A stretch of 64,000 nucleotides of DNA. Source: Tulasnella sp. 424. Lineage: Eukaryota; Basidiomycota; Agaricomycetes; Cantharellales; Tulasnellaceae. Where the stretch lies: contig WSUB01000061.1 in NCBI GenBank assembly GCA_019633425.1, positions 124,001-188,000 on the forward strand, written 5' to 3'. Shown piece by piece: positions 1 to 64,000 of this stretch (position 1 is the first letter of the stretch; every line of letters starts with the position of its first letter). The notes under the pieces are model-generated. The model saw only the letters and a list, made by a program, of their open reading frames with translations. It ran no database searches and had not been told where the DNA came from. The position numbers and the translations under genes were made by a program.

Positions 1-60
1 CCTTAGCGCTCACCGACGCTGAAATGAGTTTCCCTTTTACCAAACTGGAAAGGGAGTGGA
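1..60 (+). repeat. Direct repeat flank, left copy
   Basis: These 60 bases recur at 2937-2996 in the same orientation with about five differences. A second shared block (1056-1083, matching 3051-3081) lies about 1 kb further on here but only about 55 bp further on in the right copy. In this left copy the space between the two blocks contains the TIR-bearing repeat at 131-774. The two copies bracket the importin-alpha-like gene as direct repeats. No coding capacity is apparent. Confidence 0.75.
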
Positions 61-130
61 TTCCGGCTAGGGTTTGTTTCGAAGGTGGCTCATCACGTGC
101 TTTTGTTCGTTTAAATTTCGTTCTATCGTT

Positions 131-774
131 TGGTTGCTCGGCAACCCTGGGGCCTGCTCTCAAAAGTAAACCCCGTTCTTCTACGCTCTCGCGGTTGGTG
201 TGATAACAAACAGTAACCAATCGCAGCTCTCGTTCCCTGCACGTCCGCCGGCTCGAAACAGACGATGACCCTACAACCATTTCTAAATTTCGTAATCTAC
301 GCCGTAACGCTATTTGCCATGACGCTTTGGGGAACAGTGCATACTCGGGTTAACTTTCAGGAGCAGCTTTCTTAATGCAAGTGTAGGATCATGCTTACCA
401 TTTCATATGCGCGCCTCGTTGGCTCGTTTAGTCGCTCCAAGCGGATATCCTCCTCACCAAGGTTGGGGTTCACGCCTGAGTGAATGGCGGTATGTCAAAC
501 GGCCGGAGCAGTCAAACCTTCTCGAGGTCCCTTCCTCGACTCAGTGCAACGTAAGCGTTGAACTAGTTGATGCTCAGTCGGCGCGGGCTTGTCGATGTTG
601 ACGATTACTCGATCGAGGGTTTGACACTGGGCTTTCTGATCCGTGAACGCAAGATACGATGCCGTGTACTCTGTAAATGCGTTTCTGACTAAAATGTATG
701 CCACTACACTCCTTGGACACTTTGAGTATCTAGTAGTATGTATTCGCTTGCTATTATTTATGGCCGAGCAACCC
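131..774 (+). repeat. TIR-bearing dispersed repeat, copy 1
   Basis: A non-coding repeat of about 640 bp that aligns almost end to end with 39212-39911; a third copy is truncated at 43398-43520. The left end contains the palindrome GGTTGCTCGGCAACC and the right end GCCGAGCAACCC (763-774), which is the reverse complement of the left-end motif GGGTTGCTCGGC, so the element has terminal inverted repeats of about 11-12 bp. No transposase is encoded. It resembles a MITE-like non-autonomous DNA element. No convincing target-site duplication was seen, so the class is an inference. Confidence 0.7.
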
Positions 775-1238
775 TTTTGTCGACCGTCACGGGCGACATT
801 GCAAGTTATATTATTGTTCTGGCAACCTTCCAGCTCTCCACCTCGAGAACATTCTATCATGTTTCTATTTACAACACTCCACTCCACTTGGCCGCGGAGC
901 TGGTACGCCTCTGAGTATTTTAGAGTATTCTGACACGGCCGCGGGCCGCCAAGACCACCAAAGATCGAGGGGAGTAGACTGGGAAAACGGCTGCAACTCT
1001 GCAAAGACGGAAAGGTGGCATCAGACATTTGCGTAAGGCCGGAGTGAACGGGCCTAAGGCGGTGCGACGCCACAAGCCCGAAGCAAAGGGCCAAGCAGTG
1101 CCCAGGTTTCCTCCATATATAAACGTATGATGGGAGCGAGTTGTTTTTTTTTTTTTTTTTGGCTTGGATTCATGCATACACAAAAGTTTGCGACGGAAAT
1201 GGAACTCAAGGAAACCTGCATCGTATAGGTAGTTCACT
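775..1238. other. Intergenic, repeat remnants and a T tract
   Basis: No gene is supported here. The stretch contains the second block of the flank repeat (1056-1083) and a run of about 18 T residues starting near 1143, just downstream of the importin-alpha-like stop codon on the minus strand. Confidence 0.5.
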
Positions 1239-2810
1239 CTACACTCTCGGTCTCTTAGCACAGTCCGGAAAGTGGTCCTGGAGGATCTTGTAAGCAGTCC
1301 GTCCAACCTCCGACCCTTGGTTACCTCCAAATTCACCACACCAAAGTCCACGGAGCCGTGAAATTCCATCTGCCGCTTTTAATAATTCTTGGACCTTGAT
1401 TTGGCCCCTTGATTCCATGCCCAAGAGTTTTTGGAGACTTTCGACTGCAAGACTTTGGGTTTTGACGTCCTGTGCAGCCATCGCGTCGGAAAGAGCTTCG
1501 ACGCATCCGCCTTCGATAATTGGGTCGACGAGCTCCGGGTGAGCGAGGGCTGTGATGACCAGGTTCGCTAGTGTCCAAGTAGCTTCCTTCCGAGGCTCTG
1601 GCGCCTCCTGCTTATCCCTGACAACGGCGACCAGGATAGGGAGAAGGCCGGCATTGAGCAAGGCATGAACCTGAGTTAGGGTACCGATCGCCACGTCGGA
1701 TGCAGCCAAACAGGCGGTTTTACGTATAATGGCGAGTGGGTGACGTATGGAAGCCTTGAGCGCCTCGAGAAATCCGGCTTCAATTGCGGCGTCCGTGCAT
1801 GCCTCGTTGCCAGCGGTGAATTTTCCGACGCAGTGGATGGCCTTTTCTTGCAAAACGGAATCGCCTGTTGTGCACAGTTCTACAACGCGAGGGAGGATGC
1901 CGGTTGCAATGGTAAGTTGTGCCGCCAAATCGGTGTAACATATCCGGTCGAGTGCCTGAACAGCAAGGCTTGTGGTGTCCCAACCGACATCCTCGGGTCC
2001 ACGAAGAAATTTGGCAAGGATAGGGATCATTGGGCCAGTCTAGAAAACCAGAAATCAGCAATGGTCGATTCGCTCAGCGAAAGACATAAACATACCACGT
2101 CAAGCCCGAGCTTGGCACCGCGCCACGGATAGAGATAGGAATTCAATGCCCAAGCGGCCATGTTTCGCACTTTTTCCGTATAGTTTTGAGGTGCATCTAA
2201 GACGTCAAGAGCTGGCTTGACTCCTCCCGCCTTGATAACAGTGTCCCGAAACCCTACAGAATCCCTTCCAATGTTTCCTAGAGCCCACAAAGCATTCTCC
2301 TGGACTTCACTATCATCTGTAGGGAACATTGCGACCAGTTTCGGAATAGCCCCGGCGTCGACAACGGTCGATGTTGGTTCAGAAGTCCCCGATGCGATAT
2401 TCGCCAAGATCCATGCTGCTTCAATACGCAACTTGGTGTCCCCAGACGACAACATTTCAACGAAAGATGGAGCCAGTCCGGAGTTTACGATAGGTTGTAT
2501 GCAAACATTTAAAGGTAGCTTTTCTAGGATCCGTCGGGTTTTGATTGTCGCAATCAAACGGGAATGACGGTCGCTTGATTGGATAGCGGTAATAATTGCG
2601 GGAATAATCTGCGGGGAAGAGACGTTTGTCAGAGCTCGATGTTATTTATATGGAAATGCCACCTACCTGCTGTTCCGCGGTTATGAAGGATTCTAGTTCA
2701 GCGTCGTCGGCCTCCTTCCAGAGTACATCAGGGGACTGATCCTGTAGGCTCGTATATATGACCATGCTCCCGAGCTCTTCAACAGGAGCACTTACAGTCG
2801 TCAAGGACAT
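1239..2810 (-). CDS. Importin-alpha-like armadillo protein lacking the IBB domain
   Basis: The protein consists of armadillo repeats like those of importin alpha (karyopherin alpha), the adaptor that carries NLS cargo to importin beta. Diagnostic stretches include EAAWILANIASGTSEPT, ENALWALGNIGRDS and EATWTLANLV, with the usual W-A-N spacing of the NLS groove. Predicted exons are 2810-2796, 2741-2667, 2608-2096 and 2039-1239, with introns of 54, 58 and 56 bp, giving about 467 residues. Typical family members have about 530; what is missing is the N-terminal arginine/lysine-rich importin-beta-binding domain. Directly upstream (about 2935-2870 on the minus strand) a basic stretch FRCRARAVRVLAE is followed by an in-frame stop and may be a decayed IBB. 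The gene lies between direct repeats (1-60 and 2937-2996). It may be an IBB-less paralogue or a 5'-truncated pseudogene. Family assignment is firm; functionality is unclear. Confidence 0.82.
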
Positions 2811-2936
2811 AACTTCAGAATTCACAATGGCTTACGCCGTATTTGGAGGTGTTGTCCAAGTCCTACTTTGATCGGTGACGATTTGCTGTCTCCGCAAGCA
2901 CCCGAACTGCACGGGCTCGGCAGCGGAACTTTTGAA

Positions 2937-3081
2937 CCTTGGCGCTCACTGACGCTGAAATGAGCTCCCTTTTACCAAACTGGAAAGGGAATGGATGGGG
3001 GAAAGGAGAGGATGCTGTCGAAACATTGGAGTGCACGTGCGAACAGCCCCAAGGCGGTGCGACGCCACTCACAAGCCCGAA
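2937..3081 (+). repeat. Direct repeat flank, right copy
   Basis: 2937-2996 matches 1-60, and 3051-3081 matches 1056-1083 (shared core AAGGCGGTGCGACGCCAC). The two blocks are only about 55 bp apart here, while in the left copy they are separated by about 1 kb containing the TIR-bearing repeat. This copy therefore resembles a version of the locus without that insertion. It starts about 130 bp upstream of the importin-alpha-like start codon. Confidence 0.7.
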
Positions 3082-3421
3082 CCGAACGAGGTCGGGTGCG
3101 AAAAGAAAATACGCTACTTTTTCCCTATGTGTCATTTGCGTGGTGTTTCCCCCTCGTCCCTGGCAACATTGGCACAGTACTAGTCTCCATAAAATGACTC
3201 GATTGCAACGTCTGAATATGTGACATCAATACGAATTGAATGGGACATGGCTGAGAGAACATCTGAGCCCACTGGTAAGGCAAAGTGTCCTTTGTTCCAA
3301 TTCCTTCATTGGGCCTAAACCATTGCTTCGCGCTGGTTGGCGGTCCCATATCCCTGAGTGAGGGTAACGATTAAAAGACGAATTTCCAGCTCTGAACAGC
3401 ATATTCCTTCCAAATCCGATG

Positions 3422-6400
3422 TCACCCCCAAGGGCCAGATGTTTGACGAGCTGCATGTGCGGCAGGGCGATGGACCACGTTCGGGAACTTCTCGAAGCCA
3501 AAGGGATCAGGCATCCCGGAATATTCGTTCGAAAGGATTGTTACAGCCGCAGGGAGGTGGTTTGGATCTCTCCTCAAATGTAACGGTTCCTGTGGCGGAG
3601 ATTGGGATAGTCGAGCTGGGGGAAGTCGTGGGTTTGACCCAGGAGCTGGATTGAAGGGAAGCGGCGAGCCCGGGAGTGCATTGTAAGGCAGCTGTTGCGA
3701 AACGTCTCCAAAACTTGACTGCGTCATAGCGGAAGTCTGAGATTGCTGCAGCAAGTCTTGGGGTCGACCCCAACTCTGTTGGGCAAGACTTGCATGAGCC
3801 TGCAACATGCTGTATCCGGAAATGGAGCCCCCGACTGGCCCATGACTCCAACGACCGACTTGCTGAGCTCGTCCAGGCGATTGCGCCTCGCTGGTCCATA
3901 GAGACTCAGAGGCGCCAAACAGCATCGGCTGGGCTCCGTTTGATAGACTCGACCGACTGATGGTGGGAGTCATGACTGTCTCTGCTATGGACGGACGGGC
4001 GGCATGCGTTTTGGTTGGTGTAACGACAGTGGACTGCGGCCGGAACGGAGAAGTGACCAAAGCATTACCGCTCATAGCTTGGGCCAGGAGATCGGATGCT
4101 GTAATCGACGGGCGGCTGACAGCAGGCCGAGGGCTGGTATTCACATTTGGTATGGCATCAAACTCTTGGCCTGCTGTAGGAGGAAGTCCTTGAGCATGCA
4201 CCGATGGGGTAGGATGACTTGGGTGGATTGGAGCGGCTAGTGACGGTCTTCTAGATAAAGAAATAGACAACCGTCAGGATTAAATACTGGGACGACAGAA
4301 CAAAGGCTTACTCAGAAGACACTTTCCGCTGAATTGGATATAGGATTTGTTCATCGTCATCGTCATCGCCATCCGCTTCTTCCAGTGTGGTTTTCATTGC
4401 TATGTCGACTATGTCGTCCTCTGTCCGAGTACTTGCGCTGGCAGCATCATCGTCAACAACAGTGCCGGGTCCTATCAGCTGCCGGTTCGTTGGTTGTTCC
4501 TCCTCGTCAACCGCGGGCCGGCGCGAGTCCACATCACTAGCAGCATCGGTGACTGCATTCTCCACGTCAAGCTCAACAGCATTTCGCGAAACTATTGGCG
4601 CTTGAGGAGTTTCTCCAATGTAAAACATGTTATTCGTGTACTTGATGGGTGAAACCTACGCAGACGGCATCTAAGTATGTCCTCACAATAAAAAAATTGA
4701 GAGAGACGGTGGCATACCCCTGACTGTGCGAGGTAAAGGGCGTCTAGGAGGAGATCGCCGATCCGCATCAGATGCTCCTCGTTGGGATGCACCCCTCCCA
4801 GTCCGTCGGTGTCCCCGGATACCGCAAGCTTCGCGCCGTTTGCATCCTCAAATGCCTTTGTTTCCATCATCGTTCGCTTCAACGGTGCGAATCCTTTCAT
4901 GTCGACATCTTCTTCCAGCGGTATGCTTAAGGCTGGGAGTTCTGCAGTGGGAAAGGTCGCAGCAAGCTTTGTCGCAAACTCTGCGTACTTGATCCAGAAC
5001 GTCTCCGCCTCATTGGTGACCACGTATTCTAGGTTGGCTTTGAGCCACTTGGAAGCAATGCGAAGAGCGGGTAGAGCGCGACGGAAGACTGCCGTAATTC
5101 GCTGGGCAAGCGCGAGACTGTCTTCAGTTTGGTTCCTCTCCTCCAAGCCGTTCTGGGCCTTGCCCTCCCCGTTGCTGAAATCGGCCATTTCGGACTTAGA
5201 AACCTCCATAAGTACCCCAATGAGGTCAAGAGCGTGGTTTAAGACGAATGGCTCCCAGTGCTTGCTAGATGTCGCTTGAGTAGCTTGCGAGGCCAGGGTC
5301 TCGGTTGCGGAGTCCTCTGGGACAGGTTGCACATACATGCGAGTTCTCCAGAGAGCGGCGAATGACATGACAAGCGTCTTGACAATGGTCTCCGCCTGTA
5401 GCTGGCGTTCTTGAACTAGTCGCTGAAACAGCTCGATGACTTTCACAGCCTGTTTAGGAGCGACAGAAGACCTAGCCATAGATATAAGCCTTAGTGAAGG
5501 ATACGCCGGAGATTAGAGGATCCGCTTACGCCGCCTTCGTGACCCAAATGCCATGCAGATACAAAACGCTTTCCTTGAAGGCATCCACTTCCGACAAGGG
5601 GGGTTGTTCTTCCGCTGCTTTGAATTTGGCGAGAACCTTTTCGACAGACTTGATGAGATTATCTTGAGCGGTAGGGAAAGGTTGCCGAACGGCCATTGCA
5701 CGGTAACAATGGTAGGCCGCTAGGAAGGAATCACCGGTCCATATAGCGAGGACAGCGAGCTGGTTAGGGGCATTCCCTAAAAATGCAAAATTGATAAACA
5801 AACGGAGCGAGCTGAGGTTGGAGGCTGCAGACGAACCATTGTCGGGGAAAAGTAACCGAGCTTGTTGATAGCACTCCGACGCCCGCGTGAAGTCTCTCTC
5901 TCGAGGAATGATTGGGTTGCTTTCCTTCTTTCCACCTCGTCCTCTCCTTGGTTTCCAGTCGTCCGAATGCTTTAGTTGACCGGCTTTTGGTTTTCCTCCA
6001 ACCTCGTTGTACTGTTCTCGGTACCGGGCCAAGTCGCCAAGGTGAACTAGGACTTTGGAGACCGCATCCAGCTTCCGGTCGCGTTGGCCCGGGGGCAAGG
6101 CCGTGGCAGGTCCGACATCACTCCGAGTTCCGGGTTCGTCGTCTATAGTCGGCACCGATGAGCGAGAGACGTCCGCGAGGGGATCGGAGGGGTCGGGCGA
6201 AGTAATATTGAGGGCAAGGAGAGCTGGTTTCGCTTCCGTTAGGCCAAACGTTCGCACGAGTCGGAGGGCAAAGCCACTCCAAAAGCTCTCTTCCGCGGAT
6301 AGGAATGCTCGGAATTTGTTCTGTAGCTTGCGCATCTGCACGCTGTGCTGCGGTACTCGGGAGTTCTTCGTGTCCTCGGCATCCTGCTTGGCAAGACGGG

Positions 6401-6769
6401 ATCGATAGGCCTGGATGAGAGCATACGTCGTATCAAGCCATAGCTTGTTTTCTTCGGCCTCTGCTTGATGTGCAAACGGGTGTGCAAAGAAGACGTTTAC
6501 CAACCGGCGGCGGAGGCTGGAGAGGTCCAAAGGCTAAAGTCAGCGATGTTGGACTGGACCAACGAAGTAAAGGGTCATACTTTTGTCGCTGAAATTCAAC
6601 ATCTCTGTCCCATGGGACTGAACTTTTCAAGCTCTTGTGGAAATCTAATCCGAGGCCTTTGATTTCCCTGGGAGGACCTGCGTCAGCCGAACTCCTCAGC
6701 AAACGCAACCAACCGTCAAGCTGACCGCAAGGTATTGGAGACCTCGTCTTTCTTCGCTGAGGCAGACAT
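3422..6769 (-). CDS. EST1/SMG5-7 family protein (nonsense-mediated decay / telomerase-associated)
   Basis: Large multi-exon gene of about 1,000 residues. The N-terminal half has the EST1-type 14-3-3-like/TPR region: LWLDTTYALIQAYRSRLA, FALRLVRTFGLTE, LVHLGDLARYREQYNE, then ASECYQQARLLFPDNG and PNQLAVLAIWTGDSFLAAYH. The helical EST1 RNA/DNA-binding region follows, ending in LEEDVDMKGFAPLKR, a typical SMG7/EBS1 signature. The C-terminal third (3422-4270 and 4308-4630) is acidic, then Pro/Ser/Gln-rich and probably disordered, ending PDPFGFEKFPNVVH near the stop. Members bind phosphorylated Upf1 in mRNA decay or act at telomeres; which role applies here cannot be read from sequence. Start taken as the ATG at 6769 (MSASAKKDEV); the first intron could not be resolved cleanly, so the N-terminus is uncertain. 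Confidence 0.85.
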
Positions 6770-7064
6770 AATTAGAGTAGTAAGGTCACTGAGAACTCAG
6801 TGAGATCATCGTCAAGGTGGTGGTTCAAGTCTCGACTAGGAATTTCCGAAACGGAGCTTTGATCGCTAAACACCGAGCGACGACACCCACGGCGCCACAG
6901 GGGTCATCCACAGCTTGCTTCGCCACTTGGAGCATCTTTGAGTCAACGGGTGGTTGCAATAGATGCAAGACAAGCTGATGTATAAACAACGAGCAGGAAA
7001 TTTTGCTTGGGAATAGCCAAAATACGACACCAAACGTGCGCATGCCACACCGTCCGGACCCTCC

Positions 7065-10000
7065 TCAGTCGTCGTCGTCGCTGATTTCGATCTAACAAGA
7101 AGGGAAAAAACCAGGTCATTCACAAAGCCACCCCATATTTGAAGCGCGCGTCCGTGCTCACCTCTTGCATCTTACTGCTCGCAGCCTTGGCAGCACTTCG
7201 GCTTGTCGTGGCTCGCTTCGCGGGTGCCTTCGTCACCGTCGTGGTCTTTTTCTTCGGAGGAGCCTTGGAGATCGTGCTAAAATCATAAGCAGAGCGTATG
7301 AGTAACTTCTCATCATAGCAAGTCAGTCGTCCTACTTAAGAACTGCGGCCCTGCCGCCCTTCCTCGGGGGCGGAGGAATGTCGTCGTCGTCGTCGTCCTC
7401 AATATCATCATTTTGAAGAGGATCTTCATCACTTGAGATAAACTGTGATTGCGAGAACGCACAAAGGTCAGCACACATCCTAGCAACCACGTCCTAGCAA
7501 ACACGTACTAGTGTTTTCCCTTTCTTAGCTGGAGCTTTCTTCGGTGCCGCTTTACTCGTACTCGCCTTCGTTGCTTTTGCCTTGGCGGGTGCCTTTGCGG
7601 CAGCTTTCTTCTTCGGAGGCGCAGGCTCCTCTTCCTCTGAAAATTCGTCATCATCATCACCCTTGGCTCCTCGTCCATCATCGTGCTCATCCATCGAATC
7701 GACTTCCATTTGGTCTGGCTTCTCCTTCTCTTTAGCCTTCTCTTTCGCCTGAAAAATTGGACCGTATCAGTGGTTCGTAGCTCTAATGTAGATGCCTCAG
7801 TATAATACCTTGGCACGCTTCTCCGCTTTAACTTTGAACTGAGCCTCTGCTACATCCTTCGCAGCTCCGAGCTGAAAAGTGACGTTTCACTAGCTGTTCT
7901 AATATTGATAGGACCCAGGAACCACTCACAGCATCGTCAACGTCGTCCTCATGAACCTCTTTCGCGGCCACGTCGTGGAGAATGGTAGTCAGCGACTTCG
8001 CGACATACCTAAAGGTGAACAGCATTAGCTTCCAAAGCTCAGCGTATATTAAGTCTCGAACGTACTCTTTGATGGCTGTACTATCGTCCTTGTCCACGTA
8101 CATCTGGATGGCGTCGCCCATTCCATTCTCTCCTAGTAGCTGCAACTCCTGTGCGCCTAGATATTCCTCAACGAGTTGAGCAAAACGAACACGAGCCAGC
8201 TTGTTTTGGGTGGAGAGGTCGGGGTCGTCGATGGACAGTTCGGGCTTGTCGATTTTGACAGCTAAGACGAAGTTTCGTCAGGTGGTTCAACGATTGACGT
8301 GGACGGAGCCAGACTGACCCTTCTGTGCCGATTTTTTCTGCCTCGTAAACACCAAAAGATCTTTTGGGTTGGCCACTCTTCCTTGAAACTCTTGACCGAA
8401 GCGAATGGGATTGCTCATCTCAGGAACACCGGTGGTATCGACCTTCAAGCGAACCAAAGGGAGCATTTCCTTTGGTGGGGCGACGCCGTCTTCTTCGTCC
8501 TCCCCTCCTGCATGTTCGTTCTGCCTTTCGGCATATTCGGTAGCAGCCCGTTGAATCAAAGCCTCAACCTACAGAACAGAATCCGGGTCTGAGGACAGCA
8601 ACTCCCAATCTTCCAGCTCAGGCCTCACCCTTGACCTCAAAAATTTGTTAATCTCCATCTTATCCGTAAGTGAAAACCCATGCTCCTCTGCTTCCTCCGT
8701 CATAATGAGTTCTTCCATAACAAAGGGTCGAACGGTGCGGAGTGGTATCGGGGTCATCTGGAATTCCTTGCCTTGAATTTCCAGGAAAGCAACCTGTCTG
8801 AAATGAGAAATGGTCGTTAACGGAGGGGTCTCCCCAGAAGATTTGACAGGAGATATACTTCGGTATCGACTCCCCATCCGATAGTGACGTGGCGACTGAT
8901 GATCCGGGTTGAGTGATGAAATACGGCTTGCCTGGGACCTCTTCAGGTTCGATTCGGCAGTCGTGTTCGTGTCCCCACACGACGAGATTAATGCTGTCGT
9001 CAAACATTCCCTCTGGAACGTATTCTTGAGGCCCGCGCTTCGCTCTAGATTCATGAAGATTAGCGTAGTTGGGGAAGCACGGACCGCTTTGAAACACACC
9101 TATTCTGATGCAGTAGCAAAATGTTGAACCAATCATCCTCGCTCCTCGGCACATACATGCGGACCCTATTCGTGCGTAGCTCGTAGTGCATGCGTTGGTC
9201 TTTGATATTGCCCATGCCGTATAGTGCCAGTCGTGTATTTCCTTTTCGTAGGAGTACAGGTTTGACCTTTATCCCCCCGCTATCTGTGTTGGAGTCTTTC
9301 TGGTCCGACGACAAATCAATTTTTCCGATATAATTGATTAGACCAGCCACTGATAGCAAGTCCAGCGCACAGAGAGCTCCCTCCTAATGGCACAATCAAC
9401 AATCTGTCAACGAGAAAGAAGTTGACGAGACATACGTGCCCCGCGCCTTGTGGATCGTCGTGGTTGCCGTGGATGGAGAAAACGGGAATACCGACGTTGA
9501 GGTTCGGATCTTCGTAATTTATGGCAGGAAAGCTAGGAAGAACCATCTCAGTGTCTGGGTAGACTATACCAATAGCTGGAACAAACTTGAATCCATCGGT
9601 CTTTCCTTCGTCGGGATTGCTGAGGAGTTCGACTTGAACCGGCTTGTCGCTCAAGGTGTGCTCCCTCAGCAAAGCCATCGTCCGGAACAAAACCTCTCGT
9701 GAAGGACGATTCTCGTGAAAGAGGTCGCCCGCAAGTAGGATGAAATCTACCTATAGTTGAGTCTTAGCGTCGTTTTGTTCGCTTCGGGAATGAGTGGATG
9801 GGCGTACATCATATTTGACAGCAAGCTTCAAAATCTCCTCAAAAGTGTCTATGGCGTCTTGTCCACGAACAGGATCCCTTTCCAGATACCCAATATGGTT
9901 ATCTGTAGCGAGCATAATTTTAATAATGTCATCCGGTCCTAGAATTCAGAAACCGTGAGCGCCAAGCTAGACGGGAGAAATGCAAAAAAGACCGAGGCTT

Positions 10001-10121
10001 ACGTACGACGAGCTGCGGTCAGACTAGTCGCTGGTGGTCGTTCGCTGCAGGAAATAAAATCATCGGTATTTCCATCGCTTTTAAGTGAGCCTGCAGCTTA
10101 CACAGGCTCTGGGGACGCCAT
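7065..10121 (-). CDS. MRE11: MRE11 double-strand break repair nuclease
   Basis: Mre11 is the nuclease of the Mre11-Rad50-Nbs1 complex, which detects and resects DNA breaks and works in telomere upkeep and meiosis. All phosphoesterase motifs are visible: LATDNHIGY, AGDLFHENRPS, SIHGNHDDP and WGHEHDC. The capping domain follows (TPIPLRTVRPFVMEEL), then a C-terminal tail of acidic and Ala/Lys-rich blocks ending EISDDDD. The start was solved from splice phase: ATG at 10121, a 20-nt first exon (MASPEP), a 57-bp intron, then ERPPATSLTAARRPDDII leading into the nuclease core. There are many short introns. No disrupted motif was seen, so it is probably functional. About 300 bp separate its stop from the upstream end of the EST1-family gene, which lies on the same strand. 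Confidence 0.95.
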
Positions 10122-11108
10122 TATCGCTAGTCGGGGGCAGCTTTGGCGAGGTGGTGGAGAAGGTGCACAAACAGACGTCGACGATGAGCGGAGTTCCAAA
10201 TTCGTGTTCGGTTTCACGAATTGCCCGCCCTGGCGCTTCCATTTGACTCTATGTGGCAACACTCGGCCATGCTTCAGCTGGAGTACAACACTAACACTCG
10301 CCCGGAACATGATCATCCTGTGCCAGTCCCAAAGGAGTGCCCCGCATCGTCCGTGCCGTTCGTCGCCAACGCATATTCAGAGTTCTCCGGGATATTCAAG
10401 AAGCCGAGATACGGTCCCATAAATCAGGAACTGTCGTCAAAGAGTTTAGGGTCAGCTGTTCGAGAGACAAAAAGGGAAACGCATGAAAATCCAATGAGGT
10501 CATCTGACCCTCAGTGATTCACGACCCTTCCGAACTTTTCCTATACCACGCAAGCACCAACTTTGGTGCCTCGACTGAAGCACAAGTGCGTGCACGATGG
10601 TCTACACGTAGGCTATGATGTACTAGGTGAGTGTACTGCCTCAGGTGTCACCTTTGAGTATTCAGCTAATCCGGATCCTCCGCACTCGAACTTTAGTACG
10701 GCTTGGCACCTCTCGCGGAACTCACAAGCTTCGCTTCCCAACCCCTCGCTTCTCGCCTTCCACTCCCGATGCACTTCCTCCCAACATTCTCCGCTCGGAA
10801 TCCAACGACCATTTGACCTGTCCCGTGCGCCTCCTTTCTCAACAACAGCATTCTATTGGAGATTTGTCTGAGCTTGCGAGAATGGACGTCACTAGACATT
10901 ATCGCCGATGGTCGTGTGACTATGCTCTCCTGCTCTCTGATTATCGGTTCGACCTCCAATCAGCGAATGCGACTCGTCATTCACTCTCGCATCCAATCCA
11001 CCATATCCGGTGCTGTCCGGCTCCGGAACCGGTGTGGTGCTTAAATAGTGGGAACCGCTACAGGTGCGGTACCGTTCAATTACGACTTATCCCAAACTCT
11101 ACCCCATC
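10122..11108. other. Intergenic, no supported gene
   Basis: About 1 kb between the MRE11 start and the gag-like gene. Several overlapping open frames exist on both strands, but none shows a recognisable domain, a convincing splice structure or a good start. It presumably holds the promoters of the two divergent genes. Confidence 0.4.
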
Positions 11109-12297
11109 ATGTCTACCGCAAGTATGTGCCTCCTTCCATGACACACCTACGTATGCCTATCCTGATGCCTCTCGCTCCCAGGACCAGTTATTTTCCGAGG
11201 CAACGACGTCGAGGGCTTTATCAAATCTATTCGACGTCAAGCCTTCCAGTCAGATAAACTCGAAGACGATCAGTGGATTGCCAACTACGCCGCCACCTGC
11301 TTAGGCGGCGATGCCCTCAAGTGGTTCTCGGCTTTAGAACCCGAGGTTCGCGGCAACTGGAAGGTACTTGAAGAGAAGCTCCTCGAAAGATTCACACCAC
11401 CCACCGAAGGTGTAGCAGAGTAAGTCGTACCTGATAGAACATCCCGCAACGGTGCGGTCTTCCTTAATGTTCCCCTCCCTTAGGGAAGCACCCGTCCTTC
11501 CTCCTCTACCACAACCGACTCCCCGAGTCGGTCGGGTTAGGATCATCGCCGACGACCTTTCCCATTCTGGCTACCTCGACCGAGAGCTTTCCGTTGTCAA
11601 CCATCAATTCATGCTAACTGAAAGACCATCCCAGGCGCTGACGGTCGCGCTCGAGCCTGTTAAAGGTGGTTTCTATCATGCCAAAACAACGGTGAGTACC
11701 GGAGCCTTTTGGAAGCCTCTGAAAAACTCTCTAATCCTCCACATCCCTTGTAGAATGCTGCAGCCGGCGAAGTCTTTGTCGGTATAACTTGGGAAGATGA
11801 GCCCAATGTACTGCACGGCTCTACGGGGTACGCTGTCCTCCCGTCTCGAGCGTTCGCAAATACGTCACGCTAATGTATCTGAACGCGCCATTAGAGCTGC
11901 TGCATTGGCTGCTGTCAAAGAACATATCTTTTACATCAAGACCCCACATGAATCGTCGTCCCAGTGGGGTAAAGGACCCACGGTGATCGACTGCTGGAGG
12001 GAGACACCCGAAGGCAGACTGATGATCTGTTGGCAGCAAGACGGCAGTAAGTACTTTCTGCGTCGACTATGACCGATTCTCCCTCTCATGGACTTGAATC
12101 TTGTAGCGGCGTACCCACTTGAGCTCGTTTCGAACGGCCGTCGTCGTCTTCGTGTCGTACCCGATCTTGCAGCATACAATGCGGCTCATGGCGGGCAATG
12201 GCTCAAATCGGTAGGTTCCGCCAACTTATAGTGCCCAGGTAACTGTCGTTGTCTAACTTCCTCGTCTTCATAGTACATGGTCGTAGAGCCGTTGTAA
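11109..12297 (+). CDS. Gag-like domain protein (retrotransposon-gag-derived, host-like gene)
   Basis: Predicted exons 11109-11121, 11182-11419, 11484-11691, 11754-11827, 11895-12046, 12107-12210 and 12274-12297 keep phase throughout and give about 270 residues. The first part is a gag-type helical domain: FRGNDVEGFIKSIRRQAF, WIANYAATCLGGDALKWF and EEKLLERFTPP resemble Ty3/gypsy-like gag modules. The rest (RVGRVRIIADD, FVGITWEDEP, LRVVPDLAAYNA) matches no domain I know. There is no zinc knuckle, protease, RT or integrase nearby and no LTR. Intact spliced genes with this arrangement are familiar from mushroom genomes, so I read it as a domesticated gag relative. Function unknown. It borders the small-gene array that follows. 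Confidence 0.72.
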
Positions 12298-12782
12298 TGC
12301 ATGAGGGTGGTTTCCGTAACATCCCGGGTATCGATTAAATTTCACACTCCCCTCTAGTTTGTGTACTCCGTCGCTTAACAGCTTTTCCTTGTATCCTATG
12401 TGTATTTTTGACCGTAGCGCCTTGAAGTACCTCTTGATAAAACTGTTTTCATTGCAATTAGAGCATCAAGTCATGACGATGATCCCCGTCACTGATAGTG
12501 GAATTCAAGAGGGTAGCGGACAGTCCCACCGGGGCTAGTTTGAGGCGGATCCCCAACTCAAGGAACGGTGATTCAATTGTGAAATCTGCTCACAGTCCTC
12601 AATTGGTCAAATATTTATCTCCCAGAGCGTAGCCTTCGTGTTCGCAGGTCCTCAAGGGGTTGGTCACCCGTGTTATGTCATACTCAGGCACGTCTCTCCT
12701 GTCCTTGGCGTCGTTAGATCTCCTTTTCTACCCACCACTCCCATCTTCTACACAATTCCGACCGTCCAGGCATAGGAAAGCC
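12298..12782. other. Intergenic spacer and start of tandem unit 1
   Basis: No gene is supported. From about 12490 the sequence (GGAATTCAAGAGGGTAGC and following) recurs with changes near 13545 and 14705, so it is the 5' flank of the tandem unit that carries the first RLRGG/Cys-rich gene. Confidence 0.5.
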
Positions 12783-13134
12783 ATGTATCCACCAACGAGC
12801 GAACAGCCGACTTCTGGTCCACAACTACCATCGCTCAGATTTTCAAATGGCCAGATGATCACGGGCACTCAGCCGGGCCGATCTCCGAATATGTCAATGA
12901 CAATCCCCTCCCCTGCACAAGGAGAGCAAGGAAGATGGCAGACACTTAGATTGAGAGGAGGGGTGAGCAGGATTCATCCGAGTCTACATGGCGCTACAAC
13001 CATTTACATGAATGTTTCGTTATTGCCGGGGAAAGTGCACCGACGACTGCAGCTGCTGTGGAGGACGCATGGATTGCGGTTGCTCCTGCTGCCAGGGGAA
13101 TAAAGAATGCTGCTGGGGTAGATGGTGCTGCTAA
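12783..13134 (+). CDS. Small LRLRGG / cysteine-rich tail protein, plus copy 1
   Basis: Two exons, 12783-12962 and 13036-13134, with a 73-bp intron (GTGAGC...AAAG), 92 residues. Exon 1 encodes a Pro/Ser/Gln-rich, probably disordered segment starting MYPPTSEQPTSG and ending exactly in LRLRGG. Exon 2 encodes a 32-residue tail with 12 cysteines (CTDDCSCCGGRMDCGCSCC...), ending WCC-stop. The cysteine frame is chosen because it is conserved in all intact copies on both strands, whereas reading through the intron gives different, non-conserved ends. LRLRGG equals the last six residues of ubiquitin, but no ubiquitin fold precedes it. No signal peptide or membrane segment. Function unknown; metal binding by the tail or cleavage after GG are hypotheses. 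Confidence 0.72.
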
Positions 13135-13837
13135 AGTGTTGAAGAATTCTATACGTCTCGAAGGTTCGTATTCATATGCAGTCGACCCCTTTGTAACCCA
13201 ACTCATCTAGCCCATGGCCAACTATTTTGATAGGATTTTACTGTGACGCTCTGTAACGCCCCCTTTCACGACCATCCTTTGTCTCCTGATCAGTTGCATG
13301 TCATTTTTCTTTGTATTTGACTATAGTCCTATTATTTCGTGCATGGCGCTCCCTGTTGTTGTGACCTAATACCATCCAAGGACATCCAAATGTTCAAGCA
13401 ACAGAGGGAAGAACATGGCCCCAAGTATGTGCCAATACAACTTAGGAGTAATGGGATCACACATGTCTCTCGAGAGCGGCAGAATTAGATTCGTTTCCCC
13501 TTCATTCGATCGTGGTCACACCTGGCGGTTCTTCAAACGCTGTGATGGCGGAATTCAGGAGGGTAGCAGACAGAAGGGCTGGTTTAAGGCAGACCACCAA
13601 CTTAATTAACGGACCTTAGGGAAATCTGCTCACATTCTTATGATCAATTGGTCAAACTTTTATTTCCCAAAAGGTAGTTTTCGTATTCGCGCCCGTCACG
13701 GGTTACTCAAAGGGTTGTCACTGGTGTTACGTCATATGAACTCAGACACGTGCCTTCAACTCCTTAGTGCAGTTCTCCTTTTCTATCCACCACTCCCATC
13801 TTCTATACAATTCCAACCGTCCAGGCATAGGAAAGCC

Positions 13838-14364
13838 ATGTATCCACCAACTAGCGAACAACCGACTTCTGGTCCACAACTACCATCGCTCAGATTTTCA
13901 AATGGCCAGATGATCACGGGCACTCAGCCGGGCCGATCTCCGAATATGTCAATGACAATCCCCTCCCCTGCACNNNNNNNNNNNNNNNNNNNNNNNNNNN
14001 NNNNNNNNNNNNNNNNNNNNNNNNNNNNNNNNNNNNNNNNNNNNNNNNNNNNNNNNNNNNNNNNNNNNNNNNNTTCAAATGGCCAGATGATCACGGGCAC
14101 TCAGCCGGGCCGATCTCCGAATATGTCAATGACAATCCCCTCCCCTGCACGAGGAGAGCAAGGAAGATGGCAGGCACTTAGATTGAGAGGAGGGGTGAGC
14201 GGAATTGATCCGAGTCCGTAGCGCCACAATCATTTACATGAATGTTTCGTTACTGTCGGGGAAAGTGCACCGAAGACTGCGACTGCTGTGGAGGATGTCT
14301 GGATTGCGGTTGCTCCTGCTGTAACGGGCATAGAGACTGCTGCTGGTGCAGATGCTGCGCCTAA
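13838..14364 (+). CDS. Small LRLRGG / cysteine-rich tail protein, plus copy 2 (contains assembly gap)
   Basis: Start at 13838. Exon 1 is interrupted by a run of N (13974-14073). The 77 bases before the gap (13897-13973) are repeated exactly after it (14074-14150); joining 13973 to 14151 restores an exon of exactly 180 nt, as in copies 1 and 3, ending in LRLRGG at 14194. Exon 2 is 14266-14364, after a 71-bp intron, and encodes 32 residues with 14 cysteines (CTEDCDCCGGCLDCGC...), ending CRCCA-stop. The protein would be 92 residues. It sits in the middle of the tandem array. Apart from the gap no disabling change is visible. Confidence 0.68.
13974..14073. other. Assembly gap (100 N) with duplicated ends
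   Basis: The 77 bases on either side of the N run are identical (13897-13973 and 14074-14150). The simplest explanation is two overlapping contig ends that were scaffolded without being merged, so the apparent duplication inside exon 1 of plus copy 2 is not biological. Confidence 0.9.
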
Positions 14365-15027
14365 AATGGTGAAGCATTTTATACGCCTCCAAGGTTCGTA
14401 TTCATATACAGTCGACCCCTTTGTAACCCGACTCATCTAGCCCAGCTATTTTGATAGAATTTTACTGCGACGCCCTGTAATGCCCCCTTTCATGACCATC
14501 CTTTGTCTCCTGATCAGCTACATGCCATTTTCTTTTATTTGAAAAAGTTCCTAATATTTGTGCATGGCGCTCCCTGTTGTTGTGACCTAATACCTCTCTG
14601 CGTTGGCGTGTGGCATTGACAATCATTTGCTGGAATTTCCTATGTGCTTGTGCATCGACACTCTGAGCCAAAGTTCACCTCAGAGCCACGGGTCTCCGCG
14701 TCACTGATGGTGGCATACAGGAGGGTAGCAGACAGTCCGACCGGGGCTGCATCACCAACTCAAGGAACGGACCAAGCTTTGGGAAATCTGTTCACATTCC
14801 TCAATTGGTCAAACATTTATTTCCCAACACGTAATCCTCGTATTCGCGTACTACCAAGGTCCTCAAAGGGTTGTGTTATGTCATATGAATTCAGGCACGT
14901 GCCCTCAGCTCCTCGGCGTCCATGGTGTGCCTTCAGCTTCTCGGCGTCCTTGGTGCCGTTAGATCTCCTTTTCTACCCACCACTCCCATCTTCTATACAA
15001 TCCCGACCGTCCAAGCATAGGAAAGCG

Positions 15028-15374
15028 ATGTATCCAACAACGACAGAACAACCAACTTCTGCTCCCCAACTACCATCGCTCAGATTTTCGAATGGCCAGA
15101 TGATCACAGGCACTCAGCCGGGCCGATCTCCGAATATGTCAATGACAATCCCCTCCCCTGCACGAGGAGAGCAAGGAGGATGGCAGGCCCTTAGATTGAG
15201 AGGAGGGGTGAGCGGAATTGATCCGAGCCTATACCACTACGGTAATTTACATGAATGTTTCTTTATTGTCCGGGGAAGTGCACCGAAGACTGCGACTGCT
15301 GTGGAGGATGTCTGGATTGCGGCTGCTCCTGCTGCGACGGACATAGAGAAGGCTGCTGGTGCAGATGTTGCTAA
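15028..15374 (+). CDS. Small LRLRGG / cysteine-rich tail protein, plus copy 3
   Basis: Exons 15028-15207 (180 nt, 60 residues, MYPTTTEQPTSAP... to LRLRGG) and 15279-15374, with a 71-bp intron. The tail has 31 residues with 13 cysteines (CTEDCDCCGGCLDCGC...) and ends CWCRCC-stop, the same end seen in the minus-strand copies. An unspliced reading also stays open for 66 codons past RGG, but that version is not conserved in copies 1 and 2. The 5' and 3' flanks are shared with copies 1 and 2. Function unknown. Confidence 0.72.
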
Positions 15375-16056
15375 TATAAAACCTGTACGCTTCAAGGGTA
15401 CGTAGTCATATCCAGTCGACAAGTTGGTCCGCTTTGTAAACCAACTCATTATCTAGCCCGATATTCTGATAGGATTTTACTGCGATGGCTCCTTTCCATG
15501 ACCAGTTTCTGACCCCGATCTATTGCGTTCCATTCTGCTTGTATTCGACCGTAATTCTAAAGCATAGTGTGTTCTCCGTTGCAGTGACCTTAACCCATCT
15601 GAGCTTTAATGAGTCCCTAAACGCCAGAAAGCACAAAGAACCTCATTATGCGTCACGGAGATCAATCATTACATAAACTCCCTCTCGTTGGCCGCAGAAC
15701 TCAATGCGAAGTTTCCCCTTGATCAGATTCATATGAGTAGGTTTTAAGGCGTGCTTGTTATGTCTGATAACCCAATGGAATAAGAAGTCCAGTAGCTCGG
15801 ACGCGTATCAAATTACCTCATCTTACAGTATTGGGACAAGGTTGCTGAAAACGCACTACTCGGTCGTTGGAATCAATGTAGTCTGGTGTCAGTGCGGCCT
15901 CGTGAACTCCCCGGGGTTTCGATGAAACTTGACACTACGAACGCTTCCTTCTTCACTTTCTAGACCGATCTCCCTTTTTGAGATCTTCCCGGAATCGCAC
16001 TGTAATTACGATCACGACACCATCTCTAGGTGGATTTTTAGAATCTATAATTCCTC
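15375..16056. other. Spacer between array copies 3 and 4
   Basis: No gene is supported. The first 200 bases continue the 3' flank shared by the tandem units; the remainder is unique within the window. Confidence 0.4.
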
Positions 16057-16440
16057 ATGCCAGCTCACCCCTTCACGGCATCATCTAGACTGTCTCCCAA
16101 GAAAGGGATATGGACCGGCCAAGCCCCCACAAGCTCACCTTCCCTCTTCGTTATATTTGCACGAGAGAATGGTAACGAGAGTCCAACCAATCCCATCGCC
16201 GACGATGCTTACCGATGTCGCCGCCGCCCCTCAAACATAGCGGTCCGAAGAGCAATGGCAATCATTTAGGCTACGAGGAGGAGCTGTAAGCTCGGTTTTG
16301 TTATTTCTTTTTCGTATACTATTGGATCTTGGCTCACGATACATTTTGGCGTCCGACGAACCCATCTCCTCGCCCTGCAGTGTGCTGAATGCTGGCGAGA
16401 CTGCTGCAGGGCCCGTCAGCAGGACTTGGACGCCCGGGCG
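16057..16440 (+). pseudogene. Degenerate RLRGG-family copy (plus copy 4)
   Basis: Starts MPAHPFTASS, like the neighbouring copy at 16884 (MPDHTIPRTA). The frame then shifts near 16140 to one reading LHERMVTRVQPIPSPTM, meets a stop at about 16239, and only afterwards reads EEQWQSFRLRGGA just before a GTAAGC donor. A candidate second exon begins at 16381 with CAECWRDCC but then loses the cysteine pattern and runs on without the conserved stop. At least one frameshift and one stop separate the two halves of exon 1, so this is called a pseudogene. Confidence 0.6.
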
Positions 16441-16883
16441 TTATTTGTTTTTTTGGTCACTATCAGCTCTCTCTGCTGTGCAATTGGTCAGATACTGTAT
16501 GTTCAGAGAAATACGGTCGAGGGTAGTTCGGGGAGTTTCTTGGAGCAAATAACGTTGACTGAGGCTTGGATGCCCGTGTTGTTTCTCTCGAAGTGCCCGA
16601 TTGGATGTGAAGGTTGGTCGAAGAACTTTTTCAAAGTTATTGACGCATATGTGCGGCGAAAGATACTCTCAATACTCCCTATTTGAGCTGTGGCGAATCC
16701 CAAACGTTGCACGAAAGCCCGAGGATTGCCCGCCTCCGCACGTTAATCGTTGGTTTTCGTTCATTTGACCCTTCCTCCTATGAGAAAATAGTTCGTGCCC
16801 TCCTTGCCTTTTCATCATGAATACCTGTTGTTAATCGAAGAGGCAATATGGCTCGAATTCTATAAATTCCATACAGGTCTCCT

Positions 16884-17308
16884 ATGCCAGATCACACAAT
16901 TCCCCGCACCGCCCTCTCAGCGAGCGAAAATGTCACCAGCAGTGGAGCAGCAATACCCCGAATCCCGCCGCCTCTGATACTTAAAGGACGAACGATGATG
17001 AGGGCCCAACCGGGTCCATCATCATCAATGTCCATCAATCCCCGTCTTGCTCGAGAGCAGCAGTCCTGGCAGACCTTTCGACTACCAGGGGGGTTGAGTT
17101 CTAATCCAGACTCTTCTTCATTCGCTGGTTATCTGAGTTCTGACACTCGTAACTATAACCTATCGTGAATCTTGCGTTGTTACCCTTCATGCTGCATCCT
17201 CGTTTGGGCACCCTCGACACGCAGGGCGAATGTTGCGGAGATTGTTGCGGATGCTGCGATTGCGAATGCTGTCCGTGTAGCTGGTCCTGCCTCCCGTCCG
17301 GCCAATAA
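16884..17308 (+). CDS. Diverged RLRGG-family copy (plus copy 5), doubtful
   Basis: Exon 1 from ATG 16884 reads MPDHTIPRTALSASENVTSS and onwards to SWQTFRLPGG, so the usual arginine before GG is replaced by proline. A clear cysteine-rich exon lies at 17225-17308 (GECCGDCCGCCDCECCPCSW, then SCLPSGQ-stop), preceded by a CAG acceptor. However, the only GT donor next to the GG codons (17093) leaves two bases, which does not fit the phase of that acceptor. Either the splice pattern differs from the other copies or the gene is broken. Sixteen-odd codons of the tail are strikingly Cys-rich, so family membership is safe even if function is not. Confidence 0.5.
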
Positions 17309-17890
17309 AGGGAACAGGAAGCTAGTCATCGTGGAAGGTACGTGGGCCTCCCTCTATTTCAGCTCAGAGGATCATTCTGGGTCCATGTTTCACGACATGG
17401 ATGATACCCGACGTTGCTTCATATGATACGGTTGTGTTCTGCTGCGTTTCGACTATGACTCCCTGTATGCATCTCTTTGGGTTGTTAGGTCGCATCGACA
17501 GTGCCCTCGAAGCCATCCGATACATAAGTGCAAAGACGGAACAGACAAGGATAGAATTTGCAACCCGTTTCAGAGAAAGTAATGTAATAAATAGAAAAGA
17601 TGGTAGGGTAAAGCATATAACGAAGGAGGGGTATGGTAAGGGTTTTAATCATGACTCGAAAGCAAAATTGAGTAGGAAATCGTTGACAAGGAGCGAGAGG
17701 ATATTCGACAGCTGATGGCCACTAGGGCAAGGTAGATACAAGAAGAAAGCTAGGCATGACAACAGTTGAGCAAAACAAGGAAAGCGAAGTGAATAACGAA
17801 TGTGAGAGTCCATATGTCTAGGCCAGGAGATTTTGAATTTGAAATGAGAGACGAAAAAAAGAAATAGCAGGAGCTTGGACCAGTGCACCG
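17309..17890. other. Intergenic, no supported gene
   Basis: Between the last plus-strand family copy and the stop of the disordered-protein gene on the opposite strand. I see only short, unsupported open frames; an A/G-rich stretch occupies about 17570-17760. Confidence 0.4.
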
Positions 17891-19189
17891 TCAACCGAAT
17901 AGCGTGTCCTCCAAAGCGTCTCCCCAGTCGATGTCCTGAGACCCGGAGCTCTCAACGCTATCGGTGCTCCCAGACCTCTTTCGTCCAACCGAGACGAGTT
18001 TGGTCTTTCCGGTGGCCACCATCCTCTTGCACTGCTTCTTGAACCCAGCGCCAAACGTTGCCCTGGAATATTCGGGGCTAGTTGGGTCGAAAGTCCCGAC
18101 GACTGGGATGGACGTGGGTCGGTACTTCCGAGGGAGGCGGGCTGGGCCAGTGGTTGTATCAGAGCAAGTGGAGGGGGAGCTGGAGAAGTCGAGGAAGGAG
18201 TGGAGGTCGTCGTCCTCTTCAGGAGTTTCGATGCGGATGTCGGCTTCCTCCTCGTCGGACAAATCGAACGGATGGATGGACTCGGTCTCGGTCGGGGTTG
18301 CGGGGGTCGTCGTTGAGGCACTGGCCCCGGACTCGGAGGTGGGTAGCGAGGGACGCCTTCCTGGATCCTCCAACTCCAGGTCCAGATCCAGGTCCAAGTC
18401 TAACTCCAACTCCAACTCCCAAGGTTCGGGCGACTTGGGGACCGACGGCGGCGGAGGTAAAGGTCGGACCTGCCTAATCATGACTGGGGGCGAGGAATTT
18501 CCGGTCCGATTACAAGTGGACGTCGAAGCTTCGGGCACACGCGAGGCCCTATACACATCCCGAGGGTAGGGTGAGGATGGGAGTGTTGGGACTTGGCCTG
18601 CTGTGGGGACGGATATGCGTCGTATAGACTGGGATGGGTAGAGGGAATACGGAGGTGGAGGTGATGAAGGCTCGATGATGGATGGGGCTGGGGTGGGACG
18701 GCGAATGCTACTCGCCGCTGATGATGGGTTTGCCACGCGGAGTCGCGTTGCCGCGCGCCGTCGTTTTTTCGCTCCTTCAGGGGAAGGGGAGGGACGGGGT
18801 GATTCTGGCAGAGGAGCGGTACGGGGTGCTGGACCCACGTCGACCTGCGTTTCCATAAAACTTGACGAGGCTAGTGGTTGAGGGACTGTCCTTTCGGTCG
18901 ACCGCTTTGATATCGCTGAGTTCCTTCGATGCTGCTTTGCCTTGTGCATAGACGGTGATCCTTTTTCTAAGGTCGCCGACGAGGTTCTCCTGTGTGTTGA
19001 CGGCTGCACCGTGCTCGGACCAGCGGCAGGTGCAGTCGGAGCTGAGGAACTTGGACCTGGGCCCGCTTCGGCGTCTGTTGCGGGAGTCGAGTCGTAGTAT
19101 GACAGAAAGGAAAGCGTCACGCTATCTGACCGCTGATGAAACCGAGAGGCGATTTGCGCTTGGAAGAAGGGAGAGTGTTGGCCGGCCAT
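17891..19189 (-). CDS. Hypothetical disordered Ser/Pro-rich protein
   Basis: A single uninterrupted exon of 432 residues from ATG 19189 (MAGQHSPFFQAQIASRFHQR). Composition is Ser/Pro/Thr-rich throughout. Visible features are basic patches (AKKRRRAATRLRV), a PPPPYSLYPSQS stretch containing a PPxY-type motif that could bind WW domains of Nedd4/Rsp5-like ligases, an acidic alternating run LELELDLDLDLDLELED near residue 270, and a conserved-looking C-terminus (YSRATFGAGFKKQCKRM to DIDWGDALEDTLFG). No enzyme or membrane domain is recognised. It separates the plus- and minus-strand halves of the small-gene cluster. Basidiomycete genomes contain many regulators of this composition; function unknown. 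Confidence 0.75.
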   Translation of the reverse strand: MAGQHSPFFQAQIASRFHQRSDSVTLSFLSYYDSTPATDAEAGPGPSSSAPTAPAAGPSTVQPSTHRRTSSATLEKGSPSMHKAKQHRRNSAISKRSTERTVPQPLASSSFMETQVDVGPAPRTAPLPESPRPSPSPEGAKKRRRAATRLRVANPSSAASSIRRPTPAPSIIEPSSPPPPYSLYPSQSIRRISVPTAGQVPTLPSSPYPRDVYRASRVPEASTSTCNRTGNSSPPVMIRQVRPLPPPPSVPKSPEPWELELELDLDLDLDLELEDPGRRPSLPTSESGASASTTTPATPTETESIHPFDLSDEEEADIRIETPEEDDDLHSFLDFSSSPSTCSDTTTGPARLPRKYRPTSIPVVGTFDPTSPEYSRATFGAGFKKQCKRMVATGKTKLVSVGRKRSGSTDSVESSGSQDIDWGDALEDTLFG

Positions 19190-20216
19190 CGAGGTCGAAG
19201 GGGAAGCGCAGGCGGGAGGAGAAAGGGGAGGCGTGGCGGAGCGAGAAAACGAGGAGAAGAAGAGAACGAAGGGGGGTATTTGAGGGAAGCACGCTGAGAG
19301 GGCTTTTACGGTGTGAAGATGAGATCGGGAGAGCGGTTTTTAATGGAGGTGTCTATGTGTACAGCCAGGTCCGCTCGATCTCGATTTCTCAATCTCTTCA
19401 CCAGATCACAAAGGGCCACTTGAACCCCACCCTGGTTGCTTCTGTATTTATTTTCTACGGCGAAAAATAAGAAGGAGAAAAAACGGGTGCAGCGAAGAGA
19501 AAATGTCTAAAAGCGTTGCGAGCCCTTGCCCTGTGTCGCCAGCTCGACGGTGTAACGCCCCACGTGTACTTCATATATTTGGCGTCGAGCCAATGAGAAG
19601 CAAACACCCGGCATGCATTGACTCAGAACATCGTAATGAAGATGCCGACGAATAGACTGCTCTGACGATCAATCAAAGTGTTTTGCACGACCATGTGAGG
19701 TGTAGTCGAGGTCTCCGATGGTCGGAATGTGTACGAGGCGATTCCCGATTTGGGTTTAAGCCACCGGAAATACGCGCGATGCACAAAGGGAAGGGGTGAT
19801 GGTGAGAGCGCGTGAAACGCTCAGGGAACGTGGAACAGTGCACTGTTAGCATTTAGTACAAAGGGTTATCGAACATGGCAAGTGATGGCACGGGATGATC
19901 TGGGATAACTAACCCTTAACTGACGTTTAAAACGTATTCGCTATCAAGGGTGATGAGAAGCGAAGACAAAGGTCGGAAGCGGCCGAGCGTTGGAGAGTCC
20001 CGATTGGGTGCCCGACATCCCCAAAGCCACCGACGTCATACTTCCACATTCCACGCAGAGCATTCGATGGAAAAATATTGTCCTTTTTCTTTATTAACCA
20101 GGAAACAAGGGGAAGTACTTATGTTCAAGGGTGAGCGTGATACAGAGAGTACGGCTAATATGGTGCAAGGCGAATGGGGTGCGGGTCTGGGCATTCAAAG
20201 CGTGGCAACCGGCGAT
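19190..20216. other. Intergenic, no supported gene
   Basis: About 1 kb upstream of the disordered-protein gene and downstream of the first minus-strand family member. A purine-rich tract occupies about 19190-19290. No ORF here has recognisable content. Confidence 0.4.
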
Positions 20217-20499
20217 TAGAGGGGGCAGCAACAAGGAATGATATAACACGTTCCACCGCCCTATCCAATGGAATAGCGTTAATAGTCTTGCCAAGATATA
20301 TGAAATCTAGATGCTGAATTAGACTCACAGGGAGGGGAATGCAACCACCTCTTAATCTCATCGTCTGCTCACTTTCTCCTTTTTGCGCAGGTTGCATCGA
20401 CATTTGAGCACCCGCTGTAGGCTGTGTGGATATTACGGGTGCGGTAGCGTCTGACGGGTTGCGAGTGTGGGCAGCAGCGGGTCTTTGTGGTGGATACAT
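20217..20499 (-). CDS. Small MRLRGG protein with short CIPLP...CCC tail (minus copy 1)
   Basis: Exons 20499-20329 and 20261-20217, with a 67-bp intron (GTGAGT...GATAG), 71 residues. Exon 1 begins MYPPQRPAAAHTRNPS and ends in MRLRGGCIPLP; exon 2 adds GGGTCYIIPCCCPL-stop. It shares the MYPP start, the Gln/Pro/Ser-rich middle and the RLRGG motif with the other copies, but its tail is short and less cysteine-rich. It is not part of the 5.2-kb duplication. I take it as the most divergent, perhaps ancestral, member. A TATATA motif lies 72 bp upstream of the ATG. Confidence 0.65.
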
Positions 20500-20570
20500 C
20501 TGTCCAAATAGTGTTACGGGTGGTTGAGTTGGGGGTTAAAGGAATAGCTGTAAGATGTGCAGAACCTTCT

Positions 20571-20577
20571 TATATAT
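20571..20577 (-). promoter_or_regulatory. TATA-like element of minus copy 1
   Basis: TATATAT about 72 bp upstream of the start codon at 20499, on the side expected for a core promoter of this minus-strand gene. Confidence 0.4.
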
Positions 20578-21052
20578 GAGAAAAAAGTGGGAGCCAAGCG
20601 GTGATGTCTGTCGACGTCGTAAGTGGGGCTGTTAGCGGAGCGGTTGAAGCGTGCCGCCAAGTGACGGCGGTGGAATGACGTAGTCCGGGTGGCAGTGCCC
20701 ACGTGGCATTTAACTCCGTCCGACATATCCGTTAGCCGCCCGCCCTCTTCATCGCCGAAAAGTTTGCCGGGTGGAGAGCGGAACAACGTGGTTTAGGAAG
20801 CGAACCCTTCGGTTCTTGCGCTTCCCCGGTACCGGAGCAAGGCATGGCGTCCACGTGGCATGGGCTCGGGCTGAACCCTCCCTTCGCTAGGTCGGTTCCA
20901 CAAACCAAACTAAGATGTGTAAACGAGAAGCGCGTTAATGTCTCAAATTTAAATTGAAATGGGTATTCAATTGAGAGGAAAGTAGACAGGAAAAGGGACG
21001 CGGAGAAGTCTTTCGCAGAAGCCGGGCCCCCACTCTGGACAAAAGGCCCGCG

Positions 21053-21398
21053 CTAGCAGCATCCACACCAGCAAGAGTCGTCGCAACAATCGTCGCAAGA
21101 GCAACCACAGTCACCGCAGCAACAATCACAACTGTCAGAATCCTTTTCATTGTCGGACAAGAGCGATATTTTAGCCATCTGACTACATCTGGAATAGCGT
21201 CCTTTGACAACTCACGTAGCATCCGCCTCTCGGTCTCATAGCCTCGCCACGTGTCGACATGCCTTGAGAGCCAGATGGCTGGGTACTTGATACCATTGAG
21301 TTCATTGCAATGGATTGCGGGTATTGCGAGGACGAGCTCGGTGCCAAGCGAGCGGGAGATGGAGCACGGACACCTTCCGTTGTTGGCGAGTAGTACAT
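21053..21398 (-). CDS. Small RPRGG / cysteine-rich tail protein (minus copy 2)
   Basis: Exons 21398-21216 (61 residues) and 21142-21053 (29 residues plus stop), with a 73-bp intron. Exon 1 starts MYYSPTTEGVRAPSPARLAP and ends RGEAMRPRGGCY; exon 2 encodes DSDSCDCCCGDCGCSCDDCC and ends SCWCGCC-stop, 13 cysteines in 29 residues. The CWCxCC end matches plus copy 3 although exon 1 sequences differ strongly, which supports the chosen frame and splice. The leucine of RLRGG is proline here. A TATA-like box lies 132 bp upstream of the ATG. Function unknown. Confidence 0.72.
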
Positions 21399-21529
21399 CT
21401 TCAAAGAGCTTATGCGAGCAAAGGGTGAAATATATCGAGGGAAAGCGGACGGTGTCTCGAAAGTGCGTCTCGTACTGTGAGGTGGGGTAGCAAGATCAAA
21501 GCTGCCCGTCGAGCCCCCCACTGATCCGC

Positions 21530-21537
21530 TATAAATA
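21530..21537 (-). promoter_or_regulatory. TATA-like box of minus copy 2
   Basis: TATTTATA on the minus strand, 132 bp upstream of the start at 21398. The same motif is kept at a similar distance (108-132 bp) upstream of four related minus-strand copies, which argues for a real promoter element. Confidence 0.5.
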
Positions 21538-21540
21538 CAT

Positions 21541-23106
21541 TTCGTACACCAAGTTCTTAATGATGCGTCATCACCGCGGAGCGATAGAACCACTTTGCAG
21601 GTTGGAGAGGAATGTGGCCTCCCCTCGGACAGAATTTCCATGACGCACTTGGCCGCAGTGCAGAGTGGCGTTTCCAATTTTAGCACGGCTTCAGCCAAGC
21701 CGACCGTGGGCCACTGAACTCATCGAGGCCAAGGCCTTGCCAACTATTACAGTGCACTTGAATATGAGCGGAAAGATGTATTCTGAAGACTTGTCATCGA
21801 ACTGACGGGATTTGGTCGTTGAGTGCCATGTTCTCTGCACTAAGATTTCCACGGGCTTCGGAGATGTAGTTAGCCGAGCTCGCATCCCCCCATACTAAAC
21901 GACAGTCAAAGTAAACGAGAGTCGTCTGAGATAGCTGACGCTCGTTGAGGTGAAGGCATTTAAACTGGCTTGGGAGTGAGAGGTGGCAAGCAGATTGTGA
22001 CAGTAGCCCGGCATTCTTGGACCGCAGCGGTAGCGCAGCCAGCTTTTGAGAGGATACACGAAAGCCGGAGCCAGCATTTGTGGATCGAGTTCTCTCATTA
22101 CTTTATACGCAATGGGTATTGAGATTGCTCTTGGTGTCGTCGGGACGTTGCTTGCCGCGTGATGGATCATTGCGTGACAACTGTGAAATGGAACAGGATC
22201 TCAAGCCACCGTCACACCGGTGTGACTAAAGAGAAAATTGGTGAACAGGCGTGACATGATGACGTCAGCATTTTCATCCGCTGAATTGAACTCAATCATT
22301 AGCTCACCAGGGTTCGCTCGCCGGGTTTTGGAGAGGTCCGGTGGACCTGGCTTCTGCTTATCAATCACCAGGTGAAACGCGGCGGATGCCGCCTCCCAGG
22401 TCAACGAGTGAGCGCACGGGGTGCATTTTGAAATTGAGCAAGCCTAATGCAAAATTTTGAAACGCCACCCATTGCTCCTTCGAGGAGGGTCAACATGATT
22501 TCCCCAAGTCTGTATGGGGACCGCGGGCCGATTAGTTTTCCAACTCGCACGCAAAGTCGTTTCAGTTATGTATAGAATCTCGGGCTGCTTAGTGCACGGG
22601 TTTCTCGTTGTGAAACTGGCGTGTGACGATGGCGTTGCTAAGTCAGCTAGGGGTATTGTTCAGGTTCCCCGCTCCCTCCTTTTGGCCCAGGCACCTTACC
22701 TCCACCAACATGTACATCTCCATCGGACGCCACACATAAGTAGTATCGCCCAAAAGAACGAAATTTGAACTACCAGCAAATGCCGAAATTTTCTCCCCCT
22801 TACGTTAACGGAAGGAAAGGGGAAAACTTCTTCTGGGGATTCATATTAATGTTTTTAGCTCAGGATGTCGATCCACTCAAATGCCAAGGCACGCAAATCG
22901 GACGAAGTCCTCCCGACCCTGCACAATGCGGCGAGGAAAAAATCCCGACACCATGAAACCATCCCCGCCGGCACACCTTGCCGAACACACTCTCGCCTTC
23001 CTCTTCAGCTCCTCCTTCGCCTTCCTCCTCATCCCCTCCTTCGCCTCAAAGCACGCACCCTCTTATCTATCTTGTCGTTCCGCACCAGCCACAAAATTAC
23101 TTCCGT
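21541..23106. other. Duplicated intergenic DNA upstream of acyltransferase gene 1
   Basis: No gene is supported. Most of the stretch (for example 21590-21720 and 21830-22040) has a diverged counterpart at 26820-27300 in unit B. It contains the promoter of the acyltransferase-fold gene that starts at 23107. Confidence 0.5.
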
Positions 23107-25005
23107 ATGGTAAGCACCCAGTTTTTTCCCCCTTGGTGGCAAATTCCTGAGAGGGCTGATCACGACATTCATCTTTTTCAGACATCTCAACAACAACACA
23201 TAGACAGTGATGCGTTCCTCCAACCACGGACCTTTGAACGCCTCATGGGCGACACTGAGCTCTCGTACTATCTCCCATCGCGTGCAGACGGTGCCAACGA
23301 TATGTTCGTTCTTCGTGGCAGCTCCTGAATTCTACGTCGCCTTTTTTTTTAACCATTTTCTCGATCCGATCAGGTGCATGTATCTCGGGTTTCGTGCCCC
23401 CCAACGTCTATTCACTCCAAGACGCGTTCTTGCCACCTGGGCCCTTCTTCTGCTCCGCCATCCACTCTTAGCAGCCCGCGTTATCCCCCCTCCATCGAGC
23501 GGGTCCCCGTTTGAGACCGATTATTCCAGTGCCAGGTTCTCTTACGCCGCACCCACTTCACCTACCGATGCCATTCGGAAAGCCTCTGCCCTCTTAGAGT
23601 TCCAAAAAGGCGTCTCGAAGGATGAAATCTTCGATCGTTACCTTAACGGAAAGAGGCTACTAGGGGATAACCGCCTTTGCTACCTCATCTTTACAGAAAA
23701 CTCTCCAAGGACCGAAAATGATCAAGCCGAGTTTTCATGGTTTTTCGGCGCAGCTCATTTTATTTCAGATAGCGTGGCTTTCCATCAACTCGCAAACGAG
23801 TTTTTCACCATAATTGCTGGCACGGAGTTCGGATACGGATATACGGCCATGGATCTGGAAGAATTGGTTCGCAAAGAGTGGCAAACACGCTGGGGTTCCG
23901 GATCATCGGCGACCGTCGTTCTTCCCTCTCCTGTTGAGGAGAGACTACCCCCGGTGAGAGGAGCGTTCAGAAAGGCGGCGGGACGAGTCGACTTCCTAAA
24001 TAGCTCGAGGAAGGATATCGTGAGTTCATAGACCATCCTTCACTCTTCCTGACCCTCAATCTCATCGCATCGCATATCCGACAGGGTGGGCATGTATTAC
24101 CTCGAACAAAAGGCGCGAAGCGCAAGGCGGTCGTACGAACCATCGCTTTCGACGAAGCCACATCCCGAACGATCCTGCGAAAGTGCAAGTCTCAAGGAGT
24201 CTCATTCTCCAATGCGCTGTTTGCTCTCTGTGCTCTCGCTTGGACCCGCACGCAGCTTGAGCGAGGAGTGGAACTGCGCACAGATTTGCCAATGTGCGTT
24301 GCTCCCCGCTGCTATTAGTCAAAGGTACTAACGCGAGCCCTTCGATATCTTCATTCTAGAATGATGTACACGGCCCTCAACCTACGACCATATTTGCTGC
24401 CTTCCGACTCTTCGTATTGGAGCCCAGCTCTCGGATTCTTCAACATTATTCTCCCCTCATTTGTCCCTTCTACATCTCTCTCAGGTGATAAGACCGCATG
24501 GAAGGCTCTGCGCTCAACGTTCTGGCAGCGAGCCCGTTCCGCCAAGGCTCAAACTGCTCGAGCCACCAAGCATCCTTTGCTTGTCTCACGAGTTCGAGAG
24601 ACCGCTCGGCAACGAAGCGAAACCGCCAGGGCATTCGCTGTCGAAGATGATGCGAAGGAGCTCGGTCTGCCCATGCACCCTCGTACCTCGTCATCCACAC
24701 CAATTATCACACAGAAATCCACCGCTCCATCAGCAGCACTCTTTGGTCTGTCCCAACTAGGCAGTCTGGACGGGATTTATATCCACAAGGACTATCCATC
24801 CGTTCAATTGCACTGGCACGCACCGGCAACTCGTATCCGTCCTGGAGGGTTCTTGCTGTTTTCGTACACCTTTGCCGGGAAGCTCTACCTGAATCTTGGG
24901 TACGACGTTAATGGTTTCAAGGATGGCATCGTGGAAGCATGGTGGAAAGACCTGCAGGGAGGCGTCGAGGAGTTCCTAATTGGCAAACCTGCAGCGCGTT
25001 TGTAG
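23107..25005 (+). CDS. Condensation/acyltransferase-fold protein (alcohol acetyltransferase-like), copy 1
   Basis: Exons 23107-23109 (ATG only), 23182-23303, 23374-24019, 24085-24293 and 24360-25005; phases agree and give about 541 residues. The protein resembles the CoA-dependent acyltransferase/condensation-domain superfamily common in mushrooms: ERLMGDTELSYYLPSR near the N-terminus, FRAPQRLFTPRRVLATWALL, an HxxxD active-site motif in AHFISDSVAFHQLANEF near residue 170, and the C-terminal SAALFGLSQLGSLDGIY and LFSYTFAGKLYLNLGYDVNG. In this fold the histidine acts as general base in acyl transfer; substrate unknown. The start codon stands alone in exon 1 directly before a GTAAGC donor, an arrangement conserved in copy 2. 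Flanked by two RLRGG-family genes on the opposite strand. Confidence 0.78.
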
Positions 25006-25342
25006 TTGCATTTCAAGGGAACAGTGGACGGATCAAGGAGAAGAATATTTTATTGGTGATCTGTCGGTCGGATACTCTGCAGTAATTATTTCGCCTTGCC
25101 ATAGATTTCATTTGTAACGTTATGTTTTGCGGTAAATTTATTTTGCTTTCGGCTCTTTGGCTCGATCCATACTAGTCGTGAATAAATGGCAACAAGTCAA
25201 GGCAAGTACAACATAACACGTCCATTTTTACAAAGTAAGCAGTCTCAAATGTGAAAGGGAGCGCATTTAGGGCTCTGGTAACTACTTTTATAGTCCAATA
25301 TGGTTACATTCCAAGGACGTCCAGTTCGCCGTCATGGGAGTT

Positions 25343-25689
25343 TTAGCAGCACGAACACCAGCAAATATCATCGCAATTTCCCCAATCACGGCACCCGCAA
25401 TCGAAGCAACAGCAGCTGCAGTTCTCATAGTCCTTCCAAGTTGTCTCGGCATGAGCATTTTGGTGGCAGGATCGTATAACCACTAATCACTCACACAGCA
25501 ACCCCCTCCTCTGAGTCTGATCGCTTCGCCGCGAGTGGTCATGCCAGGGACCTGGGTAGGTTGGGTGTCGGTGACGTTGGGCTTGAGCGCTGTCATCGAC
25601 ATGATCTGGGTATATGTTGAGGAAGAGACGGGCGCCAAGCGCGCGGGTGATGGAGGGCGAACACTTTCTGTGGTAGGGGAGTAGTACAT
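25343..25689 (-). CDS. Small RLRGG / cysteine-rich tail protein (minus copy 3)
   Basis: Exons 25689-25495 (65 residues) and 25423-25343 (26 residues plus stop), with a 71-bp intron (GTGAGT...TATGAG). Exon 1 starts MYYSPTTESVRPPSPARLAP and ends RGEAIRLRGGGCC; exon 2 reads NCSCCCFDCGCRDWGNCDD and ends CWCSCC-stop, 11 cysteines in 26. The acceptor GAG is unusual but is shared with minus copy 5. The gene lies convergent with, and about 340 bp beyond, the acyltransferase-fold gene. Function unknown. Confidence 0.72.
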
Positions 25690-25812
25690 TCTTTGGAGAA
25701 TGGTGGTATTTTCCAATGGAACGGAACCAGGGGGGGGGGGTCTTCGAGTGGAGCGAAAAGGTTAACGAGGGGAGATGGAGGAAGAGAGGCGAATGGAAAA
25801 CGCAAGGTGGTT

Positions 25813-25820
25813 TATAAATA
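25813..25820 (-). promoter_or_regulatory. TATA-like box of minus copy 3
   Basis: TATTTATA on the minus strand, 124 bp upstream of the start at 25689. It lies in a block also present upstream of minus copy 5 and, in part, copy 6 (sequence around AACGCAAGGTGGTTTATAAA on the plus strand). Confidence 0.5.
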
Positions 25821-26295
25821 CATGCGTGTACTGCCCCCAGGCATCATTGTGGGCTGTACATTCGAGTTGTGCGCTCTGGGATTGGACGGCTTACGGCGCA
25901 TGTGTCCAAAAATAGACTAGGCCACGCTGCCGAGCAGAGCCATCGAACGGGTCACTACCGTCAACACGGCTCTCGGAGTCCAATAGGCAAGTATAATCTC
26001 ATCCCTTCACGTAATGATAACGTGCAAAATGTTGTATCCACCAGCCAGAGGACCAGAAAAGAAATGCAATCCGAAGGCTCTGCTTGGGGTTCGATTGCAA
26101 CGCAAAAGGCTTCAATAGGAGCTTTATAAGGTTATAGTGCCAAGCCGTGATCTGGTTCATGTGGGTTGGGTCGGTTCCACAAACCAAAGTGAGATTTTCA
26201 AACGAGAAGGGTATTCAACACAGAGGAAGGTAGAGCAAAAGGGACACGGAGAAGTCTTTCGCGGAAGCCTGGCCCTACACTGAACAAGGCCCACA

Positions 26296-26641
26296 CTAGC
26301 AGCATCCACACCAGAGAGAGTCGTCGCAACAAATCGTCGCAAGAGCAACCATATTTATCGCCGCAGCAATCACAATTTCCATAATCCTTTTCATTGTCGG
26401 ACAAGAGCAATATTTAGCGATTTGACTACTTCGGGAATAGCCTGCTTGGAGAACTCGCAGAGCATCCGCCTCTCAGTCTCATAGCCTCGCCACGTATCGA
26501 AACGCCTTTAGAGCCGGATGGCTGGCTACTGGGGACCATTGAGTTCATTGCAATGGATTGCGGGTATTGCGAGGACGAGGTCGGTACCAAGCGAGCGGGA
26601 GATAGAGCACGGACACCTTCCGTTGTTGACGAGTAGTCCAT
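26296..26641 (-). pseudogene. Frameshifted RLRGG/Cys-rich copy (minus copy 4)
   Basis: Counterpart of minus copy 2 in unit B. Exon 1 from ATG 26641 reads MDYSSTTEGVRALSPARL and keeps RGEAMRLRGGC, but the donor is changed from GTGAGT to GCGAGT. In the tail an extra base (GATTTGTTGC against GATTGTTGC in copy 2) shifts the frame after GCSCDD, so the conserved CWCGCC-stop is lost and the reading runs on for more than 30 codons. The original stop is still visible out of frame at 26296-26298. Both changes point to loss of function. Confidence 0.7.
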
Positions 26642-28106
26642 CTTCAAAGAGACTACTCGAGCAAATGATAAAATATATCGAGGGAAAGTGGGCGGTGTCT
26701 TGAAAGTGCGTTCCGTACTGTGAGGTGGGGTTTCGAGAACGCTGTCCGTCGAGCCCCCCACTGATCCGCTATAAATACATTTCGTAGGCCAAGATCTTAG
26801 TGACGCGTTATCACCGCGGAGCGATAGAATCCCTTACAGGTTGGAGAGGAATGTGGCCTCCCCTCGGACAGAATACCCATGACGCACTTGGCCGCAGTGC
26901 AGAGTGGCGTTTCCAATTTTAGCACGGCTACAGCCAAGCCGACGGTGGGCCACTGAACTCATCGAGGACAAAGCCTTGTCAACTATTACTGTGCACTTGA
27001 AGATGAGGCAGACGGTTTATTCTGAAGACATGTCATCCTGCGGTTTGACTCGAACCGACGAGACTTGATCGTTGAGTACTAGTGCAATGTTCTCTGCACT
27101 AAGATTTCCACGGGGTTTGGAGATAAGGTTAGCCGAGCTCGCATGCCCGCCGTACTAAATCTCGGTTAGAGAGTCGTCCGAGATGGCTGGTGCTCGTTGA
27201 GATGAGGCATTTAAACTGGCTGGGGAGTGAGAGGTGGCAACCAGATTGTGACAGTAGCCCGACATTCTTGGACCGGAGGGCTATCGCAGCCAAGCTTTTG
27301 CCAACTACGAGATCTCACGCCACCGTCACATCGACTGGAGGTGGAGCTCGGGTGACAGCTGAAATTTAGGTAACATGAAGGGACATGACGTTAGCTTTCC
27401 CAGACACTCTTGTGCCATTTTTAGCCATTGAATTGAACTGCAAAATTCTGAAACGCTAATCATGGATCCGTCCCGGAACCGGTCCCGAGGACCGTCGACA
27501 TGGTTTCCCTGAAGTCTAGTGCTGCCAGCGAAGTCGCTTCGATTGCCTTTTTTTGTCCCTGGGAACAAGATTCCACGCTCTACTGGCCAATCAGGTTGTC
27601 CAAAACATCGAAGTGTTCGAAGCATCTACCCCAAACGGGACAAGGCTTTCCGGGGACCGCCGCGGACGTCGACGACCTCTCCCCCACTACATATGTACAT
27701 CTCTATCGAACGCTACATATATCACGCCCAAAGGCCGAAGTTTTCTCCCCTCGGTCAGAACGACTCCATCCTCGTTAACAAAAGGAAGGGGGAAACACCT
27801 TTTGGGGATCTTTTTTTAGCTCAGGATGTCGATCGACTTAGACGCCAAGGCACGGAAGCAGGATCGTCGAGAACCTGCAGAACGCGACGAAAAAAAAAAA
27901 AAAAAACAGTCACCATAAAACACACGCATCCACACCTCGTTCAGCACCCAGGCCTTCCTCTTCGTCTCCTCCTTCGCCTCCTCCTCGCCTCAAAGGCAAC
28001 GCGCACCCTCTTATCTATCTGCTATCAAATTTCCTCTTTATTTTTCTGCTCTAGCTTGTCCTTGAAAAGGTCTGTCGTTCCGTACCGGCCACAAAATTAA
28101 TTCCAT
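26642..28106. other. Duplicated intergenic DNA upstream of acyltransferase gene 2
   Basis: Holds a TATA-like box (26770-26777) for the broken minus copy 4 and a run of about 18 A residues near 27890. Otherwise it is the diverged counterpart of 21541-23106; no gene is supported. Confidence 0.5.
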
Positions 28107-30187
28107 ATGGTGAGCATCCAATTTTTACCCCTTGGTGGCAAATTCCAGGAGGGCTGATGATGACGTTCACCATTTTCAGGCATCTCAACAACAACACATA
28201 GACAGTGATGCGCTCCCCCAACCACGGACCTTTGAACGCCTCATGGGCGACACTGAGCTCTCGTACTATCTCCCATCGCGTGCAGACGGTGCCAACGATA
28301 TGTTCGTTCTTCANNNNNNNNNNNNNNNNNNNNNNNNNNNNNNNNNNNNNNNNNNNNNNNNNNNNNNNNNNNNNNNNNNNNNNNNNNNNNNNNNNNNNNN
28401 NNNNNNNNNNNNACGCCTCATGGGCGACACTGAGCTCTCGTACTATCTCCCATCGCGTGCAGACGGTGCCAACGATATGTTCGTTCTTCATTGCAGCTCC
28501 CGAGGTCTTTGTTGCCTTTGTTTGACCATTTTCTCCGATCCAATCAGGTGCCTATATATCGGGTTTCGTGCCCCTCAACGTTTATTCACTCCAAGACGCG
28601 TTCTTGCCACATGGGCCCTTCTTCTGCTGCGTCATCCACCGATAGCAGCTCGCGTTATCCCCCCTCCATCAAGCGGGTCCCCATTTGAGACCGATTATAC
28701 AAATGCCAGGTTCTCTTACGCCGCACCCACCTCGCCTATTGATGCCATGCGGAAAGCCTCTGCCCTCTTAGAGCTCCAAAAGGGCGTCTCGAGGGGTGAA
28801 ATCTTTGATCGTTACCTTAACGGAAGGAGGCTACTAGGGGAGAACCGTCTTTGCTACCTCATCTTTACAGAAAACTCTCCATCGACCGAAAAGGATCATG
28901 CCGAGTTTTCATGGTTTCTCGGCGCAACTCATTTTAGCTCAGACAGCGTGGCTTTCCATCAACTCGCAAACGAGTTTTTCACCATAATTGCTGGTACGGA
29001 AATGGGATATGTATACACGGCCACGGATTTGGAAGAATTGGTTCGCAAAGAGTGGCAAACACGCTGGGGTTCCGGATCATCTGTGACCGTCGTTCTTCCT
29101 CCTCCTGTTGAGGAGAGACTACCCCCGGTGAGAGGAGTGTTCAAAAAGGCGGCGGGACGAGTCGACTTCCTGAATAGCTTGAGGAAGGATATCGTGAGTC
29201 CACAGACCACCCCTCACTCTTCCTGACCCTCAATCTCATCGCATCGCATATTCGACAGGGCGGCCATGTATTACCTCGAGCAAAAGCCGCAAAGCGCAAG
29301 ACAATTGTACAAACCATCACTTTCGACGAAGCCACATCCCGAACTATCCTGCGAAAGTGCAAGTCTCAAGGGGTCTCGGTCTCCAATGCGCTGTTTGCTC
29401 TATGCGCTCTCGCTTGGACCCGCACGCAGCTTGAGCGAGGAGCGGAACTGCGTACCGATTTGCCAATGTGCGTCGCTCCCCGCTGGCTACTCGCTATCAG
29501 TCAAAGGTACTAACGCAGACGATTCGATGACCTCACCCTAGAATGATGTACACCGCCCTCAACCTACGACCGTACTTGCGGCCCTTCGACTCTTCGTATT
29601 GGATCCCAGCTCTCGGATTCTTCAACATTGTTCTCCCCTCATTTCTCCCCTCTCCATCTCTCCCAGGTGATAAGACCGCATGGAAGGCTCTGCGCTCAAC
29701 GTTCTGGCAGCGAGCCCGTTCCGCAAAGGCTCAAAGTGCTCGGGCCACTAGGCACCCTATGCTTGCCACACGGGTTCGAGAGATGGCCCGGCAAAGAAGC
29801 GAAACCGCCAGGGCGTTTGCTGTCGAAGATGATGCGAAGGAGCTCGGTCTTCCCATGCGCCCTCGTAACCCGTCTTCCATGCCAACTATCACACGGAAAG
29901 CCACCGCTCCATCAGCAGCACTCCTCGGTCTGTCCCATCTCGGGAATCTAGACGGGATTTATATCCACAAGGACTATCCATCTGTTCAATTGCACACGTT
30001 GGCACCGGCAACTCGTATCCGTCCTGGAGGGTTGATCCTGTTTGCGTACACCTTTGCCGGGAAGCTCTACCTAAATCTTGGGTACGACGTTAATGGTTTC
30101 AAGGATGACATCGTGGAAGCATGGTGGAAAGACCTGCAGGGAGGCGTCGAGGAGTTCCTGATTGGCAAACCTGCCGCGCGTTTGTAG
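28107..30187 (+). CDS. Condensation/acyltransferase-fold protein, copy 2 (contains assembly gap)
   Basis: Paralogue of the gene at 23107 in duplication unit B, with the same exon plan: ATG at 28107-28109 directly before a GTGAGC donor, then an exon starting at 28180 (ASQQQHIDSD). The HxxxD motif is present as THFSSDSVAFHQ. The last exon ends FLIGKPAARL-stop like copy 1. A run of N (28314-28412) splits exon 2; the 78 bases on each side (28236-28313 and 28413-28490) are identical, so joining 28313 to 28491 restores the gene. No disabling mutation was seen otherwise. Likely an acyl transfer enzyme of unknown substrate; the two copies differ by scattered substitutions. Confidence 0.75.
28314..28412. 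other. Assembly gap (99 N) with duplicated ends
   Basis: The 78 bases before the N run (28236-28313) are repeated exactly after it (28413-28490), the same pattern as the gap at 13974-14073. Read as unmerged overlapping contig ends rather than a real duplication in the gene. Confidence 0.9.
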
Positions 30188-30519
30188 TTGCCTTCCAAGG
30201 GAACAGAGGACGGATCGAGGAACAGATCATTTTATCGGTTATGTGCCGGTCGGATACTCTGTAATAATTATTTTGTCTCGAGAGAGACTTGATTTGTAAC
30301 GTTATGCTTCGCAGTAAATTTATTTTGCTTTCGGCGCTTTGGCTCGATTCATGCTAGTCAGGAATACATGGCAACAAGTCAACGCGAGTACAACATGTCC
30401 ATTTTCCCAAAATAAACGGTCTCTGAATGTGAAAGGGAGCGCATTGAGGGTTCTAGTAACTAATTTGTAGTCCAATATGGCTAGATTTCTAGGACGTCCA
30501 GTTCACCGTCATGGGAGTT

Positions 30520-30866
30520 TTAGCAGCACCCACACCAGCAAGAATCATCGCAACATCCCCAAGATTCGCATCCGCAATCGAAGCAACAGCAGCTGCAGTT
30601 CTCATAGTCCTTCCCAGTTGTCTCGACATGAGCATTTCGGTGGCAGAATCGTATAACCACGAATCACTCACAAAGCAACCTCCTCCTCTGGGTCTGATCG
30701 CTTCACCGCGAGTGGTCATCCCAGGGACCTGGGTAGGTTGGGTGTCGGTGACGTTGGACTTGAGCGTTGTCATCGACATGGTCTGGGTATATGTTGAGGA
30801 GGATACAGGCGCCATGCGCGCGGGTGATGGAGGGCGAACACTTTCTGTGGTAGGAGAGTAGTACAT
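30520..30866 (-). CDS. Small RPRGG / cysteine-rich tail protein (minus copy 5)
   Basis: Exons 30866-30672 (65 residues, MYYSPTTESVRPPSPARMAP to RPRGGGCF) and 30600-30520 (NCSCCCFDCGCESWGCCDD to CWCGCC-stop, 12 cysteines in 26), with a 71-bp intron. Duplication partner of minus copy 3. An unspliced frame also stays open for another 60 codons, but it lacks the Cys pattern and is closed in copy 3 by a stop soon after the donor, so the spliced form is preferred. Convergent with acyltransferase copy 2. Confidence 0.72.
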
Positions 30867-30984
30867 TCTTTGGATAACGATGGTACTTCTGAATGGAAGG
30901 AGGGAGGGGAGTTCTTCAAGTGGAGCGAAAAGGTTAACGAGGGGAGATGGAAGAAGAGAGGCGAATGGAAAACGCAAGGTGGTT

Positions 30985-30992
30985 TATAAATA
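30985..30992 (-). promoter_or_regulatory. TATA-like box of minus copy 5
   Basis: TATTTATA on the minus strand, 119 bp upstream of the start at 30866, in the same sequence context as the box of minus copy 3. Confidence 0.5.
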
Positions 30993-31658
30993 CACGCGTG
31001 TACCGCCCTCGGACATCCTTGGGAGTTATTACGAGTCGTGCGCTCTGGGATTGGACGGGCTTACGGGGCATGTGCCCAAAAATAGACCATGCCACGCCGC
31101 CGAACGCCATCAAACTGGCCACCACCATGCGAAAAACGGCTCTCAGAGTCCGACAAGCTCATCGCTTCCCGTAATAATAATAACGTTAAAATCCGTGTCA
31201 AAGGTTCTCTCGACCAGCCAGAGGACAGGAAAAGGATGCAATCTAAAAGCTCTACTTGAAGTGCGACTGCCATGCAAGGGGCTTCAACAGTGGCGTTATA
31301 AGGCCATGGTGTCAAGCCGTGATCCAGTTTTGGAAGTTCTGGATTGGGCGACTGACGACGCATTCGTAGACGTGATGCAAGGAAACGGCGGAGGGATGGA
31401 CTCGGGCTTGGTCACGTAAGACACCGAGACTCGCGACGACCCTCTGTTGGACTTCGAGATATTGTAGATGGAGTTTGTGATTGTTAGCTTTATGGTCATT
31501 TATTTCGTTGTCGGTGTTAGTCTCGCTTCGTTTCTCTGAGCTTGGGATTACAGGGGAGTAAGCCCCAGGGAAGTCACTCCAAATACAACTCATAAAGGTA
31601 ACTAAATACACAGTCCAGAACCTCTGTGAGAGATTGTTTGGCTGCGATGGGAGGCTTA

Positions 31659-32006
31659 TCAACATCCACACCAGCAAGAGCGGTCGCGACAATCAGCCGT
31701 AATACATCCACAATTGAAGCAACAGCAACTGCAGTCCTCCTTTCAAGTTATGTCAAAAGCCAGTCGTTACCATACTGTTCGCTTCAGAGGAAAAAAGAAC
31801 GAATTACTCACATAGCAAAATCCTCCTCGAGGTCTCATTGCCTCGCCACGAGCGGTCATTGGGGAGACCTGGGCAGGTTGGGTGTCGGCAACGTTAGACG
31901 TGCGTGCCGCCATCTGCATTGTCTGGGTATACGTCGAAGAAAGGGATGGTGCAAGGCGCGCAGGTGATGGTGGTCGGATGCCCTCTGTTGTAGGAGAGTA
32001 GTACAT
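31659..32006 (-). CDS. Small RPRGG / cysteine-rich tail protein (minus copy 6)
   Basis: Exons 32006-31812 (65 residues, MYYSPTTEGIRPPSPARLAP to RPRGGFCY) and 31739-31659 (EDCSCCCFNCGCITADCRD to SCWCGC-stop, 10 cysteines in 26), with a 72-bp intron (GTGAGT...GAAAG). It lies outside the 5.2-kb duplication and is more diverged from copies 3 and 5, yet keeps exon lengths, RGG position and the CWCGC end. That conservation is the best evidence within the window that the family is under constraint. Confidence 0.7.
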
Positions 32007-32113
32007 TGCGGATACAATAACAAATTGCAAGAGGAGAGCGAGAGAAACAGAGTAGAGAAAAAGACTAACGGGGGAGGGTGAGAGGGCTCGCTGACAGAAA
32101 ATGCAAAGTTGTG

Positions 32114-32121
32114 TATAAATA
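32114..32121 (-). promoter_or_regulatory. TATA-like box of minus copy 6
   Basis: TATTTATA on the minus strand, 108 bp upstream of the start at 32006; same motif and similar distance as in copies 2, 3 and 5. Confidence 0.5.
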
Positions 32122-32129
32122 ATCGCATG

Positions 32130-33754
32130 TCTCGCGTATTTCTTGGCGTTCTGGTCATAGGCTGCTCAAACTTGAATATACTGGGATTGGACGGCCTTTG
32201 CACAGCGTTTCCTAAAAGAGAGCTGGTCTAGGTTGCCGGAGATTGCTGTCGACCCTGCCAAGCCTGACGAGTTAAGGGACTGCCCTCAGGGGTTTGTGCA
32301 ATGGGGAAAGTCTTATAAATCGCACTGCTTCAGGCTGTAACGTCACTCATGCTGTGCCACGGATCGCGTTGAGCAACCTGCGAGTAGGAAATATCGTCCA
32401 AGTCTAAATCTAAGCTGCTACCTTATGACATGACGAGGGAGTTGAGAGGGTGTTTGCATATTCTCCTAGGGGAGCAAGGTGAGCCATAACAGATACTCGG
32501 GACAGATCATGGTTCGGAGAGCAAATGGGGAGAGGTCCGGAGGGACTCAGTAGCACAGGCGGCTGTCTTCACTTGGTACAGATTCCTACAAGGTTGCGCC
32601 ATTGCTGATACTGGCGTACTCGAAGGAAAGGGAGATAGAACGAAGTCATGTTTTGCCTGTGTTGGCGTGAACAGTCATAGCTCCTAACAGGGTCTTGCGG
32701 AACCGCCCTTAAGTTTTGTTTATCGGGTGATGGTAAAGGGTGTCCGGGCGTATTCAATGGTTGATTGGGTCCAGACACACGCACAGGTCATTCCTTGGTG
32801 TGACTTCTCTGCCTTCTTCCCCAGCCAAACTTAGGACTCTCAGGGTGGCGAACCTATGACAGCCCCGTTCAATTTCTATGCACTAAGTCAGGTACGGTCT
32901 CCAATTGGACGATAAGACCCAGGTTCCTGCTTTCAGGTCATTAGATCCAGCCAGCAGGGACACCTCGACAAGCTATGACCAATGTTTCCGGAAATCCACA
33001 TTCTGGGCTCCTTGAAGGGCACTTGAAAATCTATCATCACGATATTTACTATCGAAGACTGCGTTGATTGCATTTGCTAAGTTCATTGGTTCAGAACCCC
33101 CAGATTCTGAACCCCGTCTCTCATTGAGCGCTCACGCATCAGGCAAACAACCCCGCGTGACCCAGGTTCTCTGTCCCACAGATATTAGTGCTTGCACTAA
33201 TGATGCCCGCAGCCTTGGTCATCGCAAGGCATTTGGGGGCGGTTCCAGTCAGCCGATCCCGAATCCATGATATACTAAGAGTAAGGTTTCCCGATCTGGA
33301 AATGCAGCGGAATCGTGGACCCTGAGCTCGCGGGATGATACGATTTTCGGGTAGGGAGGGCCGTGAAGCGGGCGGGGCTGAAGAAGCCGAACGTCAACGG
33401 AACTAGGTGTTTAGGGATGTCCCGCTGAGTCGGTGCTTCGATTCGCGTAAATATCACGTTAAACTTGTCATTATCGATGAAATGGACATCATACTTCCAC
33501 AACGTTCAAATCTCCATCTTCCGCCGGCGCCTGGAGCCACCTTCTCAATCGACAGAGGCGTACAACTCCGATTACCTCGTATGGACGAAATACACAACTT
33601 TTCCAGAGGCACATTATGGATTGACAAATTCAGGCTACGCCGAAGTCCACAGTTGTTTATTTGAATATTTTTACGACCACTGAGCTGTCGTTTATTCTCT
33701 CTTCCGTGGGGTACGGTATAAGTATGATCTACTTGCCGGCGGGCTTGAACCGCT
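32130..33754. other. Intergenic, no supported gene
   Basis: About 1.6 kb with only short open frames on both strands. No domain, repeat shared with the rest of the window, or tRNA-like structure was recognised. Confidence 0.4.
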
Positions 33755-35110
33755 ATGAGCCCAGTCAACCCCCTTCTGCACCAATCTACCTCCTCCCCTT
33801 CATCGGCTCCAAGCGCTTTGCCCTCACGCATCTTACCACAAATGTCAATAATATTGGCGCCTTCGCCAACTTCCACCTCATTCCTCACCTCCTTGGAGTC
33901 GGTGGACATGAGACGTTTCAGATCCTTTCTCGCCTACGCCCACCTTCGAGCTCTCAAGAACGACACTCCTCGACTGGTAGTCAAGAGGAAGAACAAGAAA
34001 CGCAAAGTGCAGGACGATCACACTGCATTGCTGCCGCCAATATCGGAGAAACCGCCTTTGGAGTCGGGAACAGTTTCGGACGATGCGGCACTGCCGTACA
34101 TCAGCGCTGAAGGGAAAAGTCTTGAGCTTCTTCAAGTGGGAGAAGAAGAAAGAAGTGTCCCCACCACCCCAGTAAGATGGAACCTAGTCCCAGCAACGCC
34201 CCCCATGACCCCCGAAGCGTCCAGCAGCACAGACGCCACCTCACTTCCGACACCACCATCTCCCGTCTTCTACGCAACGTCGTTCCTGTATCCTTCCACC
34301 ACAGACGTGATTAATGACCCGGATTTGTCCGGGCCTGGAAGTCCTTCTGCCAGGGACGAAATTCGGGAAGAACGTGACGTCATGTCGGGGGCATCTAAAA
34401 AGATGTATTTGATCCCGTCCATGGCAAGCTCACAAACTTTGCCTCGCCTTCCGACTTCGGATAGTCGATCGACGTTGACAGCGGGCCCACCCTCCCCATC
34501 GATAGCAGTGGAAGGGGCTTCACCTCTGGAAGCCCAAGTGTTGGGGGGACAGGGCGCGGCGAAAGGCCTACAGAACGACTCTTCGTCTCCCCACCAAACC
34601 GATTCCTACGAATCGCTATCCAAGGTCCAGCCTTTCTCGACCAGACCTGTGTCAATTCCTCCATCACTGCACCCCCGAGCCATCTCATCGGTATCGCTCA
34701 CTGGAGTCCCACCAGTCTGTCTCGAAGGGCCATCAGCCTCGTTCCTCGCGGCAAAACTGTCCACATTCAAAAATCGTGTTCGGCATCGTTGGGGCTCAGA
34801 AGGGGCGATCGGTGACCAGTTTCGGTCGAGCCAAATGCAATGCAATCTCAAAGACTACGAGGTCCCTTCGGGGCCCCGTCATATTCCCTCCCCTCCGGTT
34901 GCGCCTTCGTCTAGTTCGGTATACCAAGTGGAGAGTCGCTCGCGGTGGTCCGAGTCTTCGTCCGAGCATCTCGCAACCGTTAGATTGCGGGCTGCAGAAG
35001 GGAAACGCGAGTCTGCAGGTTTCAAGCTACCTTGGACAAGGGGTAGGGGATCGAGCATCGGGTCGAGCGAGATCTTTCTGCCCCGAACATTCTGGGGGAA
35101 AGCGAAATAG
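33755..35110 (+). CDS. Hypothetical disordered Ser/Pro-rich protein
   Basis: Single exon of 451 residues from ATG 33755 (MSPVNPLLHQSTSSPSSAPS). Ser/Pro/Thr-rich with a basic patch VVKRKNKKRKVQ near residue 80 that looks like a nuclear localisation signal, and a second basic region around STFKNRVRHRWGSEG. The C-terminus FLPRTFWGKAK is short and basic. No catalytic or membrane domain is visible. Compositionally like the 432-residue protein at 17891, but I see no alignable stretch between them. Function unknown. Confidence 0.7.
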   Translation: MSPVNPLLHQSTSSPSSAPSALPSRILPQMSIILAPSPTSTSFLTSLESVDMRRFRSFLAYAHLRALKNDTPRLVVKRKNKKRKVQDDHTALLPPISEKPPLESGTVSDDAALPYISAEGKSLELLQVGEEERSVPTTPVRWNLVPATPPMTPEASSSTDATSLPTPPSPVFYATSFLYPSTTDVINDPDLSGPGSPSARDEIREERDVMSGASKKMYLIPSMASSQTLPRLPTSDSRSTLTAGPPSPSIAVEGASPLEAQVLGGQGAAKGLQNDSSSPHQTDSYESLSKVQPFSTRPVSIPPSLHPRAISSVSLTGVPPVCLEGPSASFLAAKLSTFKNRVRHRWGSEGAIGDQFRSSQMQCNLKDYEVPSGPRHIPSPPVAPSSSSVYQVESRSRWSESSSEHLATVRLRAAEGKRESAGFKLPWTRGRGSSIGSSEIFLPRTFWGKAK

Positions 35111-36315
35111 GTAGGATGTGCAGCTACTCGGTTAAAGGTTCGCGACCCGTCCAGCGGTTCCGCTATTAACTTGTTATATTATTGGTCTTCGTTGATTATT
35201 TGGTATGGTTATTGAAACGTTTCGTTCAGTGTTATATTGCAGAGTAGTCCCGGACTGATTAGAACTTGGCGCTCGGGTTTTGTCGTGGTCTCCCCATTCC
35301 GATTTCGCGTTGTTTTGTTGTAATATTCACCGAGCGAGTCGTAAATCGACATTATATTTGGCCAGTGAATGGTATAGCTAAATGTGTTTCAAGTTGGGGT
35401 GGAGAAGGAGAATACCAGCGGAGGCGAATCCAGGCTGGCGAAGGTGTTGGTATTGCGGGACGACTCTAGACTGGAACCCAAGCGAATGAGCGAGGGTATC
35501 TATGGCTAGGGAGAGGACCACCAAGGTAATTTCTTCGATTTGTGCATGTCCCAAGCTTCAAGGTGCCCTGGACAAGGTCGGAGAAAAGGAATGCCGTTGC
35601 TTGAAAGGGTGATCACGATGAAAAGGACCTCCACGCTGCATATGCGTGTAATCAAGAGGAATTACTGAGCTGGCGTGGAAGAGGGAGAAATTAATGGGTC
35701 CCTTGATTCGTGGTCTTGATCCCACCGGAGCTCAGTGTCAAAGCTTGGGGCTCATGTGAGAGGCACGTGCGCTTATTGCAGCTTCGACCAGAATCAAACG
35801 AGCAACAAACCGGCTCCGCGCTTTCCTTCCCCAACCACTGGCCCACATCGCCAGAAAGGATGCTGTCCCTTCCAGCACCATGGACTCTACTTCCAAAGCT
35901 CTCTGACATCCCGCAAATATGCAATTTCGTGCGTCTTCTAATTATCATTTGAAACGCACGTGTCGTGAACTGGACTGACTTTTCGCCTTCACCCACCGGT
36001 CATGACGCCGATACCCTATCCATTGCTTAGGAGCACGATGGTGCAGCATTGTTCGTCCAAACATTCCTCCTGGTTGGGATAGTCGTGAGCTATCTTCCAC
36101 AGGTTAGTGCCAGGATGCCTCAGGGGAAGACGTGTGCTGATCCCAGCCAAATAGCACCTCAACATAATTACTAAAGGCTCGTCAGAAGGATTCAGCCCCT
36201 GGTTCCTCCTGCTCGGTTGTACATCAGCGAGCTCAGGACTTATAAACGTGTAAGAACACCTTTTCATAGTCGTCGCTCCCCAGCCGACAGAGTTTCGTTT
36301 TAGACTTGCCTTGCA
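35111..36315. other. Intergenic, no supported gene
   Basis: About 1.2 kb between the disordered-protein gene and the PQ-loop gene. Only short open frames without recognisable content. Confidence 0.4.
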
Positions 36316-37568
36316 ATGGGAGTCTGTCAAATGCTGTCGTCATGTTGTGCGTCCGCCCATCCGAGGCTATATTGCTTATCAACTCACTCACCGGTACCCT
36401 TCGTACTCAGGGCCCACTTCTGTGCTACGAAAGCTTGGGCGGGATTGAAATTGTAGGCCTCCAGTGGTTCGTCTTCACCGTAATGTACGCTTTGGGCTTT
36501 TTTGGACCTCTTGCACCTTCACTCACCCACCTCTTCCCAGCCTCGTACTCTTCCTCATATACTTTCCTCCGCACCTCAAATATGTTGAATATCGAGCCAC
36601 AGCTCACCCTGGTCACCCAAAGAACTGCGAGTGCGAACCATGCGAAGCAGCGAGAGCCGGTCCGCAGGTGAACACTACCCCTGAATGGAAGTTGGCCATT
36701 GTCCTTTCTTGGGTTGTTTTCATTCATCTGTAAGTCAGATGCACTCCACGTCCTACGGCTACCTCCTCATCTCTTGCTTTCATTTAGCTCGCTGTGCCTG
36801 TTCATCACTGTCATCCTCCTATACAGCTCGCCCTCCTCACCTGATGGAGTGCCTGCTGAACGCGTCTTTATCTGGACAACTTTCCTTGGGCTCTGCTCCA
36901 CCTCGCTCTCTTTCATCCAGTACATGCCCCAGCTTCTGCACACATATCGAACCAAGTTGGTTGGTGCCCTCAGTATTCCCGCGATGTTGATCCAAAGTCC
37001 AGGTGCTGCGCTGATGGTCTACATCATTGCATCTAAGTAAGACACTCACTTCGTAGCGTAATTAACGATTGCTAATGTCGATATTTCACTTTAGGCCCGG
37101 GACGAATTGGACAAGTACGTTTGGACTTCAGTCTGATTCGAGCGAGCCCCTGATATATATCGGACTAATACTTCGGCTCCCTCTTGTCTAGGTTGGCTCG
37201 TATATGCCACAGCAGGCTGCCTCCAAGCTACGCTCTTGACTATGTGCCTCATCTGGAAAGCTCGTCAGAAGAGACTGGGGATCGACGATTTCGGGAATCC
37301 CCTGCCTGACGCTCCTTCGGGGTCACACTTCCAACATCACACTCCTCCTTCGAATCAAATACCCGACTATGGTTCAAACGGCCAACCGCCTATCTACAGT
37401 GCGCCGACTGTTGGAGCTGGAACGGAGGTCGCAGAAGAACAAGAGACAGTTGTCGCTGTGACGAGAGCGGTTGAAGATGCTATGGAGACTACGCCTCTCT
37501 TGCCAGGACAGCAATCGTCGAGCGAAGAGACCCAGAAACAAGGATGGAGGAAGTGGCTAGCTCTTTAA
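36316..37568 (+). CDS. PQ-loop repeat membrane protein
   Basis: Multi-exon membrane protein. The clearest signature is the PQ-loop SLSFIQYMPQLLHTYRTK followed by the usual small-residue helix (ALSIPAMLIQSPGAALMVYI), as in the PQ-loop/cystinosin/SWEET-like family of transporters. Upstream helices include ESLGGIEIVGLQWFVFTV joined to LVLFLIYFPPHLKYVEY, with a Cys-rich loop (NCECEPCEAARA), and LSLCLFITVILLYSS. The C-terminal tail (from about 37290) is hydrophilic and ends QKQGWRKWLAL-stop; its ETTPLLPGQ resembles a dileucine sorting signal of vacuolar proteins. Substrate unknown. The first exon is uncertain: ATG 36316 (MGVCQMLSS) is offered, but the join to the first membrane helix was not resolved. 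Confidence 0.7.
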
Positions 37569-37644
37569 TTGCCGGAGGTGACTTTTTCCTGTGCTTGTTT
37601 CTTTTTCGTCGCGCAAACTTTCGTTCTCTCCACGGGTGGCGCAA

Positions 37645-38057
37645 TTAGCGAACGTTAGGTTCGAGGTTCAATAGGGCTCTCTGCCTTGCGACAATGTCAT
37701 GGCTGTAGTGCTTCTCATCTGTGAGACAAACGTTGTACATTGCTATCTCGCGGCCTTGTGCCGTGACGGCGCTAACCGTAGACAAAAAATGGTTAACGTT
37801 GCTGCTCTGCAACGAGGGTTGGGTCGGGTCCCCAGTTTGAGACAAGTTAATCGATGAGCCACCAGCCGTTCTAGAGCTGCCTCGAATGCCGAGAGGTGAC
37901 AGCCGGTCACTCGTTGGCCCCTGGTCGCCTCGAGGTCGGTGTGATCTCACCTCACGTGACCCAGACTGCTGCTCGCCTCGTTTAGGGCACGAACGATATC
38001 CTTGCAGTGTGTTTGACACCAGCTTGCACGCCTTTCCCTGCCATCTTCATTTGCCAT
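37645..38057 (-). CDS. Hypothetical small helical protein
   Basis: ATG at 38057 starts MANEDGRERRASWCQTHCKD, leading into a helix-like VRALNEASSSLGHV. A GTGAGA donor and a CTCTAG acceptor join in phase to TAGGSSINLSQTGDP and a second helical stretch ending RQRALLNLEPNVR-stop, about 110 residues in total. I do not recognise the family; small coiled subunits of larger complexes look like this. The splice model is my own and unconfirmed. The gene is convergent with the PQ-loop gene (77 bp apart) and divergent from the gene at 38252. Confidence 0.45.
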
Positions 38058-38064
38058 AACGAGC

Positions 38065-38072
38065 GTATAAAA
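38065..38072 (+). promoter_or_regulatory. TATA box upstream of the gene at 38252
   Basis: GTATAAAAGG, a near-consensus TATA box about 180 bp upstream of the ATG at 38252 with pyrimidine-rich leader sequence between them. Confidence 0.5.
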
Positions 38073-38251
38073 GGACCTCTGAACTCCCACTTGTGATGCC
38101 CCATGAAAAAGCAATCCTGTCACTTTCGACCTTCTTATTCACTTTACATTTGAGTTAATATTTCATCTTCTTTCCCTCGCACTCTCGTATTTTCATCAGT
38201 GCTACTACCCATCCCTATTCGCTACTTATCATCACTGCATCTCCTCGCACG

Positions 38252-38969
38252 ATGGTAGTCTTTGGCCGGTCCACGAATTCTTCCCGCTCCTCCTCCTGCT
38301 CCTCCGATTCTTCATCCTCCATTCCAAAGACACTCCGCAACCGTTCACGCTCCTCGACAGCCAAAGCACCCAAACCCTCCGCTCCTTCTCTCACCAAACG
38401 TATCTCGTCATCCATCCGACCCACTCCCAAACCCCAGCCCTCGCTCATTCGCCGTGCCTCGTCGTCCCTGTCGGATTTCGACTCGGCCAGATGGGAGAAG
38501 CGGATGTTGAAACGTATCCAGAGATTCCAAAGGGATCATCCTATCCTGATGAGGGTCATTGGCACTGGCCTATGCATCGCCGGTGCTGGTGTTAGTGCCT
38601 TAGCCATGCCCGCCGTTCTTGGTGCTTTTGGAATCAAGCTGGCTGTAGCCAACGGTACGTTCCAGAGTATCAATACCTATGGATGATGCTGATGCTTGAC
38701 TTTGGATAGCCCCGATGATGCTCGCTGAAGGACTTGCCGCTGGGTCCGCTGCCCTTCCCATGACAACAGCGAACATTGCTGCCGGAGCCAAGGTTCTCGC
38801 CCTCGACATCGGCAAACGTCTCTTGGCTGGTCCTCCCGAGTCCCCGACTGAACGCGGTATGTTCGGATTCTTGCCACGGAGGAAGAACAGTAACTCGTCC
38901 ACTCTAACGGAGTCGGAGTCCAGGGTTGGTGTGTTGGGTGACCTGCCTCTCGTATCCTCCACGAAGTGA
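38252..38969 (+). CDS. Hypothetical protein with Gly/Ala-rich hydrophobic segments
   Basis: Two exons joined in phase by a 55-bp intron (GTACGT...GATAG near 38656-38710), about 220 residues. The N-terminal third is Ser-rich and basic (MVVFGRSTNSSRSSSCSS...). Two Gly/Ala-rich hydrophobic stretches follow, GTGLCIAGAGVSALAMPA with VLGAFGI, and GLAAGSAALPMTTANIAAG, and then a polar tail ending PLVSSTK. The first stretch loosely recalls the IFI6/ISG12 glycine-rich membrane segment, but the rest of that family's pattern is not clear. A TATA box lies upstream. Function unknown. Confidence 0.7.
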
Positions 38970-39211
38970 TGCCGTTGACGTTCCCATTTTCAAACGTTTA
39001 TTTTGCATTTCATCATGTTGTACTTTATCTTGTGAGCTGGGCTTGCCCCTTGTTGCATCATTCAACACACTTCATTCCTCCCAAATTCCATATATCATCC
39101 ACTCATTTCATTGTACTTTAATGATATATCCAACGCTCCTTTGGGCTTTACGGTGTGCGTGCTCCAACCATACATACTCGTCATCCTGGGGAAGTGGCCG
39201 AGAGAGAAATC

Positions 39212-39911
39212 GGGTTGCTCGGCAACCCTGCTTTCAAAAACGATAAAATGTAAACACCGTCCTTCTACGCTCCCGCGGTTGGTGTGATATTAAACAATAG
39301 CCAATCGCGGCTCTCGTTTCTGCACGCTCCCCCAGCTCGAACTAGACCATGACCATACAGCCATTTCTTTCGCAATCTACGCTATGCCATGACGCTTTGG
39401 AGGGCAGTTCATACTCAGGTTTACCTTCAGGACCATCCTTCTTAATGCGAGTGTAAGATCATGCTTACCATTTCATGCATGCGCCTCCTTTCCTCGTTCA
39501 GTCACTCCAGGCGTATATCCTCTTCAGCAACTTTGGAATTGACGCCCTGAGTGAACAGAGGTGTGTTAAATGGCCGGAGCAGTCGAACCTTCTCGGGGTC
39601 CCTCCCTTGACTCATTGCAACGTAAGCGTTGAGTTCAAAATACTTATTGGTTGATGCTCTCAGTCGCGGGCTTGTCGATGTCGACGATTACTCGATCGAG
39701 GTTTGAAATTGGGATTTGTGGTCCGTGAACGCAAATGCAGGTACATTGCCGTACTGACGAAGCAGGAACCACTGTGAAAGATTACCCCCTCCTCTGTACT
39801 CTGTAAAGAATACACTGCGTTTCTAGCTAAGATGTATGCTACTACACTCCTCGGACACTTTGAATATCTAATAGTATGTGTCCTCGTGCGATTATTGCGG
39901 CCGAGCAACCC
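39212..39911 (+). repeat. TIR-bearing dispersed repeat, copy 2
   Basis: About 700 bp, the longest copy. Left end GGGTTGCTCGGC (39212-39223), right end GCCGAGCAACCC (39900-39911). It aligns along its length with 131-774 with scattered substitutions and small indels, including shared blocks such as CATGCTTACCATTTCAT and GACGATTACTCGATCGAGG. No protein-coding capacity. It lies downstream of the gene at 38252 and beyond the 3' end of the FunK1 kinase. Confidence 0.72.
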
Positions 39912-40526
39912 TTTTGTCGCCCGTGGGCGACGTTGCAAGTCGCTTAGCCAAGCATTGCCCCCGAACATCGAATGTTCTTCGGCGCGTGTCCAGAACATTA
40001 CCAATCCCCCCACGTGTCCGTCCCTTCAAGCCGAGCAAAGCGAGGCAAACACGTTGCGTAAGCGGCCGCTGGGAAGGAGCGTGCAACAAAACGTGAGCCG
40101 CGTCCGAGAGGGAGAGGGGAGGGATCGGAAGAAGGACGGAAAGAACGGGGGAACAGAAAGGGAAAAGTCAGCGAAGGTCGCAAACAAGGAGACAGCAACG
40201 TACGGGATGGAGCGCGGAGGACAGGGGCCACAAGGAACGGAGAAGGATTCAAGGGGGAATCAGGGAGAAGACCATCTCGAAGAACGCGAAAAAGGCGAGG
40301 AGAGTGATCATAAGTAACAGACATACCGCGCATCGGAGGGATAAAGAGGAACGTCGTCGAGCGGGAGGAGGAAGGCGAGAAGAGGGTATGGAGAGTCAAA
40401 TACGGGATCGCAAAGACAAGAGAGCGGACAAGGGGAAGAAGGATATAAATAGGGAGGAGTGAGGTCAAAGAGCGCAGGAGACCTGGACCAGCGCTGTGGC
40501 CAGGAATAACGTACTTGGTAGTCGGT
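39912..40526. other. Purine-rich intergenic tract
   Basis: From about 40085 to 40480 the plus strand is strongly G/A-rich, interrupted by few pyrimidines. Reading frames through it are long but low in complexity (runs of Arg, Lys, Glu, Gly), so I do not call a gene. The tract ends at the stop codon of the FunK1 kinase. Confidence 0.5.
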
Positions 40527-43395
40527 TCATTGGGCGGAGTTCTTGCGGTGACGAGGCCGCGATGAAGCCACGTCCGTGGCCTCCGGCAGTCTGGGAACCT
40601 TGAATATTTGATCGTCGCCGCTACGAGAGGCAGTGGACTGGCTGTGTTCACGCTTGACTGGCACTTGATTTGGGGAGCTCACTGCGGAGCTGGCAGCGAC
40701 GGGGCCTGGATCTTGCATCGAGCTACACGACGTCAACTCTGGCAACTCCATATTTGACAACCACGCTACCCAACTCGCCAGCATTGATCGCATCTCATGA
40801 TACAGCCAGGAGTACGAGGAAAAGTCGCCGATATCAAAACGTCGCACAATGTACGCTTGTTTTAGGACTCGTCGGATGACCTGGAGTTCCTTTGTGATGG
40901 GTTGAAGGATTCCGCTGACCCAAGTTTGGAGGACGCTTTCCAGGTTTCCCTCTTGAGTGAGGACTCTCTCGCGATTTGGGGGGTACGTGCTTGTGTTTTG
41001 AAATATGCTGTAGAGTTCGGCTTTGAATTTCCTTTTATCCTCGGTTGAGCGCTGAGTGGGAGGAAAGCGCGCTAACAGCGTCCAGAGCACAATCCAGAAG
41101 ATCGATTCCAAGTCATGCTGGAAGTTGTGGAGGACAAAGGAGGGTGCCTTAGGTTTGCCTTGACAAGCCGCCTCCCCCGTATTGCTCAACTCCGATGAAA
41201 TAACCGACCCCCACTCATAACCCCGAATCGGAGTCTTGCCCCAGTCCGGATCGTAGATGTGCACCTGTTTCTGAATTTCTACCGCCATGAAATAGGCCGT
41301 GCCCTGCGTCGCACTCAGTGTCTCTATCAAAATCTCTCCACGCTTTTGCACATACCGTTTTCGGATCGGAACTGCCCTCCACGTCCTTCGGCTTGAAAGG
41401 CTTGGCGTACTCCAAATCGGCAAGGATGCCTCGAGTGCTCTGACTTTTTGGGTCCGTGAACGCGTAGATATTGCCAGTGCTGATATCGCGATGGACCCAC
41501 CCCGCAACGAACATAAGCTGCAGAGCTAAACCGTCGTCACGATACGTTAATCAGGAACGTGTGATGCAGTTGAAAAATCGACTATAGCCTCACCGAATAC
41601 GCAGTCCCGTAATGCAATTGCCACATCTTGTAACGTCCGCACATCGTGCAAAGCCTCACAAACCTCACTAAAGACGACTCGATACTGCCGTTTGGGACGA
41701 TAGTGGCGGGGTGGTTGTTCTTCGACAGGTTGAAGACGATTGCCTGGATGAGATGTCGTCGCTCGGGAACGGTCGGCGTGTGGATGAGACGAGGGGGTAC
41801 TGGTAGAGGGTGGTAGGTCAAAAAGCGTCGGAAAGTGCTGAGCTCCTTCCGGGACTTTCTTCGACTCTCGTCCCTGCCAATCGCAGACAACACTGAGGAA
41901 GTACTGCGTCCAAGATTCTTTCATTAAGCACTGCCGCAGCAACTCCTTCTGGCCGTCTTCCATCCCGTTAAAGGCCTCCGGTTCATCGCCGCCTTTCTCC
42001 AGACCCTTAGCGATCTCCTTGAGTTCGTCGAAGACGCCCCTCAAGTTCTCGCTCTCTGTCTTTGACCCGCTGTCGAGCCATACGTCCTTTAGAACCATGG
42101 GGGTCGCTTTGTCGACGTGCTGAAGGTTCTGGAATGATCGAACTTCAATGGCCTCCCACACTCGAGTCGCACGACCGGTGATACAAAGGCTACGGTCGTC
42201 AAAGATCGCTTTCCGAGTCTTGAAGTAGCGGTTTCCGACCTGGTAAACGAAACAAACATTCTGAATCTTCTTTTGCTCGCGTTCTAGGTGACGCCGGACC
42301 GTCTGATCATAGCCAAGTTCCTCCTCGTTGGCGAACAGCAGCGAAAGCATGATCCGTATGTACCTGCGAGGGTCCTAGGAGCCGTTCAGTTCATACCCCA
42401 AAAGGGCTTAATAAGAGCTCATCTCACCTCTACGAAATCAAAATCAGGCGATTTGACCGAATGCGACCGCGAGAAATACCAGACCGCCATTGTGCTGTCC
42501 TCAACAGTAATCTATGACACCAACGTGGTCTGTGAGATGACGGTGAAATTAGTGACAGCACAAGAACGCACGCCATAGATGTGCATGCGGCGGGGATCGT
42601 CGTTCATGCAGAACGTGGCGGCACTCAGAAGTTGTGCGCGATTCTGAGGGATGGAAACGTGAACAGAGTGCATATGGCAAGGATTCTGAGGTTCCACGCA
42701 CTTGCACAGCGTCTTTGGTTTTTAGCTTATACTCGCATGGAACAGCCAGATCGGCTATGTGTTGTTCTGACGTCGTCTCCATTTTCGGCATTGTCGATTG
42801 CTGGAGCCTGAGGTATGCGTCCACTTTGAAATTTGCACCGTCCGTCTCCACCATGTTGTACTTGCGGGGTTCCTGTACGAGGTTCGATGATGCTTTCCGA
42901 TTGTTCAGGGTGCGGTCTGCCAGGACACCGCAGATGGAGACGAGCGGCTCAAAGCACATCTCCTCGCCAATCTGCAAGGCGGAAGGCGGATATAAGTAGT
43001 GCTTGAAGCGGAGCGGTTGTCCCTTCTCTTCGCAGAGGAGGTCTTCCTGCATGAGGTCGGTGACTGCCCTGTTGATTTCGGCATCCATATCGGATACTCC
43101 TATATCGGGTAGGTATTGGTAGAAACCATCCTCCCATGTCGAGCAGACGATCATTTCGCTCCTCATCTCCTTAAGGACTTCCGGGCGGTGTTCCGTTACG
43201 TTTGTCGTCGACCTCAGAGAGCCACTCTTGCGAGGAGTTGGTCGTAGAGGTCCGCTGTCAAAGGCAGTCACACTGGTCAGGCTCCGAATGGCACGGATGA
43301 GCCGCGAAGAACGTACAAGGCTGCGTGTCCCACAGCTTTAGGAGACGGTAGCGGGTTGGGCGGTGTCTGAGACCGTTGATTTGGGGGCTCGTTAG
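40527..43395 (-). CDS. FunK1-type fungal protein kinase, 5' end truncated by a repeat
   Basis: FunK1 kinases are a large fungal family of Ser/Thr-kinase-like proteins. The core motifs are clear: VHRDISTGNI (catalytic loop), ILADLEYAKPF (the DFG position reads DLE, as usual in this family), then a 54-bp intron and GTAYFMAVEIQ, and FQHDLESIFWIVLWTLL. The N-terminal family region is also present (EMRSEMIVCS, FKVDAYLRLQ). The C-terminus ends RPRHRKNSAQ-stop at 40527 after a Ser/Pro-rich tail. The reading frame stays open upstream to about 43395 (PPNPLPSPKAVGHAAF) but meets the TIR-repeat fragment at 43398 without an ATG, so the original start seems to be lost. The first internal ATG is near 43170. 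Possibly a pseudogene or a gene with a relocated start. Confidence 0.82.
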
Positions 43396-43397
43396 TC

Positions 43398-43520
43398 GGG
43401 TTGCTCGGCAACCCTGCTTTCAAAAACGATAAAATGTAAACACCGTCCTTCTACGCTCCCGCGGTTGGTGTGATATTAAACAATAATCGCGGCTCTCGTT
43501 TCTGCAACGCTCCCCCAGCT
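43398..43520 (+). repeat. TIR-bearing dispersed repeat, truncated copy 3
   Basis: The first 123 bp of the element, nearly identical to 39212-39340, including GGGTTGCTCGGCAACCCTG and GCGGTTGGTGTGATATTAAA. It breaks off after CTCCCCCAGCT. It sits exactly between the 5' side of the FunK1 kinase and the start of DUS3, that is, in a shared divergent promoter region. Confidence 0.75.
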
Positions 43521-43646
43521 AGTAGGCGCTTACGCAACCGTTCTACGCTTCCCACCGTTTCAGCGTCGCCACACTCGACTTCCTTCTGCCCTCGACTCGG
43601 TCTGCAGCAGGCAGACTGCTCATTTTCACGATACGTATTTGAAATC

Positions 43647-46623
43647 ATGTCTAATCCACACCCTGCGGCAGCTTCCTCGTCCGAAGGACCCGTCGGGACC
43701 GCCCGAGTCAAACCAGGGTGAGTGCTCTTACCTAGTTCCAGCCTTCACCTGTTGTACTCAAAACATGGGTAGATTTCTCATTGGTCCTGAGAGCACATCT
43801 ATAGCACCCGCTGTAGATGACGATGAGGCTGAAGGAGCCGTTATTCCCCAAAACGACCATAAACGGCAGCTCGAAGGCGCTGCAGCCCAAGACGCAGATG
43901 GTGCCGAGCCTGCAGCAAAGAAACCAAAGTTGTCGGGTGCTCAGCGGAAAAAGCAAGCAAGGGAAGATAAAAAGAAGAATAAGGGGATGAACACGAACCG
44001 CAAGTTCACTCGGGCGCACGATGAGATTCAGCTCTGTTGGAAAGTGGCAAATGGGGAGACCTGCTCCGAAGGGCTCAAGTGAATCCCTAAAGCCGAGACA
44101 TCGTTTCTTGCGGCGTACTGATCATTTCCCGAACGTATTTCTCCAGGTGTCGATTCAGCCATGACATTCCTGGATACCTTGTTGCCAAACCTCGAGACGT
44201 ATACTTCCCGCCTTCTTCAGCCCTGTCCTCTACACCGCCATTCGTCCCACAGCCAGAACCGGTCGCATCTTTGGAAGGCGCACCGCCTTCTATTGATCCT
44301 CACACCACTTGCCCCGTTTTTGCTGAAAACGGATTTTGTCGGCAAGGCTTCAAATGCCGGTTCCTTGGGGGTCATGTCATACTCGCCACTCCAGTCACAG
44401 CCGACCCATCTACTCAGACCGGGGATGTTGGTTCGGCGGCTAATGGGGGGATGACATTGGTGGTGGACGAAGAGAAACGCAAGTTAATGGAAGAGAAGAC
44501 GAGAGAGGGCAATATCATGCCTATGAACAGGGTCAAAGACATCCGATCTCGCAAGGTGAACTGTTTCCTTCGTCCACAAGCTTTTCTGGTATTTATTGCC
44601 AACACACTAGTATCCTACCCCAATTACGGACGCATATCTTGCAGAGCTCAGTCAACAATCGGATCAACCAGATACGCCTGAGGACGTGGAGGATGCTAAG
44701 CCAGCAACCCCAGCGCTGGTTCATCCCCTAGCGCCCAAACAGCCCACTACGCCCTTCGACGATTCACCAGATACACAAATGCGACCACAGGAGAAGAAGA
44801 CATTGAGATGGAAAGGTCTTACATGTAGGTTTTACTCGACCGATAATTCTAACAAGGGCTCACCATAGAATCCTCTCCAGATCTCGCCCCACTTACGACT
44901 GTTGGAAACTTAGTGAGCATTCCATTATGGTAGCGACGCCGTTAGGATATTTAGTTAAACTAACGCTTCTCGAAGCCCTTTCGAAGGTTATGCGTTGACC
45001 TTGGCGCGGACATTACATGTGGTGAAATGGCCCTTGCGACTTCTCTACTCTCCGGCAGTAAGGAGGAGTGGCCTTTGATTCGGAAGCACCCATCAGAAAA
45101 GATTTTCGGTGTTCAGGTTTGTCTACAACCTTCCGTGCTTGCCTCTTGGTTCCGCTCAGAGGGTCTTTATGGTGGAATATCAGCTCGCCGGTCATAAGCC
45201 TTCCATTCTAGCACCGGTTGCTGAAGCTCTCAAGACAGAGCTTGGTCCATCAGGTCGTGGTCTCGGCGCTCTAGGTCCAGGAAACGGGCTAGACTTTGTC
45301 GATGTAAACTGCGGGTGTCCTATCGACCTGGTATTCAAAAGTGGATCCGGATCTGCTCGTGAGTGTTTTGGAGAACTGGGACAGTCAGGGCTGATTAGTT
45401 GACACAACGGCGTCTTCTCCGTCACCAAGTTTTGGATGCACCCAACCGCTTGGGGAAAATATTGGTCGGCATGAACCGAGCCCTCGGAGAAATACCGCTT
45501 ACTATCAAAGTCCGAACGGGCGTTAAGGATGGGAAGAATACTGCTCACAAGTTGATGCCCAGGCTCAATCCCTGGGGTGTCAGCGCAATCACTGTTGGTG
45601 GCGTCCTTGGATGGAATGGCTGGCGCATCCTCACGATGGGTTCTCTCCCGCTCAGATTCATGGAAGAACACGACAGCAACGTTACACTAGATTGGCCGAC
45701 TGGAATTATATTCGGCAGTGCGTGAACGCTTTGAGAAACGCCGCTACAGATGATGAGGATGACAGTAAGCGTCCTCTCCCTCCACCGCCGCGCCCGCGAG
45801 ACTATTGTAACGCGTTTCCGATCACTTTGTACAGTGCCTTCCATCCCTATCTTTGGCGGTGGGGATGTATACACTGCTCAAGGCTACTGGGAGAGTCTGG
45901 AGAATAGCGGTGTTGACGGGATTATGGTTGCTCGAGGCGCTTTGATTAAGCCCTGGATCTTGTGAGCCCGTTGCCTTGTGGATATTGCCGTTAACCCTTA
46001 CCGACGGAGGCCCTCTTAGTACGGAGATTAAGGAGAGGCGTGAGTGGGACATCAGCTCACGCGAAAGACTTGACATGCTTCGCAAGGTGAGCGAAAATCT
46101 TGACCCGATTCCCAAATCGACTCTTACCCAACGCTTTTTCAGTACGCTGAATATGGCTTAAGGTAAGTAACGTGGTATCGCCCGCTAGCTCCTCTACCTA
46201 AAATACCTTTCAAGCCATTGGGGAAGCGACACGCAGGTGAGGCTCTTACTCGTCCCGTCAATCCCATTTGTCCTAATGCGACCAATTCAGGGAGTAAACG
46301 CCACCCGAAGGTTCTTCTGCGAGGCTCTATCATTCCAATCACGATATGTTCCTCTTGGAATCCTCGAAAGCCTCCCGAGGATAAATGATCGTCCCCCAGC
46401 TTTCAAGGGAAGGGATGAATTAGGTGCGCCGGACGCAACCGCTGAATCCCGTGTTGCCTGACACTGACCGGGGTCTGATCCTACAGAGACGCTGCTCGCG
46501 AGTGGAAATAGCCAAGACTGGGTCAAGCTCTCAGAAATGTTCCTTGGGCCAGCTCCTGCAGAATGGCATTTCATCCCCAAACACAAGTCCAACGCCCATG
46601 CAGATGATTCGGGGAACGGGTAA
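43647..46623 (+). CDS. DUS3: tRNA-dihydrouridine(47) synthase (DUS3)
   Basis: DUS3 reduces uridine 47 of tRNA to dihydrouridine with NAD(P)H and FMN. Starting [14 protein letters not shown], the protein has two CCCH zinc fingers, [13 protein letters not shown] joined over an intron to KCRFSHD, and [18 protein letters not shown]. The FMN-binding TIM barrel follows: [42 protein letters not shown] with the likely catalytic cysteine, [32 protein letters not shown] and [19 protein letters not shown], then [14 protein letters not shown]. The C-terminus ends [14 protein letters not shown]. About ten short introns were joined by eye; all checked joins keep frame. Divergent from the FunK1 kinase. Confidence 0.92.
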
Positions 46624-46843
46624 GTCGAGATTCGACACGCCTAAAGACGACATAAAAACGGTCTACGATAAGCATTGAATGTATTTCCATAAATATTACT
46701 TGTATCTCGTCGCCAATCGTTCGAAATACGAATTTGGTCTTGAAGGAAGCCTAAAATCAGCGGCCGGGTGCCTTGGTGATTAGACCCTGAGCCCCGCTTT
46801 CAAAGTGAACCGACGACGACCAGCACCTATTTTCATTACCTCA

Positions 46844-48567
46844 ATGGCTTCACTGATTGCCATACTCGACCTCAAAGGCAAACCACTCATCCAAAGATCC
46901 TACAGAGACGATGTCCCGACATCTTACGTGGAACGATTCCTGCCGTTGATGCTAGAAATGGAGGAAGAGGGACAGCAGGTCACCCCTTGTATGACGAACC
47001 AAGGCATCAACTATATGCACATTCGGCATAGCAACCTCTATCGTAGGCATTAACGTGTCACCTTCAAAACCTTTGAGCTGATGATAGGGAACGGGTCTGC
47101 TAAACAGTGCTGGCCCTGTCTAAGCGGAATACCAACGCGGCCGAGGTCATCCTTTTCCTGCACCGATTGGTGCAAGTGCTCGTCGAGTACTTCAAGGAGT
47201 TAGAAGAAGAATCTATACGAGACAACTTTGTCATCATCTACGAGCTGCTGGATGAGATGATGGACTTCGGTTTCCCTCAAACTACCGAAAGCAAGATCTT
47301 GCAAGAGTGAGTGTGAGCGAAGATGAACAGCGAAGAAAGTGGCCGAGTCAATCCCTATACATTAGGTACATCACGCAGGAATCCTACAAGCTTGAGACTC
47401 AAGTTCGTCCACCAATGGCTGTCACAAATGCTGTGTCTTGGCGGTCAGAGGGCATCCGGTACCGGAAGAATGAAGTCTTCCTAGACGTAATCGAAAGCGT
47501 TAACCTGCTTGTAAGTCAGTTCATATTGAAATTTTTCATCCATGACCTATATCACTCTCTAGGTTAACGCAAATGGGAATGTCATCCGGTCCGAAATCCT
47601 CGGCGCGGTCAAGATGAAATGCTACTTATCCGGCATGCCCGAACTTCGACTCGGCCTCAATGACAAAGTCATGTTCGAGTCGACAGGTCGTACCTCTAGA
47701 GGCAAAGCTATCGAAATGGAAGACGTCAAGTTCCACCAATGCGTCCGTCTATCGCGCTTTGAGAACGATCGGACTATCAGCTTCATCCCGCCCGACGGAG
47801 AATTCGAATTAATGAGCTACCGGCTGAGTACACCTGTCAAACCGTTAATTTGGGTGGAGGCGGCTGTAGAGAGTCACAAAGGCTCGCGCGTAGAGTATAT
47901 GGTGAAGGTGAAGGCACAATTCAAGCGCCGATCGACTGCGAACAACGTCGAGATCTATGTGCCCGTCCCAGACGACGCAGATAGTCCGAAGTTCCGGGTA
48001 AGTGTGGTTCTAAATAGTCTCGGCACTCCACTAAATTGGAATTTGATAGGCTGCTACCGGCAGTGTGCAATATGTACCCGACAAATCCGCTTTTGTCTGG
48101 AAGATTAAGCAATTAGGAGGTGGACGAGAATTTTTGATGCGAGCGCATTTCGGTCTTCCCAGCGTTAGGAACGGTATGTTGCTCAGCCATCACTCAGCAG
48201 ATGAATGCTTAGGATTGGGCAATATTTCCCAGAGGATGAAAACGAAAAACGTGCACCAATAACGGTTAAGTTTGAGATACCATATTTCACGGTCTCCGGC
48301 ATCCAGGTGCGGTACCTGAAAATCGTAGAGAAGAGCGGGTACCAGGCTCTTCCATGGGTTAGGTGGGTTCTCGGTTTATTAACCTGCAGCGCATTGTCAA
48401 TCTAAAATCTGTATCTCTTCTAAAGGTATATCACGCAGCATGGAGATGACTACAGGTGCGTCTATCTGCCCTTTCGCGGGCGACCAGACATTCTCTAATT
48501 TTGTTTCCCGACTCGCAGCTTAAGGACCGCTCTTGAAAAGGGTAGCGCCCCCATTGTACCTATGTGA
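46844..48567 (+). CDS. APM1: AP-1 adaptor complex mu subunit
   Basis: The medium (mu) chain of the clathrin adaptor AP-1, which sorts cargo between Golgi and endosomes. It starts MASLIAILDLKGKPLIQRSY (longin-like N-domain) and continues RFLPLMLEMEEEGQQVTPC. The mu-homology domain begins around AVSWRSEGIRYRKNEVFLDV and includes SFIPPDGEFELMSYRLS and LKIVEKSGYQALPWVRYIT. The sequence is AP-1-like rather than AP-2-like from its first residues. The end DDYSLRT continues into ALEKGSAPIVPM-stop, slightly longer than the usual LRT end. At least six introns. Starts about 220 bp after DUS3 on the same strand. Confidence 0.94.
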
Positions 48568-49102
48568 GGAGTAGTGAATAGTCTTTGAACACCCTCGGCG
48601 CTGTCTACGCCTGTGTAGCTTACCTGCTATCACTAATGACCGGCAGTTAAGAGTCATCTTGAGAAACCAACAATGTGATGGTTTCGAGGGCTGGTTGAAG
48701 CCAGTTCCCACAACCCCGCTTATTGCCTTGCGGCATCTCCACCACTCGCAACTAACGCTGCACGGTTGTCGGCACATTTTGACTACCCCGTCCCGGTCTC
48801 GTTTGGAGTAAAGGCTTCCACTGGGTTTTAGTCTCCATTGCTATCACCTAAGCAAATTAGCCAGGGGGGTTTAAAGCCAATATTCTTCCAGCTTTGACCT
48901 CGAGATACAACAAAGGTATGTTCTTATGGCAAACCTTAAATATTTCATGCGCCCCCTCCTTCTGTAATACCTCTCGACTTGCCGAGATCGGCTTTCAAGA
49001 TATTCCTGACGAATAGGGCATTTCTATCTTTCCGTACACTATACCCCCAACAAGCTGGGACCGTACACTAACGCTCCTTCCACCACAACCTGACTTATCC
49101 AG
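48568..49102. other. Intergenic, no supported gene
   Basis: About 530 bp between the AP-1 mu stop and the first RBR ligase start; a promoter region by position. No ORF with recognisable content. Confidence 0.4.
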
Positions 49103-51791
49103 ATGGCTCTGGCTCCAAACAGATTTATAACACCCATTGGACCCGTCGCTCCAGATGTCGCGTTGCGAGTGGACGAGTGGCTGAGGGGTGTTCCAGCCAG
49201 TGATACCGGAGCCAAATCAGGACCGTCCCGATCAAGTACCGTCACCGGTATGCTTTTGCACCCCAAGATCAACCACCAACATGGTAGCTAATCGTTTCTT
49301 TTACCCACCGATCAGATCTATCTTATCTCTCATCCATACATGACGATCGACCGTACGAATGGGAACGTGAAGCCAACTCCTCAGACAGGGTGAAGGGGTG
49401 GTTGGGCCATGGATCTCCCGCACCACCTCATCGTAAGAGTCGTTTCACTATCTGGAACGCGCTCCCCACGCTAAATCATCTGTTCGGACCTTGTTTCGAA
49501 CGCCTTAGCACCTCCCCAAAGACGTGGCTCGGATCATCGTCATGCAAGATCACGGGATCCACCGGTCGTAACCCTCGTCAGCGGGCCGCTCCAAAGTGCA
49601 AGACGCCATTCACCCCAGAATGTCAGTTGCGTTCCTGAGGTATTCCCGATCTCTCACTGATGTGGTTCGCGGATTTTTTGGAGCAGGTCAACTTCCCTAT
49701 TTCCATCCCGGTTCCTCTTGGCCGCCCTGCCCGCATAATGTCCCGAGCAGATGTGGCTGTTCGAAGGCTCGCATTTGCTACCCATGGAAAAGGGAAAGAA
49801 CCAGAATTGGCCCCTTTAATAACACCTGTCAATACGGGCGCATTAGAAGCCATCGAACCCAAGAAAGACGCAGCGATCTGTGGAATATGTCAAGATGGGT
49901 TCAAATCCTCTTCGACTCCTCTCGAGACCTCTCAGTTACCTGGCTCATCATCGCAATCCGTCCGATATGGGTTGTACCTTCGTTGCCCGCAGAAGCATGG
50001 GTATTGCTTGGACTGTCTAACGGGTTATATCAGAGTAAAATTGGAGGACAAAGAAGGGCATGCCAAGTTCCCGGTCCGATGCCCGGAGTGTCCTTCCCAA
50101 ACCAACTGGGAGATCGATGATGAAACAGCCGGGAAGGTGTTGGTAAAAGAGTTGCTTGAGGCTTGGTACTCGCAACGACTATTGGCGAACCTTAATATGG
50201 TATGATGGTTTCGCAGTCTGCGCTCGGCTCTCTTCACTTACTTCCGTCTCACTGTCAAATAGTTTTATTGTCCAAACCCAAAGTGTTCAGAAGCCATAGA
50301 GATACCGGAAGATATATTTGATACAGACCGCACAGAATGCCCGGCCTGTCGCTCCGAGATTTGTTATCAATGCCGCAGCATGTGGCATATCGGTAAGTTG
50401 TATTCCTGGTCTTGAGATGCGCCGCGGCACTGACACCACCCGCTTCAGGCCTCGCTTGTGAAGATGCTAAAGTAAGTGCTTGCTTGTCCTGACATTACCC
50501 CTTCCCTAATGGCAAAGCTGTAGAATCCTTTACCCGATGAAGAAGCATTACAAAGACTTGCAGAGAGGAATCACTGGAGAAAATGTTATCGATGCGGTGT
50601 GATGGTGGAACGCACGGAAGGTGGGCGTTTAAGAAGCATTCGGACGCAAGTTTGCCATCTAAGGTTAATGCGAGATAGGTTGCAACCATATGACTTGCCG
50701 CTGCGGTGCAGAATTCTGCTTTGCGTAAGTGTCCTGCAAGTCCAAATGATCTCCTGGCATATGTCTTAACTTCGTTCATCAGATGTGGCGCGCCCTATGC
50801 TGGAGGATGCACTCGTGCGGGAGGCTGTGATGGACATTGGCGGGAAGCAGGAGAAGCCGGAGGACCTCAGCCCCTCCAAACGGGCCACATGGGGTTGGGG
50901 GTTCGACCAGTGCGCCTTTGGAACACCTCACCCCCTCCTCAGCCACTTATTCTTCCTGCACCTACACCACCGCGGCGGGGTCGTCTAACGCCCCTAAGTT
51001 GGGATTCTCCACCCCGTCATTTTATTCCGCGTCCACCTACTCCGCCCCTTCGTCATGTTCAAACTCCGGCTCCACCTAGTCCATCCCTTCGTCATTTTAT
51101 TGCGCAGCCACCTACGCCACCGCGGCGGATTTTCATTCCCCTCCCCCAAACCCCGATCATGGTGCCGCACCAGGAGACAAATCAGCAAGAAGCAAGTGGT
51201 GTATCACGCCCACGGAGACTACAAAGACGCGACGAGTCTGCTGTGATCGAGGCTAGACGACCACGAAAGCTGTCTCGACCAAGACGGCCGGCTCCTATCC
51301 AAGTGTCTCCTGACCTGGCGATACCTAGAGGACGTGACAATCCGATTCATCGTTGGTGGCACCTCCAATCCCGCCCCAGTGGCTCAGCAACCACAAGGGA
51401 TCCGGTAGCAAATCAAGAGGTCTCTCAAGATGCTCGACGCTCGTCGGAAACTCCAACGGAGGAGGAGTGGGTCGTGGTGAGCTCGGAGACGGAAGGCGTC
51501 GACCAAACAACTGTCATACGGCCGCCATCCTTAGAGGAAGGGGCCAGAAGGCCGCGCACCAGATTCCAACAAGCCTCAACGCCGACTGATGTGAGGATGA
51601 AGCCCCTGCCTCCCGTGCCCGCTACTGGACCCACAGTACAACAGAGAAACATGGATGATGTAGGGAATGGCCCGCGCCTTGTCTTTCCGTCGAGACAGAG
51701 ACGAGACAGTGAACAAAGCCGCGGGGCTCGTCGAGGTTTTCAGCCTTTACGGTTACCTCGTCTGTCTCTTCCTGGCCGAGCTCGACATTAA
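49103..51791 (+). CDS. RBR (RING-IBR-RING) E3 ubiquitin ligase, copy 1
   Basis: RBR ligases accept ubiquitin from an E2 on a RING2 cysteine and pass it to substrate. RING1 is CGICQDGFKSSS...YCLDCLTGYIR...CPECP. The IBR is FYCPNPKCSEAIEIPED...CPACRSEICYQC. RING2 is RKCYRCGVMVERTEG followed, over an intron, by CNHMTCRCGAEFCFACG; the first cysteine of GCNHMTC corresponds to the catalytic cysteine of parkin-type ligases and is present. After CTRAGGCDGHW comes a long Pro/Arg-rich C-terminus with a short tandem repeat (RHFI.QPPTPP units, about 51010-51130). The N-terminal exons begin MALAPNRFITPIGPVAPDVA; one junction near 49620-49690 did not resolve in phase. Tandem paralogue of the gene at 52254. 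Confidence 0.85.
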
Positions 51792-52253
51792 ACTGTGCAC
51801 ATATCCCCAACCTCTAGCTGGAATACTATTTTTCCTCGTTTCATTGACTACGGCATCTTCTGTCTCGCGCAATGCGGCCGGGTTGAACGTAAATCGGAAC
51901 TTGGAGTTAGCTATAGGGATGTGGAGTTTGCCATATGGCATTATAGAATAAACCTGTCCTTCTAAAGAACTATCGTGTCATGTCGCCATGTGTGCAACTT
52001 GTGGTTACTGGGTGGATAGACTATTTCGAAGTCGAAGCTTCAAGTTTGTTTCATTTTGGAAGGGTGCGTGGGAGATCAGGCCTGGCCATGAGAGTCTAGA
52101 ATACCTGATTATGTTAAAAGAATTGATTGTTCCCAACAAGGACTTCTTCTTTTTCGTGCATGGAAGCGGCATAGTGTGGCGCAGCATCCAGCTCAATAAC
52201 CGTCACGTGAGGCACATCTGGCCTTGTCTTCCACTCCACAACCACAGACCACG
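51792..52253. other. Intergenic between the two RBR genes
   Basis: About 460 bp, no supported gene; presumably the terminator of copy 1 and the promoter of copy 2. Confidence 0.4.
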
Positions 52254-54650
52254 ATGCAAGGTATGACCTCCTTCTCCTCCTCTTCTGGGTAGCCAGGAAG
52301 CAACTTCCTCTGGTATTGTTGGTCTACTAACTATTTCTTGGTTCTGCAGATACCTCACCTGTGACTCTAAGCACCATTCTAAAGCGGAGCCCTACCCCTG
52401 ATCCCACCATTAAGGTCGATGCTTGGCTAAATGGTGCTTCAAGTATGCTCTCACAGGGTGAGTCGTGACATGCGTTCATGTACCTCATTTAAAATTTCCC
52501 TATTATACGATGCATTCTGAACTTTCTCCATTCTGTCTATCTGGTCACGGAAGGCCGTGACCTCGGGTCGAATGATCCCCAACCCTTTACCCCAGGTGCC
52601 GCACCTGAGACAAGGAAAAGCCATACCTCACCGAAACACAGAGGAGGATGTATGTACTATCGCAACGATAAGGGAAAACCCCTTCGCTAAAACCCGCCAC
52701 CCTTCCAGCCACAACAAGAGGACCAGTCCGTCAACCAGCTAGGACAGTGGTGCAGCATGAGGAACCGCAACTGGACATCGGCTCAAATGTGCTGGCTCTC
52801 TTCGAGGAGAAATACCCGAGCTTGAGCCCGACTCCTGCAGGGAATGTGAGCTGTTTTCGTTATTTCGAAGGTTACACCACCCTTTATTAACCGAATCACG
52901 GTCAGGATTATACCGGGTTAGACTCGCGAAGCTCAAGTGCTGGTCAAATCGGAGGCGTGTCTCAGCCCGTTTTTCCTGCGCCACCCGTCTCGAATCGAAT
53001 GCGCGAAATGGGTAGAAACCGAAAAAGCAGGGGCAGCCCGGGACCGTCGCAGCCCACGTCTGCTAGAGCCTCACATGCGACAGAGGGAGGGTCCCTCATC
53101 CTTTGCGGCATCTGCCAAGAGGATCTGCTGTTGGTCGCAAATCCCCTCGAGGCATCGCTTCTGCCGTCGGCGTCATCGCAGCGTCCTAGATATGGCTTGC
53201 GCTTCCTTTGCCCCGGAAGACATATATACTGCCTTGATTGCAGTTCAACATACATCAGCCTCAAACTTCAAGAACCGGGAAACAATGTATTCCCAATTCG
53301 ATGCCCCACGTGTCCTCGTGATATAAAATGGCAGATTGACGACGAGACGGCCAAGAAACTTCTCAAGAAGAAATTGCTAGAGAACTGGTATTCCAAGCGC
53401 CTTCTGGCGGATATTTCAACCACCATGGTACGGTCTCATTTCTCGTTTGATTTCCGATCCGCAGCTGAGACTCAGATTCAATAAAAGCTCTACTGTCCAA
53501 ACCCCAAATGCTCCGAAGCCATTGATACCTCGGATATTGTATTGGATGTAGATCATACAGAGTGCCCGGCATGCCGCTCTGAAATCTGCCTCAAATGTCG
53601 GACAATCTGGCACCTTGGTGAGCGCAGGCTTCCTAACACACCAAGAATCTAGTCATCTGATGTACTCTCACTTTAGGCTTGAGTTGCGAGGACGCTAAGG
53701 TATCGCCTCTTTTAGTCTTTCTTATCTGTACTCTTTTTTATAAGTTCGGACCTCTAGAATCCCCTACAAGGGCAGGATGCTCTGCAGCGGCTTGCCACGA
53801 AGAATCAATGGCGACGTTGTCCGCAATGTCGGGCATTGGTCGAGCGAAGTGAAGGTCCGTTGACGATTTTCCAGTCTTGGCCTATGAACTGACTGTCTCT
53901 GAACTAGGTTGTAATCACATGGTTTGCTTGTGCGGGGCCGAGTTTTGTTTTGCGTAAGTAGTCCATAGACCCCGCGGCAAGCTCTCGACACTGACGATCG
54001 CACACAATGCCTCAATATTCCTTCTATGCAGGTGTGGTGCAAATTACGCAGAGGGTGGATGCACTTGGACTGGAGGTTGTGATGGTGATTGGAAAGCCGA
54101 AATCGATTGGACGGAACGTGCAGAGGAAGCTGTCAAGCAGCAGGGTCTTCTCTCCCGCCTGAAAAATTTGCAATGGCTTGGCAAGAGTACCGACTCCAAA
54201 CCCGAGGAGGGCCCACGCCTAAGAGCGTGGTCTTGGTCAAAAGCTCGTACTTCTCCCTCTCCCACACTGGCTACCGGTCCCGATCCCGATTCATCTCGTG
54301 GCCCGAGATCATTCCTTCCATTTCGAAGACTTCGAGCTTCACAGGACCAGCCACGTGCCCCAGAACTGGACATGCTCGAAATTCCGCAGGAGTGGAGGAT
54401 CAGCCAGAATTGGGTCGTCCTTCCTCGAGACTCGGATCCTGAAGACCCCACGGCGTTCTCTACCCTTACCCCGCCATCGAACATCCGCCGGAATCGGAGA
54501 TCTGCCCCACCTATTATAATAAGTGGACCCTCACAACACGGTCATGCTCATGCCGTTTCAGTGGACGGCTGGGAGGTTCCCGCGCATCGGATGAAACCCT
54601 TACCCCCGTTGCCTCCGGCACATGATTCTCAGGATCATGAACACCGTTAA
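52254..54650 (+). CDS. RBR (RING-IBR-RING) E3 ubiquitin ligase, copy 2
   Basis: The first exon is ATG CAA G (MQ...) at 52254, spliced to DTSPVTLSTILKRSPTPDP and VDAWLNGASS, which parallels VDEWLRGVPAS of copy 1. RING1 is CGICQEDLLLVA...YCLDCSSTYIS...CPTCP. The IBR is LYCPNPKCSEAIDTSD...CPACRSEICLKC. RING2 is RRCPQCRALVERSEG joined to CNHMVCLCGAEFCFACG with the catalytic cysteine retained, then GGCTWTGGCDGDW. The C-terminal region differs from copy 1 in composition and length and ends MKPLPPLPPAHDSQDHEHR. Exon phases from 52254 to the RING1 exon all agree. Substrates unknown. Confidence 0.87.
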
Positions 54651-54846
54651 TTATTACAAGCAAAAATGTGGCCACGACGGACATACGGACAAATTGCGAG
54701 GTGTCTAGATAGACGTAGTTGAAGGGGACCATGGACTTGGTTTGCTTTTATTTTTACCCCCGGAGTCCCGGGTACCCTTTCTTCTATGATTCTATAGGCA
54801 TGATTTATATAGATAAATAGATAGATATTACGCCTACGTCCATACG

Positions 54847-55759
54847 TCACAGACGGATCGGAGACCAGGCCGAAGAGGATCCCTTCTTTCTAGCCACCTC
54901 CTCAGAAAACACCCTACGAAAGTAGCTCCCCTTGAATCCCGTTTCCAATCAGCGCGTTCCAAATTTATTGAAAAGGATAAGTCTGCTCACCTCGATGAGA
55001 TCTAGAAGGTCCTCTTTTTTCATCTTCCCGCTTTCGTCCTTGAGAACGATCCACGTGGTTAGCCACTCCGCCAGACTAAACCATGTGCCAAGGACGTCGT
55101 AGAGATTATGATTATTTCTCCACAGAGCTGATCAGAAGCTATGATTAGAATCCGCAAAAGAAAAACCTGGAGAGGACGTACTGAGCGTCTGCCGAAGTGT
55201 TAGAGTCTCCTCGATCGGGTCGCCGTACATCCTATCCGGGTGCCTGACATGTTGGCAGACTTCTCGAAGTTAGCGGAAAGAACGCACTTGAAAATATCAT
55301 CGAAAGACCCCCGGTCCATTATGCCGCGTTTGTTATAAATGTGCGAATCAGACGCATGGATTCCTCGATGGATCCCTGCTATCCGGAGCCGGAAGAGAGG
55401 GTCTGGCATCCACCCTTTTTGAGTAGGATAACTGGATGACGATAACACAAGTTCACGTTAGCCCCACAGGAGTCAAGTGACGAGAGAGAGAGAATGACGT
55501 ACGAGACGAGCACATGGACAAAACTAGCAGTCGCGACAGCAAAGATGAGTGAGAATCCAAGGGTCTGCATTCCCCAGACGCTAATGGGCAGAATCCGTTC
55601 AGTACACTGAGCAGGTGTTGGGTCTTAAACTACCTACGTGTCCATAGGCGTTATTAAACCGTCGCCATTACGATCCCAGGCAGCAACGTGGTTTTGCAAG
55701 TGGGTGGGATCGCTGGACGGGTATGGCGCATCTTCAGAGGGTGTACGCGGGAGCATCAT
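54847..55759 (-). CDS. Caleosin family protein
   Basis: Caleosins are calcium-binding, often heme-containing lipid-droplet proteins with peroxygenase activity. Start ATG 55759 (MMLPRTPSEDAPYPSS). The EF-hand LQNHVAAWDRNGDGLITPMD carries ligands D1, N3, D5 and D12. A splice brings in VWGMQTLGFSLIFAVATASF, the membrane-associated proline-poor helix. Then come RIAGIHRGIHASDSHIYNKR and GSFDDIFKC, LTTWIVLKDESGKMKKEDL and the C-terminal GSYFRRVFSEEVARKKG ending SAWSPIRL-stop. Domain order matches the family; length is about 220-240 residues. Introns are short. Convergent with RBR copy 2. Confidence 0.85.
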
Positions 55760-57731
55760 TTTGCGGCTTAGAGAAGGAGAAGGACGGTTGACACTATCGG
55801 CGGAGCTGTTTTGAGAACGCTTGGAGGCTGTGTGTGAGGTGGGTAGAGAAAGTGTACAAGGGAAGAGATCCAACTTTTTCAGTTGAACGAGGCCTTTTAA
55901 GCTCGACTTATATACACAAGGCAAACTGGTACGTGATCCGTTTTATCGGATATTTTCGGCACTTCGAAGGAGGTTTGTAGAAGGGACGGTGAAATTTCAG
56001 GGGTAGTTAAAGTACCTTCAATGAGACCCCACCACTCGTCGACTGAAAGAAGCGGAGTTTACTGCCAATACCTCCTTGCAGACACATTCACCGCGTGAAA
56101 TTCGGTCATTGGCTGCACATTTATCAATACATAGCTTGTGGATTGATCAACAGACGATCATACCAGAGCTATAGCGGCGAACTCTAGGAAGCCCGCTGCA
56201 GTTCTGGAGTTCCTGCCAATAGCAGTGCGGGCGGCATACATGGGCCCGGGAGCGTTCCGCATAAAAGGGAGCGCTTCGGACGTGGGTTTCGATAGGTAAT
56301 TTGTACTCATGTCGGCCTGCAAAATAGCGTGGTCCTAAAGTGGTACTCGCACCAACACCACCGCATGGAGTGAAATCCGTACAAGGGTGCTTGGGAAGAG
56401 ATTCCAATATGATCAGCTGGACATAATATGAATGAAGGCTCCCGTAATCTGGGGGAGAATGAGGGATAGTAGGGATTGAGGGGTTATCTCTCAAGCATAG
56501 GGGATGGAAGAGTAATGGCGGGAACCCACCGGTTCCCGCCGAAACCCACGAGGGACTGCCAGGAAAAGGACCGGGAGAAGCCCGAAAGAAGGCAACATTA
56601 ACGAGGTGCCTGGTAAAAACTATTCTCTCCAGTAGGATGCGGGGCTTGAACGTGGAGCGACAAGGCGGAGGCCATAAAAAGGTACAAAAGTTGATCGAAC
56701 ATGACCGGGAAGTGAGAGACGGATTAGAAAATTTTTGTCGCATAGAATGCACAGGCAGCAATTAGTTCAATAGCATTGAATTCAAGGGAAGCTTATATAT
56801 TGCGTAGACTGTGAATATGGTTGGTGAAATATGGTTGAACGGATTGTTTTCGGAACACACATTGGTCGAATTGTGATGATTTGCTTAGGAAGACTGTGCA
56901 GTAAACCATCCGATTTGTCCGCCCACACCAGGGCTGGCGAGATAGAGAATGGCCTGGGAGTTGGTCCAAAATGAAAAGAAAATATGGACAAGTTACACTG
57001 GTCCAAATGTCCTTGATAAACACCTGTTAAAACCTCCCGGTCGCTTGATGAGGGCTCTTGCCTGGTTGAAAGATAGTCAAATCGAGTGCCGTGGCGATCA
57101 GTGTCAATGCAGGCCTTGCAGCGCCAATGGAGCAAGCGCAACAATAGTCAGCGTGGACGTAGTGGTTAGCACAGTAGAAGTAATACCTGATACACCGAGT
57201 CATCCCAAGCGGGCGAGCAGGGCACTCAAGCAGAACTAGCTTTTATAGCAGTTGGAATAGACTCGTACCCACTGCTTGCCGGGGTCGGGTGGGTGGCGTA
57301 TTTTGAAAACTACCACTTGCAAGAACCATCAACGCATTGGGCAAGCCATTCTGGACACACGCTATAGCGCTACCTCTCAGCCTATCAAAGAGATGCCACT
57401 CCATGGTTCAGCTTTGTGGAACTCGAACCGTACTACGATTGCAATGTCTTAGATCAAGATGGCCAGAATTTGGCATTCGAAGCTTGGACATCCGTTGGCT
57501 ACTAGCTAGCCACCTGGTATAGTGGTCGAAAAAAGCTCAAAAGCTAAACCTGGGTGCGCGACGTTGACCTCGATCTGATTCAAGAGCACGTCGAAGCTTC
57601 GACGCGCGTGAGATATCCGGGTTTAGGTATTACTATGGCGACGTATATGTGCTCGGGCGGACCTAAAGATGAATGCACAAAGCCTCGCACACGAGTAAAG
57701 TAAACAAGGAAGCACAACAAACTTCATTAGA
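55760..57731. other. Intergenic, no supported gene
   Basis: Nearly 2 kb. The longest open frame (minus strand, 56147-56761) has the composition of chance translation and no domain. A TATA-like TTATATAC lies about 150 bp upstream of the caleosin start. Nothing else is recognised. Confidence 0.4.
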
Positions 57732-59157
57732 TCATTCGTCGACAGCTCCAGGCCTCCCAAGTAAGAAAGAGAAACTTTCGGTGCGGCCTTTGACCCGCCG
57801 CCTTGTCAAGCGAGATGTCGCTCCGTCGCCTACGCTAGTCGTACTGTCAGACTCATCCCCTGCTGCCAAGACGGGAGTAGGCAGAACGGAAGGGTTGATA
57901 AGAGACGGAGTGGGCGTTCGTCTGAGGAGATCACCTTCTAGCGGTTGTCGTTCCGGAACGCTCTCTAGCAGTAAATCGGCATTTATGTTCGCGCTTCTAC
58001 GACGTGAATTTGTTGATGCCAGTGACCCTGCCGGAGAAGGTTTTCTTGAACCGGTGGGAGTACCGGCACGCGAACCGCTTGGTGTACGTGTAAGTCGACC
58101 CCGCTTAGGTGTGGCGCCGTCGCCTGGCGTAGCCACTGCTGTTGTTCCACCCGTTGCCGAGACTGACTGGGCCCGCGAAGCAGTCTCCTCCGCCCTTCGT
58201 CTCCCTCCTAAGCTAACAATCCATCTCCACCAACTTCGGGCTTTTCTGGCTTCCATAGCCTCTCGCTGCCTTTCTTCTCTGGCCTTCTCGAACGCAGCGC
58301 GGTATCGCTCATACGACTCGCGGAAATTCTTGTCCACCCGAGAATTGAATATAAGTTCTCCACGAGGATTTGTGGGAGGTGGTATGGGAGTAATGGGTGC
58401 AGAACGACTCGACGAAGGAGAGCGGGCTCGTGGCGAGAGATCCGAGCCAGGTAGTGAGCGTATGGTCGGCGAAATGGGCGAGAGAGGTGGTGAGGTGTAG
58501 TCCGCGGTGCTCGAAGAGCGAAGCATGCGAAGAAACCAAGAGGAAGATGTGATAGGTCTCGGCCGAACGTTGAGATACATATTGAATTGGCGCAAGGTAC
58601 GATTGGCATGGGAGACGTATCTGAGGAGGGTTATCGTCCAGTCAGCACTAAAATACAATTGCTGGGCGGCCTTTTGGACTTACTTGTTGGCGTAGCCGAT
58701 TTTCTCAGAATATAGGCCGTTCGAAAAGAATAAGAAGAGAGTCGTAGCTGCGATCAACAGGATGCCAGGAGCGAAATATGGATGTGGCCGAATAGGCGAG
58801 ATTGGTCCGTATGGCGGTTTTACTCGGGCAAAGGCAGCGTTGATGGGCCATATTAAAACGTATGTGTCTAATATGAAGTCACAGGTGGCGATAATGATGA
58901 CCGCACAGAGCTGCAGCAGAAAGACTGGGCGTTGAAAGGTGGTGCCAGTGGATTGTTTCAATGTTGGGCATGTTAATAGCTGCGTAATAAGAAATGAGGA
59001 CTCACGCACTCTGATACCTGGTTTTACGCCTCTTTAGCATTGCCGCATTGGTCTTGAGTCGCTCTTCAAAAAGGAGAAGGTCGCGGTGCGTGGCCGCATC
59101 ATTGGCTGGTGTATAACTGAGTTTGGGAGTAGATGATCTTGACGTTCGAGGAGCCAT
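57732..59157 (-). CDS. SPO7: Spo7-like regulatory subunit of the Nem1-Spo7 phosphatase
   Basis: In yeast Spo7 binds the phosphatase Nem1 at the nuclear/ER membrane; the pair dephosphorylates lipin (Pah1) and so controls phospholipid against storage-lipid synthesis. Start ATG 59157 (MAPRTSRSSTPKLSYTPAND). The signature HRDLLLFEERLKTNAAMLKR precedes two membrane helices: FLLQLCAVIIIATCDFIL, and APGILLIAATTLFLFFSNGL followed by YSEKIGYANK. After an intron comes YVSHANRTLRQFNMYLNVRP, the family's hallmark. The remaining C-terminal region, about 250 residues, is Ser/Thr/Arg-rich and disordered, longer than in yeast Spo7. Stop at 57732. Two or more introns. Lipid-droplet relevance is shared with the nearby caleosin, probably by chance. 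Confidence 0.88.
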
Positions 59158-60117
59158 AAACTGAGGATCTTGTCGACCAGCTGTATGGCTGCTCGGTTAC
59201 GCCTCAGGTCTCTTCGGAATGGGACCTCGCTGAAGCTGGAGGGCGAATGGAGGGAATGGGTGTGCGGATGTCGCCTGGAACTAGTTGGGTGATTCCCGCG
59301 GTTTCGTTCGAGCTATGGTTAAAGCTCAGAGCAGTGGAAGGTCGGCCCTCTCTGTTGCAATAAAACAGAATCGTGTTACTCGATGATACAAAGATGGATG
59401 GATCTACCATAGCCAAATGTCACTGAGCCGGTTTCGTCTTTAAAGACCCTGTCGTGCAGAGCTGAGTGGCAGTGACTTGTCCACTATTGAATCTCCATTT
59501 ATTACTCTTGGGCGAAAGGTCTCGAAGGCGCTAATGCTTTGGGTATCTCGGGAAGTTGATGGGTGTGGGAGAGGCCCATGGTTCACATGTAGCTTTGTAC
59601 ATGTCGCTTCCCCTACTCCTCCAAAAGCTGGCCGTGGTTGCAGGGACTTTGCTCTACCGCGGACCAAGTGATATTTCCTGTGAGAGACGGAGTGTAGGTC
59701 TTTCTTCCCAACTGAACTATAACAAGCTAGTCTCATTCGCACGCGGCCTCGTGCTTACGGTACGGGACGCATGAGTTGCAGAGATTCGGCGATGAACAAT
59801 CGAGTCTCTCGAAAGTACCTGCCCGTGTTTAAATACACGTAGTAGGAGTGCGATCACAGTCTGTATCAACGCCCTCAAGGACGTTTTCGATCATAGGAAG
59901 GAATATCGTAAGCAACTGCTGCTGCAACAAAAGCCTGAACTAGAGGACTTGCTAGTCACGTGCCGGGAAATTGCCACCAAGAGCTTGCTCCAACCGTGAG
60001 AGGCAGTTCAACACCCAACACCCAACACCATATCTTCATCGTCCCTATACACGACTTCAGATCGTGCATTCTCATCGCTCTCTCAGCAGACCAGTCTACT
60101 CTCCACGATTTGTCCGA
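59158..60117. other. Intergenic between divergent Spo7-like and CDC20 genes
   Basis: About 960 bp, no supported gene. Short open frames only. Confidence 0.4.
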
Positions 60118-62120
60118 ATGAGCAGCAGCACAGCCAAGACTCCGAGCCGTCCCCGACATGCCCGGCCCGGAATCACTCCATCAGCCATCACCCTTGGCCT
60201 GAACTCGCTCTCCCTCTCCCCAACAAAATCCGTCTACAACAATGCCCCAGACTCATCAAATCCTTTCATCGACAGACGTGCCGCAAATTCGTCAAATCCG
60301 TTTGTCGATAAGAAGAGCTCACCAACCAAAGCTCGTGGTAGAAGTCGCCATGGATCCATGAGCTCTGGTGGCTTGGATCACCTGGCTAAGGATGCGGTGC
60401 GGGGGATTGTGAGGCCAGGTGGAATTGAAACCAAATTTGACGTGGTCAGAAACGATTATTTCGTTGGGGAGAGCAAGGGATCCACGTCCCCTCGGAAAAG
60501 AAAGGGATCGAGCGTGTCCCTCAACTCCAGCGGTGGATATAGTGGAAACAAGTTAAAGTCATCTGCGAGCTCTGTGAGTACTCTCCAACCTCTCTTACGC
60601 CGGTTGCGTGCGGCGGACCCAATTCGAATGCTATTTGTCCATCCGCTGTCGTCTTTTACGTCAACAAACAGCACGCTCTCCGTCGTTCTCTCCGCCACCT
60701 TTCCTTTTGTTTCGTTCGAGCCATTGACTTGCATCTATTAGGACGACCGCATGATCCCAACATCCAACATCGGCGCAACACTTGCCTCTCAGAACATTCA
60801 GAACACCTCTCCAGCGCACACAGCTCGGCTCGCCGAAAACCTCGGCATCAATGTCAACCAACGAATTCTCCGCTTCCATCAACAAGGACCTCAGCCAACC
60901 ACCGACCCTACTTTGGCCCTCCAGCGCCAATTGGCTAGGCCATTGTACCAAAGACCAGCTGGCCCGAACGCCTCCACCGGCGCAGTCACAAACAAGACCC
61001 GTGTCATCCCTACCAGTCCCCAACGCGTGCTGGATGCGCCAGGCATGATAGACGACTTCTACCTGAATCTTATCTCGTGGTCGGGTCTGAATCAGCTTGC
61101 CGTCGCTTTGTGCGAGAGCACCTACATTTGGAATGCTGAGACGGGCAATGTCGACCTGCTCGGAACCGCTCCGGAGGGATCCTATGTCAGCGCAGTTAAC
61201 TTCACCCCGGATGGAACTTTTCTTGGAGTCGGAAACGGGAATGGCGACGTTGAAGTTTGGGATATGGAAACAACTCAAAAACTCCGAACCATGTCCGGCC
61301 ATCAAGCTCAAGTTGCGTCCTTGTCTTGGAATAACCACATCCTGGCTTCGGGTTGCGCAGACGGCAGCATCTGGTTCCACGACGTCCGAGTGGCTCAACA
61401 CAAGGTCATGCAGCTCTTGGGGCACGAGGGCGAAATATGCGGTTTAACGTGGAGGGCAGATGGAGAGCTACTCGCTAGCGGTGGCAATGACAATGTTGTT
61501 AATATATGGGATGGAAGGACGGGAAGCTCGGGGGACGATTGGAGAGGCACTCCATTGTACACGAAGAACAACCACACAGCCGCGGTTAAGGTGCGTCTGT
61601 TGGCTCCGTCAATCGACCCTGCTCACATCCGCCCTTTCACAGGCCATGGCATGGTGTCCTTGGCAAAACAATCTGTTAGCTACAGGCGGAGGCACTGGTG
61701 ATGGTCAGGTCCATTTCTGGTCCAGCACTACTGGTGCTCGGGTCAACACGTTACAGACACCAACGCAGATCTCATCCGTCCAATTTGCTCCCCACTCACG
61801 CGAGGTTTTGACCACTCATGGAGCTCCTGTAAACTCGTTGATGATTCACTCCTATCCTTCGATGTCAAAGGTTTGGGATCCTTGTCCCCTTCCTAAAGCA
61901 GCCGCTAACCACGAGATTTTCTTCGCAGGTCGCTGAGATCAACGATGCGCACGATGCGCGTGTGCTAGGAAGTGCTGTTGGTCCTGCTGGCGATGTCGTT
62001 TGTACATACGCGGGCGACGAAAATGTCAAATTTTGGAAGATTTGGGAGCTCCCTAAGAAAAAGAAGGATAAGGCTGGGAGCTCGGAGACTGGCCCAGGGA
62101 GTATGTTGTTGATCCGTTGA
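60118..62120 (+). CDS. CDC20: Cdc20/Fizzy APC/C activator
   Basis: Cdc20 brings substrates to the anaphase-promoting complex at the metaphase-anaphase transition. Start ATG 60118 (MSSSTAKTPSRPRHARPG). The N-terminal region contains a duplicated SSNPFIDRRA / SSNPFVDKK. After an intron the C-box position reads DDRMIPTSN, departing from the consensus DR[FY]IPxR. The Mad2-binding-like RILRFHQQGP follows, then seven WD40 blades (SYVSAVNFTPDGTFLGVG, GDVEVWDMETTQKLR, LASGCADGSIWFHDVR, LLASGGNDNVVNIWDGR, LLATGGGTGDGQVHFW and others). The protein ends GSMLLIR-stop, the Ile-Arg tail that docks on the APC/C. About 560 residues. No KEN box was seen in the N-terminus. Confidence 0.93.
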
Positions 62121-62368
62121 GTCCCATAACTAGCGGCTCTTGTAGATTAGGTGTACGTGACACTTGTACGGATTGCTATTCGCCTTGTTCTATGCATGCA
62201 TGTGATATCTTTTGTTCAAAACAGGGGGGTCCGTGAGGTCGGGACTGTGGACTGCTGCCTCAGGCTTGAAAGTCAGGCAGTACTGCTAAGCGCTTGAATC
62301 CTTGGTCTAGATGCCTGGTCCAGGGCCCGCGATCAATCTGTAGTATTGACATCCGAACTATTCGACAT

Positions 62369-63395
62369 TTAATCTACTTCCATATCCTCTCCGCGGTCCC
62401 CTCCTTGCAATCTCTGTTCCTGGACCAGGCATTTCATCTTTTGACTCACGTCACTCCAAACGAGCTCCCCCTCGTTCTCCTTCTTCAAAGCCGGATTCTT
62501 CTTCCGCGCTTCGAAAGCATTCCTGAGATCCTCCATTCTCAGCCTTTTCCCCCATATGCTATCCATGTATACGTCCACAAGCTTTGCTTCCACGAGATTG
62601 GGTAGCCTTGCTAGGGTTGAGACGACGCTGACAGGTTTCACTTCGATGGCTTGTCCTATTTCTATGTGAGTTAGATTAGGTTGGACGGCCCCATCGAATG
62701 CGTCAAAGATCGAATCATCGGCGCAGGTCAGGCCGGTGAGCTTAATGCGTTGAAGACGAGTCCACCTCGTTGCACACGCGAGCACAAAGGCTCGAACGGC
62801 GGTTCCTGTTATCTATCAATTCCAAACGTTCTACATCAGCACCGCCAACATCCAAGGCAGATCGACACGATGAGGCAACGAAGTACCGATAGCGAAACTT
62901 GATTCTTGGAGTCGGGCGCGAGCCATTCAAATATCAAGGGACTATGCGCAGTGGATAGGAAGCGGTAGTCAGGCTTTGCATCGTCGCTTCAGGGAGCCGA
63001 GTTCGAACGTACTTGATGAGCTTGAGGGCGTCAAAGACGCTTGCGTCTCCGCGCGCAGAGTGAACGTTGACCTTGACGACCTCGAGATTACTAAGATTTA
63101 TTGCTTGAAATAGGCTTTGGATTTTGCTGAACATGCGATAAGACTCGTTGATAGTCTTGGCGAATGTGATGGAGGTAGGAGCCGGTGGATTGCGTTGGGT
63201 TGAGCCGGTGCTCTTGGTTAGAGCCTCCAGTTGGGAGATGTGAGTGAGCCGAATATCTTTGTGAAGAGTGGGGGTCGCAATGGCCTCCCATCTTTTGCAG
63301 ACGCACAAAATGTGGGATGGGCAGGGATGAACGATGAGTGCGAGAGTGAGAGCATATGCTAGAAGCTCGATGGGAAGTTCCTGGATCGCGGGCAT
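62369..63395 (-). CDS. F-box-like protein
   Basis: Start ATG 63395. The N-terminus IQELPIELLAYALTLALI followed by CVCKRWEAIATPTLHKDI is a degenerate F-box, which in fungi binds Skp1 to link substrates to SCF ubiquitin ligases. The rest has weak leucine-rich character (INLSNLEVVKVNV, RWTRLQRIKLTGL, LPNLVEAKLVDVYMDS) as in many basidiomycete F-box/LRR proteins. Three exons are likely; the middle one, near 62930-62830, is short and its borders are uncertain. The C-terminus is acidic and ends GGDRGEDMEVD-stop. Substrate unknown. Confidence 0.72.
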
Positions 63396-63515
63396 ACGAA
63401 AACGATACTATAAGAGTTCGAGATTTGGAGGGAGCGATTCTTTTTATAAAGTGATGAAGGGACAAAAACGACTTTTCAGGCGAGAACGTAACTACGTGCA
63501 AGCACGTGACAGCTC

Positions 63516-64000
63516 TTAGTCAGCACGGAGACACTTGACGCGAAGGGGAAGCATGGTTTTTGTACTATCGTTTTCACCCTTAATGACTGGTCTGGCAATC
63601 ATCCTGGATGATGAGCAGTCAGCGTCGCAGCCGAACAAGGATATGACTGGCGTTCCCACCCTTGTATCGTCTCGATGACCAAAGTGGGGTCCGAGAGCTC
63701 AAACGTGAAATTGCGCATTAGTGTGAATAATATGACCTTGATTTCCATAACAGCCAGTCGGTACCCAATCTACACGTTGATAGGTAAATAAGAAGTTGGC
63801 TGTGTCTCCTAGCAAATAGTAGACTCACGCATGCGCGAGGACCTCCTAGGAAGGTCATTACGCCTGAGAACACAGTGGGGTATTCGTTCGCATAGGAATG
63901 ATCCTTCTCGAGCCACCGCTCGGGTCTATAGAAATGAACTTTGAGAAGTTGACCTGATGCCCGACACGCGCACTCACCTCAACTTGTCCGCGTCTTCGCC
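63516..64000 (-). CDS. Cytochrome P450, C-terminal part (runs off the window)
   Basis: Only the 3' end is inside the window. Read on the minus strand from 64000: GEDADKL joined to RPERWLEKDHSYANEYPT, then TFLGGPRAC, an intron and IGYRLAVMEIKV. This is the heme-binding FxxGxRxCxG signature, with the cysteine as the iron ligand, interrupted by a 60-bp intron right after that cysteine. A further intron (GTGGGA...ATCCAG) leads to MIARPVIKGENDSTKTMLPL and RVKCLRAD-stop, matching the usual fungal P450 end. Without that last intron a different, non-family end would be read. Substrate and clan cannot be told from this fragment. Confidence 0.85.

What the first reader, a model, noticed from the sequence alone, without database searches (positions are those of the whole stretch)
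12783..32006. Clustered family of small two-exon genes: disordered N-terminus, RLRGG motif, cysteine-rich tail
Eleven copies on two strands (starts 12783, 13838, 15028, 16057, 16884 plus; 20499, 21398, 25689, 26641, 30866, 32006 minus). Exon 1 is 57-70 codons and ends at or within a few codons of R[LP]RGG; exon 2 of the typical copies is 26-32 codons, one third to one half cysteine, ending C-W-C-x-C(C)-stop. Exon-1 sequence differs strongly between plus and minus groups while motif, intron position and tail are kept. I know of no named family with this architecture.
Basis: partly seen in the sequence, partly recalled or inferred. Interest (0 to 1): 0.9.

Follow-up and report, generated by a model that had tools for sequence, protein, structure and literature searches.

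The report
Clustered fungal genes with cysteine-rich tails
A fungal genome carries a cluster of very small duplicated genes, each coding for a floppy protein that ends in a tail nearly half made of cysteine; the cysteines are preserved better than their neighbours, which suggests, without proving it, that the tail grips metal ions inside the cell.

Summary
A strict two-exon finder recovers 8 of the 11 listed copies and nothing else in the window; 200 shuffles give none. Six copies are intact with long Cys-rich tails, one (13838) is interrupted by an assembly gap, one (20499) has a short tail with few cysteines, and three (16057, 16884, 26641) look decayed or lack a standard splice site. In the 8, the intron is phase 0 and 62-73 bases long. 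dN/dS is 0.16-0.52 in the 4 of 7 pairs where it could be computed, and tail cysteines persist in diverged minus-strand copies while TGT/TGC alternate and linkers change. Three further relatives lie on two other contigs. No significant Pfam, NCBIfam or PDB match was found. The protein database and paper library gave no answer, so presence in other fungi was not tested. Exon 1 looks disordered and not ubiquitin-like; the long tails are acidic without a membrane segment. Best guess: cytosolic metallothionein-like proteins (0.4); main rival: lipid-anchored peripheral membrane proteins (0.25).

The parts
12783..13134 (+). copy p12783, intact: exon 1 12783-12962, intron 73 bases, exon 2 13036-13134 (stop included), 92 aa, 12 Cys
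13838..14364 (+). copy p13838 with a 100-N run in exon 1 flanked by identical 77 bases; exon 2 14266-14364; 14 Cys
15028..15374 (+). copy p15028, intact: exon 1 15028-15207, exon 2 15279-15374, 91 aa, 13 Cys
16057..16450 (+). decayed copy: start and RLRGG in different frames, tail unlike the others; end approximate
16884..17308 (+). diverged copy with RLPGG; Cys-rich stretch 17225-17308, but no standard donor in the right phase at the family position
20216..20499 (-). diverged copy m20499: exon 1 20499-20329, exon 2 20260-20216, short tail, 5 Cys in all; its exon 1 finds no other copy in a genome search, so membership rests on motif, intron position and place
21053..21398 (-). copy m21398, intact: exon 1 21398-21216, exon 2 21142-21053, 90 aa, 14 Cys
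25343..25689 (-). copy m25689, intact: exon 1 25689-25495, exon 2 25432-25343, 94 aa, 13 Cys
26300..26641 (-). decayed copy (partner of m21398 in the block duplication); donor position and tail frame not kept; low end approximate
30520..30866 (-). copy m30866, intact: exon 1 30866-30672, exon 2 30609-30520, 94 aa, 13 Cys
31659..32006 (-). copy m32006, intact: exon 1 32006-31812, exon 2 31739-31659, 91 aa, 11 Cys
20948..26152 (.). block holding m21398, an HxxxD-containing gene and m25689, duplicated as 26196-31324 in three matching stretches (84.8, 72.5 and 87.4% identical) with an unmatched part between the first two
12483..15485 (.). tandem triplication that made 12783, 13838 and 15028

Best explanation
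A lineage-expanded family of small proteins, probably not secreted: a disordered S/T/P/Q-rich carrier of about 60 residues ending in R[LP]RGG, joined by a conserved phase-0 intron to a soluble, mostly acidic tail of 26-32 residues holding 10-14 cysteines. Most likely the tail forms a thiolate cluster with Cu(I), Zn(II) or Cd(II) in the reducing cytosol, as metallothioneins do, and gene number and promoter set the dose; the exon-1 part would control stability or location. Shown: gene structure, duplication, constraint on protein and cysteines, lack of a hydrophobic segment in the long-tailed copies. Inferred: transcription, cytosolic location, metal binding, stress role.
For: Cys is kept in preference to other residues between diverged minus-strand copies: 11 of 13 Cys sites versus 6 of 16 other sites for m21398/m25689, with 4 TGT/TGC changes; one-sided Fisher P 0.013-0.049 in the five such pairs, which are not independent. 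The seven long tails have CxC and CC, 10-14 Cys in 26-32 residues, 4-8 Asp/Glu and at most 2 Ile/Leu/Val/Met/Phe. No 19-residue window is membrane-like (highest 0.09-0.81 in six long-tailed copies, 1.26 in m20499); the same scan shows no signal-peptide-like start. TATTTATA lies upstream of five minus copies, with a shared CCAAT element in three, which fits regulated genes. Tandem and block amplification is usual for dose genes such as metallothioneins (recalled).
Against: A Trp in all seven long tails and some Tyr/Phe are unusual for metallothioneins (recalled). CxC is not significantly above shuffled tails (P 0.15-0.51). Between plus and minus groups 3-9 Cys sites differ per pair, so Cys spacing is not fixed. 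No metallothionein profile or PDB match. Relatives elsewhere (RLRGGTDSCQSCWSCFG on C411, RLRGGCSCGRV on C405) and 20499 have few Cys, some beside hydrophobic residues, which fits lipid attachment better. In the closest pair, exon-2 dN/dS is 1.15, on only 12.2 synonymous sites. No transcript data.
Confidence: 0.4

Rival explanations
1. Lipid-anchored peripheral membrane proteins: Arg residues of R[LP]RGG next to a Cys cluster form a site for S-acylation by DHHC acyltransferases (or the CC, CxC and CCA ends are prenylated as in Rab proteins), tethering a disordered protein to a membrane.
For: The common core of the members, including the few-Cys relatives on C411 and C405 and copy 20499, is Arg-Gly-Gly followed by Cys, some beside hydrophobic residues. 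The seven long-tailed proteins end in CC, CxC or CCA, as Rab-type prenylated proteins do (recalled), though with so many Cys this is easily met by chance.
Against: Long tails carry 4-8 acidic residues, hardly any aliphatic residues and no membrane segment; 10-14 Cys is far more than an anchor needs. No CYSTM profile match in the genome (weak control). Rab prenylation needs the Rab domain (recalled), absent here.
Confidence: 0.25
2. Disulfide-rich secreted or unconventionally exported small proteins (effector-like or antimicrobial).
For: Small, Cys-rich, clustered and duplicating, with birth and decay.
Against: No signal-peptide-like hydrophobic start in the seven models scanned; dN/dS below 1 in the 4 of 7 pairs where it could be computed (0.16-0.52); Cys doublets and a variable Cys number (11-14 per long-tailed protein) do not suit a fixed disulfide fold.
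Confidence: 0.12
3. A processed precursor: R[LP]RGG is a cleavage or conjugation site like the ubiquitin C-terminus, and the Cys tail is released as a peptide.
For: GG lies 0-5 codons before the exon junction in the 8 models.
Against: No ubiquitin fold: single-sequence model of one exon 1, pLDDT 59, pTM 0.13, no secondary structure; no ubiquitin profile match; L is replaced by P in 3 of the 8 models.
Confidence: 0.06
4. Not functional genes: chance open frames in repeats.
For: Three of eleven copies look decayed or doubtful.
Against: 0 of 200 shuffles give a hit; dN/dS 0.16-0.21 at dS about 1.1; Cys-specific constraint; conserved splice sites and upstream elements.
Confidence: 0.03

Closest known systems
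Metallothioneins (recalled; no paper could be read)
   Same: Small, no hydrophobic N-terminus, very high Cys density with CxC and CC, tandem amplification
   Different: About 60-residue disordered N-terminal part with R[LP]RGG, Trp in all seven long tails, no profile match
CYSTM small cysteine-rich membrane proteins (Pfam PF12734; traits recalled)
   Same: Short polar N-terminus rich in P/Q/Y, Cys-rich C-terminus
   Different: No PF12734 match in the genome at E<=1; long tails acidic with no membrane helix
Basidiomycete lipopeptide mating pheromone precursors (recalled)
   Same: Short, clustered, multi-copy genes on both strands
   Different: No aliphatic CaaX box in the seven long-tailed copies (20499 ends CCPL); no pheromone receptor among the 20 of 76 open frames scanned

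Membership tests
Metallothionein | Small protein with very high Cys fraction in a dedicated region, CxC and CC motifs | tested here: met
   Six long tails 0.38-0.45 Cys; CxC and CC present in all seven, but CxC not significantly above shuffle
Metallothionein | Few or no aromatic residues in the Cys region (recalled) | tested here: not met
   Trp present in all seven long tails, plus Tyr/Phe in some
Metallothionein | Match to a curated metallothionein profile or solved metallothionein | tested here: not met
Metallothionein | Binds several metal ions; metal-induced expression | not testable with these tools
   needs protein and RNA data
CYSTM | PF12734 profile match | tested here: not met
   0 matches in the whole genome at E<=1, exon-wise search; of 14 control genomes 1 rang, none over the cut-off, so the control is weak; no match in the proteins scanned
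CYSTM | Cys-rich transmembrane helix | tested here: not met
   Highest 19-residue hydropathy 0.09-0.81 in six long-tailed copies
Ubiquitin-like proteins | Beta-grasp fold before GG | tested here: not met
   Low-confidence model without secondary structure, from one sequence without alignment; no profile match
Mating pheromone precursor | C-terminal CaaX box with aliphatic middle | tested here: not met
   Seven long-tailed copies end in CC, CxC or CCA; 20499 ends CCPL
Mating pheromone precursor | Nearby STE3-type receptor gene | tested here: inconclusive
   None among 20 of 76 open frames scanned
S-acylated or prenylated protein | Thioester-linked or thioether-linked lipid | not testable with these tools
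   needs acyl-biotin exchange or prenyl labelling

The most novel reading that the evidence does not exclude
A new kind of modular metal-binding protein in fungi: a disordered carrier with a ubiquitin-like RLRGG end, without a ubiquitin fold, is joined at an exon boundary to an exchangeable Cys tail, and the RGG site controls release or attachment of that tail.
Probability: 0.06. Interest if true: 0.8.

Novelty: new variant of a known kind. Interest (0 to 1): 0.45.

Why it matters
If the metal reading holds, this would be an amplified metal-handling gene family that none of the curated libraries used here recognises, with a clear modular design (motif, intron, tail) and natural variants, intact and decayed, side by side. 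It gives a tractable set for testing how Cys-dense tails evolve. If the lipid reading holds, it would be an unusual cysteine-rich membrane anchor.

Tried and rejected
CYSTM was rejected on the genome-wide profile search (weak control) and on hydropathy. A ubiquitin-like fold was rejected, a single-sequence, low-confidence model. Mating pheromones were disfavoured by the C-terminal ends. A genome-wide look for CWCxCC codons gave 14 places, 5 of them the family's own tails; the pattern read backwards gave 26, so the motif alone is not specific. The 9 other places (L026-L034) gave no hit with the strict two-exon finder, both strands; plus-strand frames of 600 bases of 5 of them were read. A codon pattern for RLRGG followed by GT gave 7 places, none in the window, and its control 5; those 7 loci gave no two-exon gene. 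Weak exon-1 matches on C168 (E 0.83), C57 (E 0.19) and C73 (E 2.3) were not counted as relatives; their loci gave no finder hit. The search with 20499's exon 1 found only itself. A tail-only protein search found only 2 of the known tails, so it is insensitive. A test of CxC excess was not significant. NCBIfam gave one match at E 0.12 in 1 of 7 members, Pfam one at E 0.18 in 1 of 4, and PDB one at E 2.1; I take these as chance.
Full report
What is there. The window is 64 kb of contig C407 of a 46.8-Mb genome of 448 contigs. With canonical GT-AG introns, 8 of 11 give a protein with a Cys-bearing tail after R[LP]RGG (coordinates). In all 8 the intron is phase 0, 62-73 bases long, and lies 0-5 codons after RGG. 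The three others are 16057 (start and motif in different frames), 26641 (family donor position not kept, tail over two frames) and 16884 (no GT-AG pair joins exon 1 through RLPGG to the whole tail at the family position). Copy 13838 holds 100 N with identical 77-base flanks, which looks like an assembly artefact. A similar 99-N run with 78-base flanks lies at 28314-28412.

Chance. It gives 0 in the rest of the window, 0 in 83,191 bases of 16 other loci, and 0 in 200 shuffles of 12301-32200, and 0 in 12 loci in a second run (4 of the 12 were already among the 16). The 16 loci include L023 and L044, which hold the few-Cys relatives described below; the strict finder does not see those.

Origin. 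The plus group 12783/13838/15028 comes from tandem duplication of roughly 1-kb units (76-88% identity). The minus group comes from a block 20948-26152 duplicated as 26196-31324 (stretches of 84.8, 72.5 and 87.4% identity, part of the block unmatched), which carries m21398 / HxxxD-containing gene / m25689 and their partners 26641 / second gene / m30866; m32006 is a more diverged relative. Single-sequence exon-1 searches of the genome do not join the plus and minus groups. A profile comparison of four minus with two plus proteins aligns the second halves (55 columns, 44% identity, probability 98%, E 2.9e-13 for that one comparison); shared Cys richness inflates this. Copy 20499 shares the MYPP start with the plus group and a TQP...MRLRGG region with the minus group by my reading, but its exon 1 finds nothing else in the genome. 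16884 and 16057 join the plus group only weakly (E 0.01-0.06). So 'one family' is an inference from motif, intron position, place and tail.

Selection. Nei-Gojobori estimates for 7 pairs: m25689/m32006 dS 1.14, dN/dS 0.21; m30866/m32006 dS 1.17, dN/dS 0.16; p12783/p15028 0.40; m25689/m30866 0.52; the 3 pairs with m21398 had saturated dS. In m25689/m30866 exon 1 is 0.27 and exon 2 is 1.15; exon 2 has only 12.2 synonymous sites, so this speaks weakly against constraint on linkers there. In the tails of diverged minus copies, cysteines persist: m21398/m25689 keeps 11 of 13 Cys sites (4 by TGT/TGC change) against 6 of 16 other sites; m21398/m30866 12 of 13 against 8 of 16; m21398/m32006 10 of 12 against 6 of 14; m25689/m32006 9 of 11 against 6 of 15; m30866/m32006 10 of 11 against 8 of 15. 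One-sided Fisher P is 0.013-0.049, pairs not independent. Against this, the 12 comparisons between plus and minus groups differ at 3-9 Cys sites each, partly perhaps by alignment shift, so spacing is not fixed across the family.

Upstream. TATTTATA lies about 105-135 bases before the start in 21398, 25689, 26641, 30866 and 32006, and TCCAATCCCAG in 25689, 30866 and 32006 (read from the 220-base upstream prints, which showed 10 of 11 copies, 16057 not among them). Plus copies lack a clear TATA.

Relatives. Exon-1 searches of the own genome find three members outside: two on C411 (196451 and 199842, the second not intact) and one on C405 (63108, minus). One C411 copy joins the minus group at E 7.4e-4, the other at E 0.004 from its own side, and C405 joins C411 at E 8.8e-16. 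They share a YSP start, a middle block and R[LP]RGG. Their 2-6 cysteines come before a GTAAGT donor; exon 2, where it can be modelled, has no Cys (acceptor not certain for C411). Thus the constant core is 'disordered part - R[LP]RGG - cysteines - nearby phase-0 intron', with the Cys on either side of the intron, and the long Cys-rich exon 2 is a feature of the cluster. Counts are lower bounds because the search is exon-wise. No significant Pfam, NCBIfam or PDB match was found. The large protein database was off, so distribution in other fungi is unknown. I faintly recall small Agaricomycete proteins with similar RGG-plus-Cys ends; this is unverified and comes from no call.

How it may work. 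Exon 1 is 42-48% P, S, T and Q, with net charge +2 to +3 in the seven models measured. The model of one exon 1 has pLDDT 59, pTM 0.13 and no secondary structure (one sequence only), so it is probably disordered and not a ubiquitin fold. The six long-tailed copies measured have no window of membrane-like hydropathy, and their tails have net charge -1 to -8; tails hold 10-14 Cys. In the cytosol such a soluble, Cys-dense, acidic tail most plausibly binds metal as a thiolate cluster, like a metallothionein; that is the reading I commit to at 0.4. The few-Cys relatives and 20499, with some Cys beside hydrophobic residues, fit lipid attachment better (0.25). CxC excess, which would favour the metal reading, is not significant.

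Verdict. It works perhaps like a metallothionein but is not filed as one, because profile matches and the lack of aromatic residues were not met. Its novelty cannot be settled without a search of fungal proteomes.

Noticed in passing
window 23204-25002 and 28132-30187, + strand: Duplicated spliced gene between the small genes, with an HFISD stretch resembling the HxxxD motif of CoA-dependent acyltransferases (recalled); the two frames scanned from the first copy gave no Pfam match. No match to it at E<=1 in the 10-kb stretches fetched around the C411 and C405 relatives.
   Followed up: partly
window 13974-14073 and 28314-28412: Two N runs (100 and 99 bases) whose flanks repeat 77-78 identical bases, probably failed assembly joins.
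   Followed up: partly
C407:114001-124000 (L024) and window 967-2933: Four stretches of L024 are 75-85% identical to a window stretch that encodes an Armadillo-repeat protein, so tandem copies.
   Followed up: no
window 132-806, 39213-39940, 43396-43520: A repeat shared between the left end and the region around a fungal-type protein kinase gene (Pkinase_fungal, 40530-42374).
   Followed up: no
window 4595-6533, 8572-9099, 60742-61698: Conserved neighbours by Pfam: Est1-like, Mre11-like and CDC20/Fizzy-like genes.
   Followed up: no
window 17894-19339, - strand: A 482-codon open frame with no Pfam match lies between the plus and minus groups.
   Followed up: no
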